Positions 1-64,000 of a stretch of DNA of 64,000 bases are shown piece by piece. The translations under genes and the position numbers were made by a program. Source of the stretch: Antedon mediterranea (taxonomy: Eukaryota; Echinodermata; Crinoidea; Comatulida; Antedonidae). The stretch's first letter is position 1; every line of letters begins with the position of its first letter. Where the stretch lies: the NCBI RefSeq assembly GCF_964355755.1, contig NC_092680.1, positions 22,049,001 to 22,113,000 of the forward strand. Direction: 5' to 3'. The notes beneath the pieces were generated by a model. That model saw nothing but the letters and a program-made list of their open reading frames with translations, searched no databases and was not told the DNA's origin.

Positions 1-846
1 GGATATCTTAATTTGACTGAAGCAAGTCAGTTCAGTTTGAATGGTTATTACAATTACAAGGAATATCATACTTGTCATGAGATACACTTGTACACCATTA
101 ATGGTCGAGTTTATTTAAACAAAACAAATACAATAGGACATAAGAAAAACTGCGGATTCGTCGCTACACCCTGCAGCGATGCTAAAGAGGATAGTTTTGA
201 GGGATGGAAAATTGTTGTTATCACTGTTTCTATTGCAATAGGGCTATCTATAGGCTTACTTGTAATTATGTTTATATGCAGAAGAAAACAACAAAAGTCT
301 ACATTGGAAAGAGCTGAAGGAGAGGTCAAAGGTCAAGATATAAGTTCACAATATAACAAGAAAAGTGTTCCTCATTATGTAACAAATGGATATCTAAGAT
401 TAAACGAGGTTGCATCACAATCTGTGAATCACGTGTATGACGACTTAATGTGGAATGCACAAGAAGCCGAATCGCAAGGATATGCACCTTTGTTAGTAGA
501 CACATACGGGTATTTGATAGTCGAATCCAGAAACACGTCAGTTCTTGATAAACGGAATGGATATTACATGCTTCTTCCTCAAGAATCAAAAAACGAAATT
601 CTTGTCGATATGGAGGGCTACTTAAGTGTAAACCTACCAATGCAAACAGTAGACCAGGGATATGTCTGTGTAACATTACGAAAAGATCAAGGTCATTTAG
701 GTCAACTGATTTCAGATCCAAATATGTACATAAAGCTTGAGAGAGAAACTGACGATGAGACTCACATGTACGAAAAACTTATAACTGCATGGAAGCTTCT
801 TAAATTTTGGCAGAATAAAGAGGAAGAACATTGCAATCAAAACTGA
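1..846 (+). CDS. 3' part of a single-pass membrane receptor with a multi-tyrosine tail
   Basis: The frame is open from base 1, so the true start lies upstream; no in-frame ATG opens it here. It encodes about 70 extracellular residues with several Cys, one hydrophobic helix (nt 208-279) followed by a CRRK stop-transfer, and a cytoplasmic tail of about 185 residues. The tail has eight Tyr-x-x-hydrophobic motifs: YLRL, YAPL, YLIV, YYML, YLSV, YVCV, YIKL and YEKL. Six are preceded by Gly. The last two are spaced 10 residues apart, like a loose ITAM. Position -2 does not fit the classical ITIM consensus. The likely role is recruiting SH2 or adaptor proteins after tyrosine phosphorylation, which is inference. 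I do not recognise the ectodomain and name no family. Confidence 0.7.
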   Translation, partial: GYLNLTEASQFSLNGYYNYKEYHTCHEIHLYTINGRVYLNKTNTIGHKKNCGFVATPCSDAKEDSFEGWKIVVITVSIAIGLSIGLLVIMFICRRKQQKSTLERAEGEVKGQDISSQYNKKSVPHYVTNGYLRLNEVASQSVNHVYDDLMWNAQEAESQGYAPLLVDTYGYLIVESRNTSVLDKRNGYYMLLPQESKNEILVDMEGYLSVNLPMQTVDQGYVCVTLRKDQGHLGQLISDPNMYIKLERETDDETHMYEKLITAWKLLKFWQNKEEEHCNQN

Positions 847-1222
847 ACAAAAGCAACAATGTTTTAATCATTGCATTATACTTGTTTTAACAGATACATT
901 TTTTTGTTAGATTTATCATGGAGTAATACATACAAACAGGAATAGTAATAGAATACATTCATTCATTTTGTAAATCATTTTGTCTATGAATCCATCCGTT
1001 TTATTTACGGTACGTACTTAAAGAGGAAGAATACAAAATTGAACAAAAGCACTTTTATTAAAAATGTTTTAATCATTACATTATACTTGTTTAACAGATA
1101 CATTTTTTAAATTAGATTTATGTGGTTAAACAAACAGAAATACTAGTAATAGAATAAATTCATCCATGTTGTTAATCAGTCTATAAATATCCATCCGTTT
1201 TGTTTACGTCTGTACTTTAATT
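817..1222. repeat. Tandem duplication (about 203 bp x 2) across the stop codon of the first gene
   Basis: Unit A (817-1019) starts in the last codons of the receptor and covers its stop and early 3' UTR. Unit B (1020-1222) repeats the same order of words: AAAGAGGAAGAA, TGAACAAAAGCA, GTTTTAATCATT, AACAGATACATTTTTT and ATCCATCCGTTTT. The copies have diverged by small indels and substitutions. Confidence 0.8.
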
Positions 1223-1662
1223 ATATAAGAATTGACATTGTATTTTGTAGACAAGTTTTATAAGTTTATCAATCAGCATGAATCACTTTCTTTACAATCG
1301 TAATAATGAAGTTTATAATCTATGGTGGCATATTTCCAAATATCGCTCCTCATTTAACTGGTTTCGCCCTGCAATATTAATTACAATTATCTCATTTCGT
1401 ACCGCCCACTCCTAATAATCCATTATCGCTAATATGTTTATTTTTATTCTGTCTTCAGTGTTGATTAATCAACGAATAGTACTTTACTTAATAGAAATTT
1501 ACTAATTTTAGCTAATGAATGTGTATTTGTCGGTTTGTCTGTAGTTTACCGATACCTTAATTAATTGCGGCTATGTTTGCCATTTTGAATGATCATCCAT
1601 TATAGCCTCGAAATTGAGTCCAGATTTTAATGAAATCATCATCTATATATAAGATTATTGTA

Positions 1663-1668
1663 AATAAA
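1663..1668 (+). other. Probable poly(A) signal of the first gene
   Basis: AATAAA is followed within 10-30 bases by GT-rich sequence (TTTGTGTGT), the usual pattern of an animal cleavage and polyadenylation site. It would give a 3' UTR of about 0.8 kb. Confidence 0.5.
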
Positions 1669-2414
1669 CAATTTGTGTGTACTCTTTGTTCACTGTGTTT
1701 CTACTTGCCATTATCATCCTGTCAATTAGACTCAAACCAATGACGTCGACATGTCGTGTTTTACAAGTCTGACGGACTTATACCTGTGAATCTTGTCTGG
1801 ACTGACGAGTAAAAGTTTCTTAGATTCCCACCTTTTCTATTCATATATATTTTCTTATTTAAAAAATTGTTTTTAATCTCCATTGTGTTACATTTGGCAC
1901 AAGGGGACCAGCCAATAGACAGATTGTTTTGGTTATTAGCTGTTGCACCAATAGGAATCAAATCTACGACTGTTTACTGTAAATGTGGTGTGCGACTGAA
2001 TATGACTTTTTATTTAACCCTACACCGACAATGGACCTTCAGAATTGCTGTGGTGGTGATATGTAATACACAATAGATTGCTATACGGTCACGTTCATTT
2101 GAACAAGTACAGTTACCTGGCCGAGTTGGACAACAAATATACCTAAAAGTAATGACCATGCATCGGTTGATTTGATTGGATGCTTGTTGAATCAGGAAAT
2201 AATAAAAGATATTTGATTCGACCTTGATTTGGACGGAGGATTGCGATTACATGCACTCATTCTCTACACTCCATTGTGATAAGGTATTACTATATTGTTC
2301 ACTGATCAGAGGCTGTTTTATTTGTCGATTCACTCAACCTGAATTTAGTTCAAAACACCATTCCTTGGGTATTGTGTGTTATACCGTATTTTGTAGTTGT
2401 GTGAAGTTGTGGAG
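1669..2414. other. Intergenic region and 5' flank of the GPCR gene
   Basis: No coding exon with convincing splice sites was found. The open frame at 2224-2472 overlaps the signal-peptide exon in another frame and resembles no family. No clear TATA box was identified. Confidence 0.4.
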
Positions 2415-2490
2415 ATGCGTTGGCAGGCTCAATCACAGTGGGTTATTATATCGATATTTCTTTTCACGGTGACTCCGTCTAACACCCAAT
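2415..2490 (+). CDS. GPCR exon 1: signal peptide
   Basis: ATG at 2415 opens 25 codons with a hydrophobic core (WVIISIFLF) followed by TVTPSNTQ. The exon ends in phase 1 at the donor GTGAGT (2491). It joins the exon at 4811 in frame, which also begins in phase 1, giving ...NTQ-YCYPES. This fits a cleaved signal peptide directly before the first discoidin domain. Confidence 0.75.
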
Positions 2491-5400
2491 GTGAGTATGA
2501 TTATACAAATTATCTGAGTATTGCATAAGACACTTGGTTTACCTCATTTGCCTGATATATAAATAAAAATGAATAGGAACTCCCTGTTACAGGTATGTAT
2601 GTATAAACGATGACGTAGGCCTGGTTTATACTGTGATTATGGATGGATAAAGTGCTAAAAACACAAGTAATAGTAGTAGTGATGTTGTGTGACTGATTCT
2701 GAGAAGAAATCACTAGTTTACGATGCGTCTTGACTGTTTAAAGAATGTAGGCCTAGGCATACGTGTTACGGATTCACTATGTTTATACAATATTTATACT
2801 GTTGTTACACGGTGGACCGAATGATTTACGTCAGTTGTTACCGTACCGGTATTTACTGAACTGATGTGTATAGAGTTTTCTACAAATGTATTGACTATTA
2901 AACATATAACAATATTTAACATCTTGTAAGTGATACGTTGGAATTAAATGCAAATTATTGTTATACCATTCTCCATGATATTATTTATATTGATATATTA
3001 ATTGTCGGCAGAGTACGGTAATTCTAATAGAAAGCCATACTCTGGAAGTTGCCTCCCCATCGCAAATTGATTAGACCCTAGAAAAGACGATATAAACATA
3101 TGAACGTTATGATGCCTAATATGAATAATTCCTGATTATGCAAATGTGTGTTATTCGGGTGGCTGCTTTGCATTACAGGCACAATTTATTTAAACCAACT
3201 TTGTCCTTTCTCATGTTATCCAGGCAAATATGATACAAACATTTCATTCATGTGGCTTCTTTACATATGCCTTATATTTTAACCCAACTTCGTCTTGCAT
3301 GATACAATGAATATTACAACCAGGTGGCTGCTTTACATAAATATACATATGTATATCCTTTCCCCTCTCATGATTCAAGAGTAGACATAAGACACAAGAT
3401 TCATCAAACTTAAGTAACACACACTTTTCTCTTATTTGAGATAATACAGTCTGCATATTATTGAATTCCAAACACTAAAAAAACATGTGAAATGATCATT
3501 GACTTTAGAAAAGATAAAACATAACATAGCTAAGATTGGTGATTATAGGATCAATATAGTTTCACAGTGTAAATATTTAGGTACTGTCTTGGACGATAAA
3601 CTTAATTGGACCTCCAATACAAAAAAAAAAGGACAGAAACGATTGTACATAATGCACCAATTACGTCAATTTAATATTGATCCAAAAAATAATTATAGCA
3701 TTATATTATAATTCGACGATATCCATTGTGATTTATTTTTGTTTTATAATCTGGGGCGGCAGCCTTACAGCTAATGACATGGGTCTCTTAGAGAGAATTC
3801 GTAAAAAATCTTTTTTTTTTGTCTTATGTAGGATCGACCCACTTTTATTTCTTCATCAATAAAATGTTCGTTTACAATGCATGAATTCGTAAAAAATCTA
3901 ATAAAAATAGCAAATTTAAACGACATCAAGTCTAAATATGTTGCGATCCTTAAAATGGTAGAGCGTATACTCATACAACCGTCTCATCCCTTATTTTTGG
4001 AATACGAAATTTGTCCGTATTAGATCTCTTTACACTCGCTGGTAGATATAGAAAGTCTTCCGGACTCCATAACACTATATAACAGCAAAACATCTAGATA
4101 AGATTAGTATAACTATAAACTGTGTTTCACTGTAGGCATCATGACAATGTGTTGTTACTGGAATCTTTTGCCTGTATGCCTTTGTATCTTTTGATGTGTT
4201 TTTTATTATCGTATTGTTTATGTTATATTTAATCTTAAGAGCTTTGTCTGTGTACAAACAAGATTTAAATATTTTATATATTTGGTAATAAATGCTGTGC
4301 AAGCAGCGCATTCATCATTATTTTGTTTTGTCCTTCAGCTTTGGTAGGCGAGGTACCGTTCATAGTAGGTCTTTATCCTCCATAAAGGATATCCGTCTAT
4401 TTGTCTGTCATAGTATTAAGTCGGATTAGTTCAATAAACATGTGAAAACAATTTTCCAACATTATTAAAAATGTAAACAAAATAGAAAAATGGAAGTATA
4501 ATGATATATTACAAAAACAAAATCAACCAATAAATTGGAAGACTGACGAAGTCCGGTAGAGGGTAGGAATTATAGTAGGCCTATCAATAAAGAGGAGAAA
4601 GCTGATAATGTGTGCTGTAAAGTTATGTCATTAATGTACTGTGTTCATTTCATCCTGATATACAGGTGCACTGCATTTTAAATTCTTATTTATCTCCTAA
4701 ACGTCATTCAAACATTATGATTTCCACCATTTCTTTTCTGTTATGGCAGGATGGTTTGTTAGTGTTAGTGCAAAATCTGCATTTTCCCTTTCCATGTTGT
4801 TATTTAACAGATTGTTATCCCGAGTCTACCGGGCTAGAAGATGGTGATCACCAGTTGACTGCTTCAAGTGCTTCTGACAACTCTAATCCAGACAATGCCC
4901 GATATGACGTAATACAACCATTGGATTCCCAACAGATATCATGTTGGCAACCTGCTAGTACCGATGTATTTCCATGGATTCAAGTGGACTTTACCCAATT
5001 GTACGATATTGGGAGCATTCAGTTCCAAGAGTGCGGTGGTACCGAGTCTTCAAGCTCTAATGTCATACTAAATGGTGTGGAATACAGTCTAGACGCATCC
5101 AGTTTTCAACCATTTTTAGATTCAAACGGAGCTTTATTTGGAGTAAGGATTAATGTTTTGGTGTGTGTGTGCATTTTCTAAAGCATAATTCTAGGCCTAT
5201 GGCATCGTGTGTGGTATTGTGACTTTTTCGATCAATGCTTTCATCTTTATGTTTATTGCATGATCCCATCATCATTTTCACACTGTTTACTATAGACATA
5301 CTTATTTAATATCCTAGAAGGTTCGTTTATTTAATTATTCCTACGTCATCTGTACGGTTTCCGTTAAGCTTGGCTCCCACTCGGCGGACGCAACGAAAGG

Positions 5401-8400
5401 ACGTTAGCCAACCGTAAGTAATTTGACAAATCACGACGCGTTGTATCATCCGAATTGTCGCTTGTGATTGGTCGACTCGCTTGCGTACTTGCACCTACGT
5501 AGTTTCGTTGCTTCCAAGTGGGAACAAAGCGTTTAGGCCTATTATTAACACATACAAGGCCCACTATCTAATTATGTTATTATTTATTTATTTTGTAATG
5601 GTTTTCACTATTCAAATTCTATTCTTATTTTGTCCAGCCCGTACGAATTGATTCCTCGCAATTCGAAACACCCGTCGAATTTTGGAAACCGTTCGTAGCA
5701 CGTCAACTAAAGTTGAATATTGGAAGCGGGTCAAAGTTCAGATTTGAAGTATTTGGATGTGCCCAGACATCTAATGACTGGTGTAAGTTAATGTGTTGTA
5801 TGTCATTTAACCTAAGTATAGGAATATCACTCTTTTGATATTTTCATATGCATATGCTGTCTGAGTTGGCCTTTACATACTGTATAGGCATATGCGTTAG
5901 GTAACTTGTAATGGCGGTTGTATAACTTTAGCAATGAATAATCTTTATTCCAACTGTGAACTATACAATAGCATTGAAAGCATTGAAAGAGTTGACGATA
6001 TAACAATGATGACGAAAGGCACATGCGTTTCTTGTTACGTCATTATAGTTACGTCACTAGGCTACTGTACGGTAATGTTTCGATTGTAAGGGTTTGTATT
6101 GTAAAAAATGGATACGGTATAATTTGATGTGTAATGTAATTCTTTTTAAAATCAATTGTTTTTAAATTAGATTGTGATGGCGGAGTTATAGATACAAACG
6201 TTTCAGGTAAAATAACTTATTTATTGTTGCGAATCTTAATAGGCCTATATGTTTTTTTTTCTCTTTTGTGGCGTGAACCACCACCTTTATTCTTTCATAG
6301 CATAATTAAATACATTACAAATAAATCAGTAATATCTGTCTTCATATGTTCTTTCTTTAATTATATTGTTTTCCGTTAATATTCTACATTTTTCTTTATA
6401 TTTTTCTGCTCAAAAAAAAATATCAGTAATTTTTGTAAATTTTAGTTTTTCACATATTGTTTCCAATATTATCCTCCTGCTTTCATGGTTTGTTATTATT
6501 CACATTGTACACAGACAATATACATACCGTATTGTTTCATAGGCCTATATGTTAGCAGTAGGCCTGGTTCTACAAAACTTTCCAATGTCCTAGTAATTAT
6601 AAGAAATACATTTTAAGCAGATCATTACAGCACGTCAACTAAAATAGGATGGCATACGACTGAAGATTCGATTTCAAACCATCCGCAATTACTTTAATTG
6701 TGATGTTGGTATACAGTATAATCGAATTGAGATAATTTCTCCACGCCTTAATTAACGTTCAATGGTATTGATCTTTAACTTTATAATAGCAATGAAAACA
6801 ATGAAGTGTAGGCCTAATTAAATAATTATGAAGTTGATTGTTATTTAACATTTGTGGACGACGACAGTGTCGCCAATTGAAATAATTGAATTAAAATGGA
6901 ATATAATTTATTAAATTAACGTAATAAATAAGTAATTCATAAAGTAAAATATTCTAAAATACTGGGCTTTAGAATCAAATCTATCTTTATTTATCCTCTC
7001 AATAAAAACAAAACATGAAAAATAGGAGAATCTTTTTCTCTTTTTTTTTGCTCTTTCTTTTTTTAAAAACATGCTTTTTAGATTTGTTTAAATTATTAAA
7101 ATAATTTTTCTATGAGCGTTTACCTTGAAATCAAACTGATTTTGCTAAATGTTGTTTTTAACATAGATGGATTGGTTTGCCCGTATTCTGTGACGGTGGA
7201 TCTAGAACCTTCCACCTATGCTGCTGATTCAGAACTAACTGGCAACGAAGCATGGCGAGCAAGTTTTAATGCGTCTGGAGGATGGAGACCATCGTCTGCT
7301 AACGATGACACTCAATGCTTATACATATCATTTCCATACAGATTGAGAGTTGAAGGAATTCTTGGACAATTTAACGGACGAGAACAATTGAATGATCATT
7401 TTTATTTTCAAAGTTCATATGATGGTAGTTCATGGAGCAGAAGTAAAAATGTATGTAGTCCAAACAGGAACAAAGTTTTTTGTTCTACATATATTAAACG
7501 ACTGTCCTTTTTAATAGATCCCTCCTTTTCTGGAGGATTTTTTGAATAACTACATTGGATTTAATGTGAAATCATTACATTTTTAATAACACTGTAATAC
7601 AAATGTGTGATAAGAAAGTTATGTACGATTGTGTATGTAAGTCATGGTCGTAGTACTTTGTAATATTCTTGATTATCATGATTTTAGTTTTTACAGATTC
7701 CTCATGGAGCAATTCCATTTGATTAATAAGTTGTATACATACTGTATTGTATTGATTATAGATATTGAGCAGTGACGTAAGTGGTTGTACCAGGAGAACG
7801 TATTTCGATATTCCTGCGATAGCGCTACAGGTTCGTGTATGCTGGGTGTCACCTTCACGCTTGTTCTCTGGAAGACTTAGCGTGAACTTACTTGGATGTT
7901 TATATACAGGTAAAATTATTTTGCTGGGAAAAGTGAAGAAACTGGAGAGGTTGAAAAGGATAATGATGGTGATGACATGACTGATGAATGCAATGACGTT
8001 GAAGAAGATAATGATGTTGACAAAGATGATGACAAGGATGATGATTATGACGATTAAAGTTATTTATTTGACTTTTTCTCAAACTGTTTCAGATTGTTTG
8101 ACTCCTCTAAGAATCAATCAACAACAGAGGAATTTTAATGCTCTTATCGCCACCTCAAGTAATCAAGATAGCCGGCATGACGGAGTATCCTCAGCTATTG
8201 ATGTTATAGGAAGACTTGGTCTTGGTTGGATCCCATCTTCTTCCGATGGCAGTCAGTACTTTGAAGTTTTTATTAGTGATCCACATATAATATACGCTTT
8301 ATTACTACAAGGTTGTTCCTCAGAAGAGAAATGGGTCTTGTCGTATAAACTTGGTTACCAAAGGCCTTTGAAAATTTACATGCAATTTTTATATGAAAAT

Positions 8401-11400
8401 GACAATTACGCACCTAAACAAGTGGAACAGGTAAGTTTTACAAGAGTTTTAACAATTTTGGTTTCCCATATTTTAAATGTTGTTACCTTAACCCAAATGC
8501 TTATAGACAACTTTTGATTGAAGGTTTATGAACCATTAGTGTGACTATGACATTTTTGTTGGAGAATTTTTCTTTGGTGTCAAACCGGGTAAAATATTTT
8601 GGTGACCTGAAATTTCGTGAACTCTCAGTTCAAATTTCTACAAAGGCAGCCTAATTATATAATACAATTTGCTTTTTGTGTTAGATATTTGAAGGTAATA
8701 TGGATCACAATAGTATAGTGAAGAACATCCTGCCATATTCAGTAACCAGTGATATCCTACGCGTCATACCGGTCACGTGGCAGAATGATATATGTCTACG
8801 ACTTGATGTCATCACTGGTATTAAAGCAGGTAACAAATGTTCTATTCAGAGTGATACTTTCTTTGATTTCATTTGTTTAGTGTCTCAAAAACTTAAGCAT
8901 TACAGACATCGATTACCATTATAAATAAACCATTATAAATTAAAATGCTAAAAAGTGTATCTACCAATTATAAGATTCGGAATCTTTTTTTTTTTCGTTT
9001 TGTTAAATTATGACTATTGAAACTGTTATAGGGCCTATTGTAATAAATTCAATTTGAATAAAAAAGAAAATATAGGAAATGATTAAAACATGAACCGGTA
9101 CGGGCTTTACTACTTTGAATATTACTCTAAGCGCATTGACAAAAGTACTAAATTCTTTAATATATTATACTTTGTATATAAATTCACCATTCAACCGTAT
9201 CCTAACAATTTCTGATTATACTAATAAAAATTAATAACATTATTGCTAATAATATTATTATAATTTAATAACTTACATAACAATGGATGTATTTATTTGT
9301 AATAGATTGTTTAACGCCAATTGAACCAATAAGTATTGAACAAGTGAGTGCCACTAAGGAGGACATTAATTACCCATCATCATACGTGTTTACAAGCTGT
9401 TGGTTAGGCACCGAATTGGATGATCAACCTTTTGAAAATTGGCTACAGCTTGAATTGTATCAAGACTACCTTATTACAGCAGTCAATTTTGACTGGATAG
9501 AATATGAGGCAAAATCTGGGTATGAAACTAAGGCTTATCGTATCAGTTATAAGTCAAACACTCAAGAAGAATGGCACTTATACATAGATCAAGATGCAAA
9601 TCAGGTAAATACTAATCAACATTCAAGCTTGGTACAACATTATTCAAACTGCCTACGTCATTCCATTAACCAGTAATATCATATAATTAATGTAACAAAA
9701 TCTTTATAAAATCATTATTATTATTTATTGATAGATGAGTTGAGAATCTCCAATAAAGTCGCAATTTACTTATATATAATCTACTTATAATGTACAGTAC
9801 TTATAATTAAGGTATGCGTCTGAGGAAGTGTCGGTTAGGTGTGTTCTCGAGGAAGTGTCTGTGAGGTGTGTCTGGACTCTGCTGAGACTGTAGTGTATAT
9901 TAGCTTCTGTTCATTAGCACAATGTCATTATATCAGCTTACAGCTGATCTTATGTTGATTGATAGTATCTTAATGATAGATACTGTTGTCAAATCTCTTC
10001 ATTAATTTTATGTTGGTAAAGGTTTAGGTTAGATAAACGGTGTTCTTGAGGGAACTGGTTGGTTGTAATATTCACGAAAAACATCTGGTCAGTTTTTAGG
10101 GCAAATTGGGGAACTTATATTAATGGAATAACTGTAGTTCATCTAAACCTAGGATTTATGATTATTAAAAGAGTATAACTATAGCTGTCGCAGGGACTTT
10201 TGTTTAAATTCTGATATTACATTTCTGATGTTTTGTGTCACTATAACACTTCTATTATTTTTGTTATAGAATATCACAACGTATGATTATCTGGAACTAG
10301 ATCACCCTTTTACAGCAAACACATTAAGGATTTCATTAGGATTCGGATGTTTGCGTATAAATAGCATATCTGGATTCGCTATAAAGGGTGTTCAACCCCC
10401 AAACTGTAGGTTGCATCATTTGCATTTATTTCTTCAGCATAATTTACTATATACAAATAACCTATTTTCGATTTATTATAAATGGTATAATTTATTGTAA
10501 TAGATTGTGAAGGCAGTGTGGAAATGGAAGATCAGTTTTTAAGTATTTATGGTAAGTATACCGTCCATTGACACCGCTTCGTTCCAGCGTTTTGAAGCTT
10601 CCACATGAGAGCTCACCGGAACAGAATTCAAAAGAGCACGAGTAAAAAGAAGAATAATTTTAAAAACTTTTAAAAATTTAACAAGAGAACCAAATTAAGA
10701 AGTAAAAGATGTTGCAAAGACGAGCAGAAAGAAAGATAAAGGATACAATTATTGCCATAGAAAACCGGTTCACCCGTTGCGAAAAATATGGTTTGTTTAA
10801 AGCATGTAGCATGAATTTAACGTTTTGTTTTGTCATTTACTTTTCAGACGACTGTCCATTTCCAATTGGACTTGAGTCTGTAAAGGTAAAAGAAAACCAG
10901 CTAACAGCTTCTTCTTCTATTGATGTCTATCACTCTCCTAACAGTGGACGTTTGAATCATTTATATGGCTGGCAGGCCGAATTCAACAACCAAGAGCAAT
11001 GGTTTCAAATTCAGTTTGACCAACGAGTGATCATGACAGGGTTATTACTACAAGCAAGTGATAACTGTAACTTGAGGAGGTTCGCTTTACAATTTAGCTA
11101 CCCATCTGTAGACAATAATGAAATGATGTTTTATGATTATAAAAATATGATGAATTCCATTCAAGTAAGTACTTAAGTAAAGTTATTTAAATATTCGAAC
11201 CATTTATAGCATGATTCTTTGTACTTCAGTCGTCCTGTATTGTCATTACAATATTACTCTTAAGAATATTGTAAACATTTTTCAGAATAAATTGATAAGA
11301 AAAGAAAAAAGCATACACAATAAACAAGTGAAAATTATGAATGTTGTGTGAATGCGTTTTAGATTGATTTAGATTAATAACATAATCGTACAATCAAACT

Positions 11401-14400
11401 CGTAATATAAAGCAGTTACAGTTACAGTTATGAGATTAGTACTTGATTGTTACTTTACTGAATAAGTGATGTTCAAATAAATTGCATCTTTTAATTAATT
11501 ATGTAATATTATGAATATTATCTAGGAGTTTATGGCGTCCGATAGCGTTAACTGCACTGAACGAGTGCCATTAATACCGTATATTCGTGCCAATTATTTA
11601 AAAGTATTACCATTGGAATGGGATAACTGTATTGGGTTACGAATGGAAGTCCTTGGTTGCAATGACAAAGGTTAGATATACCATTTATTATTTACTGTAA
11701 TTGTAAACATCAGAATAATCTTGGTATATAATATAGTTATATTTTAATTTACGCAGAGTGTGACTCAACAGCTGGGATATCATCTGGTCAGATTGTCGAT
11801 AACTCGTTCACTGCATCTTCAGCTCTAGACGAAAACCATCTCCCATCAGCTGTTCGTTTGGATAGCCTCTCTTATTCAGTATCATGTTGGAGGCCGGCTG
11901 TATCTGATGACCAACCTTGGATACAAGTGTTCTTTCCTCCTATGACTATCCATGGCATCGTTATGCGAGGATGTGAAAATAATCTTTGGGTTGAAAAGTT
12001 TACGCTTCGCTACTCGTACGACAACGAACTTCCTTTAGCTGTACTAGATTCAAATGGATTTATCAAAGTAATATTTTTTATTTTAACACATCAAATAGTA
12101 AAGATTAGTTTCCGACTTATCCTTTAATTTATGTTTCACTACACCCTTTGGAAATTTGAATGTTCATCTAACGAATAACTTAATGAGTAATCAGAATAAA
12201 TAGGCCTATGTTGTATTTCCTTTTCTTAGGAATTTTTAGCAAACGTAAATTCCTACGATTTAGCCTACATTGACCTGGGTACAGTACTTGATAATGCCGT
12301 CAGTCTGACTATTCGTCCAATACAGTGGTCTGGTGATATCGCCATGTCGTTCGAGATAGTAGCTTGCGAATATAAAGGTAGGTATTCAGTATTACTGAAT
12401 TATTCGTCAAAATTATACAATTGTTTGGTAGCAATAGAAAGAAAACCATTTTAAATAAAAGTTTACTTAGTTCTTATTAATTAATCGTAAAGGCAATTAG
12501 GCCTAATTGTTAATTTCAACAACAATCGTCTTTGTTTGTCTTTTGTTTTTCTCTTTTTCACCCAACTTCATTAAAGCGCATTAAGTGTCTGTGGAACGTG
12601 CTATACAAATGAATCAACATCAGCATCTGTGTTGTATTCACGACATACTGACAATACAATCATTATTCAAAATACCTAACCTAAATAAATAATTGAATCC
12701 TTCAATATATTTAATATTTGCTAGCATGTTCAGGAAGATTAGGAATTGAATCCGGTGAAATTACTGACGACCAGATAGAGATCATGTGGTCTGGAGCTTC
12801 ATACCCAGGATCTCTTAGATTGTATGGACCTATTATACACCTTAGAGGCTTAACTTCGGCAGCAACGCGTTATGGTTACTACAGAGTATCATTCCCAGAT
12901 CTGCATTTAATACATGGTACAATTACACTTACAACTGTCAGTTTTGCAACGCCAGAAGAGTTGTTGTTTTGGATTGAATATATGTATCAAAATGAAACCT
13001 TAACATACCAAACAATAAACGGTGAAACAGAGGTTTGCGATTTTACTTTTCTCTTCACAAAATCTGAAACTAAATTTGTTTTGAAATGATTTAGATTAAT
13101 CCTGGATTACTATAACATTAGGCCTATTACTATCCTGTACTGAAGTGATTACCGGTAATAAAGATTAAATTAAAAAGTAAATTAATATAATGAATATTCA
13201 AAACAACATTCAATAATGTTTATATTCACTCCTTTTTCAAAATAAGATTATGAAAAAACTCATCATTGAAATTGGTATTATCATATGTATTTTAAGAACA
13301 TGTATTTATTAAAAAATTAAACTAAACTATAACTAAACATTTTATGTTGTAGATGTTTCTTGGTGGCGAGGTTCAACTTGTCGAAATAACACATTGGTTT
13401 GGTCGACCAATCACCACAAACCAAGTAACTTTCTACACTTCCTCTGGTACATACCTATCTTACTTACAATTTGAACTATTGGGCTGTTCACTGGCGGGTA
13501 AGATAACTTTCTTGTTACTATCTACGTAATGTATTTGTTGGTTGTACAGATTCATATGGCCTTCTATGTATACTTTTACACAAGTGGACAGACAGACTGT
13601 CACGAATATCAAAGCAAATACGTAATAGATATTTATATTGTAAGTAACTTAACGACATATTTCTATCCTTAGGAATTGAAACGTAATCCATGTTTTAATC
13701 TTTTTTGTTTTATGAATAAATACCAATGAATAAATAATAATCAATCTTTAGATACAAAATACGTTTTACAAAAGGCACCAAAACAAATATACATAAGATA
13801 TATATACAAATGGCTTATAATTATGCATTTAAATCATCGTTTATAAGGGTATTTTTCCTGTTTTAGAAAGAGGCGCCCTTTGTGTTGGAGCTGGCCAAGA
13901 AGCATATAACGGCTTTTGCTTCGGAACAGTTGAAAGTAGTGATGAAGCCGCGTGTCATGAAATCTTTTCCGCTGGGGCTCAAAGGGCAATTGTCCGCTCA
14001 GAAGATGAAGCACATTTTATTCAAATGTCTAATCCGTTCAGACGTGATACGTACAATCTGTATATTATTGGAGCATCTAGTAATTCTGTGGGAGAGCTTT
14101 TGTGGGTAGATTCAACACCGGTACTTTACAGTAATTTTAGAGATCAACCAGTTGTGATAAATGACAACCAATGCGTTGCCCTCGATGATTTAGACAATCA
14201 GGACTGGAATCTATTTGATTGTGATGATTACTTATCAGCATCTAGAGCAACTCTCTGTCAGATTGGTAAGATTTTGTACAAAAATGTTAATTATTAGTTA
14301 ATTATTATTTAGGTTAACCCATACTATAGTATTCAAGAAATAGACATATCATTCTATTATTTGTAAGTAGCTTATATCAGCTTCTGCTTTTACGAAAGTT

Positions 14401-17400
14401 TTTCGAGAGCTCGATCGAGAGAGTCTTTGATTGACATAGTATCATAAATAAAACAATCATAAATTACTTAATTAAACAATACTACATTAATAAATAATTT
14501 ACAGATCTTGACGAGTGTGTAAGAGATGACCTGTGTTCACACGATTGTGTAAACACACCTGGAGCATACTACTGTACGTGTCCGGAACATTATTACATTG
14601 CAGATGATGGTAGTACTTGTCAAAGTAACTAAATACGTTTTAATTTTGTTTTGTTCACAATACTCCTTTGTTTAGTTTGTGTATTCATTGTAACCTAGTG
14701 ATACGTAATTTTGTGGTAACACACCATTGACAAACGATGCAAAAGGATTTGCATGCACACTTTCTGAATTATTGCTAATAATTAAAATAAAACTGTATTA
14801 CAGAATTTATTTTTATTTTAAGATGGGTGTACAATATTGTCAGAAACTATGGACGGCGTAAGATGGGTTAATTTAGATTCAAATAATCAATGTTATACTG
14901 TACTTGATGATTTAACAAATGAGATGGACGCTTTGGAAATGTGTCAAGAATTGAATGCACAATTAGCAAATAGTTCATCTGTAAGTAACTTATACGTATG
15001 CAGATGATGCTTTTATATTTTAACAAAAATTCCAAAAAAATACCCAGAAAATTGTGTCGTATGATTTAAGTCAATACTAAAATCGATGTCAGGTGATTTT
15101 GTCTGTCGAACGAATTCATTGGTACTTACTTACTTACTTACTTACTTTGTCGAACCAATTCATTGGTACTTACTTACTTTGTCTGTCGACCGAATTCATT
15201 GGTACTTACTTACTTACTTACCGGTACTTACTTTGTCGAACCAATTCATTTGTACTTACTTACTTACTTTGTCGAACGAATTCATTGGTACTTGCTTACT
15301 TTGTCTGTTAGTAGGTACTGATTTTGCCCAAAGTAACACTGGTATTAAACAAACTCATATATTTTATTATTTTTAGATTTACGGATCTAGTACATCTTGC
15401 AGAACATCAGATGCCATGACAACGGTTCCTCCAGATTCTGTAGTTGATTGCGGTCTGTATGCTTGTATTAAAGGTGATGTTATTTTAATCAACTGGTATG
15501 ATTTAGAAAACAATTTAGTTGATTGAACATCCTGTGTTTTCAGAGAATTGAATGAACACGATTAAATCTTTTTTTTTTATTAGAGCAAAAAATTACGGTT
15601 ATATTCTGTAAACAAAAATTGGATCGAAAATTGTTTACCTGATGAAACTGTAGGTTAAAGCAAAAAAGTATAGTCAAAATGACTGCCAGTCAATGAGTTT
15701 GAATTAAATTTAACCGTTTATTTTGGTTTTTTTATAAGTGAAAGCGTTATTTTGTTAGAGTCTCTTCTACGGAACTTTATAAAAACTACAAAATGAAATA
15801 TTCAAAGTCTGATTTTATTAATGTTCATTTTTCATGTTTTTGGGGTATAATACATCTTTAAATATATTCAATTCGCTGAAACTACATAAAGATGTAACAT
15901 TTCAATAAATAAATAATGATATATTTTTCTTTCAATTTTTTCAGAATTTACCGTATTGATGTGTTATGACATGAACCCAAACAGTTCAGTGATATTTGAT
16001 GATGGTTATGGGTTTATAGGATGTTTTCATTTTGCACCTTTCTTTAATATCAACACCAAATGGAAGTTTGAAGTTTGTGTTAATAGCTCAAAATATGTCC
16101 AGTAAGTTAGATGATTCTATTAATGATTTGATACCACTGTAGTTTATAATTCTTGTTATTTCTGTTGTGTGTCTATACGTCCTGCATTGTGTCTATACGT
16201 CCTGCATTGTGTCTATACGTCCTGCATTGTGTCTATACGTCCTGCATTGTGTCTATACGTCCTGCATTGTGTTTCTTTGTACCATTTAATAGATTGTTAT
16301 CTTCTCGGGCATTTTCCTCTTCCTTTACTTAATCCATCTATACTGTACTTTCATAGTCATATCTTAACATGTATTCATATTGTTGTATTTATTTGTTTAC
16401 TATATTATGTTAAAGGAAGAAAATAAGTGCTTTATTGAAATTGAAAATTCAATCTTTATTCCGATTTTCACTTATAGAATAAAACAAAACAATAGCTTAA
16501 AACATAGGCCCAAAGGATTAAAGAAAAGAAAATTTGCCTTAAGGTAACTACTGCTACACAATACATTTATGTTCTTAACAAAACGGCAAAACAATTCTAA
16601 ACATTAACTTTAACGCAGGACTGCTTTAACGTACATACTGCTGTATACTAATACATTTTTGTTACACTTTGTTAGATTATTTGTTTTAGCAAAATATCAT
16701 TTTATAGAAAGATTATTTACATTATATTGTTTGAAGGTTTGCAAGGCGAAATCAAATGTTGATATAAAGTTTGCGGTACATCACGTATATCAAAGCATAT
16801 TGATAGAAACGTCGAAAAACTCAACAGTTCGTTTCGGAACTAATATACATGGTGTACCACAAACTTTTTATCAACATAATTCACATTATTATTGAGTAAT
16901 AGGGTTTCATTATATAAAATTGAAATTTGCTTTTTCATTTCTCGTGTCGATAACAATTAATTAACGAGAGCATGCAGAATGTTTAATTTAGGTGTGCCAT
17001 CAATAATAACATGTATTGCCACAATGTTATGGCCGGTTTTCGTAGGTCCATCTACCTATTCATCGTAATGTATTATTAATTAGTTGATATTTCAATGAGA
17101 ATCTTGCTTTTAAGACTCTTGTTGATTGAATAGAACAATATTAATAGATTACTGTACCTCTTTACACAATTATTGCTTTTATCAGAATTTATTTCCGTGA
17201 AGTGGTTCTTCGATCAGCAGCAGGTGATGGATCACCAATTTGTATTGACAGCCTGGTTGTCAGTGAGGTATCTAATGGCCGTGGCACCAACATATCAGTA
17301 ATATGCAATAGCGTTGATGAGTTAACTATTTTAAGTCGATCAAATAAATTAAACATTGTACTCGAAATTGGCGATCTGACAAGTGTTGTTCCTCACAAAA

Positions 17401-20400
17401 TCGGATTTGAAGCATTTTACACAGAATTAGGTAAATATTTCTTATTGTAATTAAATATCTGCAAATATGATATTAAATACGCTTGCATTATCACTATGCT
17501 ACACCTGGTTTACATTGGTCCAATTAAACTACTCTATCTAATTTAACTTTAATTATTTATTTATCAAAACAGTAGTTATTCGTAAAAAATGCATGCTCAA
17601 TAAGGATATTACTCGTATCATATAGATTGTGAAAGCGAGGAATGCGACTATGGGTGTGGCGTTGAATCGGTGTATACACAACCCAGCGGATTAATATCAA
17701 CTCCAAACTTTCCAAGACCAGTTCAAGAGTTTGCAAATTGTCGGTTTGACATCCAAGTCGGAAGAAATAAATATATTGAGATTGAGTTTTATAGTTTTGA
17801 CATCGCTACTAACGTGGATGGTTCATGTAAAGACACGTTAGAAGTATTAGGTGGAGACTCTGTGAGTTTAACTGGTCAAAGATGTGGATCACTGATGCCA
17901 ACCGTTAGGTCAACAACCAGTACGGTTTTTATTGAACTTATAACTGGACCTGGTGAAGAAACTAGTGGATTTGAAGCTTCATACACAACTGTAGGTCAGT
18001 TGAATTAATGTTATTTAATAAGCAAAACCATAATATGCAATGAGACGTGTTTTATTAATTAATTAGTTCTTATTCTTTAATACTTTAATTCACATCCAAC
18101 AGCCAGGGCCAATAAAAGGATGTCTTATTAGAATTATTTTGGAATAAATTGTTATAGCCTAATATGTAATCCCAGTTTGGTCATTCATTCGGTTTTAGCA
18201 ACACTGGAACATTCACCCACTTTACTTGTACATTATATCACTCTCATTAAATACAACATTATAATTGTTGTGGTTTATTTGCTATAGATGTTCCTGGATG
18301 CAGAGTTGGTACGAATATGTGTAAAAAATGGGACTGTGACAGTTCAAGTGGTATGATAGCTTCTAGGAACTATCCTCATCCTTACGAACCTGATTGTGTG
18401 ATGGAATGGAATATATATGTATCTATCGGATCATACGTATACTTTGAAATACTTGATGTAGATATCCTACCCGGAGATGCAGAATGTAAAGAAGATTTTA
18501 TTAGAATATCTATTAGCGAAGGTGGTACTAACAATGACGACGAAGTCAGGCCAAAGTATTGTCAACAGCCTAAAGATGACGATGCTCCAATAACTTCTCT
18601 TACTAATTATTTACGTATAGTATTTGAAACAAATGGAAGAGATGAGGGAACCGGGTTTGTGGCACGCTATGAAGAAAGGAAATTTGAACCAAATTTGATT
18701 GATAAGAATGTAACAGGTAAATATCTTGGGGCCGATTATCATAGGCGGGTTCAAGATGTATTTATTTATAATTGAATATTAGATAATAATTTAAACTAGA
18801 TATAGATCTCATTAATTTTCATAAAACTAAAACTGTTAGTAGTTATGTTTTGGTAGCTAAATCTTGAGGGTTCAAATATTTAGTGGTAATGATATTGATA
18901 ACCATATCTATTTTAGGTTCTTGTCCACAAGGCTGGAGCAAATACAATGAACAGTGTTATTTATTTCAAACGTCTGACGCATTTATGGATTGGAACACAG
19001 CTCAGAAAAATTGTGCTTCTATTGGTGGTAATCTTGCAAGTGTATGTACATATGATGAAATGCAGTATATTCATTCTATAATTATCAATAAGCCAGAAGC
19101 TATTGGAGAATACGTTTATATCGGTAAGATCAAATAAACTTGAATTTGAGAAATATTTTAACAGGCATTGCACAACGGATATTTCAATATTTATTTTTAA
19201 AATGGTAGTTTAAAGTGCAAAGCTAATTATAAACCCTCCTGTTAGCTATTTTAAGTAAATAGTAGATTTGTTTTTATTGGAAAAGGTTTGGTACGAGAGT
19301 CAGCTGGTCGTCAACTTTTTCGTTGGATCGATGGAAGACCAGCCAGCTACATGGATTGGTATTTATCGTCTGTGTAAGCAACTGTATGATTCATAGTAAC
19401 ATTTAGTACAAATGACACTCACTTTATTTCGAAACTGTCCAAATATGGTAAAGCAATTTAACTAAAGTATAAAGGTACAACATTCAGGGATCGAAATTAG
19501 TAAAAAACTTGTCACATGACAAACCGCTACAAAAAAAAAACAATACATCAAATCAAATCAATCTCTATTTTCTTCAATAAAATACACATAGGTAACACAA
19601 AAGAGTAATGCATTTAATGAAGAAATAAAAACCCAAAAATAAAACCCCAACAATTAATATTATGTCTAATAAGATTTCATAACGGTTTTACTAAAAAGTT
19701 TTTTTTTTTAACTGGTCCTTTCTGTTTCCAATTCATTCCACAACGTTGGACCAGACTGCACCTATACATTGAGTCATGTTTAGTGTAGTAGTAACTTCCA
19801 ATCGTTTAGTATTTCTAAGACTATAAAACATCACAACGATAATTTTGTCAATACAATTTTTTTATTCAGATATACTACCGACGAGTTCGAGTACCACCAA
19901 CCGGAGAGTAGTAATATCGAATCATGCACTGTAATTGAGATGACGTCAGTGTTAAGAACAGACCAATGGCTAGCTATTGCATGTTCGTTTGAAGGAGGAA
20001 GGCATTTCATTTGTGAGCAGCCTTTACCCAACTATGGTGAGTACATTACAGAATCTAACATTATAAGGAGAAAGGCATTTCATTTGTGAACAACATTTAC
20101 CCAATTATGAGTACATTACAGAATCTAACATTATAAGGAGGAAGGCATTTCATTTGTGAGCAGCCTTTACCCAATTATGGTGAGTACATTACAGAATCTC
20201 AAATTATAAAGATTAAATTTATTGAGGATACACGAAACAATAATATTTGTTATTTTACAGTAAACATAGAAGAAGTTGTGTTAAAGGTGCCTTCCACTGT
20301 TGATATTTCACCCTGTCAAAGTACTCACCAGTTTCAATGTGGATCTGGAGATTGCATTGCGTCAGCGTACGTCTGTGATGGAAATAACGATTGTTTTGAC

Positions 20401-23400
20401 TCAAGCGATGAAGCTGCATGTGATTGTAAGTTGAAGAACATTCAGTCTAATTATAGTTGCCGTTGTTTTCTAAGAATATTTCGATTATGACATTACAATT
20501 TTTTTGTGATGCGTGAGATAATTAATTGTGAACGTGTAGTTGTTTGTCAAAATGTCTTTTGTTTTTAAATGAAGTTTCATAATTCCAATTCAACTTGTAT
20601 TTTAATAGTTCACCATATTATTATTTTGTTCTCAGTTTCTTCTTGTCCAGATGGTTATGCACTAGTAGTTAATAACTGTTTATCCTTGTCTCTGATATGT
20701 GATGGTATAAACCAGTTGAGAGGTGGAGCCGATGAATCTGGTTGTAGTAAGTTTAATTATAATTGTTTATATTATTTCTATGATTGAGATGTTTACTTCT
20801 TTCTTTAGGTCTAACCTATGAATGCCAAGTTTCCTAATAAATTCACCAAAGTATAATTTCACTATTCTCTGATAAATCCATTCGTTTCCATTACAAAATA
20901 TTCCGTTACAATGAAATTCTATCTCTCTTAATCACTAATTTTATTTCTGTAAGCTTCTTATCTATTCATGTATGTACATTAAATTGTTTCTTACAGTATT
21001 CCCGAGTTGTTCAGAAGATGAGTTCAAATGTCAAACTGGGTTTTGTATTAACAATACTTTAGTTTGCAATGGTGTCACTAATTGTGTCGCTGGAGAAGAT
21101 GAAGCTGATTGTGGTATGGCATCATTTACATTCACGCAACCATTTCTATTTGTTTGGCCCTTTAAACATTTTTTTTTTGAGAATTATTATCTATATTATC
21201 TTTACAAAAATGACATAGCAATATTATAATAGTGGTGTTATATTTTGTATGTTCACAATTTTATCGTTTTCAAATATATTATGTATATTTTTATCAGTGA
21301 ACTGCGCCGGTGGATTTTTCCAGTGCCATGATGGAAGTTGTATTCCAAACCATGCCGTATGTGACGCAACCAAAGATTGTAGAGGAAGAAATTACGAGGA
21401 CGAACCTGTAGAGTGTTGTAAGTTGCTCTATTTATTTAACTCGGCTATCTCAGTATTATAATGCTTTATAACATTCCTTGTATTGTATTGACATAGTTTG
21501 TCCAGTGGCGTAACGCAGAGGTCTGAAGCCCCCAACTCTAAGTGGCCCTCCAACGCTGGAGGCCACGGATGTTTTGTCGACATATTTCAATGCCTGTTTT
21601 TCCTCTGGGCACTGCAATAATGATAATTTTCTTAAAATACGTTTTTATAGACTATAACGAAGCCTCTAACAATACTTATTGCTTAGAAAGCGAGGAGATG
21701 TGTAAGAATGGTGCTTGTATCAGCAAAGATCTTAAATGCTTGTATGATGTAGATCAATACAGCATTCAAGTTGGATGCAGAGATTCTACACATCTGGGCT
21801 CTTGTCGTAAGTACAACAAATGATTACGTGTTTATTCTCACTGAAATAATCTTCCAGACTTAATACTGGTGTTTGTATCTTATTTTTAGAGGATTTTGAA
21901 TGTCCAGATTATATGTTCAAGTGTCCAAATTCATACTGTATTCCAATGAGGCGTCGATGTGATGAGATATGGGATTGTCCAAACGGAGAAGACGAAACGG
22001 GGTGTTGTATGTATTGAAACAATGCTATAATAAGTACACAATATTGTGTTTGAATACTGAAAAAAATAAAGTACCTTTAATGACATATAGGCGTATTTAA
22101 CCATAAAGTTAAGATTGAAAATGTGTAAATATAAGATTTTATCTCTACATAGTATTCCTTTATTACATAATCAAATAAGCCATTGTAGTAGGCTTACAGT
22201 ATTCTTTATTTTATCTTCTTTAGCTTCTTATACATGTTCTGATTACTACCATTGTCGATCATCCCAGCAGTGCTTGTCTCCAATGGAGGTTTGTGATGGT
22301 GTCAAACACTGTCCACTTGGTGATGATGAACAGTTTTGTGGTAAGAAAGTTATTACAAATATATTGTCATGTCTGTTCAAAACCCCCGGGTAAGAATAAT
22401 ATACTAGCTAATTCTAATTTTGTTTTGTGGTAAGAAAGCTATTAAAAATATATTGTCATGTCTGTTGTCACCCTGTATTATCAGCTAATTCTAATAAGAT
22501 TGATTTCGGTAACCCTTTATCCATGTTGTCTTTCCTAGACATATCCTGTCCATCAAGCTGTACATGCACAGGGTTTGTAGTACAATGTCCTACAACATTA
22601 ACCAGGCCCGTAGCCAGGGGGGGTTTTTATGGTTCGGGCGAACCCCCCCTTTACACCGAACCCCCCTTAACCGACTGCGAACCCCCATCCCCGACATGCC
22701 CAATACCTCACCCTCATCTCCGAAAATCGTCCAAATACGTGCCCCACACTACAAAAAGTTGTTCGTAAATTAAAAAAATTTGTAAACTCGTTCGGAATAA
22801 CTCATACAGTACCTTCTTCCCTGTATGAGCGTACTTCGAGCGATATAGTCTGTAAATTTCTAAGAGTTGCAAATGAATTGCCGATTTTATCAACATGATA
22901 TTGACGCGTCTCACAGCGAGCTGGGGGACGAACGATTCGTACAAAGGACACCGCCAGACAACTGCGTACCAATTGTTTAGATCACTGGCAGTCAGGCAGC
23001 ATGCATAAAGTATATAGCCTTCCGACATACATCAGTATTTATGTGTGGCTATGAAGTATAATGTATCATAGAGGATTATAGTGAATATCAATATTTTACA
23101 CTATAATATCTATGGTATCATGTACTGTAGTTCACATTATGGCATCCGATTATTTTTTTCTAGACCACCAGCCGATACGTACTCAAATGTATCAATATCA
23201 CCTATTTACATTGGCATATTTAATTTCCTCAACAAATTGCTGTAAATAAATATTATAGATAGAGCTATAATAAGAATTGCATTTTCCTTCACCCAGTGTG
23301 CTTTTTTCGGGGCTTCTCCTAGACGTACGTTCGCATTGAACTTGAACGCAAAACAAAATATCGAGTAAAATGATCTAACAATCGGCGGTTCCGCACAGAG

Positions 23401-26400
23401 CACGCGCATCTAACATACGGCAACAAATGTTATCGTTTAAATAGTCCACGAGTCCAAGTACGATCGTTTTGCTCATTGGTAGCATGCTGCATGAGAGTGT
23501 CTTATCCGGCCATCTAGGGGTGTCATTTAACAAAATTTGCTTCGCCGATACGTACTCAAATGTATCAATATCACCTATTTACATTGGCATATTTAATTTC
23601 CTCAACAAATTGCAGTAAATAAATATTATAGATAGAGCTATAATAAGAATTGCATTTGCCTTCACCCAGTGTGCTTTTTTCGGGGCTTCTCCTAGACGTA
23701 CGTTCGCATTGAACTTGAACGCAAAACAAAATATCGAGTAAATGATCAAACAATCGGCGGTTCCGCACAGAGCACGCGCATCTAACATACGGCAACAAAT
23801 GTTATCGTTTAAATAGTCCACGAGTCCAAGTACGATCGTTTTGCTCATTGGTAGAATGCTGCATGAGAGTGTCTTTTCCGGCCATCTAGGGGTGTCATTT
23901 AACATTGCTTCGCCGATACGTACTCAAATGTATCAATATCACCTATTTACATTGGCATATTTAATTTCCTCAACAAATTGCTGTAAATAAATATTATAGA
24001 TAGAGCTATAATAAGAATTGCATTTTCCTTCACCCAGTGTGCTTTTTTCGGGGCTTCTCCTAGACGTACGTTCGCATTGAACTTGAACGCAAAACAAAAT
24101 ATCGAGTAAATGATCTAACAATCGGCGGTTCCGCACTGAGCACGCGCATCTAACATACGGCAACAAATGTTATCGTTTAAATAGTCCACGAGTCCAAGTA
24201 CGATCGTTTTGCTCATTGGTAGCATGCTGCATGAGAGTGTCTTTTCCGGCCATCTAGGGGTGTCATTTAACAAAATTTGCTTCGCCGATACGTACTCAAA
24301 TGTATCAATATCACCTATTTACATTGGCATATTTATTTTCCTCAACAAATTGCTGTAAATAAATATTATAGATAGAGCTATAATAAGAATTGCATTTGCC
24401 TTCACCCAGTGTGCTTTTTTCGGGGCTTCTCCTAGACGTACGTTCGCATTGAACTTGAACGCAAAACAAAATATCGAGTAAATGATCAAACAATCGGCGG
24501 TTCCGCACAGAGCACGCGCATCTAACATACGGCAACAAATGTTATCGTTTAAATAGTCCACGAGTCCAAGTACGATCGTTTTGCTCATTGGTAGAATGCT
24601 GCATGAGAGTGTCTTTTCCGGCCATCTAGGGGTGTCATTTAACAAAATTTGCTTCGCCTCAGGCCCACCCCAGGGGGGGGGGGGGGGGTCGGTAGGTATG
24701 GGGGTGGGGTGACCCAAATACTTAGTGTGCGAACCCCCCCTTGACAGATCCTGGCTACAGCCCTGTTAACCCTTAATATCCATGTTGTCTTTCTGTCCAT
24801 CAAGCTGTACGTGCACAGGGTTTGTAGTACAATGTCCTGCAACATTAACCCTTAATATCCATGTTGTCTTTCCTAGACATATCCTGTCCATCAAACTGTA
24901 CATGGACAGGGTTTGTAGTACAATGTCCTGCAACCTTAACCCTTAATATCCATGTTGTCTTTCCTAGACATATCCTGTCCATCAAGCTGTACATGCACAG
25001 GGTTTGTAGTGCAATGTCCTGCAACCTTAACCCTTAATATCCATGTTGTCTTTCCTAGACATATCCTGTCCATCAAGCTGTACATGCACAGGGTTTGTAG
25101 TACAATGTCCTACAACATTAACCATCGCAGATCTACAACTTATTCCAGCTTCTGTTAGATTCCTGTAAGTAAAGACTTAAATGTAAAATTCCAATGTGAT
25201 TCAAAGGGCATATGTCTGAATAATAATGATTATTTTAAAATGCAGTAAGGTGTGTTTTCTTCCTGTATTTATTTCTAATGTTATTTAACCCCTCCGACAA
25301 ACATTGTAAATATTCTCCCACTGGAGAAAAGGCGATTCACACTCCCTGGCGTCTCCACTAAATAACAGTACATTAATCTAACAACATTCTGAAGAAGTAG
25401 TAAATTAGTTTGATGTATATCGATGCTATGTTTTTCAGAGATTTAAGTGGAAGTCTACCAATTAGTACAAATGACAAACGTAAGAAAAGAACGATTGTGG
25501 AAGACTTTTTAGTCATTCTTGATAAATTTCCGTTTCTTCATACATTGTAAGTATCATTCATTAGTTTTCATAAATTTTCCTCTTGAAGAAATTTAGTTTT
25601 TCACAACAACGAACCTAGAAATAATGAAGGAAAGAGTCATTAATAATGTTATATTTTCAGAGATCTATCCGACAACAACATTGAATCACTTAATCCTGGT
25701 GGATTTGCATCGCTTATCAATTTGAAGAAACTGTGAGTGTGTTGTCATTAATGTTCGAGTTCGATGTCAAATCCGACTCTTATTAGCATTTGTTGTAGAA
25801 ATAATATAAGTAAAAATGTGAATGGAATTTTGAATTGAAGATGCAATGTGTATGGACAATTACACAAGTAAATAATTTACTGTAGTAATAATATTTGATA
25901 AACATTTGTAGTGTGTGCTCAAGCACACACTACAAATGTTTAAGAAACACCAGTTTATGAATAAAATATACCTTAATGTATTTAACATTTTATAGAAATC
26001 TTTCCCGGAATTCTATTATTCTGTTGGAAGATAACGCATTTCTGGGTCTTACAAAGCTCAACATTCTGTAAGTATTTAGCAAAATTACCAATGTAACGTA
26101 TTCTAAGAATTCTTACATCGATAAAACAATATAGAGTACATAGAAATATTTAGAAATGTTTAGGAAATAAACTTTCACAAAAACACGAGGTCATTCTTTA
26201 AAGTTGTCAAGATCCACACCTAAAGTAGAAGTAAGGAGGCACATTTTTTAGTATTGGAACTCACCTCCGAAGATGTTGTTTGCGCTTCTTCCATAAATAG
26301 ATTAACATCTAGTTTAGAGAAAAGTTGGTCTGAACCCTATTTAAACTTTCACCCATATACAAATTAAGAGTTCTCAAGAATGATCAAGAGGGACAAACGA

Positions 26401-29400
26401 GCGTAGTTCTCAAGGTTCAAGGTAAACATCGCCTCTCAGATTGTTTGTATCAAAAATAATATTAAAACGAAATTAAGACTTACAACACATACACAAATAA
26501 TATACATATTATTTCTTAAAGGGACATCAGCAACAATGGTCTTATAGAAATTGATAATAACGTATTTATTGACATCAACAACACGATAGAGTTGTAAGTA
26601 TTTTATCAGTTCTTTATAATTTGTATAATCTAGCCAGGAAATATAAAATTAATTATAACATATAATAAAAAATTAATCCCTCAATTAAAATGTTAATAAT
26701 TATACAGAACCAGGAATACAGGAAATAACAATGCTACCAGAACACATTAAAGATGTATTGTCCCTTGAAACACAAAAAATGAAGGTCAAAATATTCTAAA
26801 TTTAAATTGGCCATATCAAAGTAATATTAAAGTTATTCACTTTAAGTCGAAAATTCGAGCCAAAAACAAAAAGTTTACGTAATTAACAGGTAAATTAATT
26901 TGATTACATTTCGTCTGGAAAATCGTCGCGAGCGAAAGTAAACAAAGATTTCAAACCACGAGTATGCATTATGCATGATGCTAATTAGGATTGTTTACAA
27001 CTCGTCACGGTTGAGAAAGTGTTTTCACACAGATCGCGAGGAAGTTTTATGATTATGCACACAGAGTAGCCAAACAAGCGCGTTGCATTATGAGATATGT
27101 TTTGATCGAAAACTTTGACTGGAAGTCAAAGTTATTTTTGAACAAAAAACGTCTGTATTTCAGTTAAATGGTTTTTTTTTACTCATTTTTTTGTGAAAGT
27201 TAATAACTATTATGATACTTCAAAATGACCCACTTTTTTTCGAAATCTTTTTTTAAAATTTTTTTGGAATTAGTCAAGGGACAATACATCTTTAAGTTAT
27301 ATATGATTGACCATTATAAACAAAAGTTCAAACCAAAAACATTTCAGATTCATGCAAGGAAACTTAATTGATGAAATAAGCGGTACTGCTTTTGATTCTT
27401 TAACGGAGCTGAGGATTTTGTAAGTAACGAATATTGAAGCTAATCTTTTTTTTGTACTCAAAATCAATCACATTTACCATTAAAGACGAAATAAAATGGT
27501 ATTCAAATTCAACAAACATATATTTCATCAAATACCATACTAAAATATTAATATTGGTAGAAATTTGTTGATGATTTTGTATACAGTTTATCACTGTTAA
27601 TACATGGTAAGTTGTATTGTATTTTTAGATAAATTGTTATAGCAGAACTGTTTTTTTATTGGCTGACTATTGTATTTATATTGCTTTTGTGTTAGGGTAT
27701 CTGATGACTACAGGTTCTGTTGCTTGGCAACAACCACCACGTCTTGCACCCCGGAAGCAGACGAGTTTTCATCATGCGCGGATCTGATGAGACACCAGGC
27801 TTTGCGCGTGTTTGTCTGGATTCTAGGTCTCAGTGCTTTCATTGGAAATTTCTGTGTAGTTCTTTGGCGATTTAAAAATAAGCAGAAAAATAAAGTTCAG
27901 GGCTACCTGATCCAGAATCTAGCCGTTTCTGATTTCTTCATGGGAATTTATTTATTGGTTATAGCTTCCGCTGACATTTACTATCGGGATAGTTACGTCG
28001 TCTATGCCAACCAATGGAGAAACAGTAGACTTTGCAGCTTCGCTGGATTTTTGTCCGTTTTCTCAAGTGAGATGTCTGTATACATTTTGACAGTAATTTC
28101 AGTCGATCGTTTCATTTGCATTGTCTTTCCATTTAGTAGATTCAGAATGCGAGGAAAGGGTGCCATCCGTGTCCTCGTTATTGGTTGGGCTGTGGTATTT
28201 TTAATCAGCATTATTCCATTATTTGGCATTGACTATTTTGCTAACTTTTACGGTGTGAATGCAGTTTGTCTTGCTTTGCCCATTACACACCAGGACATTC
28301 CTGCTGCTGAGTATACAATCATTGTTTTCTTAGGACTGAATTTGACAAGTTTTCTTCTGATAGCAATTTGCTATGTATCAATGTATATAAACGTTAAAAG
28401 ATCAGCAAATCGTCTGAAGGACAATATCATAAGAAATGACAGCAAGAGGAAAGAATTGAAAATGGCAACGAAGATGGCAGTGATTGTGTTAACCGATATG
28501 TTTTGTTGGTTGCCAATTATCTTAATGGGAATTCTTGCACGTGGTGGAGCTGTGAGCATACCAGGTTCAGTTTATGCATGGACCGCAGTTTTTATTTTAC
28601 CTTTAAATTCTGCTATAAATCCTCATCTGTACACATTCTCTTCGTATATTACGTTGGAAAAGAAAAAGAAGGCCGTAACATCCAACAATACAGGTTCAAC
28701 GCCAATAAGTACACCGCAGCCTATGAAGAAATTAAGTAAGTACTTACATAATACAAGTATTATCTTTTCCTCGACGTGACTTGCAACATTACATTTCATG
28801 GCAGGATGATGTGATGATATGTTTATAATTTTTTATTGTATATATTTATTTATTTATTTGACTATCCCAATTATATTCCATCTTTTTTTTCTTTTTGAAT
28901 CCTTCTAAGTTTTTTTAACTGTCGATTATATGTCCATAACATTTAACCACATAATCAATATCCATATTTTCGATTTTACGAAATTCGAAGGACTCAAACT
29001 TATATTTCGTTATTAAGTTGATATTTTAGAAAGAAGTATAATTGTTCTTATTTAAGTTGCCATTCCCAATATACAGCTTCATGAGTGGATTAAAGTTTTG
29101 TATAATTTTTATTGTTATTGACTAAAATGTTTATTTTTTAAAATTCAAGATAACATTCCTATGTGGGTTGTACCAGAAAACGCTCAACGAAAGCGTCAGC
29201 TCTTACCGTATTTACGCGAATCGTCAACTCAATCTGTATCTATAGCAAAGAGATTTAAAGATAGTGAAGGAGGTGGAGTTAAAGATGAAGAAATAGCAGC
29301 GATAGAGAAGCAATTCAAAGAGGTGATTACGATTCTTAAAAAGTGTCAGAAAGGACAAAGTAAACTTGCTGTTGAAACTGACCATATAAGTAAAAGTGAA

Positions 29401-29556
29401 GAGCACATAAGTAAAAGTGTTGAAGAGTTAAATACACTTGAAAACAACAGTAATAATGTAGATGATGGAGATGGAGATGGAGATGAAATCAGTAGAGATG
29501 AAAATGACGTAATGATAGGTATCAATAACCAAGAAACAGGAAATACAAAATGTTAG
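2415..29556 (+). CDS. Mosaic LGR-type GPCR: F5/8C x7, CTLD, EGF, CUB, CTLD, LDLa x7, LRR, 7TM
   Basis: Forty-three coding exons were joined by hand. Each junction has GT-AG and matching phase, and the total is 8,649 nt (2,882 residues plus stop). Approximate residues: signal peptide 1-25; seven discoidin domains 26-1120 with two short linkers; CTLD 1121-1253; EGF 1254-1293; degenerate lectin-like piece 1294-1378; CUB-like and two CUBs 1379-1778; second CTLD 1779-1932; seven LDLa 1933-2233; LRR cap and LRRs 2234-2401; relaxin-receptor-type 7TM 2401-2747; acidic tail to 2882. The LDLa-LRR-7TM core is that of type C LGRs (relaxin receptors, molluscan GRL101). The discoidin, CUB and lectin extension is additional. 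The likely role is a plasma-membrane receptor with a very large adhesive or carbohydrate-binding ectodomain; ligand and G protein are unknown. Exon coordinates are in the entries below. Confidence 0.88.
3488..4080 (+). mobile_element. LINE reverse-transcriptase remnant in GPCR intron 1
   Basis: Frameshifted pieces read IIDFRK, then [32 protein letters not shown] and, in another frame, [18 protein letters not shown] and HPLFLEYE. These are typical of the C-terminal end of non-LTR reverse transcriptases of the CR1/Jockey/RTE kind. Stops and frame changes show that it is dead. The boundaries are approximate. Confidence 0.7.
4811..5782 (+). CDS. GPCR exons 2-3: F5/8 type C (discoidin) domain 1
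   Basis: Exons 4811-5142 and 5638-5782 meet in phase 0. Discoidin landmarks are present: Cys near the start, G-L-E-D-G-x-x-Q-L-T-A-S-S, A-R-Y, W-I-Q-V-D-F, and the terminal pair of basic/aromatic residues with final F-G-C. The same intron position, splitting the domain in phase 0, recurs in all seven discoidin domains. The intron between the halves holds a MITE. Confidence 0.88.
5367..5533. mobile_element. Short MITE with ~35-bp inverted repeats
   Basis: The left end (GCTTGGCTCCCACT, then CAACGAAAGGACGT) and the reverse complement of the right end (GCTTTGTTCCCACTT, then CAACGAAACTACGT) match over about 35 bp, with about 100 bp between them. It lies in the intron of discoidin domain 1. Similar non-autonomous DNA elements are common in marine invertebrate genomes. 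I could not fix the target-site duplication. Confidence 0.65.
6171..6206 (+). CDS. GPCR exon 4: 12-residue linker microexon
   Basis: This 36-nt exon ([13 protein letters not shown] with its flanking split codons) has phase 1 at both ends and consensus sites (TTAG acceptor, GTAAAA donor). It starts with the same AT-TGT pattern as the discoidin exons, so it may be the vestige of a lost domain start. Removing it would leave the frame intact. Confidence 0.6.
7167..7909 (+). CDS. GPCR exons 5-6: discoidin domain 2
   Basis: Exons 7167-7450 and 7762-7909. The first half has the initial Cys, a Y-A-A-D-S-E-L-T segment, G-G-W-R-P-S, and Y-I-S-F in place of the usual W-I-Q-V-D. The second half ends in V-N-L-L-G-C. 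The intron after it (about 7910-8092) contains GAT-rich low-complexity sequence. Confidence 0.85.
8093..8829 (+). CDS. GPCR exons 7-8: discoidin domain 3
   Basis: Exons 8093-8430 and 8685-8829. It has a DCLTP start, [19 protein letters not shown] and a YKLGY strand. The second half contains [19 protein letters not shown]. The usual closing G-C is replaced by V-I-T-G-I-K-A-G, so the closing disulfide cysteine is missing from its normal place. Confidence 0.85.
9306..10405 (+). CDS. GPCR exons 9-10: discoidin domain 4
   Basis: Exons 9306-9604 and 10270-10405. It starts DCLTPIEP and has [13 protein letters not shown] and Y-R-I-S-Y-K-S. The second exon keeps the tail fold ([10 protein letters not shown], then FAIKG) and ends in phase 1 at the donor GTAGGT. 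It is more divergent than domains 1-3. Confidence 0.78.
10504..10551 (+). CDS. GPCR exon 11: second linker microexon
   Basis: This 48-nt, phase 1-1 exon reads [17 protein letters not shown] with its split codons. Its position and start match exon 4, so the two linkers (before domains 2 and 5) may share an origin. The donor GTAAGT is perfect. Confidence 0.6.
10848..11670 (+). CDS. GPCR exons 12-13: discoidin domain 5
   Basis: Exons 10848-11164 and 11526-11670. It has [27 protein letters not shown] and W-F-Q-I-Q-F, then [19 protein letters not shown]. It is one of the best-preserved copies. The open frame before 10848 is intron read-through and is excluded. Confidence 0.87.
11757..12377 (+). 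CDS. GPCR exons 14-15: discoidin domain 6
   Basis: Exons 11757-12067 and 12230-12377. Landmarks are G-I-S-S-G-Q-I, F-T-A-S-S-A, SCWRPA, PWIQVFF and FTLRYSYD, closing with A-M-S-F-E-I-V-A-C. The motif VLDSNGF near the end of the first exon resembles FLDSNGALF in domain 1, suggesting recent relatedness of domains 1 and 6. Confidence 0.87.
12725..13497 (+). CDS. GPCR exons 16-17: discoidin domain 7 (divergent)
   Basis: Exons 12725-13032 and 13353-13497. It starts [13 protein letters not shown] and ends FELLGC, as in the family, but the middle lacks the usual Trp-rich strand. The donor of exon 16 (GTTTGC) is weak, though phase and length fit the other six pairs exactly. Confidence 0.78.
13867..14265 (+). 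CDS. GPCR exon 18: C-type lectin domain 1 (single exon)
   Basis: One 399-nt phase 1-1 exon encodes a full CTLD of about 133 residues: YNGFCFG, a helix with A-x-C-H-E-I, [33 protein letters not shown] and final TLCQI. WNL replaces WND and DQP replaces EPN/QPD, so calcium-dependent sugar binding is doubtful. The open frame starting at 13882 is a shifted reading of the same exon. Confidence 0.85.
14505..14624 (+). CDS. GPCR exon 19: calcium-binding EGF domain
   Basis: This 120-nt phase 1-1 exon starts DLDECVRDD and has six Cys in EGF spacing with [10 protein letters not shown]. The D-x-D-E-C start and the N/Y-F motif region are those of cbEGF modules. Confidence 0.9.
14823..15473 (+). CDS. GPCR exons 20-21: degenerate lectin-like segment
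   Basis: Exons 14823-14980 and 15377-15473 join in phase 0. The first has the start of a CTLD (NQCYTVLDD, then [16 protein letters not shown]). The second (STSCRTSDA, then [10 protein letters not shown]) has Cys near the end but lacks the long-loop and WIG-type motifs. It reads as a decayed CTLD of about 85 residues. A different, unrecognised cysteine-rich module cannot be excluded. Confidence 0.6.
15098..15309. repeat. Intronic TTAC-based tandem array
   Basis: Blocks of (TTAC)n alternate with TTTGTCGAACCAATTCATTG-like words, about five times, in the intron between exons 20 and 21. The open frames across it are artefacts of the repeat. Confidence 0.85.
15945..17430 (+). CDS. GPCR exons 22-23: CUB-like domain
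   Basis: Exons 15945-16101 and 17186-17430 join in phase 2. The second exon ends with a CUB-like strand pair ([10 protein letters not shown], then [10 protein letters not shown]). The first half is divergent and lacks a clear CUB start. It is assigned as CUB-like from that ending and from the two clear CUB exons that follow. Confidence 0.6.
16168..16267. repeat. 20-bp tandem repeat x5
   Basis: Five exact copies of TGTGTCTATACGTCCTGCAT lie in the intron between exons 22 and 23. A degenerate start (TGTGTTTC) follows. Confidence 0.95.
17626..17994 (+). CDS. GPCR exon 24: CUB domain
   Basis: This single 369-nt phase 1-1 exon has the CUB landmarks [32 protein letters not shown], the paired Cys of the second disulfide and final GFEASYTT. 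It lacks the full acidic Glu-Tyr-Asp calcium site of C1r/BMP1-type CUBs. Confidence 0.88.
18086..18135. repeat. Dispersed repeat scrap (CATCCAACAGC...GGATG)
   Basis: An intronic segment with CATCCAACAGCC and, 20-odd bases on, AAAGGATGTCTTA. The same arrangement recurs at 36,392-36,430. CATCC and GGATG are complementary, so both could form a short hairpin, as the 3' tails of some retroelements do. No family is assigned. Confidence 0.3.
18288..18716 (+). CDS. GPCR exon 25: CUB domain
   Basis: This 429-nt phase 1-1 exon reads [53 protein letters not shown] and GFVARYEE. It is a canonical CUB with C-terminal extension residues. Acidic residues (D-V-D-I, K-E-D) could form a calcium site. Confidence 0.92.
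18917..20036 (+). CDS. GPCR exons 26-28: C-type lectin domain 2
   Basis: Exons 18917-19123, 19286-19373 and 19870-20036. The domain has [60 protein letters not shown] and HFICEQ. It is a long-form CTLD with six Cys. Q-P-E stands where EPN/QPD lies, and the WND motif is lost, so the calcium site looks incomplete. The acceptor of exon 27 has a weak pyrimidine tract (TTGGAAAAG). The donor of exon 28 lies in a tandem triplication. Confidence 0.88.
19993..20208. repeat. Tandem triplication (~70 bp) over the donor of GPCR exon 28
   Basis: The word AGGCATTTCATTTGTGA recurs at about 20000, 20073 and 20143, followed by TTTACCCAAYTATG and GTACATTACAGAATCT. Copy 1 is the exon end with the used donor (GTGAGT at 20037). 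Copy 2 has lost the GT. Copy 3 keeps an intact donor near 20179. Read in the exon frame, copy 2 meets a TGA. Confidence 0.9.
20261..22340 (+). CDS. GPCR exons 29-35: seven LDL-receptor class A repeats
   Basis: Seven exons, all phase 1-1: 20261-20425, 20636-20746, 20997-21113, 21298-21417, 21651-21806, 21890-22006 and 22224-22340. Each has the LDLa cysteine pattern; most are 111-120 nt, with longer first and fifth exons. Repeats 1 ([16 protein letters not shown]), 3, 6 and 7 have good acidic calcium cages. Repeat 2 lacks a Cys pair and repeat 5 has an inserted, weakly acidic C-terminal half, so these two may not bind calcium. Relaxin receptors have a single LDLa module and GRL101 has many. The module is needed for signalling in the former. 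Confidence 0.92.
22332..22495. repeat. Tandem duplication over the donor of the last LDLa exon
   Basis: TTTTGTGGTAAGAAAG, ATATATTGTCATGTCTGTT and AGCTAATTCTAA occur in the same order twice, starting at the exon 35 donor and again near 22420. The duplicated copy includes the last few exon bases and an intact GTAAGA donor. Confidence 0.8.
22510..22602. repeat. Upstream copy of the LRR-cap exon start
   Basis: A copy of the acceptor (TTGTCTTTCCTAG) and of the first coding bases for [13 protein letters not shown]. It is cut off at its 3' end by the transposon at 22603. It belongs to the 91-bp array continued at 24766-25125. Confidence 0.85.
22603..24765. mobile_element. 2.16-kb DNA transposon copy, TSD TTAAC
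   Basis: The termini are CAGGCCCGTAGCCAGG and, at the right end, CCTGGCTACAGCCCTG, an imperfect inverted repeat. The 5-bp TTAAC flanks both sides (22598-22602 and 24766-24770). G/C-homopolymer tracts lie inside each end. No intact transposase frame was found, so it is non-autonomous. It split an LRR-cap exon copy. The superfamily is unresolved: CAGG-type ends recall hAT, but hAT elements make 8-bp duplications. Confidence 0.85.
23171..24655. repeat. Four ~371-bp tandem units inside the transposon
   Basis: GCCGATACGTACTCAAATGT begins units at about 23171, 23544, 23912 and 24284. The units differ by a few substitutions. The other element copies (56,960 and 60,444) have only one such unit, in whole or in part. 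The minus-strand open frames here repeat with the unit and are not genes. Confidence 0.92.
24766..25125. repeat. 91-bp tandem array of the LRR-cap exon start
   Basis: Further copies of TTAATATCCATGTTGTCTTT + CCTAG + exon start have exon starts at 24877, 24968 and 25059, plus one copy near 24790 that has lost its acceptor. The period is 91 bp (not divisible by 3), so splicing to an upstream acceptor would shift the frame. Confidence 0.92.
25059..25164 (+). CDS. GPCR exon 36: LRR N-terminal cysteine cap
   Basis: This is the last copy of the array. It alone continues into a full exon (SVRFL and a GTAAGT donor at 25165), with phase 1 in and phase 2 out, fitting exons 35 and 37. [14 protein letters not shown] is a typical LRRNT cap of relaxin-type receptors. 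Confidence 0.88.
25439..27419 (+). CDS. GPCR exons 37-41: leucine-rich repeats
   Basis: Exons 25439-25546 (108 nt), then 25661-25732, 25996-26067, 26522-26593 and 27348-27419, each exactly 72 nt with phase 2 at both ends. This is the one-repeat-per-exon layout of LGR genes. The repeats read LxLSxNxIxxLxxxxFxxLxxLxxL. The first exon has an Arg/Lys-rich insert (DKRKKR). Five repeats are fewer than the ten of human relaxin receptors. Confidence 0.92.
26751..27291. mobile_element. 541-bp MITE flanked by TTAA
   Basis: AGATGTATTGTCCCTTGA at the left end is mirrored by TCAAGGGACAATACATCT at the right end, and TTAA flanks both (26747-26750 and 27292-27295). The TTAA target suggests a piggyBac- or Kolobok-type mobiliser. 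It lies between two LRR exons. A second, 3'-truncated copy is at 50,963. Confidence 0.88.
27696..28735 (+). CDS. GPCR exon 42: relaxin-receptor-type 7TM domain
   Basis: One exon carries the hinge ([18 protein letters not shown], very close to LGR7/8 hinges) and seven helices. Class A marks: GN in TM1, LAVSD in TM2, Cys before TM3, DRF in place of DRY, Trp in TM4, a Cys in loop 2, DMFCWLP in TM6 and NPHLY in TM7. The segment [19 protein letters not shown] is characteristic of type C LGRs. The intronless 7TM exon is also usual for some LGRs. Family assignment is secure; the ligand is not known. Confidence 0.95.
29150..29556 (+). CDS. GPCR exon 43: cytoplasmic tail and stop
   Basis: It joins exon 42 in phase 1 (KKL-N-NIPMW). 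It encodes a Lys/Glu-rich, probably helical stretch, then an acidic run (DDGDGDGDE), and stops at TAG 29554. If the intron were retained, exon 42 would instead end after 14 further residues at 28779, giving a shorter tail. Confidence 0.75.
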
Positions 29557-29821
29557 CTATTTATAAATATTTACTCCATACATTTTAATATTATTTTTTT
29601 TGATATTTAATTCTATCGTATTTTATACATTTAAAAATTAACTGTCTAATAATATATATTTTAACCACACTTATAGAATTTAAAGTTGTTTTCATATTAA
29701 TTCATGTTTTTGTAGTTGTGCTATATATTTGTCGTGTTTACGTTTTAATATAACATTTTTACTGTAAATACATTTTAAATGAACGTATTTCTTGCCCAAG
29801 TATTGTTCTATCAGAGTTTAA

Positions 29822-29827
29822 AATAAA
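29822..29827 (+). other. Poly(A) signal of the GPCR gene
   Basis: AATAAA lies 266 bp after the stop, followed by TGTGTACATTC. It gives a short 3' UTR that ends just before the convergent gene's 3' end. Confidence 0.55.
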
Positions 29828-29868
29828 TGTGTACATTCATTATTAAAACAAAAACAACTGTATGTATG

Positions 29869-29874
29869 TTTATT
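29869..29874 (-). other. Probable poly(A) signal of the RHS-CARDB gene
   Basis: TTTATT on the plus strand is AATAAA on the minus strand, about 1.55 kb after the minus-strand stop. It would place the whole minisatellite in the 3' UTR. The two poly(A) sites would abut or overlap by a few bases. Confidence 0.4.
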
Positions 29875-30229
29875 AGGCCTAAAGTATAACATAGTAATTT
29901 TCTGTAAGCCAAACGTGCAATTAGAATTCAATTTAAATTTTAATCAAAAAATTAAAATCAGAGAAAACACACTTTTAAGGATCTTTATACCAATTTATAA
30001 AATGAATAAAATGTTATTTTGTTGCTAAAATGACGAACTCAGAGCATACACTATCATAAATCTAACCCTACCCAGTCCTACCTAATATTCGAACAAAATT
30101 GCATATCCGCACCAGGCTAATACACCATGTACACCATATTAAAATGATAATATTATACAATATTGGATTAAATAAACATAACTAAATATAATATTAAGCT
30201 ATTAGATAAACGTATCAAAATATTAAACT

Positions 30230-31452
30230 ACTGGATACACGTATATAAAAACTAGGTAGGAGTACGTCTGGTGCAACAATAAACTACTGGACACACGTAT
30301 AAAAACTAGGTAGGAGTACGTCTGCTGCAACAATAAACTACCGGACACACGTATAAAAGCTAGGTAGGAGTACGTCTGCTGCAACAATAAACTACTGGAT
30401 ACACGTATATAAAAACTAGGTAGGAGTACGTCTGCTGCAACCAATAAACTACTGGACACACGTATAAAAACTAGGTAGGAGTACGTCTGCTGCAACAATA
30501 AACTACCGGACACACGTATAAAAGCTAGGTAGGAGTACGTCTGCTGCAACAATAAACTACTGGATACACGTATATAAAAACTAGGTAGGAGTACGTCTGG
30601 TGCAACAATAAACTACTGGACACACGTATTTAAAAGCTAGGTAGGAGTACGTCTGCTGCAACAATAAACTACTGGACACACGTATTTAAAAGCTAGGTAG
30701 GAGTACGTCTGCTGCAACAATAAACTACTGGACACACGTATTTAAAAGCTAGGTAGGAGTACGTCTGCTGCAACCAATAAACTACTGGATACACGTATAT
30801 AAAAACTAGGTAGGAGTACGTCTGCTGCAACCAATAAACTACTGGACACACGTATTTAAAAGCTAGGTAGGAGTACGTCTGGTGCAACAATAAACTACTG
30901 GACACACGTATTTAAAAGCTAGGTAGGAGTACGTCTGCTGCAACAATAAACTACTGGACACACGTATTTAAAAGCTAGGTAGGAGTACGTCTGCTGCAAC
31001 AATAAACTACTGGACACACGTATAAAAGCTAGGTAGGAGTACGTCTGCTGCAACCAATAAACTACTGGACACACGTATAAAAGCTAGGTAGGAGTACGTC
31101 TGCTGCAACAATAAACTACCGGACACACGTATAAAAGCTAGGTAGGAGTACGTCTGCTGCAACAATAAACTACTGGACACACGTATATAAAAGCTAGGTA
31201 GGAGTACGTCTGCTGCAACCAATAAACTACCGGACACACGTATTTAAAAGCTAGGTAGGAGTACGTCTGCTGCAACCAATACACTACTGGATACACGTAT
31301 ATAAAAGCTAGGTAAGAGTAAGTCTGCTGCAACCAATAAACTACTGGACACACGTATTTAAAAGCTAGGTAGGAGTACGTCTGCTGCAACCAATACACTA
31401 CTGGATACACGTATATAAAAGCTAGGTAGGAGTACGTCTGCTGCAACCAATG
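30230..31452. repeat. ~57-bp minisatellite, ~22 units, grown from a stop codon
   Basis: Units contain AGGAGTACGTCTGCTGCAAC, AATAAACTACTGGACACACG and TATAAAAGCTAGGT, with small length variants (TATA, TATTTA, CAA/CCAA). Read on the minus strand, each unit matches the last codons (GCSRRTPT) and stop of the giant gene plus the first bases of its 3' UTR. The rightmost unit is the real gene end. Open frames across the array are repeat artefacts. Confidence 0.93.
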
Positions 31453-31561
31453 ATTACCACCAAGGTAACGATGAAGGCAACAATAACGCCACCAATGATT
31501 GTCAAATACATAACAAATGTGTTAGGATCTTCATCGTTGGGAGGCAAAGTACTTTCTGTAT
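31422..31561 (-). CDS. RHS-CARDB exon 30: transmembrane helix, seven-residue tail, stop
   Basis: It joins exon 29 in phase 1. A 24-residue hydrophobic helix (nt ~31,443-31,514, from FVMYLTIIGG to VVIIG) is followed by CSRRTPT and TAG (31424-31422). The Arg pair after the helix predicts that the C-terminus is cytoplasmic. The stop lies in the first unit of the minisatellite. Confidence 0.82.
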
Positions 31562-34500
31562 CTGTAAACAAATAAAGTACAGTTAACACGCGAACAAATA
31601 ACAAACAAATTGACTTTTGAAATTAGATTTGTTAACATACAATTTGGCTCATTAGGCCTATTTTAAAACAAAACGTACATACCTTCACAACTCTTAAGAT
31701 GAACTTTTGTTGACACACTGTTCTCATGGCCATTTGTTGATTCTCTGTTAATGACTGTGATATTCATTTCAAAATCTGCAAATGTACCTTCGGTTTGTAA
31801 CTCCATCTCTTTAGTATCTCCGACTAATTTATACGTATTATTAGACACCAAAACACCTGGTGAAATGCTAATGTCGGACGGCACGTCGGATACAATAACT
31901 GACGTAATATTCTCGGATCCATCTGTGTCTGTAGACATCGCCGATATCGTCATGATAAGCTTAATTTGATCATGAGTGAAACACGGTATGTTTACGGTAA
32001 CAACCGGCGTATCAGCGACTGCTGCGATATAAACAGGGAGATCAACTCTACGTACTGCGTCTCCATGGTCACTCTTTGTGGTAGCAAATAGGACCAGATT
32101 GATGACGCCATCTATATTTAGGGGAGGAGAAAACACTAAATTGGGAAGGTGATCTATAGGAATATGCCATTCCGTTTGTAGTTTCGTTCCATGTGAGAAA
32201 ATCGACCCATCTGGTGCTCCTTTGACGATTAGCGTTGTTTCAGTACTGTAGTTACTCGCATAAGGTACGATTGAAACAGTTAGTTGAACATCACCATCTT
32301 CGTCCACGCTGGCTGCTTGTACTCCAACGACCGGAGGCTCAACAGGAGTCGTAACTGATGAAGAGAACAATATTATGTAATTTTTTTTCAACGATGTTTT
32401 GTCAGGAACTACATGTATTAGACTTTCTGTGCCAGTCTGTATCTTATTAAGAACTACTATATTGAACTCACCTGAGTTGCAAGCCGATCCGTATCTGTTT
32501 GCGTAACAGCTACATAGATTTTGTCCAGTACATGTACCGAATCCCGAACAGTTATTAACAGCAGTACACGAAACTACAAATAAACAAATATCCAGTATGA
32601 TGAATATACAGTTCCTCTTATACTTTAAAAGTTTTCAGTATTTAATCGTCTGAACGAAGTACGAAAGTGGGATGTTAAGCACACAACATCCAATAATGTA
32701 ACTCATATATAATATAGTAACCAAACATACTGACCAGTAACAACCGGAAAATCGACCGATATGATTCGATTTTCCTCCTGTAGTTCACTGTATGTAGGGT
32801 AATTGCCAACGTTGTCTCGTGGAATGGCTATTATATTGTAGGTTACACCAATAGGTACATCCAGTGTCACAGTTGTGTCAGTGGTCCCTTCAACCAGCAG
32901 CTCTGGTTCACCATCTAATTAAAAAAACACATTGCGTTATATATTTTCTCTGGTGTTACGTAATGACCATTTGCTCTAATGAGTATTGTAGTATTAAGAC
33001 TATTGCTTATGTTTGTCAGATTTATGTTGATCGACAATATGACAATATGACAATATGACAATATGACAATATGAACAGGCAACACATAGAAACAAGAAAA
33101 ACATTTTACAATTTCAAAAAGATAAGTCATCAACAGACGTGTTTTCAATGGATCAGTGTGATTAGTGTTTTTTTGGAAGAAAAAAAAATGAAAATAAGGA
33201 TTGAAAAAGAGTACAAGAAATACGTAATCCCTCCAAATGATTGAATTACCTGTATCAGTATAAATGTCAACAAAACTGACACCAGACCCATCATCATTTG
33301 TTTCGATATGAATAACAAGTATTCCAGATTCAAGAAAGTCAGTGTCAACTGTAACATTTACGTCCGGTTTACCAGAATCGATCTGACAACGAAAGATTAG
33401 AAATAATGAAATCATTTATCTAACATTTTATTCAGTATTATTGAAATAAAAACCCAGAAATATAGGTCTACATGTTTCCAAATTATAATATTGTAGCGAC
33501 ACTTAAAATCCTTGCATAATTAACAGGTGTAACTTATTTTAGGCAACCTATTGTCTGCTCACTCTACCAGAGACCGGCGAACGAGCAGCAAGTCGTTTGT
33601 ATAGCCGTATTCAAGTTTTGAATTGCCATTGAATTAATTGTTGTAGGCCTATCCAGTATTTTGAATGTTTTACTTCACGTTCATGATTGACTACCCGGTG
33701 CGGAAACACAGGCAGATAGTGTGTAAAGCTAAGAAAGAAGAGTTAGTTTGATTTTATTTGGAGAATCGAAGCCGCTCGCTTGGTAAGTACCAGGATTTAG
33801 GTATTATTGTTTTACTAACTATTTAACATACCGTATTGAATATAGGTGGTGTCTCTATTGGATCATTGTTATCAAATATTATAGAAGCTTTAGCATCAAT
33901 GACTGACAGATCAATTGTGCTAACACGTGGCTTCACTCTAAATGTCACGAAGCCTTGCCCGTCTGTTCCATTTTCTGGGTTAGGTGGCAAAAATCCTTTC
34001 AAAGGGTCTGTTGGCATTCGACCTGCAAATAAGTGCAATTGTACAGAAAAGTTGTATTTAAAGAAATACGTGTTCCTAGTAGTTAGGCCTATTTTTTTTG
34101 TAAATCGCATTTGGATTTATAAATAAAAAAATAAATTAAATATAATCTAGATAACAAGCAGTAAATTGATATTTACGTGTTTCTGGGTCAATAGCCCTTA
34201 GCTCCCAGACGATTTCACCTTTACCATAGTCCAGCGACGCAGCAACCTCCACAAACACTCCAAAAACATCAACAAAGTCTATTCGTTTCTGAAAAAAAAA
34301 AATCGCATATAACACAAACAGTGGTAATCATTACTATTTTAAAGGTTTTAAACTTTAAAATAATTCATTTTAAAGTTTAAAGGTTTTAAACTTTAAAATA
34401 ATTCATTTTAAAGTTAATTTTATCTTAGTAACGTACTTATTAGACCTACCTCATACGAGCCAGCAGGTTGTGTAACTTTGTTAGTAAAGTTTCCAAAACC

Positions 34501-37500
34501 AAAATCTCCAATTCGAAGAGTTCTGATGTCAATATTGTCATCAAGTACTGTCGTTACCAACACTCGCTGTGCGGGTGCTGTTGCATTGATATCATTTTCA
34601 AATCTAATCTTATAATCAAGATACTCATCTGTGGGCAAAAACCGTGCATCTCCGTAACCAGCGGGACCGATCATATCGTTCTATGTGACCAAATAAGAAT
34701 ATATAATTTAAACCACTGTTCTTATTGGTCAAATATTCATCAAACTAAATGTGATTAAACTCAATACAATAATATCATGATGCAAATACGCACGCGCTCA
34801 ATACATCTTGCAGTACACCAATTTTCCTAATATTTTAGGCAGTATTAGGAAGAGTCCCATAACACTAAAATAAAGATAAATATCAAAACAAACAACAAAC
34901 CGGGTCAATTGATCTAAGCCATTCAATGATCAGTCCTTCAACAAGCTGATTGATCAACTCATCACGTCGATCGAATAGGTCTTGGACGTAATCAATCAGT
35001 TTGTTTACATTAGATGTAAACAGCGATTCATACGTTTTCTTTAGAAATTCGCGTAGTTTATCCACAGATTTCCTGAGTATGTTTTTATGTGCATTTCTTG
35101 CTAGTGAACTTAATGTTGCTGCAAGTATAATATTAACAAAACATTTTTACTGTGACTATGACATCAACAAAAGCAGACTGATGCTAAATTATCAGATAAA
35201 TTAACACAAAAAAAATCAATTGAATGTGTGATTGTTGTATTGGTTGAACGCTATGTCAACTGTGTAAAAATAGAGGACAGAGCCAAATCTAATGTAGCAA
35301 ACTATTAATGTTAAAAAATCTAACTTAGAATGACAAAGTACAGTATTAATACATTAACAGTAATTATTATATAATATTAGCTTCATTAGAACTGATATTC
35401 TGAACACAAAAACGATTTAATGTACTCACGTATTGTTGACTTCTTAAACAACATATCGGCAAATGGTACTTTGGTGAGCACAGCTGAAATGAAACTCTCT
35501 TGAACGATTTTCTCATAATCATCAAAGTCATAATCTTTGATATGTTTTCCTTGTAGAGACTTCTGCAACACGTTCCCAGAACCTGTTATCAAAGCAGCCG
35601 CTGCCCACCCTCCTTTGGCCACACTACCAACGGCTCCAGTAACGGTCGCTGTAACTGCTGCAGTCCAATCAAATGGCTGATCATCTAACAAATATCCGAC
35701 AACGTATGTACCTAAGCCAAATGCACCCCCAATTACAAACACCGGTACTGTCCCTTTTGGATCAATTCCCGAAAGAGGATCATTGTTTAGATACGCGTAC
35801 GAGTTGTACGATTTTCCGTTTATGCCTAGTGGGTCTGGGGACAAAAACCGGCCATGACGATGGTCGTACACACGGGCTCTCATATTGTAAAGATGTGAAA
35901 CTCCGTCCATTTGTCGTACTCCCCATTGACCAATGAATGTAAACTTATTGATGACTCCTTCAGTCTTTGTAATTATACCGCCAAATGGATCATACTGATA
36001 AATGTTTATAGAATTCCCATCTGCATCTGTCATTGCTCTTGTTGATCTAAACGTATTAGAATAATAAGACAATAAAACAAAGAACACAGAATAACATAAG
36101 TATAATAGGTTGATCATGGGTATAAGAACGTTGATACTGAATGAAATTGTCGCAACAAAAATTACAGAGCATTGTCTAACGTTGGTTATTCGTTAACTTA
36201 CCCTAGTCTGTCAAAATGGTAGTAAAATACTTGATCAAATACCTGATTCTCGTACTTCTTTAGCGCAACCAATCCATTTTGTCCAGCAAAGACGTATTTT
36301 AGGAGTCTGTCAGCGGTTTCCTGTGGATGATTATATAGATTTACTGAGCTACATATATATTAATTTTTATTTTTTATTTTATTTCAACTACATCCAACAG
36401 CGAAAAATCGCCAATTATAGGATGCCTTAAAAATATTAGATATAAATATATACATAAAAACACATAAAAATACAATACGAAACATACAAAAATGTCAAAA
36501 TTAAATAGCTTAAAGAATGTTAGATCTAAAATTGACAAACTGTCAAAAAATATCGATAGCCATTACAAAAATACATTCATATAAAAATATACATAAAGAG
36601 CAGTCAAATGATGAACAATGAAGATCGTCTTGTTATGGTATGCCATGGTAGATATTATTAATAATACTATAAACATTTACCTCAGAGATAATTTCTGCAC
36701 CAAAATATCCGAACGGATCAACAAGAATTTGTGTTGTTTTTCCATCACATGTGGATCGGTATATGTTTCCAAGAGCATCGTATTCCAGACTGCAATCTTG
36801 CTCTGCTGTAGAATACTCTTGAAGTCGATTATCATCACTAAACGTGTAACTTTCTGTGTCTCCGTATATATTGTCAGGTTGTATCTTTGCAAGGTTTCCG
36901 TTTAAATCATATGACCAATATTCACCCTTTCCATAACTTGCATATTGGTTCAGATTATTAACAGCATATGCTTTTGAGTTATCATTTATTGTTAATATAC
37001 GTCTATTTCCTGCGTCATCGTATTTTACTTCTGTTGATTTTCCCGTAGGATCTGTCCAGGATATTATCTGTGAAGCTGAATCGTATCCGTATGTCCAAAC
37101 TCCATCTGATGAATTCAACACTCTAAGTCTGTTACGTTGATCGAATTCGTAGACCTCTGACATCAGATTAGCTTGGTTTGCATCTATACATGACGTAACT
37201 TGACTTTCTACTGTGGTGTCTGTGTAGCTATAAATCGTTGAGCAGTTGTTTCCCGTTTTTCGTTCAATCATTCGTTGCTTGTTATCGTATTGTAACTGCA
37301 TTAACTCTTGTCTTTTTGCAGAACCTTCATCTACAACACTTACCAGTCTGTCTAAATCATCGTATATGTACCTTATGTCATAGTCTTGGTTATTAGCATC
37401 GTAAATACGCGTTCTTAGATAACGGTCATATTCGTACACCAATTCTCTACCATTTGGATATGTTACTGACAATGGGAAACCATCTGTGTTGTATCTAATA

Positions 37501-40500
37501 AAGATTGTACCAATAGAATTAGTAGCCTGTGTTACAAATCCCCGATGGTCATACTGGTAATACGTAGGATCTTCGTCTGGTATCTTTTTATAAACAAGAT
37601 TACCAGCTTCATTGTGATTGAACTCTGTCATCTCGCCAGCTCGTGATTTGAAACTACTTATGTGACCATTTTCATCATAGTTCACCACCTCAGTTGTCAT
37701 GTCAGGGTATGTAATAACCGATTGTGTTTCATCATAGGTTCCAGTTCGTATATTACCATTTCCATCTTCGATGGCCAGTATGTCTCCGTTTGACGAATAA
37801 CTGATGGACGTTTCTACTCCATTTGGATCAGTTTCTAGAAAAACTCCAGTCGAAGCATCATAAGTTTCTTTTCTTATGACCTATGGAAATTTAAACAAAA
37901 TGAAAGCCTATAAAGCTTGATATAGGCCTAATTAAGATCTATAGTAGAAAGGTGCAAAATAACTACCTGATCTCCAGCGTAAATTGTTTTCACTTCGCTT
38001 CCATAATCACGAATAAATCTATAGGACAATCTACCTACAGTTTTCACATATGCAGCATTGGCATTCTCATCAAAGATAACTGTGGTTTGATCGTTACTTG
38101 GCAAATGATCAGAATCTACTCTGCCGTTACCGTTGTTGTTGAATTCCAGGCTAGACTCTACGTTACCGTCTGCTGAATTTCTAGATGACCCAGTGTAAAG
38201 TTTCATTTCATCGTATACGTATATCTGTGTAGAACCATCAGAGAATGTAACATACTGGAGTGCACCATCATTTGTATAATCGTAGTGTGTTACTTGACCG
38301 TTAATGTCTGCTGACAGTAAAAACTGAGAGTCGATATCATATCGATAACTGTTGAGAACAATGGTAAACATGTGTTAACAAAATTTAGACGAAACATGAA
38401 ACAAAATACCCGCCCCCACCCAAAAACAAAACCCTAACAGAAACACAAATATCAAATACAGACACACACGTTAGAATTTTAATTGTTAGTAGCATTTCTA
38501 CCAGCTCGTTTCAGTACTTAATTTTTCCAATTCGTGACTGTTCTTGGTTGTCGCAAAGGCAATGCTCATTGCACTTTTAGTAACTTTAACGAATTTAAAA
38601 ACAGGTTAAACTAATAATACTATTTACTTTGCCAGAAGATCCTCTTGTCCTGGTGATATCATTGTAACAGTTTCAATCAAGCCAGCGTTATTGTACACAA
38701 AATTAATAGAAACATCAGCCGTTGAGACAATCCGTTTTAAAAGGTTCTGTTCATAGTAGAAATTCAGCCGGGTTTTATCCAAATCATTATCTATATACTG
38801 CAGAAGTTTACTTGTCTTGTCGAAGTGGTAGTAGGTGACAATAGAAGACTTCCTGTCAGCAAATATTATTTCTTGAAATAGAAAACAGAGTTAGCGTTAT
38901 AAATGTTAATGCTATTAAAGTGAAATTTGTAACAAATGCGAAACACACAAGTGTTACATCCATATCAGGCTTATGACGTAATTATGTAATATTTGATTCG
39001 ATCATAACGTAATTTACTTATTGTATCAATACAAGCAAATGCCATTATTACAAATAAAGGCACAGTGGGCCAACTTGCTTGAATATTCTACATTGTTGAT
39101 ATTGCATTGTATTGCATAATATTCTATAATAAAAAGAAATATAGTTACCATCAGATTTTATTTCGATCGTTCCGACTGACGAATGTTCATAGAAGTTGTA
39201 ATTAACTACAGAGAATGAATTTACTATATATCCAAATTGGAGTTTGACATATTCACTAGTGATTTCCTTCAACCTCGTATCACTACAATGAAAAAAAGAC
39301 GAAGTTTATTAGGTTTAATTGCAGTACAACAATTGTGTTATAACTATTTTCATTCATGATTACAGTTGTACAAAAGAAATCGTATACGTCTTTAGTTTTT
39401 CAACGAGCTATGTGTGAAAAGATAAGGCTACTTACACATATTTTATTCTCCATCCACGTCCAAAAGAACCGACATATTCTCGATGTGAAATCAAAGCACT
39501 AATCTCTCTTTCTAGTTCTAGTTCGTTGAAACCAGTATAGGGATAAGATACCTTCAAATCAATGTTAGCGTACAGTGATACACCTGATAAAATACCATCA
39601 GAAAGGTTGATAATGTAATCCACTAGCAGGGTCGTATCAATCGGCCGGCGTTCAATTAAACTCAGCTGATTGGCGGTTGACGAAAGTTGTTGCGTTAAAG
39701 TTAATTGTGTTGTTCCTACAAAACTGATAAAATTCATCCAAATTTGATCCCAGGCCACTTGATCTATGTCGCTTGGTTGAAGAGAGTCTTTACTGTCGAC
39801 ATAGAAGTGGTTAACATTAGATGATGGCTTAAGTTCAACCATTCTAATTTGAATATTTTCGGTATCAAAACTTTCTGGTAGTATATATATTGCAACTTGT
39901 GCATAGCCGCCAGGGGGCAGAATTCCACCAGGTCCTTCCTGAGGTGTTGCGTAAATAGTATGCGCTGATTGCAATTCAGATGTGTAAGAACCCCGGATTA
40001 GTTGAGCGCTGGCATCACCGATCACTTCAAAAAGAACTATTGGAGTGGGAACATCTGTGTTACCAATATTCTGAATGAATAGTGACAGTATTGCTGTTTC
40101 CTGTGGGCGAAGAGCTCCTGGAGAGTTTAGTCTCATATTGACTGTTCCAGGTATTCCCTCAATTATTCTTAGATTTTGTAATGATGTTGTCTGAAGGTTC
40201 GAATTATAACGATCTACTATCTGGAAAAACCATAACGAATCAATACCTAATCCAGACAGATTGAAAGTTGCGTACACCTCTAACGAAGAAAAATGATAGA
40301 CGTCAATAGCTTCAATCTTTGTTTCGTTGTTTGGCAGTGTCAGGTAAACAAATTCCTCCTCTGAAAATAAGGTGCCTGAGATTTTTATGGTCGTAGTGCC
40401 GTAAGGGGCTGCGGATTGTGGAAAAATATCAAGTATTTCTAGTTTTGCATATTTAACGGTCAATGTTATATCGGATTGGTATTCGCTGTCTTCATTAGCC

Positions 40501-43500
40501 AGAATACTTCCAAGATTTCTTGCCAAAACATAGTAGTCTCCAGCCTTTGAATTAGATATTGCTGTATCTTGATCTGCCACAAGAAAATCTTGTCCAGTTG
40601 CATCGTAATTTCCAGGTGTTACAATTTCACCGTATTTAACATACAATTCATTAAAATCTGTAACCGTATTGCTTCGTAATGAAATGATCAATGTCTTTTC
40701 TGCCTGGATATCTCTTATACGAAATACTCGTCTTTCAAAACGTCCTAATTTGAATGTATACGGCACATCAAGAAATAGCTGATCCATATCTACTACAGTT
40801 GGAGTTACAGCTACGGCAATATTATTTTTTAGATCAGGATCCCTGATGTTACTTCGTGTTCTAACTATAGTATTATAGCTAATAGGATTCACTAATGGTA
40901 ATGACGTCACCATGGAATAATCTTGTCCATTAGCAGCTAGACCTGGTAGATTAATTGATGAGCACGTGATCCCCAGCTCTTCATCGTCAATAGACCACTT
41001 ATCATCAACAGATAAATATGTCGCATCACATTTGTATCCTCTGGCATCCAGCGAACCGTTGTTAATAAGTGACCATTGAACAGTAATATCATTGTTATAT
41101 TTTAAAGTTGATGGAGATGACTGGACAGAAGTTACGACGATATCTGTAGATACAGTTTCTTCAATGTCGACTTGTGTATATGCGTCGTTATTTTGGTTGT
41201 TTTCTTCATACAAATCATTCCTACTATCAATCTTCACAAGAATGTAATAGCCCGCTGATGGTATATCGAACGGCATAAACACTTCAAGCAACACATTTTG
41301 CGTTTTATTCGCCTCAATGTCTAAAATAGTACTCGCACTCAAAAGTGTTCGGTCAAATGGGTCAAGATTTGTATCTTGGCTTAAGTACACACTATTATAA
41401 ATGGTTTGGTTTGCGACACCTAATCCAAAGCTAGTGATGTTTAATTGGAGAAAAAATGGCTCACCGGAACGGATGGAAGATTCCAATAAATTGATAAAAG
41501 GCACAATATCCGGTAAAGGAGCTGGAAGTACTATGATTTGATTAGATGATTTAAAAATATTGTTGTCTATATTGATGTCTTCCACGCTAAACTGGGTATC
41601 TACTTGGATAAAAATCGTGTATGTTCCCGTAATACCAAAAGGAAGCGTTACAGCTGCATTTACTGCATATGATCCATCATAGCCTAAGCTGCCGATGTGG
41701 CGTATTTCGACCAGGGTCAAAGAACCAGATGATATCTGTGGGTCTTTACTTAGAATGATAGAATCTGTCCAGGAACTAGCCCGGGTTGCCCCACCATTAT
41801 TAATCACCTGAAAGCTAATCATTATTTGTTGACCAGCAGTTATAGAATTCGGATAATTATCTATAACATTAGTTATTTCTAGATCTGGTTTTGGTATCAA
41901 TGGAATATCAACTGGTATATTGGCATCAAAAATAGGTAGCGTTTCTAACTCTATGTAAGTAAGAGTTTTGTAGTAATCGGGAATCACATACACATAGAAT
42001 GTACCACCATTTATGCTATCAGGTATGACAAACGTTTTTGACACGTTGTAAATTTGACCAGAATACAATCTAGATCCAGTTTGTACAGTACCGATTACAA
42101 TACCGGTTGGAAATTCCGTAACACCCTTTTCAGTCGTGATGATAACAGCATCTGACCAAGTGCGTGATTTAAACATTGAATTACCCGAATTTCGTATTGA
42201 CCATGTCACTGACAAATAGCGCGTCGACGTCGTGAAATCATTAGTCTGACGACGTTTTCTTCTTTGTTGGTTGTTTAGCACATTATACTGCAAGTTGAAT
42301 ACGCCAAGCTGTGCAGACGGTGGTAATGAAACGTCAAGTTCCTCAATGCGATTTTTAAATGTATCACGTGCAATGAGGTCTCTGTTATTATCTAATTCTG
42401 TTAAAATAAACAGTGTACCCCATATATCATCTGGTAAAGTAAACTGTATCGCAGATGTGTAAGATTCCTCAGGTTTTAACGAGTTTACTTGCTCCTTTGA
42501 TCCTAATAAAATCGCCGAAGAATCGATATAATTTAGCCTAGAAAGGTAAACTGTGTCCGTCCATTCATTTTCACTTGTCACCCATGTTCCTTCATTGAAT
42601 ACTACCCACTCAAATTCAAGCTCCTCGCCAGCCAGCGCTTTATACTCACTACCACCATTGAGTGTTGTGCCAGTTACGACTAAATTAGATATTCGCTCCT
42701 GGAGAATAAGTTTAACAGAACGAGCATTATTTGCATCGTCTTCTTCTATAACACGATTTTGATAGTCGGAGTAACATATTAGGTTGTATTCACCAGAGTA
42801 TCGTTGAGACAAATCTATTTTAGTTTTTACTAGATATAACGAGTCTGGGAGAAATCCCACTGATTCTTCATTCTCGTCACCAAGTCTGTGAGTCACCTCA
42901 CCAACTGTCTGAGAGTAATCAGTTGTAGAACTTTTGGATAGGTACAATCGATCAGTCCAAGAACCAACTCCAGGTTTACCTACGCCATTGTTCATGACAC
43001 GCCAACTGACTTCCAACCACGCCGAATCAGCTTCAATGTCAAACATTTGGCTTGCGTTGAGAAAGTCTATTTGAAAATCTGGTAACTTTTGCTGAATGTT
43101 CAACGGTTTGTATTGGACATTGTTACTGTCACTATCAAATTCAAAAACTTGGTTTCTGTGATCGATATGAATAGTAAGGTTGTAAAGCCCCGTCGAATAA
43201 TCTGATGGTATCTTAAAAGTAGCTTCTCTGTCATATCTGTCGTCAATTAGTAAATCTCCTGAAAATGTTTGAGTTGAAATAACCTTTGACTCTATGTTTG
43301 TTCCAGATATCGTCTGAAATAGTAATTAAAATGGTAGAATATAGGTGTTCATAAATTTGATTCAAATTAAATTAATAGATTTAAACTTGTTAGTATATAT
43401 TGTAATTATCCTGACATACTGTAGGCCTATGCAAAAATACAACAAATACTAATACAATTAAATCTCTCCGAAACCGAAAACTTTCCATTGTACAATATTA

Positions 43501-46500
43501 ATAAACTGAAAATGTAAATAACACCCGATACTCGTAATGTTTATCTTTCATTACCAGACGATCTTCCCAGAAATTTTCAAACGGTTCTTCTGTAGCCTTA
43601 TTCTCGCCAGACCATAATATCGTTATGGACTCTGTAGACTCGGCATTTTCAGGAAATTCGAACACAGTAGGCACAAGATCTGGCTGCTGACCGATGAAAA
43701 CTAGAATAGCACTCTAATAACACAAACAAAATAGAATAGAATGATGTAAAACAAAATGGTATTAGTTTAGTTGTTTTGAGTCGATGATTTAAATATTATA
43801 CGCCAGGGAGCTATCATAATTATCATGCCTAATTAACAATTAAAATTAACGATAAATTCTTGTTGGTGCAGTGTCCGATGGTTCATTGGGTTTAAATATA
43901 ATACTCAATTAAGTACTTATATGTTATTGCCATCTTGTACTGTATTTCAAAATGGATCAAATATTTCCTTTAGAAACTTACATCAGAATACTTTCCATTG
44001 TTTTCTTCATTAAAGTGCTCGTACACACTGTTGGTGGTGTCTGTCTCTACGTAGATCCAAAATGCACCTTCTAATTTTCGTGGTATAGTAACCGTTTGCC
44101 AAACAGTGTACTCTTCATTTGGAGCAATACCGTTGCTACGAGGTACTCTTGCAAGTTCAGTATCAAGTGTTAATGTAGTATTGCTAGTCATCAAATATAT
44201 TGTGTCGTAGATAGTTGTTGGTTTTGTGGCCGTAAACCCAGCGTTAATTACAATGAATCCCACTTCAATGTCTTTTCCTGATGCTAAATCAAAATAAACC
44301 AAATTGATAATCAACATTTGTAAGTATGTTTACATTACTTTATTGCTTTTGTTTAAACATTTTGTGTAAAGTTTACAATCGGATGATATGCACTATATAC
44401 AAGATGAATCAGAATGTGTACAATACCTGTACGTGTTGATTCTGGCACAAACACTTCCTTCACTTGTAAATCTGGTGGTGGTGTTAGTTTTACGTCTACC
44501 GGCGTTTCACTTCGTCCAATGTTATTTGAGGTGTCAATATCGTCAGAGATATATCTGTATTCATCCGCGTATACAAATACGTAGAAAGTCCCTAGGTCAT
44601 CATCTGCTAATTCAAATGTTGCTGATGCCATATATCCATCATTCGGATCCAGGAATCGTATTTGTTCTTGTCTTACTCTCCACGACAAGCTAGCTGAAAA
44701 TGTTTGACTGGGTGATAGATAGACAGTATCAAACCACCTAGAAGTAGTACTGCCTCTGAATCCGATGTTTTTAATTGTCCAAGATACTGTCATCTCTTCA
44801 CCTGATCGCTCTTCAGGTTGGACGTAAACCTCAGTGACTGTGATGTCAGGATAGGTCTCTGTTTCAAATCCCCAAATTGGACTTGGTATAAAAGATACGT
44901 TTAAGAACGTACTTGTAGCATAATCTAATATGTAGTCAACTTGCCATAGATATTTCGTATTTTGCGTAAACAGATCAACAGGGTAGTAAAATAATGAAGT
45001 CAGAAATATCCCATCTGGCTTGGGTTCATCGTTAGGCCAAACGTACAGTTTATAAGATTGAGATCCAGGATAAGCAGGCCATTCCAAGGTTTCGCCTAGA
45101 TCAACATTTACCTGCCCTATGATGGGTTGCACTGGGAGTTGTAATGGTAACACTCGAATTGTTTGAAGCTCAGTAATGACATTTCCACAGTCATCAGAAA
45201 TAGTCCAACTTCTTATAAATTCAGTGTCACATTGAACAATGTCCATAGAATCTACATATGTTACGGTCATTTCTCTTCCACATTCATGTTCCAAAATGCC
45301 CTCTGAAATAAGTTGATAGGAATCGGTTTTTCCTGCAAGTGAATCGCCACATGGAACTAACACATTGCTTTCTATGTTGTATATTGGAGGACGAGCATTG
45401 AGAATGTTCAATAACTGTGTTGATGTTGCCGAATTGAGGGCGTCATCCACTGCTGTCCATACCCTATTAATTGTACATTGCTGATCGGGAGAATCTTTGT
45501 ATTCAAGTTCAGGAGTAATATCTTGCGTATCACTAACTACAGGAGTCCCAGTTGTAAAAGGTGAAAAGTCGTCACCGCAGTTTATTGTAACGGACTGAAG
45601 CGTTTCGATAGTAGGTGGTGACAGATCTTGAAGTAAAAGAACACATTTTTAAAGAAATTGCTCGCTAAAATCTATATTATCTTATTACCCCCAATATATA
45701 TATATTCAATTGTAGTATTTGCCGGTGTAGCGTACGCATGTGAGTTTTAACTTATAGTACTGTACAAGAAGCTGGCAAAAAAGCTACTAAACTTAACTTT
45801 TTCGAAATATAATCTTTTATATAATTGCAAATTATTTGGTTCTTAGGATATATTTTGTTTGTTACTTACCAACTAACCAGGAATACTCAACAAATGTTCC
45901 TATGTTACCAACTTGGTCTATCCCTCTTACGCGAAGTTTATGCGATCCTTCCATTAAGATGTCAGTTGTAAAAGAACTGGAACATTGTACAAAATTTGGT
46001 GTGTCACCATGACGAAACACACTACAATCATACAAACAAGGGTATTCGTTGCACCTGAATCGAAATACTGGTTGTTCCACATTACTTTGAGTAGATGGTT
46101 TTGAGGTAATTGATACTACTGGAGCTGTTAAATCTACAAAGGCATATGGTTGCGTTAACAATTTGCACACATTTCACAATAATTGCATACAGTATAGTTT
46201 AAAAGTAATACTGTAGTTACCTATAGACCAGTAGTGTAGTGATGATGCAGCTACGTTGCCAGAGATGTCAGTCCCAGTAACATACAAATCATAGCGGCCT
46301 TCAGGTAAATCGACAGCGGACCAAGTGTGGTTGACACAGTTAACTGTTTCAATCATACCAGATGGTCTACTTAAAGTACAGGTAGATGACGACTCTTCAT
46401 TATATGTCCAACTTATTGTTATATTTCCACTTGTTTTCGATGGTCTTTCAATAAATTCAAGAACAGGTGGTGTACTGTTCTCTTTAAAAAGACAAAGAAT

Positions 46501-49500
46501 ATCAAAATAAATGCAGCTCGTATTCCAATGAAAGGGAAGTCGAGCGTGTTGATCTTTATTTGGAAATCATCAATGCTTGAATGACAATAATTCCACATGT
46601 GGACAATAATTGTTAAGTAAGGTTTATTGAACGATATTGAAATAATTGATATGTAACCTTGTAACTACAGTGAAATCAAACAAGCACAGTAATATTTGTA
46701 TAAATCAATTTTGTTTAAATCTATTTTTATACCTCCATGTACAAATCACACAAGAGAGTTTGCTGCCCTCAAACTTAACTACTGGACAAAACTTGTAATG
46801 AACATGCAATAGAATGACAATCTTACTTAACTTAAAGACCCCTTCCCTGCAATTTTGGACGTTTTTTGGAAAATAATACATATATATCACTTTAAAAACA
46901 TTAAACCATGTCATTCCTTGTCTTAAATGTACGTTTTATGGTAAATTATGATAAAAAGTGAGAAACAATGCACTACCTAAGTAGCTCGCGGCGATCAACC
47001 TCTCGTGGATGGTCTTAGGCCTAGCCTGGCTAGGCTTAGTTTTTTAGGCCTAGCTGGTAAACATCGGTAACGTACGAACATCGTACGCTAGCTATATACC
47101 TAGCCTGACGTTGTATAGTTGCTGCATTAATTGTCTTTCTATTTTTGCCAGACTCCGTTGATACAAATTGGGGAAAACCCGATATTTTCGCTGAAAAGTT
47201 AGGAGTCTTCCATTTGTTTTGGCCTCACGATCGATCGAAAAGTGGGCGAATTACAGGTGAAAAACAAAAATATCAATCCGCGCGCAATGCATTTTGGGAT
47301 TTATAGCGGGCCGCTATAATTATTAAGATCGACTTATTTTTCACATTTTTAACCGTTTAAAGACGAAAAAAGTTATCGCAATAGGACCATATAGTATTAT
47401 TTTTACATTAAATATAGTTTGTGATCTTAAATTAGATCTAAAAAACGTAGGGAATGGGGCTTTAACTTAATAACCAGGATGAATAAGAACTTACGAATTT
47501 CAAATGTCCAATACGCTCGGTCTCGAATGGCTGGTGATTCTGGACCACATAGTTCTAACCCCTTAGCTACACCAGAATCCATCAAAATGTAATAATTTTG
47601 TTTTTCAAGGAGCAATAGGCCTTGGGTTGTAAATTCAATAGATCCATCTCTACTTGACTGATACAGAACATCCGGACGAGATGAAACATCTATTGAGTGT
47701 ACAAGACTGTTACCGGTATCAAAAAAACGAATGAATGTTGGTCGTGTAGGTCGTACAAACTAAACAAAAAAACAATTTTTATATTATTGATTTTAAATGA
47801 TTTACTTAGTTTTACCAAGTTTGTATATAAATAATCATATAAGTAGGGCAGATAACCCATTTATGATTATTACACACAAGCGGTGTATAGTGGTTTTGAG
47901 TGCTTTCCATAGACTCTACTATTTTTGTCCAGCCTAAATATATACCTGTTTATTAAACTGTAGGCGCCATGTATCATGACTTGAGAGGATTCTAGAACCT
48001 GCACTTGGTTGAAGTGAGCCGGCAACTACGGTAGGTGGAAGTTCTGAAACATCAAATAATGTGTTATTGTCGGTGACATAAAAACGTCCAATGAAAACTC
48101 AGATATGAGTTTTCTGGATCTAGAAAACACAGATAATTATCTGAGTTTTCTCAGAACAAACAGAGACCATTCTCCGTCATGTTTAGTAGTGTTGTGTCGT
48201 CTAATTTGTCTATTTGTTTGGCCAATAATATATTATTACAGGGTTTTAAGCTCTTATATACATACCACCAGTTGCAAAAGTTACACAGGATTGAGGAGTT
48301 GATTGTCTAAAAAAAGTAAAAACATGCCAACAAATTCAAAATAGTGTAGGTCTACATTTTTGTTGAACATATTGGTTTCTATTTTAGATATTATTTACTA
48401 TGAATCATTCGTATGCTATTTTAAAATATCTGAAGTTTTCTGATTTTAAAGAACCCTAATCATTTTTTTACGCCAGGTCACTAAATAAGTTGCCCCATCT
48501 ATATTTATTACAAATGTATGTAAATGGAATAATGTGTGATAGAAATTATTTATATCCAGCTTTCTTACCCTTCCGTGTTTTCTGCAGTAAAACAAAGTAT
48601 ATTTTCTTGTCCTAACTGCTGCACGCTTGGTGTCCATGTTATATTCACATAAAATAACTGGTTCTCATTTTGTTTTGAGGCTACAAGTGACTTTGTAACG
48701 CCCAACGGTGAAACTGTGTCAATGGCTGATATCCTGTAAAATGGAAAAGAAAGCACATTCAGAATGTACTTTCAATCTAAGATAGACCAATGACACTATT
48801 AGTATTTGGTTAATGCTTATTTTAAAGTAGTGATATAGGCCTATAGCCGAATATGTGTGTAACCACCTGTGTTTTGTAAGCCAATCAAGGTAAGTGTGCA
48901 GGCCTACACGAAATGTTTTTAATTGCTCACAAAATGTATTTTACAATTTACATAAAATAATTCTAACCCAACACCATCGCCTCCACTTTTTGCAACAATT
49001 TCTTGAATGTAAGTTTCATTTGCTGGAATTCCGATGCATGCTCCGTCTTTAGGCGTCGGATCAACAAATTCTGGTGCGGAGCTGCAAAGACCTTCGTTAC
49101 TGAAAACGTTCACTAAGAACTGAAGAGGTACTGTGCTCAATGGTGTCGTCGACAAAGGTTCTGCAAAGTCTTCAATCATTAAAGCCACAACGTACCAACC
49201 TACGGTATACTTGGCCTCATACCGAAAGGTACACGTACTCTGTAAAATATATACATTAATAATGTTAAAATAAATATAAATAAAAATTACTAACATTATA
49301 AAAGTTGTATTATAATTTAACACTGCAATGTGCTATATTATTATCTAAACCTCTTATTACCTCTTCAAGAAACGCATTAGGAAATCCATTGCATACATCA
49401 CCACATTCAAAGCTACCTACAGCCCATCGACATCTCACTCTATCACCATCTGGGTCATTCACTAATAACAATGAAAGGTTAATAAAATATAAATAATGTG

Positions 49501-52500
49501 TTGTTATAATTATCAATAGAAGAGATAATAATATATGTCCTTACAGAATACACACATGCAATTTAAGTAATACTGCACGCTCAGAAATTTAGAAGAAGAT
49601 GGAAGAACAAAATTTAAGAGTAACTCTAAGGAATCCTAGATACCATATTTTATTGAGCGTACACGGCTATACTTTCAATTAGTGTAAGCCAACTTTTCGT
49701 CTGAAGCAGTATCTATATAATAATAAGATTTACTTTCACAGAAGAATTTAATTAATTAATTCTTGTAACTTTTTGTGGAACTTTTGTAATTGAATGTATT
49801 ATAATTACATTATAAAAGGTTCGATTTGAATTTTCTGTTAATAATCTGATAATTGGATAGATAATCAGAGTTTCAAAATATAATCAAAATCTTTACCAGG
49901 AATAACTAATGTGTGGTTACATCCATGCTGCAGTCGAACAATCGGAGTAACAGAAGAAAGTGGAGATGAGTTAGGTCTTTCAGTGTCCTGTCTTATAGTC
50001 AAGTTAACTGTCATTGGAAGTGACCACCCACCATTACTGCCAACAACTAGGCCACCTATCCAATTACGACCGGAAAACCTGTAGAATTATTATTAAGAGA
50101 TAATTATGCAGTGTTGCTTCTTTTGCAAAGTTAGATAAACGAGTTTATCGGAATAGAGGTGCTCACTATATCTGTACATATCGAATCAAGTTAAAAAGTT
50201 AAGTTTAAAACAAATATATACTCTACACACATTTAAAAAGGCCTAATACTATTTCTACACACATTTAGTTGTATAAAAGGCCTACTACTATTTCTACACA
50301 CATTTAGTTGTATAAAAGGCCTAATACTATTTCTTTATAATATTGGATTTGTTACTAGTTATCATGGTATACAATATGTTGGTAGTAGCCTACAATTGAA
50401 GTGATTTACTAAAAACCAAAATATATAAATAATAAACACATGCTTTTGCTTGCGGTAGGCCTACAACAATGCTCAAAGAAAACCTTACTCGTATGTATTA
50501 AAAAAATCCTTAAATTATTTGTTTTAGGCCTAAACAATTTTATTACCTCAATGGAATTTTAATTTAAACACAATTACCTAAAAAAAATGTGAAATATATT
50601 ATATAGGTCTAGGATTGCGTCATAGTAAAATAAAATAACCGGATATGGGCCTACCTCATAGTAAAAGTGGGACTTCCTGCAGAAAATGTAACAGAGTTAA
50701 CGCCCGATGTCCAATCTTCACTAACGCTAAAATCAGTGCAATAGAAAGACAAGGAAACACCACCTGAACAGCCAGAAGTGCAACTTAGGCTACCTTCACC
50801 ACTTGATAAAAGTTCATTTGCTATCGTGTTTTCATCACAGTGTTGCCTACCTCTTCGCCAAGATATTCTCCAAGATACGTCAATCTAAGAAAATACAATA
50901 TTACCAATAATTTTAAATCGCGCAATTACGAAACCGATGGATCTACTAGTGCGTTTTCTTAAAGATGTATTGTCCCTTGAAACACAAAAAAATGAAGGTC
51001 AAAATATTCTAAATTTAAATTGGCCATATCAAAGTAATATTAAAGTTATTCACCTTAAGTCGAACATTTGAGCCAAAAACAACAATTGTACGTAATTAAC
51101 AGCTAAATTAATTTGATTACATTTCGTCTGGATAATCGTCCGAGCGAAAGTAAACAAAGATTTCCAACCATAAGTATACATTATGCATGATGCTAATAAG
51201 GATTGTTTACAACTCGTCACGGATGAGAAGGTGTTTTCACACAGATCGCGTGAGGAAGTTTTATGATTATGCATACAGAGTAGCCAAATATAATAATTAT
51301 ATTTAATAATTTATTTCGGAACTTCACTTTTGTAACAGTGGCACACTTCATATTTTGAAGGTGCGCATTACAATTTGTTTTGTTTTTTTGGCCTATTTAA
51401 TTTTAGTGCGTATGTTTGTCGGGCACGGAGTGGATAATTTGGTATACCGGTAAATGATCAGATATGTCTGAGATTAGTATACCAGATAACATTTGTTCAG
51501 AAAGTGTATTGAAGAAAATGTTATCAATTAATGAAGATGTGTTGTTTTGTATTCTAGTGGGTCTTGAAATCGATGGGTAGAAGGAATGCGACATCATTAC
51601 TTCTAGAAAATTATTTACAAAATCAGTCGATGCAAGCTTAAGTAAATTAATGTTAAAATCACCCATAATGTGGCATGATTTTCCCTCGATATCAATAGTA
51701 TTAAGAATATCGTCTAGTGATCTATTAAAAAGTTCTATATTCGAATCGGGAGGTCTATTATATTATACCAACAATCGTATTGTTACATTTTTTTTCAATT
51801 ATTTCAATAAAAATACATTCACAAGATTCAATAAATAGATCTTTTCTTTCTTTTATGTCAATTGTAGCAGAAACAAACATACCAACTCCCCCTCCTTTAC
51901 GGTTCTTCCTATCTAATGCGAGGAAGTCATAGCTCGGTAAATATGGTTTGCACGATGTATTGTTTAACCATGTTTCCGATTACCAATAACTGTAAAGGGG
52001 TGGTTGATTAAGTTTAGGTATGTAGTTAGTTCATCAATGTGTTTATTGATACTTCGAATATTATAGTGAAGAAATGAGTAGCCAATATTTTTTAATTTCT
52101 TCACAGATTCATTCAAGTCATATGGACTCATATAAGAACATGTCTCAATAGCATTTAGCTTGTTTCTGAGACTATATTCAATGAATTCGTCATGGTCATT
52201 ATTACCATTACCAATAGATATTGGATTAAATAGTATATCCATTGGATTTGATATTTCGTTTTCATCACCGTTATTTTTATTGTTATCCATGCTTTGATTT
52301 TGTATGTTTATTGATTGTATTTGTCTATAAAAAACTATTTTAATTAATATAATTTATAATACTATGCTTATGTCTACTGCTTAATTTCAGTTACAATAAC
52401 TTTCTGAATTTGTGTTACCTTACAATTGTTGAAATTTGTGGTAACGTGGTCTACCTCTTCCTGTGTTAGCTTTTCTGCGAGATAGACCTAGAACGTTTTC

Positions 52501-55132
52501 AACTTTGTATCTGACATTACTGGCCAATAGGCTGGTGCCTCCATCTGATAGATGGTATCCATCAGGTGCTAGAAGTGTGTCGACCAGCTCGCCGTTTCGT
52601 AAGAAGTTGCTATTGTCGCAGAATGTTAGGTTTGGTATTTTGTCTGTGCGTATCTTGTGCTTTATACATGAGTTTGCTATTTCAACTCTGAAATTTAGTG
52701 GGCCTGCTCGTGGTAAGCCAAGTGATATCAAACATTTAGTGTCTGGATGTTTTGTGGCATACTCACTGACTGTGTTGTATAGCGTTTCTGCGCACTTTTC
52801 TGGAGCTGATTCCTTTACAGAGTTAGTTATTTCGTGGATTACTATACAGTCAAGTGTTTCGTGGATTTCGTCGAGTGCATTTCCAATTTGGTCATTAGTG
52901 TATGCGTGTGTAATGCTTACATCTGCTTTTGGTAAAATACGACTTGCTTCGACTTTTTTTAAGTGCGAATTTCCTAATAGTAATACAGATGGTTTCTTGC
53001 TTTCGTAGGCTCGATGTGTGTCATTATTTTTCATTAGACTTTCTGCATACGACAATTTCTGACTGTCTTTTTTTTGAGTTAAAAGTTTGGAAGTCTGATG
53101 CGTCGATGGCTACCTGGGTTCGTTTTGCTTCGTACGCGTACTCCCTTGCTTTTTTCTGTTTCGTGTATTGCTGTCTGTAGTTTGTCCTGGAGATTTGTTA
53201 TTTGTTTATCTTTCTGCAGGATCATATCGTTGTTTCGCTTGACATCTATGAAAGCATTAGCTGTTAGTTTGTTTTCTCTTTCTGTTTTATTGATTTTTTC
53301 TTTCATTTTTTCCATTTCTACCCTTATTTCTTGTAGGCCGGTGGCGTTGGGTTGTCTGTTGTTTTCTGTGTACTTTAGCTCCTGTCTTAGGAGTTTTATT
53401 TCAGCCTTTAGTTTGGTGTTTTCAATGAGGATGTTGTTACTTTCTTTTAGTTCATGTCGCAGACATTCTATTTCTTTTTTCATTGACTCACTGTTTATGA
53501 GAAGTTGTTTTTTTTTCAAGTGTTTTAAAACTACTTATATAAAAAATTCTGTTGCCTTATCTTAAATACATTTACATATTACAAATAAGGGATAATAACT
53601 CTTAACTTTCGTGAAAAAATAAAGCGTTTTGGATAAGTAGTTTTTCAGCAACTGTAATTTTAGTTGTAACGTTACGTTCTGACTGCTCAGGAAAGGTTGG
53701 ACGACTTCGAACATTTTCGCCTATCCTTTAACACTAGCCGGTCACTGACAAACCAAAACACTGCTTCAAAAAAGGGGCTGTGCCGGCAAAGTATCTGAAC
53801 CAATCACATTTTACTTTAGGTCATTAGAAAGCTTGATTGATTAGCTTTTGAATGGTGTAACAGCCAATATCATTGGATAACTAGGTCAAACGTTATAAAC
53901 GTTTTTGTAAAGATCTCAACAAATTGGCAAAACAAGCCTATTCTTTTAACACAGGGCAATTTTCAAATCGTCTAACTTTAAAAATCAATGCTGACGACGT
54001 TTTAAGTTTTTTTAAATTAAAAATAACATGACATCGTAGGTACTTAATTAGGCATTACAATGTCGAAACAGCCATAACAATCGGTCAATTAATAACAAAG
54101 TTATATTGAAAAAACCTTAAAAAAATAGCTGTTTTCGGTGATTTCGAGCCGTTTAGCGGAAATCGCCCGGATTTTTGGGTACATAAAACAAATTGTAATG
54201 TCCAACAAAAAGAAAATATAAGAAGAAGGCACAAAATAGACAAAAACTTAGGTAATCTTACTTAAACTGCATACGGTAACATGTAATAAAAAACCCATTC
54301 ATTCCCCTCCCTCCCCTTCTCCAAAAATAACAAGTACAACATATTATTTAAATACAGTACATGATTACTCTTAATCTACGAAACCAATCACTAATCAACA
54401 ACAACAAACCAACCCACTCTCAAAATCAACAATAGGCCTACACAGGTTTTTTTTATCTGAAAGATCAGGTTAATAATTTAACCGCACAATGAGCATTATT
54501 AATGAACAACCATATTTTTGCTAAAGCAAGCAATCATCCTTGCCTTGGGTCTATACTAATAGATCGGGCCATTATGGTTGGGGCTGAGCAGTGAATACTG
54601 AAATATGTCACTCTTGATGCCCGGAAATTGCACTCTCGTATAACGTTTTGTGGGAGTGTGTTTTTTTTCTTCTTAGAATGACGTGTTGATGGAGGACGGG
54701 GTAACCCTTATCGGTGAAAACACTTCGCCTGGGCGGATGCGTGATTTCGTAAATGTGATAGACCTTAAACCACCTTATCCCCAATCAAGGTTTCGAACAA
54801 AAAACAGATAAACTAAAGTTCAGATCATCAGTCTGTTAAAAAAGGAAGGGATTGTAGTATATAAAACTAAGCTGAATAGAGTAAAATCTAGCCTAACGCA
54901 ATAAATTAAATTCTTGTAATATAGTACCCTAACAACTTTTCAAGTTTCAGAAGAACGCGCCTGTTGAGAACTAGGCCTACAATTTAAAATTTAAAACGTC
55001 TGATATTACCTGATTTGGCACCGATGACGGCTTCCATGTAAATAGGGCTCCTCGAAAGTGAGTTGAATTTACAAATACAACTAAAAACAACTCAAAAAAT
55101 ATCAGCAGAACCAAGTATATGAAAGACTTCAT
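31422..55132 (-). CDS. Giant type I membrane protein: THFRG domain, Ig/HYR, CARDB x~9, RHS/YD repeats, EGF, TM
   Basis: Thirty exons joined by hand give 12,216 nt (4,071 residues plus stop) with phase preserved throughout. Residues: signal peptide and THFRG-type N-terminal domain 1-303; unrecognised 304-492; two Ig-like modules 493-667; HYR-like pair and FN3-like segment 668-~910; about nine CARDB domains ~910-2110; linker modules to ~2490; RHS/YD shell ~2490-3330; post-core region to 3485; bacterial-type C-terminal module 3486-3767; EGF 3768-3801; two Ig-like repeats to 4025; transmembrane helix and seven-residue tail to 4071. It is not a teneurin: teneurins are type II with N-terminal cytoplasm and EGF repeats, whereas this has an N-terminal signal peptide. 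The order CARDB-RHS-C-terminal module resembles giant secreted proteins of cyanobacteria and planctomycetes as I remember them. Role is unknown; adhesion or matrix binding is a guess. Confidence 0.87.
31683..32354 (-). CDS. RHS-CARDB exon 29: two Ig-like/cadherin-like repeats
   Basis: One 672-nt exon. The repeats share D-E-D-G-x-V-x-L, V-x-G-A-P-D-G-S-x-x-S-x-G-T, and D-T-D-G-S-E-x-x-x-x-V-x-V-S-D-V-P. The VADTPVVTV bridge between them is typical of bacterial calcium-binding adhesin repeats (DEDG...VADAP...DTDGSE..). Confidence 0.78.
32472..32573 (-). CDS. RHS-CARDB exon 28: EGF-like domain
   Basis: This 102-nt phase 1-1 exon has six Cys: SCTAVNNCSGFGTC, then CSCYANRYGSAC. It is a short EGF of the tenascin/teneurin sort, an animal-type module added between bacterial-looking ones. 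Confidence 0.85.
32735..33382 (-). CDS. RHS-CARDB exons 26-27: IDSG... Ig-like module
   Basis: Exons 33382-33250 and 32914-32735. It starts IDSGKPDVNV directly after FNT, has DDGSGVSFVDIYTD, and closes with YNIIAIPRDNVGNYP. Bacterial proteins with the preceding module continue in the same way (NTIDSG..P.S, DDGSG....IYV, Y.F...A.D..GN). The joint preservation of order across exons 23-27 is the strongest hint of bacterial ancestry. Confidence 0.75.
33036..33075. repeat. 10-bp tandem repeat (GACAATATGA)
   Basis: Four adjacent copies of GACAATATGA in an intron of the minus-strand gene. Confidence 0.9.
33832..34680 (-). CDS. RHS-CARDB exons 23-25: bacterial-type DPND...FNT module
   Basis: Exons 34680-34450, 34288-34177 and 34022-33832. 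It reads NDMIGPAGYGD, YKIRFENDINATAPAQ, TLRIGDFGFG, EIVWELRAIDPET, DPLKGFLPPN, GQGFVTFRVKP and IIFDNNDPIETPPIFNT. This order of motifs matches a C-terminal module of large secreted bacterial proteins that I recall (DPND..YTIRFEN..AQ, GFLPPN, GQGFVSY, IIFD.N.PI.TP). No animal family is known to me. A protein search would settle it. Confidence 0.8.
34341..34416. repeat. 38-bp direct repeat x2, palindrome-rich
   Basis: AAAGGTTTTAAACTTTAAAA followed by TAATTCATTTTAAAGTTT occurs twice in tandem in an intron. It is almost pure A/T with internal self-complementarity. Confidence 0.85.
34901..35118 (-). CDS. RHS-CARDB exon 22: helical post-core segment
   Basis: This 218-nt exon encodes a helix-rich, Lys/Glu/Leu-rich region (KSVDKLREFLKKTYESL, then LVEGLIIEWLRSIDP) between the RHS core and the next module. 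It has no family match that I know. It ends IDP, and the next exon begins NDMIGP, so IDPND spans the junction. Confidence 0.75.
35430..39282 (-). CDS. RHS-CARDB exons 16-21: RHS/YD-repeat shell and RHS core
   Basis: Exons 39282-39149, 38871-38628, 38348-37967, 37880-36681, 36320-36202 and 36046-35430. Dozens of YD-type repeats (YDxxGxxxxxx) are seen, for example YDYTNDGAL, YDENGHIS, YDDAGNRRI, YDALGNIYR and YDPFGG. Exon 21 holds the RHS core: F-I-G-Q-W-G, LYNMRARVYD, GRFLSPDPLG, YAYLNNDPLSGIDPKG. In bacteria a variable C-terminal domain follows this DPxG. Here a Gly/Ala-rich stretch (residues ~3335-3400) resembles bacterial post-core sequences. RHS shells form closed beta-barrels in known structures. 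Confidence 0.92.
36378..36430. repeat. Dispersed repeat scrap (CATCCAACAGC...GGATG), second copy
   Basis: This intronic segment (intron between exons 20 and 19) has CATCCAACAGCG and then ATAGGATGCCTTA. It matches the layout at 18,086-18,135, in the same orientation. Confidence 0.3.
39436..45626 (-). CDS. RHS-CARDB exons 12-15: HYR-like pair, FN3-like, ~9 CARDB and linker modules
   Basis: Exons 45626-44427 (1,200 nt), 44283-43982, 43713-43555 and 43313-39436 (3,878 nt, one exon). Exon 12 starts with two HYR-like units (NRVWTAVDD, RSWTISDDCGN) and an FN3-like strand set. CARDB units repeat the pattern PDL-x-V, W-x-x-x-N-x-G, W-x-D-x-(I/V)-Y-L-S, G-x-(Y/F)-x-(I/V)-x-D and a closing D-x-x-N-N. 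A polybasic RRKRR (nt 42249-42263, residue ~1572) is a furin-type site between two CARDBs. The exon ends REYVGSFGRGW, which is how bacterial RHS shells begin. A segment with WDQIWMNFISFVG precedes it, again as in bacterial proteins. Confidence 0.85.
45870..46481 (-). CDS. RHS-CARDB exons 10-11: two Ig-like modules
   Basis: Exons 46481-46221 and 46133-45870, one module each, both phase 1-1. Each has the pattern TISW or FRFRC, a central Cys pair, L-x-E-G-x-(Y/H)-x-L-x-V and a closing D-x-x-G-N. This pattern is common in bacterial secreted Ig-like repeats and also occurs in animal proteins. Confidence 0.75.
46836..47461. mobile_element. 626-bp MITE of a second TTAA family
   Basis: Left end AGACCCCTTCCCTG and right end (reverse complement) AGCCCCATTCCCTA, with TTAA on both sides (46832-46835 and 47462-47465). 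It sits in the intron between exons 10 and 9 and is GC-richer than its surroundings. The interior differs from the 26,751 family. Confidence 0.7.
47495..48733 (-). CDS. RHS-CARDB exons 6-9: unrecognised linker modules
   Basis: Exons 48733-48569, 48306-48266 (41 nt), 48043-47946 and 47759-47495, phases consistent. Exon 6 ends with YVNITWTPSV and ILCFTAENTEG and looks like the close of the N-terminal domain. Exon 9 (VRPTRPTFIRF, then DGSIEFTTQGLLLLE) is beta-rich and unassigned. Confidence 0.72.
48968..50884 (-). CDS. RHS-CARDB exons 2-5: conserved N-terminal extracellular domain
   Basis: Exons 50884-50655, 50078-49897, 49461-49361 and 49239-48968. Landmarks: ISWRRGRQHCDENTI, SCTSGCSGG, CTDFSVSEDWTSG, VNDPDGDRVRCRWA, CTFRYEAKYTVGWYVVALMI, PLSTVPLQFLV and a final AKSGGDGVG. 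It has paired cysteines throughout. I recognise it as a conserved animal extracellular module but know no function for it. Confidence 0.8.
50221..50335. repeat. ~40-bp tandem repeat x3
   Basis: CTACACACATTTA, TTGTATAAAAGGCCTA and CTACTATTTCTA recur three times in order in an intron. The copies carry the AGGCCTA word. Confidence 0.85.
50963..51289. mobile_element. Truncated copy of the 541-bp TTAA MITE
   Basis: It starts AGATGTATTGTCCCTTGA after TTAA (50959-50962) and runs parallel to 26,751-27,077 with few differences, ending at AGAGTAGCCAAA. The right half is missing. Intron 1 of the RHS-CARDB gene. Confidence 0.88.
51403..53519 (-). mobile_element. LINE fragment: ORF1 (coiled coil + SGNH esterase) and ORF2 endonuclease
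   Basis: On the minus strand: a Lys/Glu-rich coiled coil (53519-53079), then an esterase-like ORF (53055-52420) with VLLLGNSHLKK, DCIVIHE and APDGYHLSDGG. These fit the GDSH and D-x-x-H blocks of SGNH hydrolases found in CR1-type ORF1 proteins. Next is the endonuclease N-terminus (52290-51964, FLHYNIRSINKH), a one-base frame slip near 51985, SETWL, GGGVGMF, MGDFNINLL and ISDHLPVYQ. No reverse-transcriptase domain follows, so the 3' half is lost. The copy is dead. It sits in intron 1 in the gene's own orientation. Confidence 0.85.
53520..55009. other. Rest of RHS-CARDB intron 1: nothing recognised
   Basis: AT-rich intronic sequence. The first few hundred bases may be the LINE's 5' UTR. I saw no exon, RNA gene or clear repeat here. 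Confidence 0.35.
55010..55132 (-). CDS. RHS-CARDB gene exon 1: signal peptide and THFRG start
   Basis: ATG at 55132-55130 opens 41 codons: a long hydrophobic core (YLVLLIFFELFLVVFV), then NSTHFRGALFTWKPS. The donor GTAATA follows AATCAG in phase 0. The THFRG-x-x-x-W-K-P start is one I know from large invertebrate extracellular proteins. It continues in exon 2 with VSWRISWRRG, as that family does. Confidence 0.82.
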
Positions 55133-55631
55133 TGTATAAGGTATGGATGTCTTTGAAGTTCAAATTCGAAAGTCAGAATAATCGAAATATACTATTGACA
55201 CAATATTAAGCATATTTACAGACAATGAGTATGTGGGGTATTCCCCATTTTAGTACCTACTTCAAGGGCACTCTGTGTTTCATTTATTGTTAAATGTATT
55301 CGGTTCATAGGTCTTGTATTCTACTATTATTTTTAAGCAAACAGTGTATCTTTTTATAGAGAGTAAGTATTTACACAAATCTTAGAAATCTTTTTATTTC
55401 GGTAACACGTTTGCATTTAAACACTATATATTACGTTTCGTATATGATCCACACCTTATCCTGGTATCATGACACAATCGTGAAACTACATAAGTACCTC
55501 AATTCAATTATCAAAATTAATAATAGATACGTAGAAAGAACAATGTGAAAGAGCACAGGCCATCTGTCAAATTAAGAGAAGCCTAAACAGAAAAAAGAAG
55601 ATTTTCTGAAATTTCATTTCTCTCTCAGCTC

Positions 55632-55681
55632 TAATACCCCTTTCACACCAGAACTGTTGCTTTTGGTGTGAAAAGGTATAC
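55632..55681. mobile_element. Remnant inverted repeat of a MITE
   Basis: ACCCCTTTCACACCAGAA and, 10 bases on, TTTTGGTGTGAAAAGGT form a near-perfect hairpin. CCCTTTCACACC ends are typical of some DNA-element MITEs; the interior seems deleted. Confidence 0.4.
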
Positions 55682-56088
55682 ATTATGGTAACTTAAAGAC
55701 ATACCAAGATACAGACCGCTAAAAACGGACCCACAAGTGGTCTTAATTGGAAGGAGACCTGTATTATGTAATTACAATTACAAACAAAAAATATATGGAT
55801 ATCCGCTCCTGAAAGGAATAGGCCTAGAACTTAAAAGAAAATAAAGGGAAAGAGAACAATTAAAGATACGTCAACAAACCATGAGATGCAGAGATATGTC
55901 CTACAATATTGCATGGCAATAATAATATTGATTTTAAGTACTTTTGAAATAACAAGACATTATTATCTTTGTTTTATAAGAAAGATGCCACGTGATTTGT
56001 GGCCATATTATTATGTTTCCCCTTTAATAGGACAAAACAAGCATGAATTTAGACGAGCTGCTGAACTTTAATTCCAGATTACTTTTCG

Positions 56089-56136
56089 CGGACGCGCGAG
56101 ACTACTGTGGGAGAGAGGGCGCGCGTCCGACAGTAG
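56089..56136. other. GC-rich interleaved inverted repeats upstream of MED23
   Basis: CGGACGCGCG (56089) pairs with CGCGCGTCCG (56120), and CTACTGT (56102) pairs with ACAGTAG (56130). The order A-B-A'-B' is that of a pseudoknot rather than a nested hairpin. It stands out in AT-rich DNA about 0.4 kb before the MED23 start. Confidence 0.5.
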
Positions 56137-56553
56137 TGGATGATTATATTGAATGCAATAATGTAATAAATAATAATAATACAAGTTTTACATAGGATAT
56201 CCGAAAATAAAGTGCGTTCTATTTACCTTCAGATCCAAGTTACTGTTGTTAGACTAGCCCTAATCCCCTACTATTAGTCTATCCTACTAAGGGTAGGCTA
56301 GGCTAGCTAGGCTAGGCCCTAGCCTAGGCCTAAGTATGCAGAGAGGCTACTAAAATTCTAGTCGCCTAGCTTGCTCGATAGAGGCGCAATATTGCCAGGC
56401 CGAGAGCCCTAGGCTAGGCCTAGGTGCAATATAGAATGTTGCTATAGATATATTCCATTCAAATTATAATATAATAGGGATCGATCCGATAATAAATAAT
56501 AGCATTATTGATAATATTATTATATTAGATAATAAGAAATTGTTTTTTAAGAT

Positions 56554-59500
56554 ATGATGGAGGACACTCTTCAATCAATTCTCAATGACATCTTGGTAAG
56601 TCTTTGTTGGTTGGTTTTATTTAGTGCTGTCCATTTGTACGCATTTCATTAAATCAATCAATCTATTAGCCTAAACATATTACTTCAACATTCAAGAATG
56701 TTACTTTTATAAAACTAAATTTGAATAATTTGTTATATTTTGCAGATAACCACATCAGTAGAAGAAGCATTCAGTGGGTCAGTAGAAAAACAAGATACAA
56801 AGTTGTACAATGCTACCTTTTTACAAATACAAAAACCTGCTATTTCTCTTTTAGAACTCCATTTATTAATACCATTCTATTCCTGTTTTACAATAATAAG
56901 TGTTGAGTTAACCCTTGAATTGTTAAAAAAAACCAAAATGAATTATTGTATATAGTAATCAGGCCCGTAGCCAGGGGGGGTTTTTATGGTTCGGGCGAAC
57001 CCCCCTTTACAGCGACCCCCCCCCCCTTTAACCGACTGCGAACCCCTATCCCCGACATCCACAATACCTCACCACACCCTCATCTCTGAAAATCCTCCAA
57101 ATACGTGCCCCACAATACAAAAGGTTGTTTGTAAATTGAAAAATTTGTAAACTCGTTCGTGAATAAATCATACCTTATTGTTAAACAAATGAATTGGTTG
57201 CCGATTTTCACCTGAAAAATAATACAAATTTTTGGTCCCAGGATGTAACATGATATTGACGCGAGCTTGGCCACGAACGAATCGTACAAAGAACACCGCT
57301 AGACAACCGCGTACCGCCTTCCGACGTACATCAAAAAATGGAACGCTGCGGTTACCTACAATATTTATGTGTGGCTATGAAGTATAGTGTATCATCATCA
57401 TAGAGGATTATAGTGAATTTAATATATTACACTATAATATCTATGGTATCATGTACTGTAGTTTACATTAGGCCTATGGCATTCGATTATTTTTGTCTAG
57501 ACCACCAGCCGATACGTAGGCATACTCAACTGTATCAATACCACCTATTTACATTGATATATTTAGTTTCCTCAACAAATTGCTGTAAATAAATATAGAT
57601 AGAGCTATCAGGGGCGGTCGCAGGACTATTTTAAGAAGAGGGTTGCCCAAAGACTCCAGGGCTGTAGACACTGAGTATTTGAGCAAGCAAATTGTTAAAT
57701 GACACCCCTAGATGGCCGCAAATAGTACTCTCGCACGTAAATTTATGATAATTTTTTTTTCGTTCAATGCAAACGTCGCGGGGAAGTCTCCGATTAAGGT
57801 ACTTTTGGTACGGTAATACATTCTAATAACTGTACTCAATTAATGTAAATTAATTATCAATTAATAATTTTAAAAAGTTGTACAAAAAATATGAAGCAGT
57901 TGCTATAAATATATTGAGCAAAAGGTTAAATTGTATAATTTGGAATTTTAATTCAATTAAAAATGCTAAATAAAGTCAGATGTTAAAACCACATTTTCCA
58001 AAAATTCATTTTCATTTATCCACTATAAACTTTACAAAAGTGTTGTTTTAAACCACACTCCAAATAAAACAAAGAAAATAATGATAGGAAATTTGCAGAA
58101 AGAAGCAAACTTTGCTCTGTTACCGGTATAACACGGTTCAAATTTTGGAACGTCTATAAATTACTACGGAAATTCGGCCTATATACGACGAACGTACGGA
58201 AATGAAGATAAATAGGGTACTACACGCATCGGAAATACAACACTATACGCACAATTATGATTTGGCCTAAAAATTGGCCTTAGATTATGGAAAACCCCCG
58301 GCAAAACGCAATAATTATGGACAAATCGATTATTAGCCTTGGCAATATGCCTAATATTTAAAAGGAATGAATATAGGCTATATTTCGTTTGTCGATGAAT
58401 TTTTTAAATCATGTGTGAATGATTGATCCATTAGAGGTAATCTGTTATGGTTCTAGTAACACTGCTATGCATGTGTAATTTGTGAATAACGTAGTAGTAT
58501 TCTACATACACGAGCCTAGATAGGGAGGATCTGTACTGTCCATTGCGAGAGGAGGGGGAAGTCCGGTAATGTGTCATGAAAAATGTAACAAGCCAGAGAT
58601 GAAATAAAATTACTAACATTTAGCTGATTGTCGTTGTTTTATTCGTCGTCAGAAGTTTATCGACCGATATCTATTTCTCATGTGTAGTAGAGCGTTTCTT
58701 TGATTGAATAATTTCAAGTTCATTTTGGATTTTCAGTAAATTACCAATTGTTTATTCAAAGTCAAACTGTAACTAATCCCTCACTATTCAATCAAAATGT
58801 TATTATACTACTATATTGTTGAAAAATGGATTGCGTGACTTGAAAATAGATTGATAGTAAAATGTAATAAAGACACGTTCTTGTCTGGTTATTAGGTATG
58901 CATGCTCTGATAAAGCAGAGGATTATTTTTGTAGCGTTCCATTTAAAATAGATTTTATTACAAAGAAATATTTTGGTTGTGAAGGTCGTTTTAACAATTA
59001 GGCTAATATCAAAACATTCAACAATGATAAAATGCCCTGCAACTCTGTAACTACTTTATGACTAAGCCTATCAAGTTCCGTGTCCGGATGGTATACGATG
59101 AAATGGAACTCAATTTCAATTTAGTGGCAGAAACAACATTTAGTATGAAATTAAGGCTGTTGCCCGGGCCACAAGGGAAACACAGTGACAGTGGGACAGT
59201 GACCCAAATACTTAGTGTCCGAACCCCCCTTGACAGATCCTGGCTACGGCCCTGGTAATAATAGTAATTAAAAACTAAGTTTGATTCAGAAAAGTATTTG
59301 GTTTCCAAAGCCTCAGCATACATAGTAGCATCTTTCCCCCAAGAAAATGTCTGTCCATTCATGAAAGAAATATATATTTTAAACATACTAGTATAGTATC
59401 TCTAACTTTAACTAACAGCCAGATAAATACAATTTATCTATTGAAATATTGTCTTCAATCTTCTCAAACTGTACATTCCTTGATTTATTTACATTGAATG

Positions 59501-62500
59501 CTATTTATAGATTTATCCTGTACTCACCAGAAGAAGAACACAACAAAGTCATTTGCTGTAATGAATCCTTCTTACGGTTTTGGAAAGAAGCAATTACTAC
59601 ACTGGTAATTTTCATAGCTAATAAATATTAACAGTTTTTATAGCCTTTCTGGCCTATTTTCTATTTCATAATTTGTTTCGTGCAACTAAATTTGTCAAAT
59701 TATATATAATTATAGATTAGGGGGTGAGGGGTGGGATAAATATTTAATAAATGATAAAAACAAGAGCCATTATTTTATTTTAAAAACCTAAATCCGCTCC
59801 TGGTATGTATGTTAATGTATGATAAGCTATTAATTGTATTTATTATTTTCCAGGATGGACAGAAGGCAGCATTACAGTATTATATAAAAACACTACATGG
59901 ACAACGAGCACCAAAAAGAGTTAGGTTGTTGTGTGATATGCTTGCACTTGCAGTTGAAAAGAAAGTTATTCCTGCAAAGTGAGTTGTTAACAGAGTTAGG
60001 TTGTTGTGTGATATGCTTGCAGTTTAAAAGAAAGTTATTCCTGCAAAGTGAGTTGTTAACAGAGTTAGGTTGTTGTGTGATATGCTTGCAGTTTAAAAGA
60101 AAGTTATTCCCGCAAAGTGAGTTGTTAAAAGAGTTAGGTTGTTGTGTGATATGCTTGCACTTGCAGTTGAAAAGAAAGTTATTCCTGCTAAGTGAGTTGT
60201 TAAAAGAGTTAGGTTGTTGTGTCATATGCTTGCACTTGCAGTTGAAAAGAAAGTTATTCCTGCTAAGTGAGTTGTTAACAGAGTTAGGTTGTTGTGTGAT
60301 ATGCTTGCACTTGCAGTTGAAAAGAAAGTTATTCCTGCTAAGTGAGTTGTTAAAAGAGTTAGGTTGTTGTGTGATATGCTTGCACTTGCAGTTGAAAAGA
60401 AAGTTATTCCTGCTAAGTGAGTTTGTTAACAGAGTTAGGTTGTTATGGTTCGGGCGAACCCCCCCTTTACAGCGAACCCCCCTTAACCGACTGCGAACCC
60501 CCATTCCCGACATGCCCAATACCTCACCCTCATCTCCAAAAATCCTCCAAATACGTGCCCCACAGTACAAAAAGTTGTTTGTAAATTGAAAAATTCGTAA
60601 ACTTGTTCGTGAACCTTCTTCTCTGTATGAGCGTCAACTAGCGATACGTGTCTGTAAATTTCTAAAAGCTGCAAATGAATTGCCGATTTTAACCTGAAAA
60701 ATAAATGTTTGGTCCCTGCATGTAACATGATATTGACGCGTCTCATAGCGAACTGGGGCACGAACGATTCGTACAAAGGACACCGCCAGACAACTGCGTA
60801 CCTATAATTGTTTAGATCACTGGCAGTCAGGCAGCATGCATAAAGTATAGCCTTCCGACGTACATCAGTATTTATGTGTGACTATGAAGTATAATGTATC
60901 ATAGAGGATTATAGTGAATATTAATATTTTACACTATAATATCTATGGTATCAAGTACTGTAGTTCACATTATGGCATCCGATTATTTTTTTCTAGACCA
61001 CCAGCCGATACGTACTAAAATGTATCAATATCACCTATTTAAATATTTATATTCCTCAACAAATTGCTGTAAATAAATATTATAGATAGAGCTAGCAAAT
61101 AGCATTTGCCTTCAACCAGTGTGCTTTTTTCGGGGCTGCTCCTAGATGTATGTTCGCATTGAACTTGAACGCAAAACAAAATACGGAGTAAATGATCAAA
61201 CAATCGGCGGTTCCGCACAGAGCACGCGCATCTAACATACGGCAACAAATAGTTATTGTCCTTTAAATTATCGACGTGTTTGAGAAGGAGGAAAAAAGTA
61301 CGATCTTTTTGCTCATTGGTAGCATGCTGCACGAGAGTGTCTTTTCCGGCCATCTAGGGGTGTCATTTAACAAAATTCGCTTCGCATCAGGCCCCACCCC
61401 CAGGGGGGGGGGGGGGGGGTTGACCCAAATATTTAGTGTCCGAACCCTCCCTTGACAGATCCTGGCTACGGCCCTGTGTGATATGCTTGCACTTGCAGTT
61501 GAAAAGAAATTTATTCCGGCAAAGTGAGTTGTTAACAGAGTTAGGTTGTTGTGTGATATGCTTGCAGTTGAAAAGAAAGTTATTCCTGCAAAGTGAGTTG
61601 TTAACAGAGTTAGGTTGTTGTGTGATATGCTTGCACTTGCAGTTGAAAAGAAATTTATTCCTGCAAAGTGAGTTGTTAACAGAGTTAGGTTGTTGTGTGA
61701 TATGCTTGCAGTTGAAAAGAAAGTTATTCCCGCAAAGTGAGTTGTTAAAAGAGTTAGGTTGTTGTGTGATATGCTTGCACTTGCAGTTGAAAAGAAAGTT
61801 ATTCCTGCAAAGTGAGTTGTTAACAGAGTTAGGTTGTTGTGTGATATGCTTGCAGTTGAAAAGAAAGTTAATCCTGCAAATTGAGTTGTTAATTCAGAGT
61901 TAGGTTGTTGTGTGATATGCTTGCAGTTGAAAAGAAATTTATTCCTGCAAAGTGAGTTTTAATAATTCCCAATGGCTTCCAAAAAATAGGCTTTAAATGG
62001 TATTCTTATATAGTGCCTAATACAATAATTAATAAGAAATATCACATAAGAAATGAGTAAAAACAACAATATAATTGTACAAATAATTCATTATACATCA
62101 TTGATCAATTTTCTTAGTGTATTGGTTATGTTTTTATCATTATTATGTCTTATTTTAAGGTTGATTTGTGAAGAGCTTCTTTTATCAGACAAACTAGACT
62201 TCAAGAGTACAGACACTTGGTGCCAAACATTCTTACTTATCAAGAAAATCATTGTGTTTGTTGACTATAAGGTAAGCATAACAATTGGCTATTCATAACT
62301 AAAAGCATTTCAGTAATTGATCCCTGTAATTATATTACTGTGCTTTTTTATAGGGATGTCGTGACCTTTGGAATCTTATTCTGGATAAAACGTTGAGTAT
62401 TCCAAAGAATGTCAACGTTTCCACTGCTAAGAAATTGGAAACTCTTACAAAGGTATTATTGCATTTCTATATTGTAATACTATACTCCATTGGTACACTT

Positions 62501-63517
62501 TGATAACTTGACCATTTTATCTGTTAATGGCCTCTCATTACCATGATACTTCTGTTTATGTTTTATTTTCATAACTTGACCATTTTATCTGTTAATGGCC
62601 TCTCATTACCATGATACTTCTGTTTATGTTTTATTTTCATAACTTGACCATTTTATCTGTTAATGGCCTCTCATTACCATGATGCTTCTGTTTATGTTTT
62701 ATTTCTGCACTGTATATGTTTTTATTTTAGGTGATTTCTCAAATACTTGATCGTAATTCATGTTTGTTGCCAAGTTATTTTGCAGTAAATGAAATAATGA
62801 AGTCATCATCTGACGAGCCAAACTCAAACCATTGGGTAAGAATTGTGTAGTATCTTCTATAAAAACCAATTCTAACTAATTATTTTGTTCAACTGCCTTC
62901 ACTATGCTTAATATAAAAAAACAACAAAATTGAGTGCAAACTGTCCTCCATGATATAAATGTATTTACACTGCGTGTCATGATTAAAATTCAGTTTAGAT
63001 GGAGGTCTGTGCATTATATATTCCTTAACTTATTTGGTTTCATTTTGTGTGTAAATCACAACATCTCTCACAATACAGGAATATATCAACACAACAATAA
63101 TAAATATGCACTAATCGCATTTGTTTAACTCTTAAAGCTATTGTAGATCACAATAATAAAACATATAAAATGGCTAAAAATAATGTAAAAATATGATTAC
63201 CAAACAGGTATGTTCTTTTTTATTTTTAGCTGATTGGCGATGTGCTGGCTAGATTTGTTGACAGTTTTAGACAGACAGCAAGAATGGTTTCAATCACAGG
63301 TAAGTTGTTTTTACAGGTGTCCCTTTAAATTAATTTATTTTTTGGTTTTCTTTTAAAATTTATCCTGTAGAGATCAGAATTAATTTTAAATAAGTTTTTA
63401 ACAGGACGCTCAAAACTCCTACCAATTGTGGGTCACTCAAGTTCAATTGGAAACGCTTGGAAGTTGGAACAATCAACTTTAAGATTCCCACTGAAAGGAA
63501 TGCTTCCTTATGACAAA
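56554..63517 (+). CDS. MED23: Mediator complex subunit 23 (N-terminal 264 residues)
   Basis: Nine exons: 56554-56595, 56746-56777, 59511-59604, 59854-59978, 62160-62271, 62354-62452, 62731-62835, 63230-63299 and 63405-63517 (792 nt, all phases fit). The product follows animal MED23 closely: LQSI start, EEAFSG, LHGQRAPKRVRLL, EKKVIPAKLICEELL, IIVFVDYKG, ILDRNSCLLPSYFA, VDSFRQTAR, LLPIVG, NAWKLEQSTLRFPLKGMLPYDK. MED23 is a nuclear Mediator subunit linking activators to RNA polymerase II. The full protein is about 1,370 residues, so most of the gene lies beyond the right edge. Exon 2 must end at the donor GTCAGT (56778) to keep frame; the longer open frame there is intron. A complete transposon copy sits in intron 2. 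Confidence 0.93.
56960..59254. mobile_element. 2.3-kb transposon copy, TSD GTAAT
   Basis: Ends CAGGCCCGTAGCCAGG and CCTGGCTACGGCCCTG, flanked by GTAAT on both sides (56955-56959 and 59255-59259). It shares its first ~650 bp and last ~50 bp with the copy at 22603. The middle (about 57,610-59,150) is different and contains no recognisable transposase. CAGGGGCGGTCGCAGGA near 57,609 may start a nested element. Confidence 0.87.
59918..60443. repeat. 69/75-bp tandem array over the donor of MED23 exon 4 (left part)
   Basis: GAGTTAGGTTGTTGTGTGAT starts units at 59918, 59993, 60062, 60131, 60206, 60281, 60356 and 60432. Unit 1 is coding exon plus the donor AAAGTGAGTT; the others repeat both. Unit lengths differ by a 6-bp CTTGCA. 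Read in the MED23 frame, each unit has TGA directly after the donor. The long open frames on both strands here are repeat artefacts. Confidence 0.95.
60444..61476. mobile_element. Third transposon copy, left end missing
   Basis: It starts inside the element (TATGGTTCGGGCGAACCC) and ends with the normal right terminus (CCTGGCTACGGCCCTG). It contains one internal unit of the 371-bp kind and interrupts the MED23 exon 4 array. No target duplication can be read because the left terminus is gone. Confidence 0.85.
61477..61955. repeat. MED23 exon 4 array, right part
   Basis: About seven more 69/75-bp units (starts near 61538, 61607, 61682, 61751, 61826 and 61897, plus a partial first). The last ends with an intact AAAGTGAGTTTTAA. 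Exon 5 follows at 62160. Confidence 0.92.
62503..62705. repeat. 68-bp tandem repeat x3 in MED23 intron 6
   Basis: ATAACTTGACCATTTTATCT, GTTAATGGCCTCTCATTACC and ATGATACTTCTGTTTATG recur at 62503, 62571 and 62639, nearly identical. This one is purely intronic. Confidence 0.95.
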
Positions 63518-64000
63518 GTAAGTTTACAATCAACTTTAAGATTTCCACTGAAAGGAATGCTTCCTTATGACAAAGTAAGTTTACAATCAACTTTAAGATT
63601 TCCACTGAAAGGAATGCTTGAATATGATAAAGTAAGTTTACAATCAACTTTAAGATTTCCACTGAAAGGAATGCTTCAATATGATAAAGTAAGTTTACAA
63701 TCAACTTTAAGATTTCCACTGATAGGAATGCTTCCTTTTGACAAAGTAAGTTTACAATCAACTTTAAGATTTCCACTGAAAGGAATGCTTGAATATGATA
63801 AAGTAAGTTTACAATCAACTTTAAGATTTCCACTGAAAGGAATGCTTGAATATGATAAAGTAAGTTTACAATCAACTTTAAGATTTCCACTGAAAGGAAT
63901 GCTTGAATATGATAAAGTAAGTTTACAATCAACTTTAAGATTTCCACTGAAAGGAATGCTTGAATATGATAAAGTAAGTTTACAATCAACTTTAAGATTT
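63470..64000. repeat. 57-bp tandem array over the donor of MED23 exon 9
   Basis: CAATCAACTTTAAGATTTCC starts a unit every 57 bp from 63470 (ten starts to the window edge). Unit 1 is the end of exon 9 with AAAGTAAGT at 63515-63523; each complete unit keeps that donor. 57 is divisible by 3 and there is no stop in the MED23 frame, so each unit adds a possible 19 residues. The minus-strand open frame here is a by-product. Confidence 0.95.

Follow-up and report, generated by a model that had tools for sequence, protein, structure and literature searches.

Type C receptors of the LGR family are marked by LDLa modules and are divided into types C1 and C2 by the number of these (PMC4561518, PMC11863921). 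As described in PMC4561518, relaxin receptors carry a single LDLa and 10 LRRs, the LDLa acts on the seven-transmembrane domain (7TM) in RXFP1/2, and type C2 receptors of echinoderms and molluscs have up to 12 LDLa. Lymnaea GRL101 is described with six LRRs and twelve LDLa (PMC8286064) and starfish GRL101 with six LDLa (PMC6267866); Veenstra reported one GRL101 in each ambulacrarian examined, with drawings that show LDLa and LRR as the only modules (PMC8286064). Lectin-bearing GRL101-like receptors of snails, clustered in a schistosome-resistance region, are called unique for their lectin domain (PMC12297450), and a 2025 table of choanoflagellate GPCR families gives LRR and LDLa as the only extra domains of the rhodopsin family (PMC12716839).

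The window (the whole stretch of 64,000 nucleotides analysed) carries a predicted gene with a considerably larger set of modules. A preliminary description of this DNA had proposed that discoidin, lectin, EGF-like and CUB modules stand ahead of the LDLa-LRR-7TM part of an LGR-family receptor, and this is borne out by profile matches. As read from the sequence, the predicted architecture is real, coherent and unusual. The reading preferred here, with a probability of roughly 60%, is that one gene encodes an LGR-family receptor, most likely a GRL101 (C2), and that exon shuffling of phase-1 modules extended its ectodomain.

Gene model and order of modules

The gene model consists of 43 exons on the + strand (2415–29556) that join in phase to encode 2,882 residues; exon ends were set by eye within the first 33 kb of the window and checked by script, and rebuilding gave the same exon count, span and protein length as the preliminary description. 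AG acceptors (42/42) and GT donors (42/42) are present throughout, and the coding length is 8,649 bases, stop included, with all 2,882 codons open. The nearest in-frame stop 5′ of the ATG (TAG) is 21 nt away and AATAAA is found at 29822, 3′ of the stop codon; poly(A) motif counts within the introns are uninformative, as these are AT-rich. A different exon 10 donor, at 10387, would by arithmetic give 2,876 residues and was dropped in favour of GTAGGT at 10405. Pfam was run on the two protein halves and then on ten separate pieces, while Rfam at gathering thresholds gave no matches. The profiles place F5/8C (discoidin), C-type lectin, EGF-like, two CUB, a second C-type lectin, LDLa, LRR and 7tm_1 in that order along one strand, as follows (DS, discoidin unit; aa, residues).

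2415–2490, + strand: exon 1, start codon plus a segment resembling a signal peptide by eye, aa 1–25
4811–5782, + strand: exons 2–3, discoidin DS1, aa 26–184 (Pfam 37.1 bits, cut-off 28.2)
6171–6206, + strand: exon 4, linker of 12 residues
7167–7909, + strand: exons 5–6, probable discoidin DS2, aa 197–340 (shared two-exon phase pattern)
8093–8829, + strand: exons 7–8, discoidin DS3, aa 341–501 (Pfam 38.9 bits)
9306–10405, + strand: exons 9–10, discoidin DS4, aa 502–646 (Pfam 35.0 bits)
10504–10551, + strand: exon 11, linker of 16 residues
10848–11670, + strand: exons 12–13, discoidin DS5, aa 663–816 (Pfam 34.7 bits)
11757–12377, + strand: exons 14–15, discoidin DS6, aa 817–969 (Pfam 28.0 bits, cut-off 28.2)
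12725–13497, + strand: exons 16–17, discoidin DS7, aa 970–1120 (factor VIII match, E 6.9e-05)
13867–14265, + strand: exon 18, C-type lectin domain 1, aa 1121–1253 (Pfam Lectin_C 8.9e-06, 26.8 bits, cut-off 22.6)
14505–14624, + strand: exon 19, EGF-like domain, aa 1254–1293 (three EGF-type families below cut-off)
14823–17430, + strand: exons 20–23, no module assigned, aa 1294–1512
17626–18716, + strand: exons 24–25, two CUB domains, aa 1513–1778 (Pfam CUB 7.1e-29, two stretches)
18917–20036, + strand: exons 26–28, C-type lectin domain 2, aa 1779–1932 (Pfam Lectin_C 9.1e-10)
20261–22340, + strand: exons 29–35, seven LDLa-like exons, aa 1933–2233 (Pfam 4.7e-37, five stretches)
22539–25058, + strand: within intron 35, degenerate copies of the exon 36 start with three extra acceptors, split by a transposon
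25059–27419, + strand: exons 36–41, LRR N-cap and LRRs, aa 2234–2400 (Pfam LRR_8 1.7e-16, two stretches)
27696–28735, + strand: exon 42, short hinge and 7TM, aa 2401–2747 (7tm_1 1.1e-33; RXFP1 213.9 bits)
29150–29556, + strand: exon 43, cytoplasmic tail and stop (gene model)

The N-terminal part of the protein matches F5/8C at 4.3e-47 in five stretches. When the units were scanned apart, four of the seven exceeded the Pfam cut-off (34.7–38.9 bits vs 28.2) and DS6 fell 0.2 bit short of it, with 61.1 bits in a leave-one-out profile. DS7 scanned alone gave no Pfam match; its match to factor VIII spans the whole unit, and its leave-one-out score was 17.4 bits (best shuffle 7.6). No Pfam match was obtained for DS2 scanned alone, for which the leave-one-out profile gave 11.0 bits (best of 200 shuffles, 2.6) and the best match among solved structures was an enzyme (E 0.12). 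The leave-one-out test is weak for divergent units, because DS4 lies near the shuffles there (7.0 bits vs 5.4) yet is Pfam-positive. The seven discoidin domains originally proposed thus become six supported ones (four by Pfam, DS6 near the cut-off, DS7 through factor VIII) and one, DS2, that is probable only. In all seven pairs the first exon ends in phase 0 and the second, of 136–148 nt, in phase 1, and this common pattern suggests that the array arose by repeated duplication of one module.

Between the discoidin array and the LDLa block, exon 19 matches three EGF-type families, each just under its own cut-off (FXa_inhibition, 1e-07; EGF_CA, 2.1e-05; EGF, 0.0011), and residues 1294–1512 (exons 20–23) gave no meaningful match in the scans made. 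C-type lectins that bind sugars in a calcium-dependent manner carry EPN or QPD plus WND motifs. A motif check found neither EPN/QPD nor WND in either of the two lectin domains, which speaks against calcium-dependent sugar binding. Six cysteines are present in six of the seven LDLa-like exons (four in exon 30), and a crude calcium-cage pattern fits three of the seven. The last four of exons 36–41 are 72 nt each and in phase 2, the LRR count by eye being about 5–6. The 7TM contains DRF, FCWLP and NPHLY motifs. As 19-residue windows with mean hydropathy of at least 1.6 occur only from residue 2436 on, it is the only predicted membrane anchor; residues 1–25 are below this threshold, the signal peptide being a by-eye call.

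Several other features were seen on either side of the gene. Positions 1–843 of the window (+ strand) appear by eye to encode the C-terminal portion of a single-pass membrane protein, gave no Pfam match, and end in a tail with many tyrosine motifs (YLRL, YLIV, YYMLL, YLSV, YVCV) reminiscent of immune-receptor tails. A minisatellite (30224–31447; 22 copies of a 56-bp unit) lies between the receptor gene's 3′ end and long open frames on the − strand (31666–46173), of which seven were scanned and three gave matches: RHS repeats (7.4e-23; 36636–37880), CARDB (1.2e-23; 39435–43325) and HYR-like (1.9e-07; 44356–45648). RHS repeats are, to our knowledge, unusual in animals outside teneurins. Open frames at 51406–53534 (− strand) resemble a LINE endonuclease and ORF1 in appearance only, and the one piece scanned (52423–53109) gave no Pfam match.

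Receptor class

RXFP1 is the best PDB match of the 7TM, and a single match to RXFP1 (261 bits) covers both the LRRs and the 7TM. Scores of the 7TM against solved structures were 213.9 bits for RXFP1, 177.3 for TSHR, 159.6 for LHCGR, 155.6 for FSHR, 117.6 for 8w1z (labelled family-1 GPCR only) and 77.8 for LGR4. Identity in the 7TM is nearly equal for RXFP1 (117/308) and TSHR (113/294), so that types A and C are told apart not by identity but by the LDLa block. The hinge is closer to that of TSHR (CTPKSDEFNPCEDIM) than to that of RXFP1 (CKPNTDGISSLENLL). A structure of the 7TM exon predicted without an alignment had a mean pLDDT of 46.8 and was set aside.

As in type C2, an LRR ectodomain and a class A 7TM (LRR_8, 7tm_1) are combined with more than one LDLa (five Pfam stretches, seven LDLa-like exons). 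Type C1 receptors combine about 10 LRRs with a single LDLa, or with two in the case of some starfish receptors, an arrangement not found here. LDLa are absent from type A but present in this receptor, though its hinge and 7TM are TSHR-like, and type B has 16–18 LRRs and an LGR4-6-like 7TM, against about 5–6 LRRs and the low LGR4 score above. GPS/GAIN, which precedes the 7TM in Adhesion GPCRs, gave no Pfam match at E up to 0.1 in the whole protein. The earlier label ‘relaxin-receptor-type’ is too narrow, because seven LDLa exons and about 5–6 LRRs fit a GRL101-type (C2) receptor better. The predicted receptor is therefore most likely a type C2 LGR of the GRL101 branch and not a relaxin receptor proper and, in an ambulacrarian, the gene would be either a strongly lengthened GRL101 or else an extra one.

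Gene borders and alternative readings

The phase-1 borders of the extracellular modules mean that the joins can be read through regardless, and the same exons could thus belong to two adjacent, phase-compatible genes, the first for a secreted discoidin-lectin-EGF-CUB protein and the second for a classical GRL101 (LDLa-LRR-7TM), in line with the published drawings of ambulacrarian GRL101s, which show just LDLa and LRR (PMC8286064). An in-frame ATG with a hydrophobic run was found before exons 5, 30 and 33 (3 of 42 introns, vs 0.46 expected with shuffled introns) and, in a differently bounded scan (13000–27700), also before exon 32. Translation of a shorter classical form could therefore begin within the model, and the runs ahead of exons 30, 32 and 33 favour a second gene. 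However, none precedes exons 24, 26, 29 or 36 in frame, the upstream part has no terminating stop codon, and the introns at the block borders are merely 369 bp (17–18), 195 bp (23–24), 200 bp (25–26) and 224 bp (28–29), leaving little room for a gene border. Two genes are unlikely on this evidence, although this is the alternative that survives best.

Intron 35, at the LDLa/LRR border, is longer than those at the other block borders (2,718 bp), which counts against a single gene, and holds an array and a transposon. The first 61 bases of exon 36 occur five times (at 22539, 24786, 24877, 24968 and 25059; 53 to 61 of 61 identical) around a partly decayed 91-bp array, the first copy beginning 198 bp after exon 35. 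The same acceptor (TTTCCTAG) stands before four of these copies, at 22538, 24876, 24967 and 25058, and only the last keeps the frame open to the exon 36 donor; reading to this donor from the three upstream acceptors meets stops after 76, 53 and 63 codons, and their use would yield an ectodomain without the 7TM, or mRNA decay. With four acceptors here and internal ATGs in frame, one locus might give several products, namely the full receptor, a short classical GRL101 that begins at an internal start within the LDLa block, and shortened ectodomains, perhaps secreted, that arise through an upstream exon 36 acceptor. The upstream acceptors may nevertheless be unused or cause mRNA decay, and this second alternative is also doubtful, ranking after two genes.

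The transposon (about 22603–24765, ~2.16 kb) lies inside the first exon 36 copy with TTAAC on both sides and has 16-bp terminal repeats (CAGGCCCGTAGCCAGG / CAGGGCTGTAGCCAGG) and four internal 372-bp repeats; relatives are found in the window at 60438–61477 (84–86%) and 56961–57608 (77%). That this insertion and the 91-bp array at exon 36 mark lost function in a decaying or assembly-distorted gene is very improbable, given 2,882 of 2,882 codons open and an intact last copy of the exon 36 start.

Tandem copies of an exon border were seen a second time within the receptor gene, where a 70-bp array (19992–20209) carries three copies of the exon 28 end, with a donor in units one and three (by eye).

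Possible action and comparison with known receptors

For the preferred single, lengthened receptor, we infer docking, a ligand class and G-protein coupling as follows. The far end (discoidin array, lectin, CUB) would dock on a matrix, cell-surface or microbial assembly of protein or lipid; this contact, either by itself or in concert with an insulin-like peptide at the LRRs, would shift the LDLa-LRR-hinge unit relative to the 7TM, and the shifted unit would switch on a G protein. The adhesion-type modules of the outer part suggest that the receptor may sense surfaces or large complexes, not only a small hormone, and sensing of a surface is possible judging from its predicted modules. A more specific version, in which an adhesion array was added to a peptide-hormone receptor to give a surface- or microbe-sensing LGR whose docking on a matrix or microbe gates the response to an insulin-like peptide, and in which splicing to one or another of the repeated exon 36 acceptors decides whether a membrane receptor or a soluble ectodomain is made, is speculative and is held with lower confidence than either a two-gene or a several-product locus.

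If the preferred reading is true, large adhesive ectodomains were acquired by the rhodopsin-family LGR line and not only by Adhesion GPCRs. Together with the lectin-bearing GRL101 clusters described in snails (PMC12297450), the receptor would be a concrete candidate for a surface-reading GPCR, and would allow a test of whether a docking partner and an insulin-like hormone act on it jointly.

Among the literature matches listed, as far as these lie outside subscription papers, none was seen to place discoidin or CUB on an LGR; automatic annotations of such LGR proteins may well exist in eukaryotic and predicted-protein databases. Discoidin, CUB, LDLa and lectin modules do occur on GPCRs of amphioxus (PMC2246102), but these are described as Adhesion family members, many with GPS, whereas the receptor here has a rhodopsin-family 7TM without a GPS/GAIN match. 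Ciona LDLRR-GPCRs share LDLa repeats on an LGR-like receptor but are described without LRRs (PMC2396169). RXFP1 and RXFP2 (type C1 LGR) also combine LDLa, LRR and 7TM, and differ in their one LDLa and 10 LRRs; adhesion modules are not named for them in the account of PMC4561518. The SudRes2 GRL101-like receptors of Biomphalaria sudanica are similar in that a C-type lectin domain precedes their LDLa, LRR and 7TM (PMC12297450); these snail proteins are, however, defined by LRR, LDL and lectin, and neither ‘discoidin’ nor ‘CUB’ appears in the main text of PMC12297450. The short hinge is shared with type C LGRs as described (PMC4561518), and several LDLa, a short LRR run and a class A 7TM are shared with the GRL101/type C2 LGRs reported from Lymnaea, starfish and other ambulacrarians (PMC8286064, PMC6267866). 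Unlike those GRL101s that are described with LDLa and LRR only, the predicted receptor has about 1,900 extra N-terminal residues, made up of discoidin, lectin, EGF-like and CUB modules.

Follow-up and report, generated by a model that had tools for sequence, protein, structure and literature searches.

The window, i.e. the whole 64,000-nucleotide stretch of DNA analysed, contained one very large predicted gene on the minus strand, located at 22.09 Mb of the long contig C11. The gene was rebuilt afresh from stop-to-stop frames with a dynamic-programming gene finder and inspection of 3' splice sites, and small exons were corrected by hand. All 29 introns were GT-AG with compatible phases, and the coding sequence (12,210 bases) was free of in-frame stops. 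Span, strand and exon number were identical to those given by an earlier reading of the letters without database searches (hereafter the sequence-only reading). Its length of 4,071 residues was nearly matched, the rebuilt protein being two residues shorter. The gene finder scored 771 on the real strand, compared with 72 on the opposite strand and 74–98 in five block shuffles; since the coding statistics were trained on open reading frames (ORFs) of this same gene, the score is a control for chance and not an independent prediction. The introns were AT-rich (GC 0.307) compared with the exons (0.395). The gene and its exons are as follows.

31422-55132, minus strand: whole gene, predicted type I membrane protein of 4,069 residues in 30 exons (from ORFs, splice sites, gene model and controls)
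Exons 1-8, minus strand: 55132-55010, 50884-50655, 50078-49897, 49461-49361, 49239-48968, 48733-48569, 48306-48266, 48043-47946
Exons 9-15, minus strand: 47759-47495, 46481-46221, 46133-45870, 45626-44427, 44277-43982, 43713-43555, 43313-39436
Exons 16-23, minus strand: 39282-39149, 38871-38628, 38348-37967, 37880-36681, 36320-36202, 36046-35430, 35118-34901, 34680-34450
Exons 24-30, minus strand: 34288-34177, 34022-33832, 33382-33250, 32914-32735, 32573-32472, 32354-31683, 31561-31422

Other features were visible in the window. Intron 1 contained LINE-like remains (51406-53534, minus strand) with an endonuclease domain and a coiled-coil ORF1-like frame. On the plus strand at ~4600-28800, exons encoding F5/8C-like, C-type lectin, CUB, LDL-A and rhodopsin-type seven-transmembrane domains followed each other in this order, perhaps representing one gene for a GPCR with a very large ectodomain. 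Together with the teneurin described below, this neighbouring receptor gene fits a bilaterian animal. The end of the window (59888-64000) was densely filled with tandem repeats, in which long but spurious frames occurred on either strand.

Pfam and NCBIfam searches of the predicted protein revealed HYR_4C, CARDB, TIG, RHS_repeat, Rhs core and DUF7619, in this order along the chain. The N-terminal head had the following features, all on the minus strand.

55067-55132, minus strand: signal peptide, aa 1-22 (by hydropathy; putative cleavage site)
49066-55066, minus strand: THFRG-type N-terminal domain, animal part, aa 23 to ~270 (spliced)
45151-45288, minus strand: HYR_4C-like unit, aa 781-826, within exon 12 (Pfam PF23237)
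44427-45626, minus strand: exon 12, with animal-type HYR units and the first CARDB unit, uninterrupted; junction to bacterial-type sequence near 45,124-45,141

Both the signal peptide and the HYR-like units named by the sequence-only reading were recovered, the latter with a match (7.3e-6) just under the cut-off. Further copies of the THFRG-type N-terminus occurred on contigs C1, C2, C3, C5 and C6 of the same genome, and none was matched among 72,556 plasmids. The copy on C6 (G000:C6:23593574-23602607, minus strand) matched at 64–76% over aa 41-308 and at 53% near aa 402-493. Profile and sequence searches gave no CARDB, RHS or DUF7619 match beside this paralogue. It may show what the host gene looked like prior to the fusion with the bacterial part, or be a copy from which that part has been lost. 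Homology to bacteria started at aa 835, inside exon 12. Because the HYR_4C unit and the first CARDB unit lie in this one exon, the N-terminal fusion is physical and does not depend on splice prediction. The cysteine content was 3.1 per 100 residues in the N-terminal 835 aa, 0.0–0.46 in aa 836-3765, and rose again at the EGF-like module, as expected for animal ends around a bacterial-type middle.

The middle of the protein, interrupted by 15 introns, comprised the following modules.

32736-45126, minus strand: bacterial-homologous part, aa ~835-3765, exons 12-27 (spliced; blastp to intronless bacterial ORFs)
40821-44853, minus strand: CARDB array, aa 926-2050, about nine units (PF07705; 24-27% to bacterial CARDB arrays over ~1,000 aa)
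42246-42263, minus strand: furin-type site RRKRRQ, aa 1570-1575, the sole RX[KR]R motif of the protein
39831-40793, minus strand: PPC-like, TIG-like and NIGNTD beta-sandwich modules, aa 2060-2380 (TIG PF01833 0.0011, just under cut-off; 22-28% to bacterial relatives)
39732-39755, minus strand: AWDQIWMNF (WDxIxxNF) motif, from aa 2406 (44% over 36 aa to a Nostoc protein)
36216-39473, minus strand: RHS/YD shell, aa 2500-3200 (RHS_repeat PF05593 5e-23, over cut-off; 26-29% to the bacterial family)
35752-36218, minus strand: RHS-associated core, aa 3200-3303 (TIGR03696 9.1e-20, over cut-off; 42-50% to the bacterial family)
34916-35751, minus strand: post-core linker, aa 3304-3478, with one hydrophobic segment (hydropathy)
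33371-34906, minus strand: DUF7619 (DPND...FNT...IDSG) module, aa 3482-3665 (PF24595 5.7e-18, over cut-off; up to 49% to bacterial proteins)
32736-33370, minus strand: FN3-like module, aa 3666-3765 (35-40% to bacterial relatives)

Nine CARDB units were counted by eye from W/Y-x-D...YLS motifs, and two Pfam matches (4.4e-15 and 9.3e-24) were over the cut-off, in agreement with the sequence-only reading. The same held for its WDxIxxNF motif, for the RHS shell with a bacterial-type core and for the DPND module, now assigned to DUF7619. Searches of the genome for CARDB and for DUF7619 matched this gene only. Against the PDB, the RHS region matched bacterial Rhs proteins best (up to 2.5e-26). In alignments, the Rhs core kept the arginine and the two aspartates of the Rhs aspartyl autoprotease (R3271, D3276, D3300), the pattern given for this enzyme in PMC9935623. 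DUF7619 is listed as a predicted isopeptide domain (PMC12617251). The position of the bond-forming lysine (Lys 657 of L7WFS8, the fifth position of the Pfam domain), mapped by inference via the Pfam domain start, falls in the sequence DPNDM in this protein and in DPNDI in the bacterial members closest to it. With methionine in place of the lysine, the intramolecular bond is not expected in this protein. A sequence search with DUF7619 found nothing in the PDB, and the predicted structure of the module from two bacterial relatives had a pLDDT of 39.5.

The C-terminal end had the following features.

32473-32735, minus strand: EGF-like module, aa 3766-3799 (exon 28 at 32573-32472)
31687-32352, minus strand: C-terminal repeats of the ectodomain, aa 3801-4022, with weak similarity to bacterial Ig/cadherin-like adhesin repeats
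31446-31514, minus strand: transmembrane helix, aa 4040-4062, followed by the short basic tail CSRRTPT
30224-31447: minisatellite of 56 bp, 22 copies with 93% matches, which overlaps the gene's 3' end and holds its stop codon

An EGF module and adhesin-like repeats had been proposed. The six cysteines of the former were visible within 35 residues, although the Pfam match was weak (PF07974, 0.02), and the latter weakly matched plasmid-encoded Ig-like proteins (E 1e-7 to 4e-3). The single transmembrane helix was strongly predicted (hydropathy maximum 3.05). The joins of the bacterial-type part to the EGF and transmembrane exons rest on splice prediction. The last coding bases enter the minisatellite, and the short cytoplasmic tail is thus the least certain part of the gene model.

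Bacterial genome contigs were searched with DUF7619 as bait, and then, together with the Rhs core, 343 genomes of the phylum of locus L006, 395 of the phylum of L005, and the 72,556 plasmids. Whole bacterial ORFs were read and aligned by blastp, and matches were tabulated per module. The animal protein from aa ~835 to 3765 (nine CARDB units, PPC-like module, TIG, WDxIxxNF, RHS shell and core, DUF7619, FN3-like module) was collinear with single intronless bacterial ORFs. A plasmid-encoded protein of Gloeothece verrucosa PCC 7822 (WP_245602873.1) aligned with aa 1445-3926 at 28% over 2,557 columns (674 bits, E = 0), with AWEVIWQNF as the counterpart of the WDxIxxNF motif and a gap at the loop holding RRKRRQ. 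Two Bacteroidota ORFs aligned with aa 1052-3743 over ~2,800 columns (616 and 595 bits). Taken module by module, bacterial matches were found for CARDB, the TIG part, the RHS shell, the Rhs core (42–50%) and DUF7619 (up to 49%). The N-terminus, the post-core linker and the C-terminus taken alone had no significant match among the bacterial relatives in the module table, and the protein ends (THFRG/HYR; EGF, transmembrane helix) had no comparable bacterial match. A two-gene model was rejected: exons 12-27 match one bacterial ORF without a break, and exon 12 encodes both HYR and CARDB. The homology thus argues for one gene rather than several, as the sequence-only reading had it.

Relatives of DUF7619 came from a wide range of bacteria, namely Cyanobacteria, Bacteroidota, Planctomycetota, Pseudomonadota and Acidobacteriota; two scans of IMG/VR gave no viral relative. 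Among the relatives read, RHS lay between TIG and DUF7619 in Cyanobacteria and Bacteroidota. Those read from Planctomycetota and Pseudomonadota had the CARDB array, the TIG-like part and DUF7619 in the same order, but no RHS, and in two Planctomycetota proteins carboxypeptidase-regulatory-type repeats occupied its position. The module order had been attributed to giant secreted proteins of cyanobacteria and planctomycetes; the cyanobacterial part of this attribution stood and Bacteroidota have to be added, whereas the planctomycete part did not hold for the proteins read. The bacterial giants (WP_245602873.1, BBD63171.1 of Nostoc sp. HK-01, and those of Bacteroidota) shared the modules and their order with the animal protein over ~2,500–2,800 columns at 25–28% identity. 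The features of this family recognized in the animal protein are CARDB followed by PPC-/TIG-like modules, RHS between TIG and DUF7619, and DUF7619 followed by an FN3-like module. Unlike the animal gene, the bacterial ones are intronless, and those scanned lacked the THFRG/HYR head, the EGF and the transmembrane helix. The scanned ones end in Cadherin_3/He_PIG/RTX or He_PIG/dockerin-like modules, where the animal protein ends in an EGF-like module, repeats and a transmembrane helix. The C-terminal sorting or secretion end varied among the bacterial members and was not treated as family-defining. All members scanned were long multi-module proteins, and the dockerin-like or RTX ends of two of them fit secreted or surface proteins.

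Two further observations concern these relatives. A Planctomycetota protein of 3,913 aa (L030:3131-14869, minus strand) carried an IgGFc_binding domain (3.1e-76) ahead of its CARDB array and carboxypeptidase-regulatory repeats in the place of RHS. Several of the cyanobacterial members (L054, L055, L057, L059, L063) were plasmid-borne, some on plasmids typed as conjugative or mobilizable, a location that may aid the movement of such genes.

In the DUF7619 tree (34 rows), the animal sequence was placed among bacteria, on a long branch within a clade of 27 rows supported at 89/92. In the RHS tree, it joined the CARDB-RHS-DUF7619 family against other RHS proteins (90/90), and the RHS trees placed it beside, not inside, the sampled bacterial family. 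The branch lengths of the animal row were 1.5–2.7. In the concatenated set, the animal protein was 28–30% identical to all bacterial members, which were 42–82% identical to each other. The trees support an origin of the animal protein from the CARDB-RHS-DUF7619 family of bacteria.

The sequence-only reading had proposed an ancient transfer from bacteria, and the cyanobacterial and Bacteroidota alignments lend support to this claim. We infer the direction of transfer, and consider it very likely that a bacterial giant was captured, given introns and animal ends, and now serves as a type I surface receptor or adhesin. The starting point would be a single bacterial gene whose product was a giant secreted CARDB-TIG-RHS-DUF7619 surface protein. 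With or after horizontal transfer into an ancestor of this animal, the bacterial-derived part would have acquired at least 15 introns and become joined to an animal THFRG/HYR N-terminus and an animal EGF/transmembrane C-terminus. The gene could instead have been present in early eukaryotes or choanoflagellate-like ancestors and inherited vertically, being kept in scattered lineages. The long branch and the many introns imply great age, and teneurins have such a history (PMC6297184). We regard this as somewhat unlikely, although it differs from capture by transfer chiefly in timing and the two readings overlap: the ultimate bacterial source would be the same, and our sequence searches covered prokaryotes. 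Another ancient bacterial transfer that was kept and refitted is PADI from cyanobacteria (PMC8826395), which is an enzyme, in contrast to the giant multi-module surface protein described here. No animal protein with such a CARDB/RHS build was found described in the open-access papers searched, and its novelty among animals rests on this. We know of no named animal family with this architecture.

The function may be that of a single-pass type I cell-surface receptor for adhesion or recognition, which we judge to have about an even chance of being correct. This proposal follows from the features of the chain: it has one transmembrane helix, Pfam and NCBIfam found no toxin domain past the core, and the autoprotease residues are retained. 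The transmembrane helix would hold the chain with its N-terminus outside the cell, the CARDB array would form a long stalk, the RHS shell would be displayed as a hollow barrel at the cell surface, and DUF7619 and the FN3-like module would link the barrel to the membrane. Furin would probably cut at RRKRRQ, inside a CARDB loop, and self-cleavage of the Rhs core is likely, or at least possible, just after aa 3303 via the conserved Arg/Asp/Asp triad. The cleaved pieces would stay associated non-covalently. Processing and adhesion are both read from motifs and homology. Mosquito SGS proteins suggest another role, that of a secreted or shed toxin-like carrier. With the Rhs core and linker as query, SGS1 (PDB 8fjp) was the best solved match (3.7e-8), ahead of bacterial teneurin-like proteins (1.6e-5 to 5.5e-5). 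It has an Rhs shell and the conserved autoprotease residues in common with the animal protein, and the hydrophobic post-core segment of the latter recalls the shell-enclosed helices of SGS1 (PMC9935623). However, the core is followed by another ~765 residues, which include DUF7619, EGF and the transmembrane helix, a continuation that the bacterial relatives share as far as the FN3-like module. The domains described for SGS1 in PMC9935623 include propellers, CBM and lectin domains and Tox-SGS, but neither CARDB nor DUF7619. In the animal protein, propellers and Tox-SGS gave no Pfam or NCBIfam match over the cut-off. With no toxin domain found after the core, a role as toxin carrier appears unlikely.

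The CARDB, RHS and DUF7619 parts could conceivably have arrived in separate transfers or been put together convergently, because these modules are promiscuous in bacteria, some of which have CARDB-TIG-DUF7619 without RHS. Such a piecemeal origin is improbable: one gapped alignment extends over every module, with the order unchanged and the spacing similar; each module finds its matches in one and the same set of bacterial proteins; and the RHS part falls in the tree with the RHS of this bacterial family.

Teneurins are likewise animal membrane proteins with an RHS/YD shell and Rhs core. They are type II proteins with a six-bladed NHL propeller before the YD shell and a C-terminal Tox-GHH domain. 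They are thought to derive from bacteria (PMC6297184, PMC13018210) and lack the last Asp of the autoprotease triad (PMC9935623). A search of the genome with the Rhs core matched two loci: this gene, and one on C5 that has a Tox-GHH match ~1 kb away.

G000:C5:5795840-5797175, plus strand: separate teneurin gene with Rhs core and Tox-GHH, on another chromosome

A divergent teneurin, or a teneurin derivative, in this lineage would share the RHS/YD shell, the Rhs core and EGF with the giant, and the core does match the bacterial teneurin-like proteins. This is nevertheless highly improbable. The genome has its own teneurin elsewhere, and a PDB search with the RHS region retrieved no teneurin at any E value up to 10, in contrast to the bacterial Rhs matches. 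An NHL propeller had no Pfam match at E up to 1, its place being taken by the TIG/beta modules and WDxIxxNF, and Tox-GHH was absent from the Pfam and NCBIfam matches of this protein. CARDB-TIG and DUF7619 are collinear with bacterial non-teneurin proteins, the Rhs sequence is more bacterial than in teneurins, and the autoprotease triad is intact. The N-terminal signal peptide and C-terminal helix predict type I topology, on which the sequence-only reading had based its exclusion of a teneurin; that exclusion stands, on stronger grounds than topology alone, namely that NHL and Tox-GHH domains are missing and that the genome's teneurin is encoded by a gene of its own. Bacterial contamination or a chimeric assembly, although the central part is of bacterial type, is extremely improbable given the 15 spliceosomal-type introns inside that part, the AT-richness of the introns, the LINE-like element in intron 1, HYR and CARDB in one exon, an identity to any bacterium of only 28–30%, and the position at 22.09 Mb of a long contig.

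Among animal receptors made from bacterial YD-repeat proteins, teneurins are the standard example, and their origin is treated as a rare, formative event. On balance, we think that the giant represents a second, independent animal capture of an RHS-barrel protein, i.e. a type I receptor with two cleavage sites, one host-type and one for inherited self-cleavage, in an unnamed family parallel to the teneurins. If true, the presence in one genome of a second such receptor, captured almost whole from another bacterial family and with the opposite topology, would mean that bacterial barrels are repeatedly usable as animal surface receptors. It also makes testable the idea that animals keep the barrel rather than the toxin: here no toxin domain was found and, in contrast to teneurins, the self-cleavage residues are still present. 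These bacterial giants, themselves an uncharacterised family, now have an animal relative to study.
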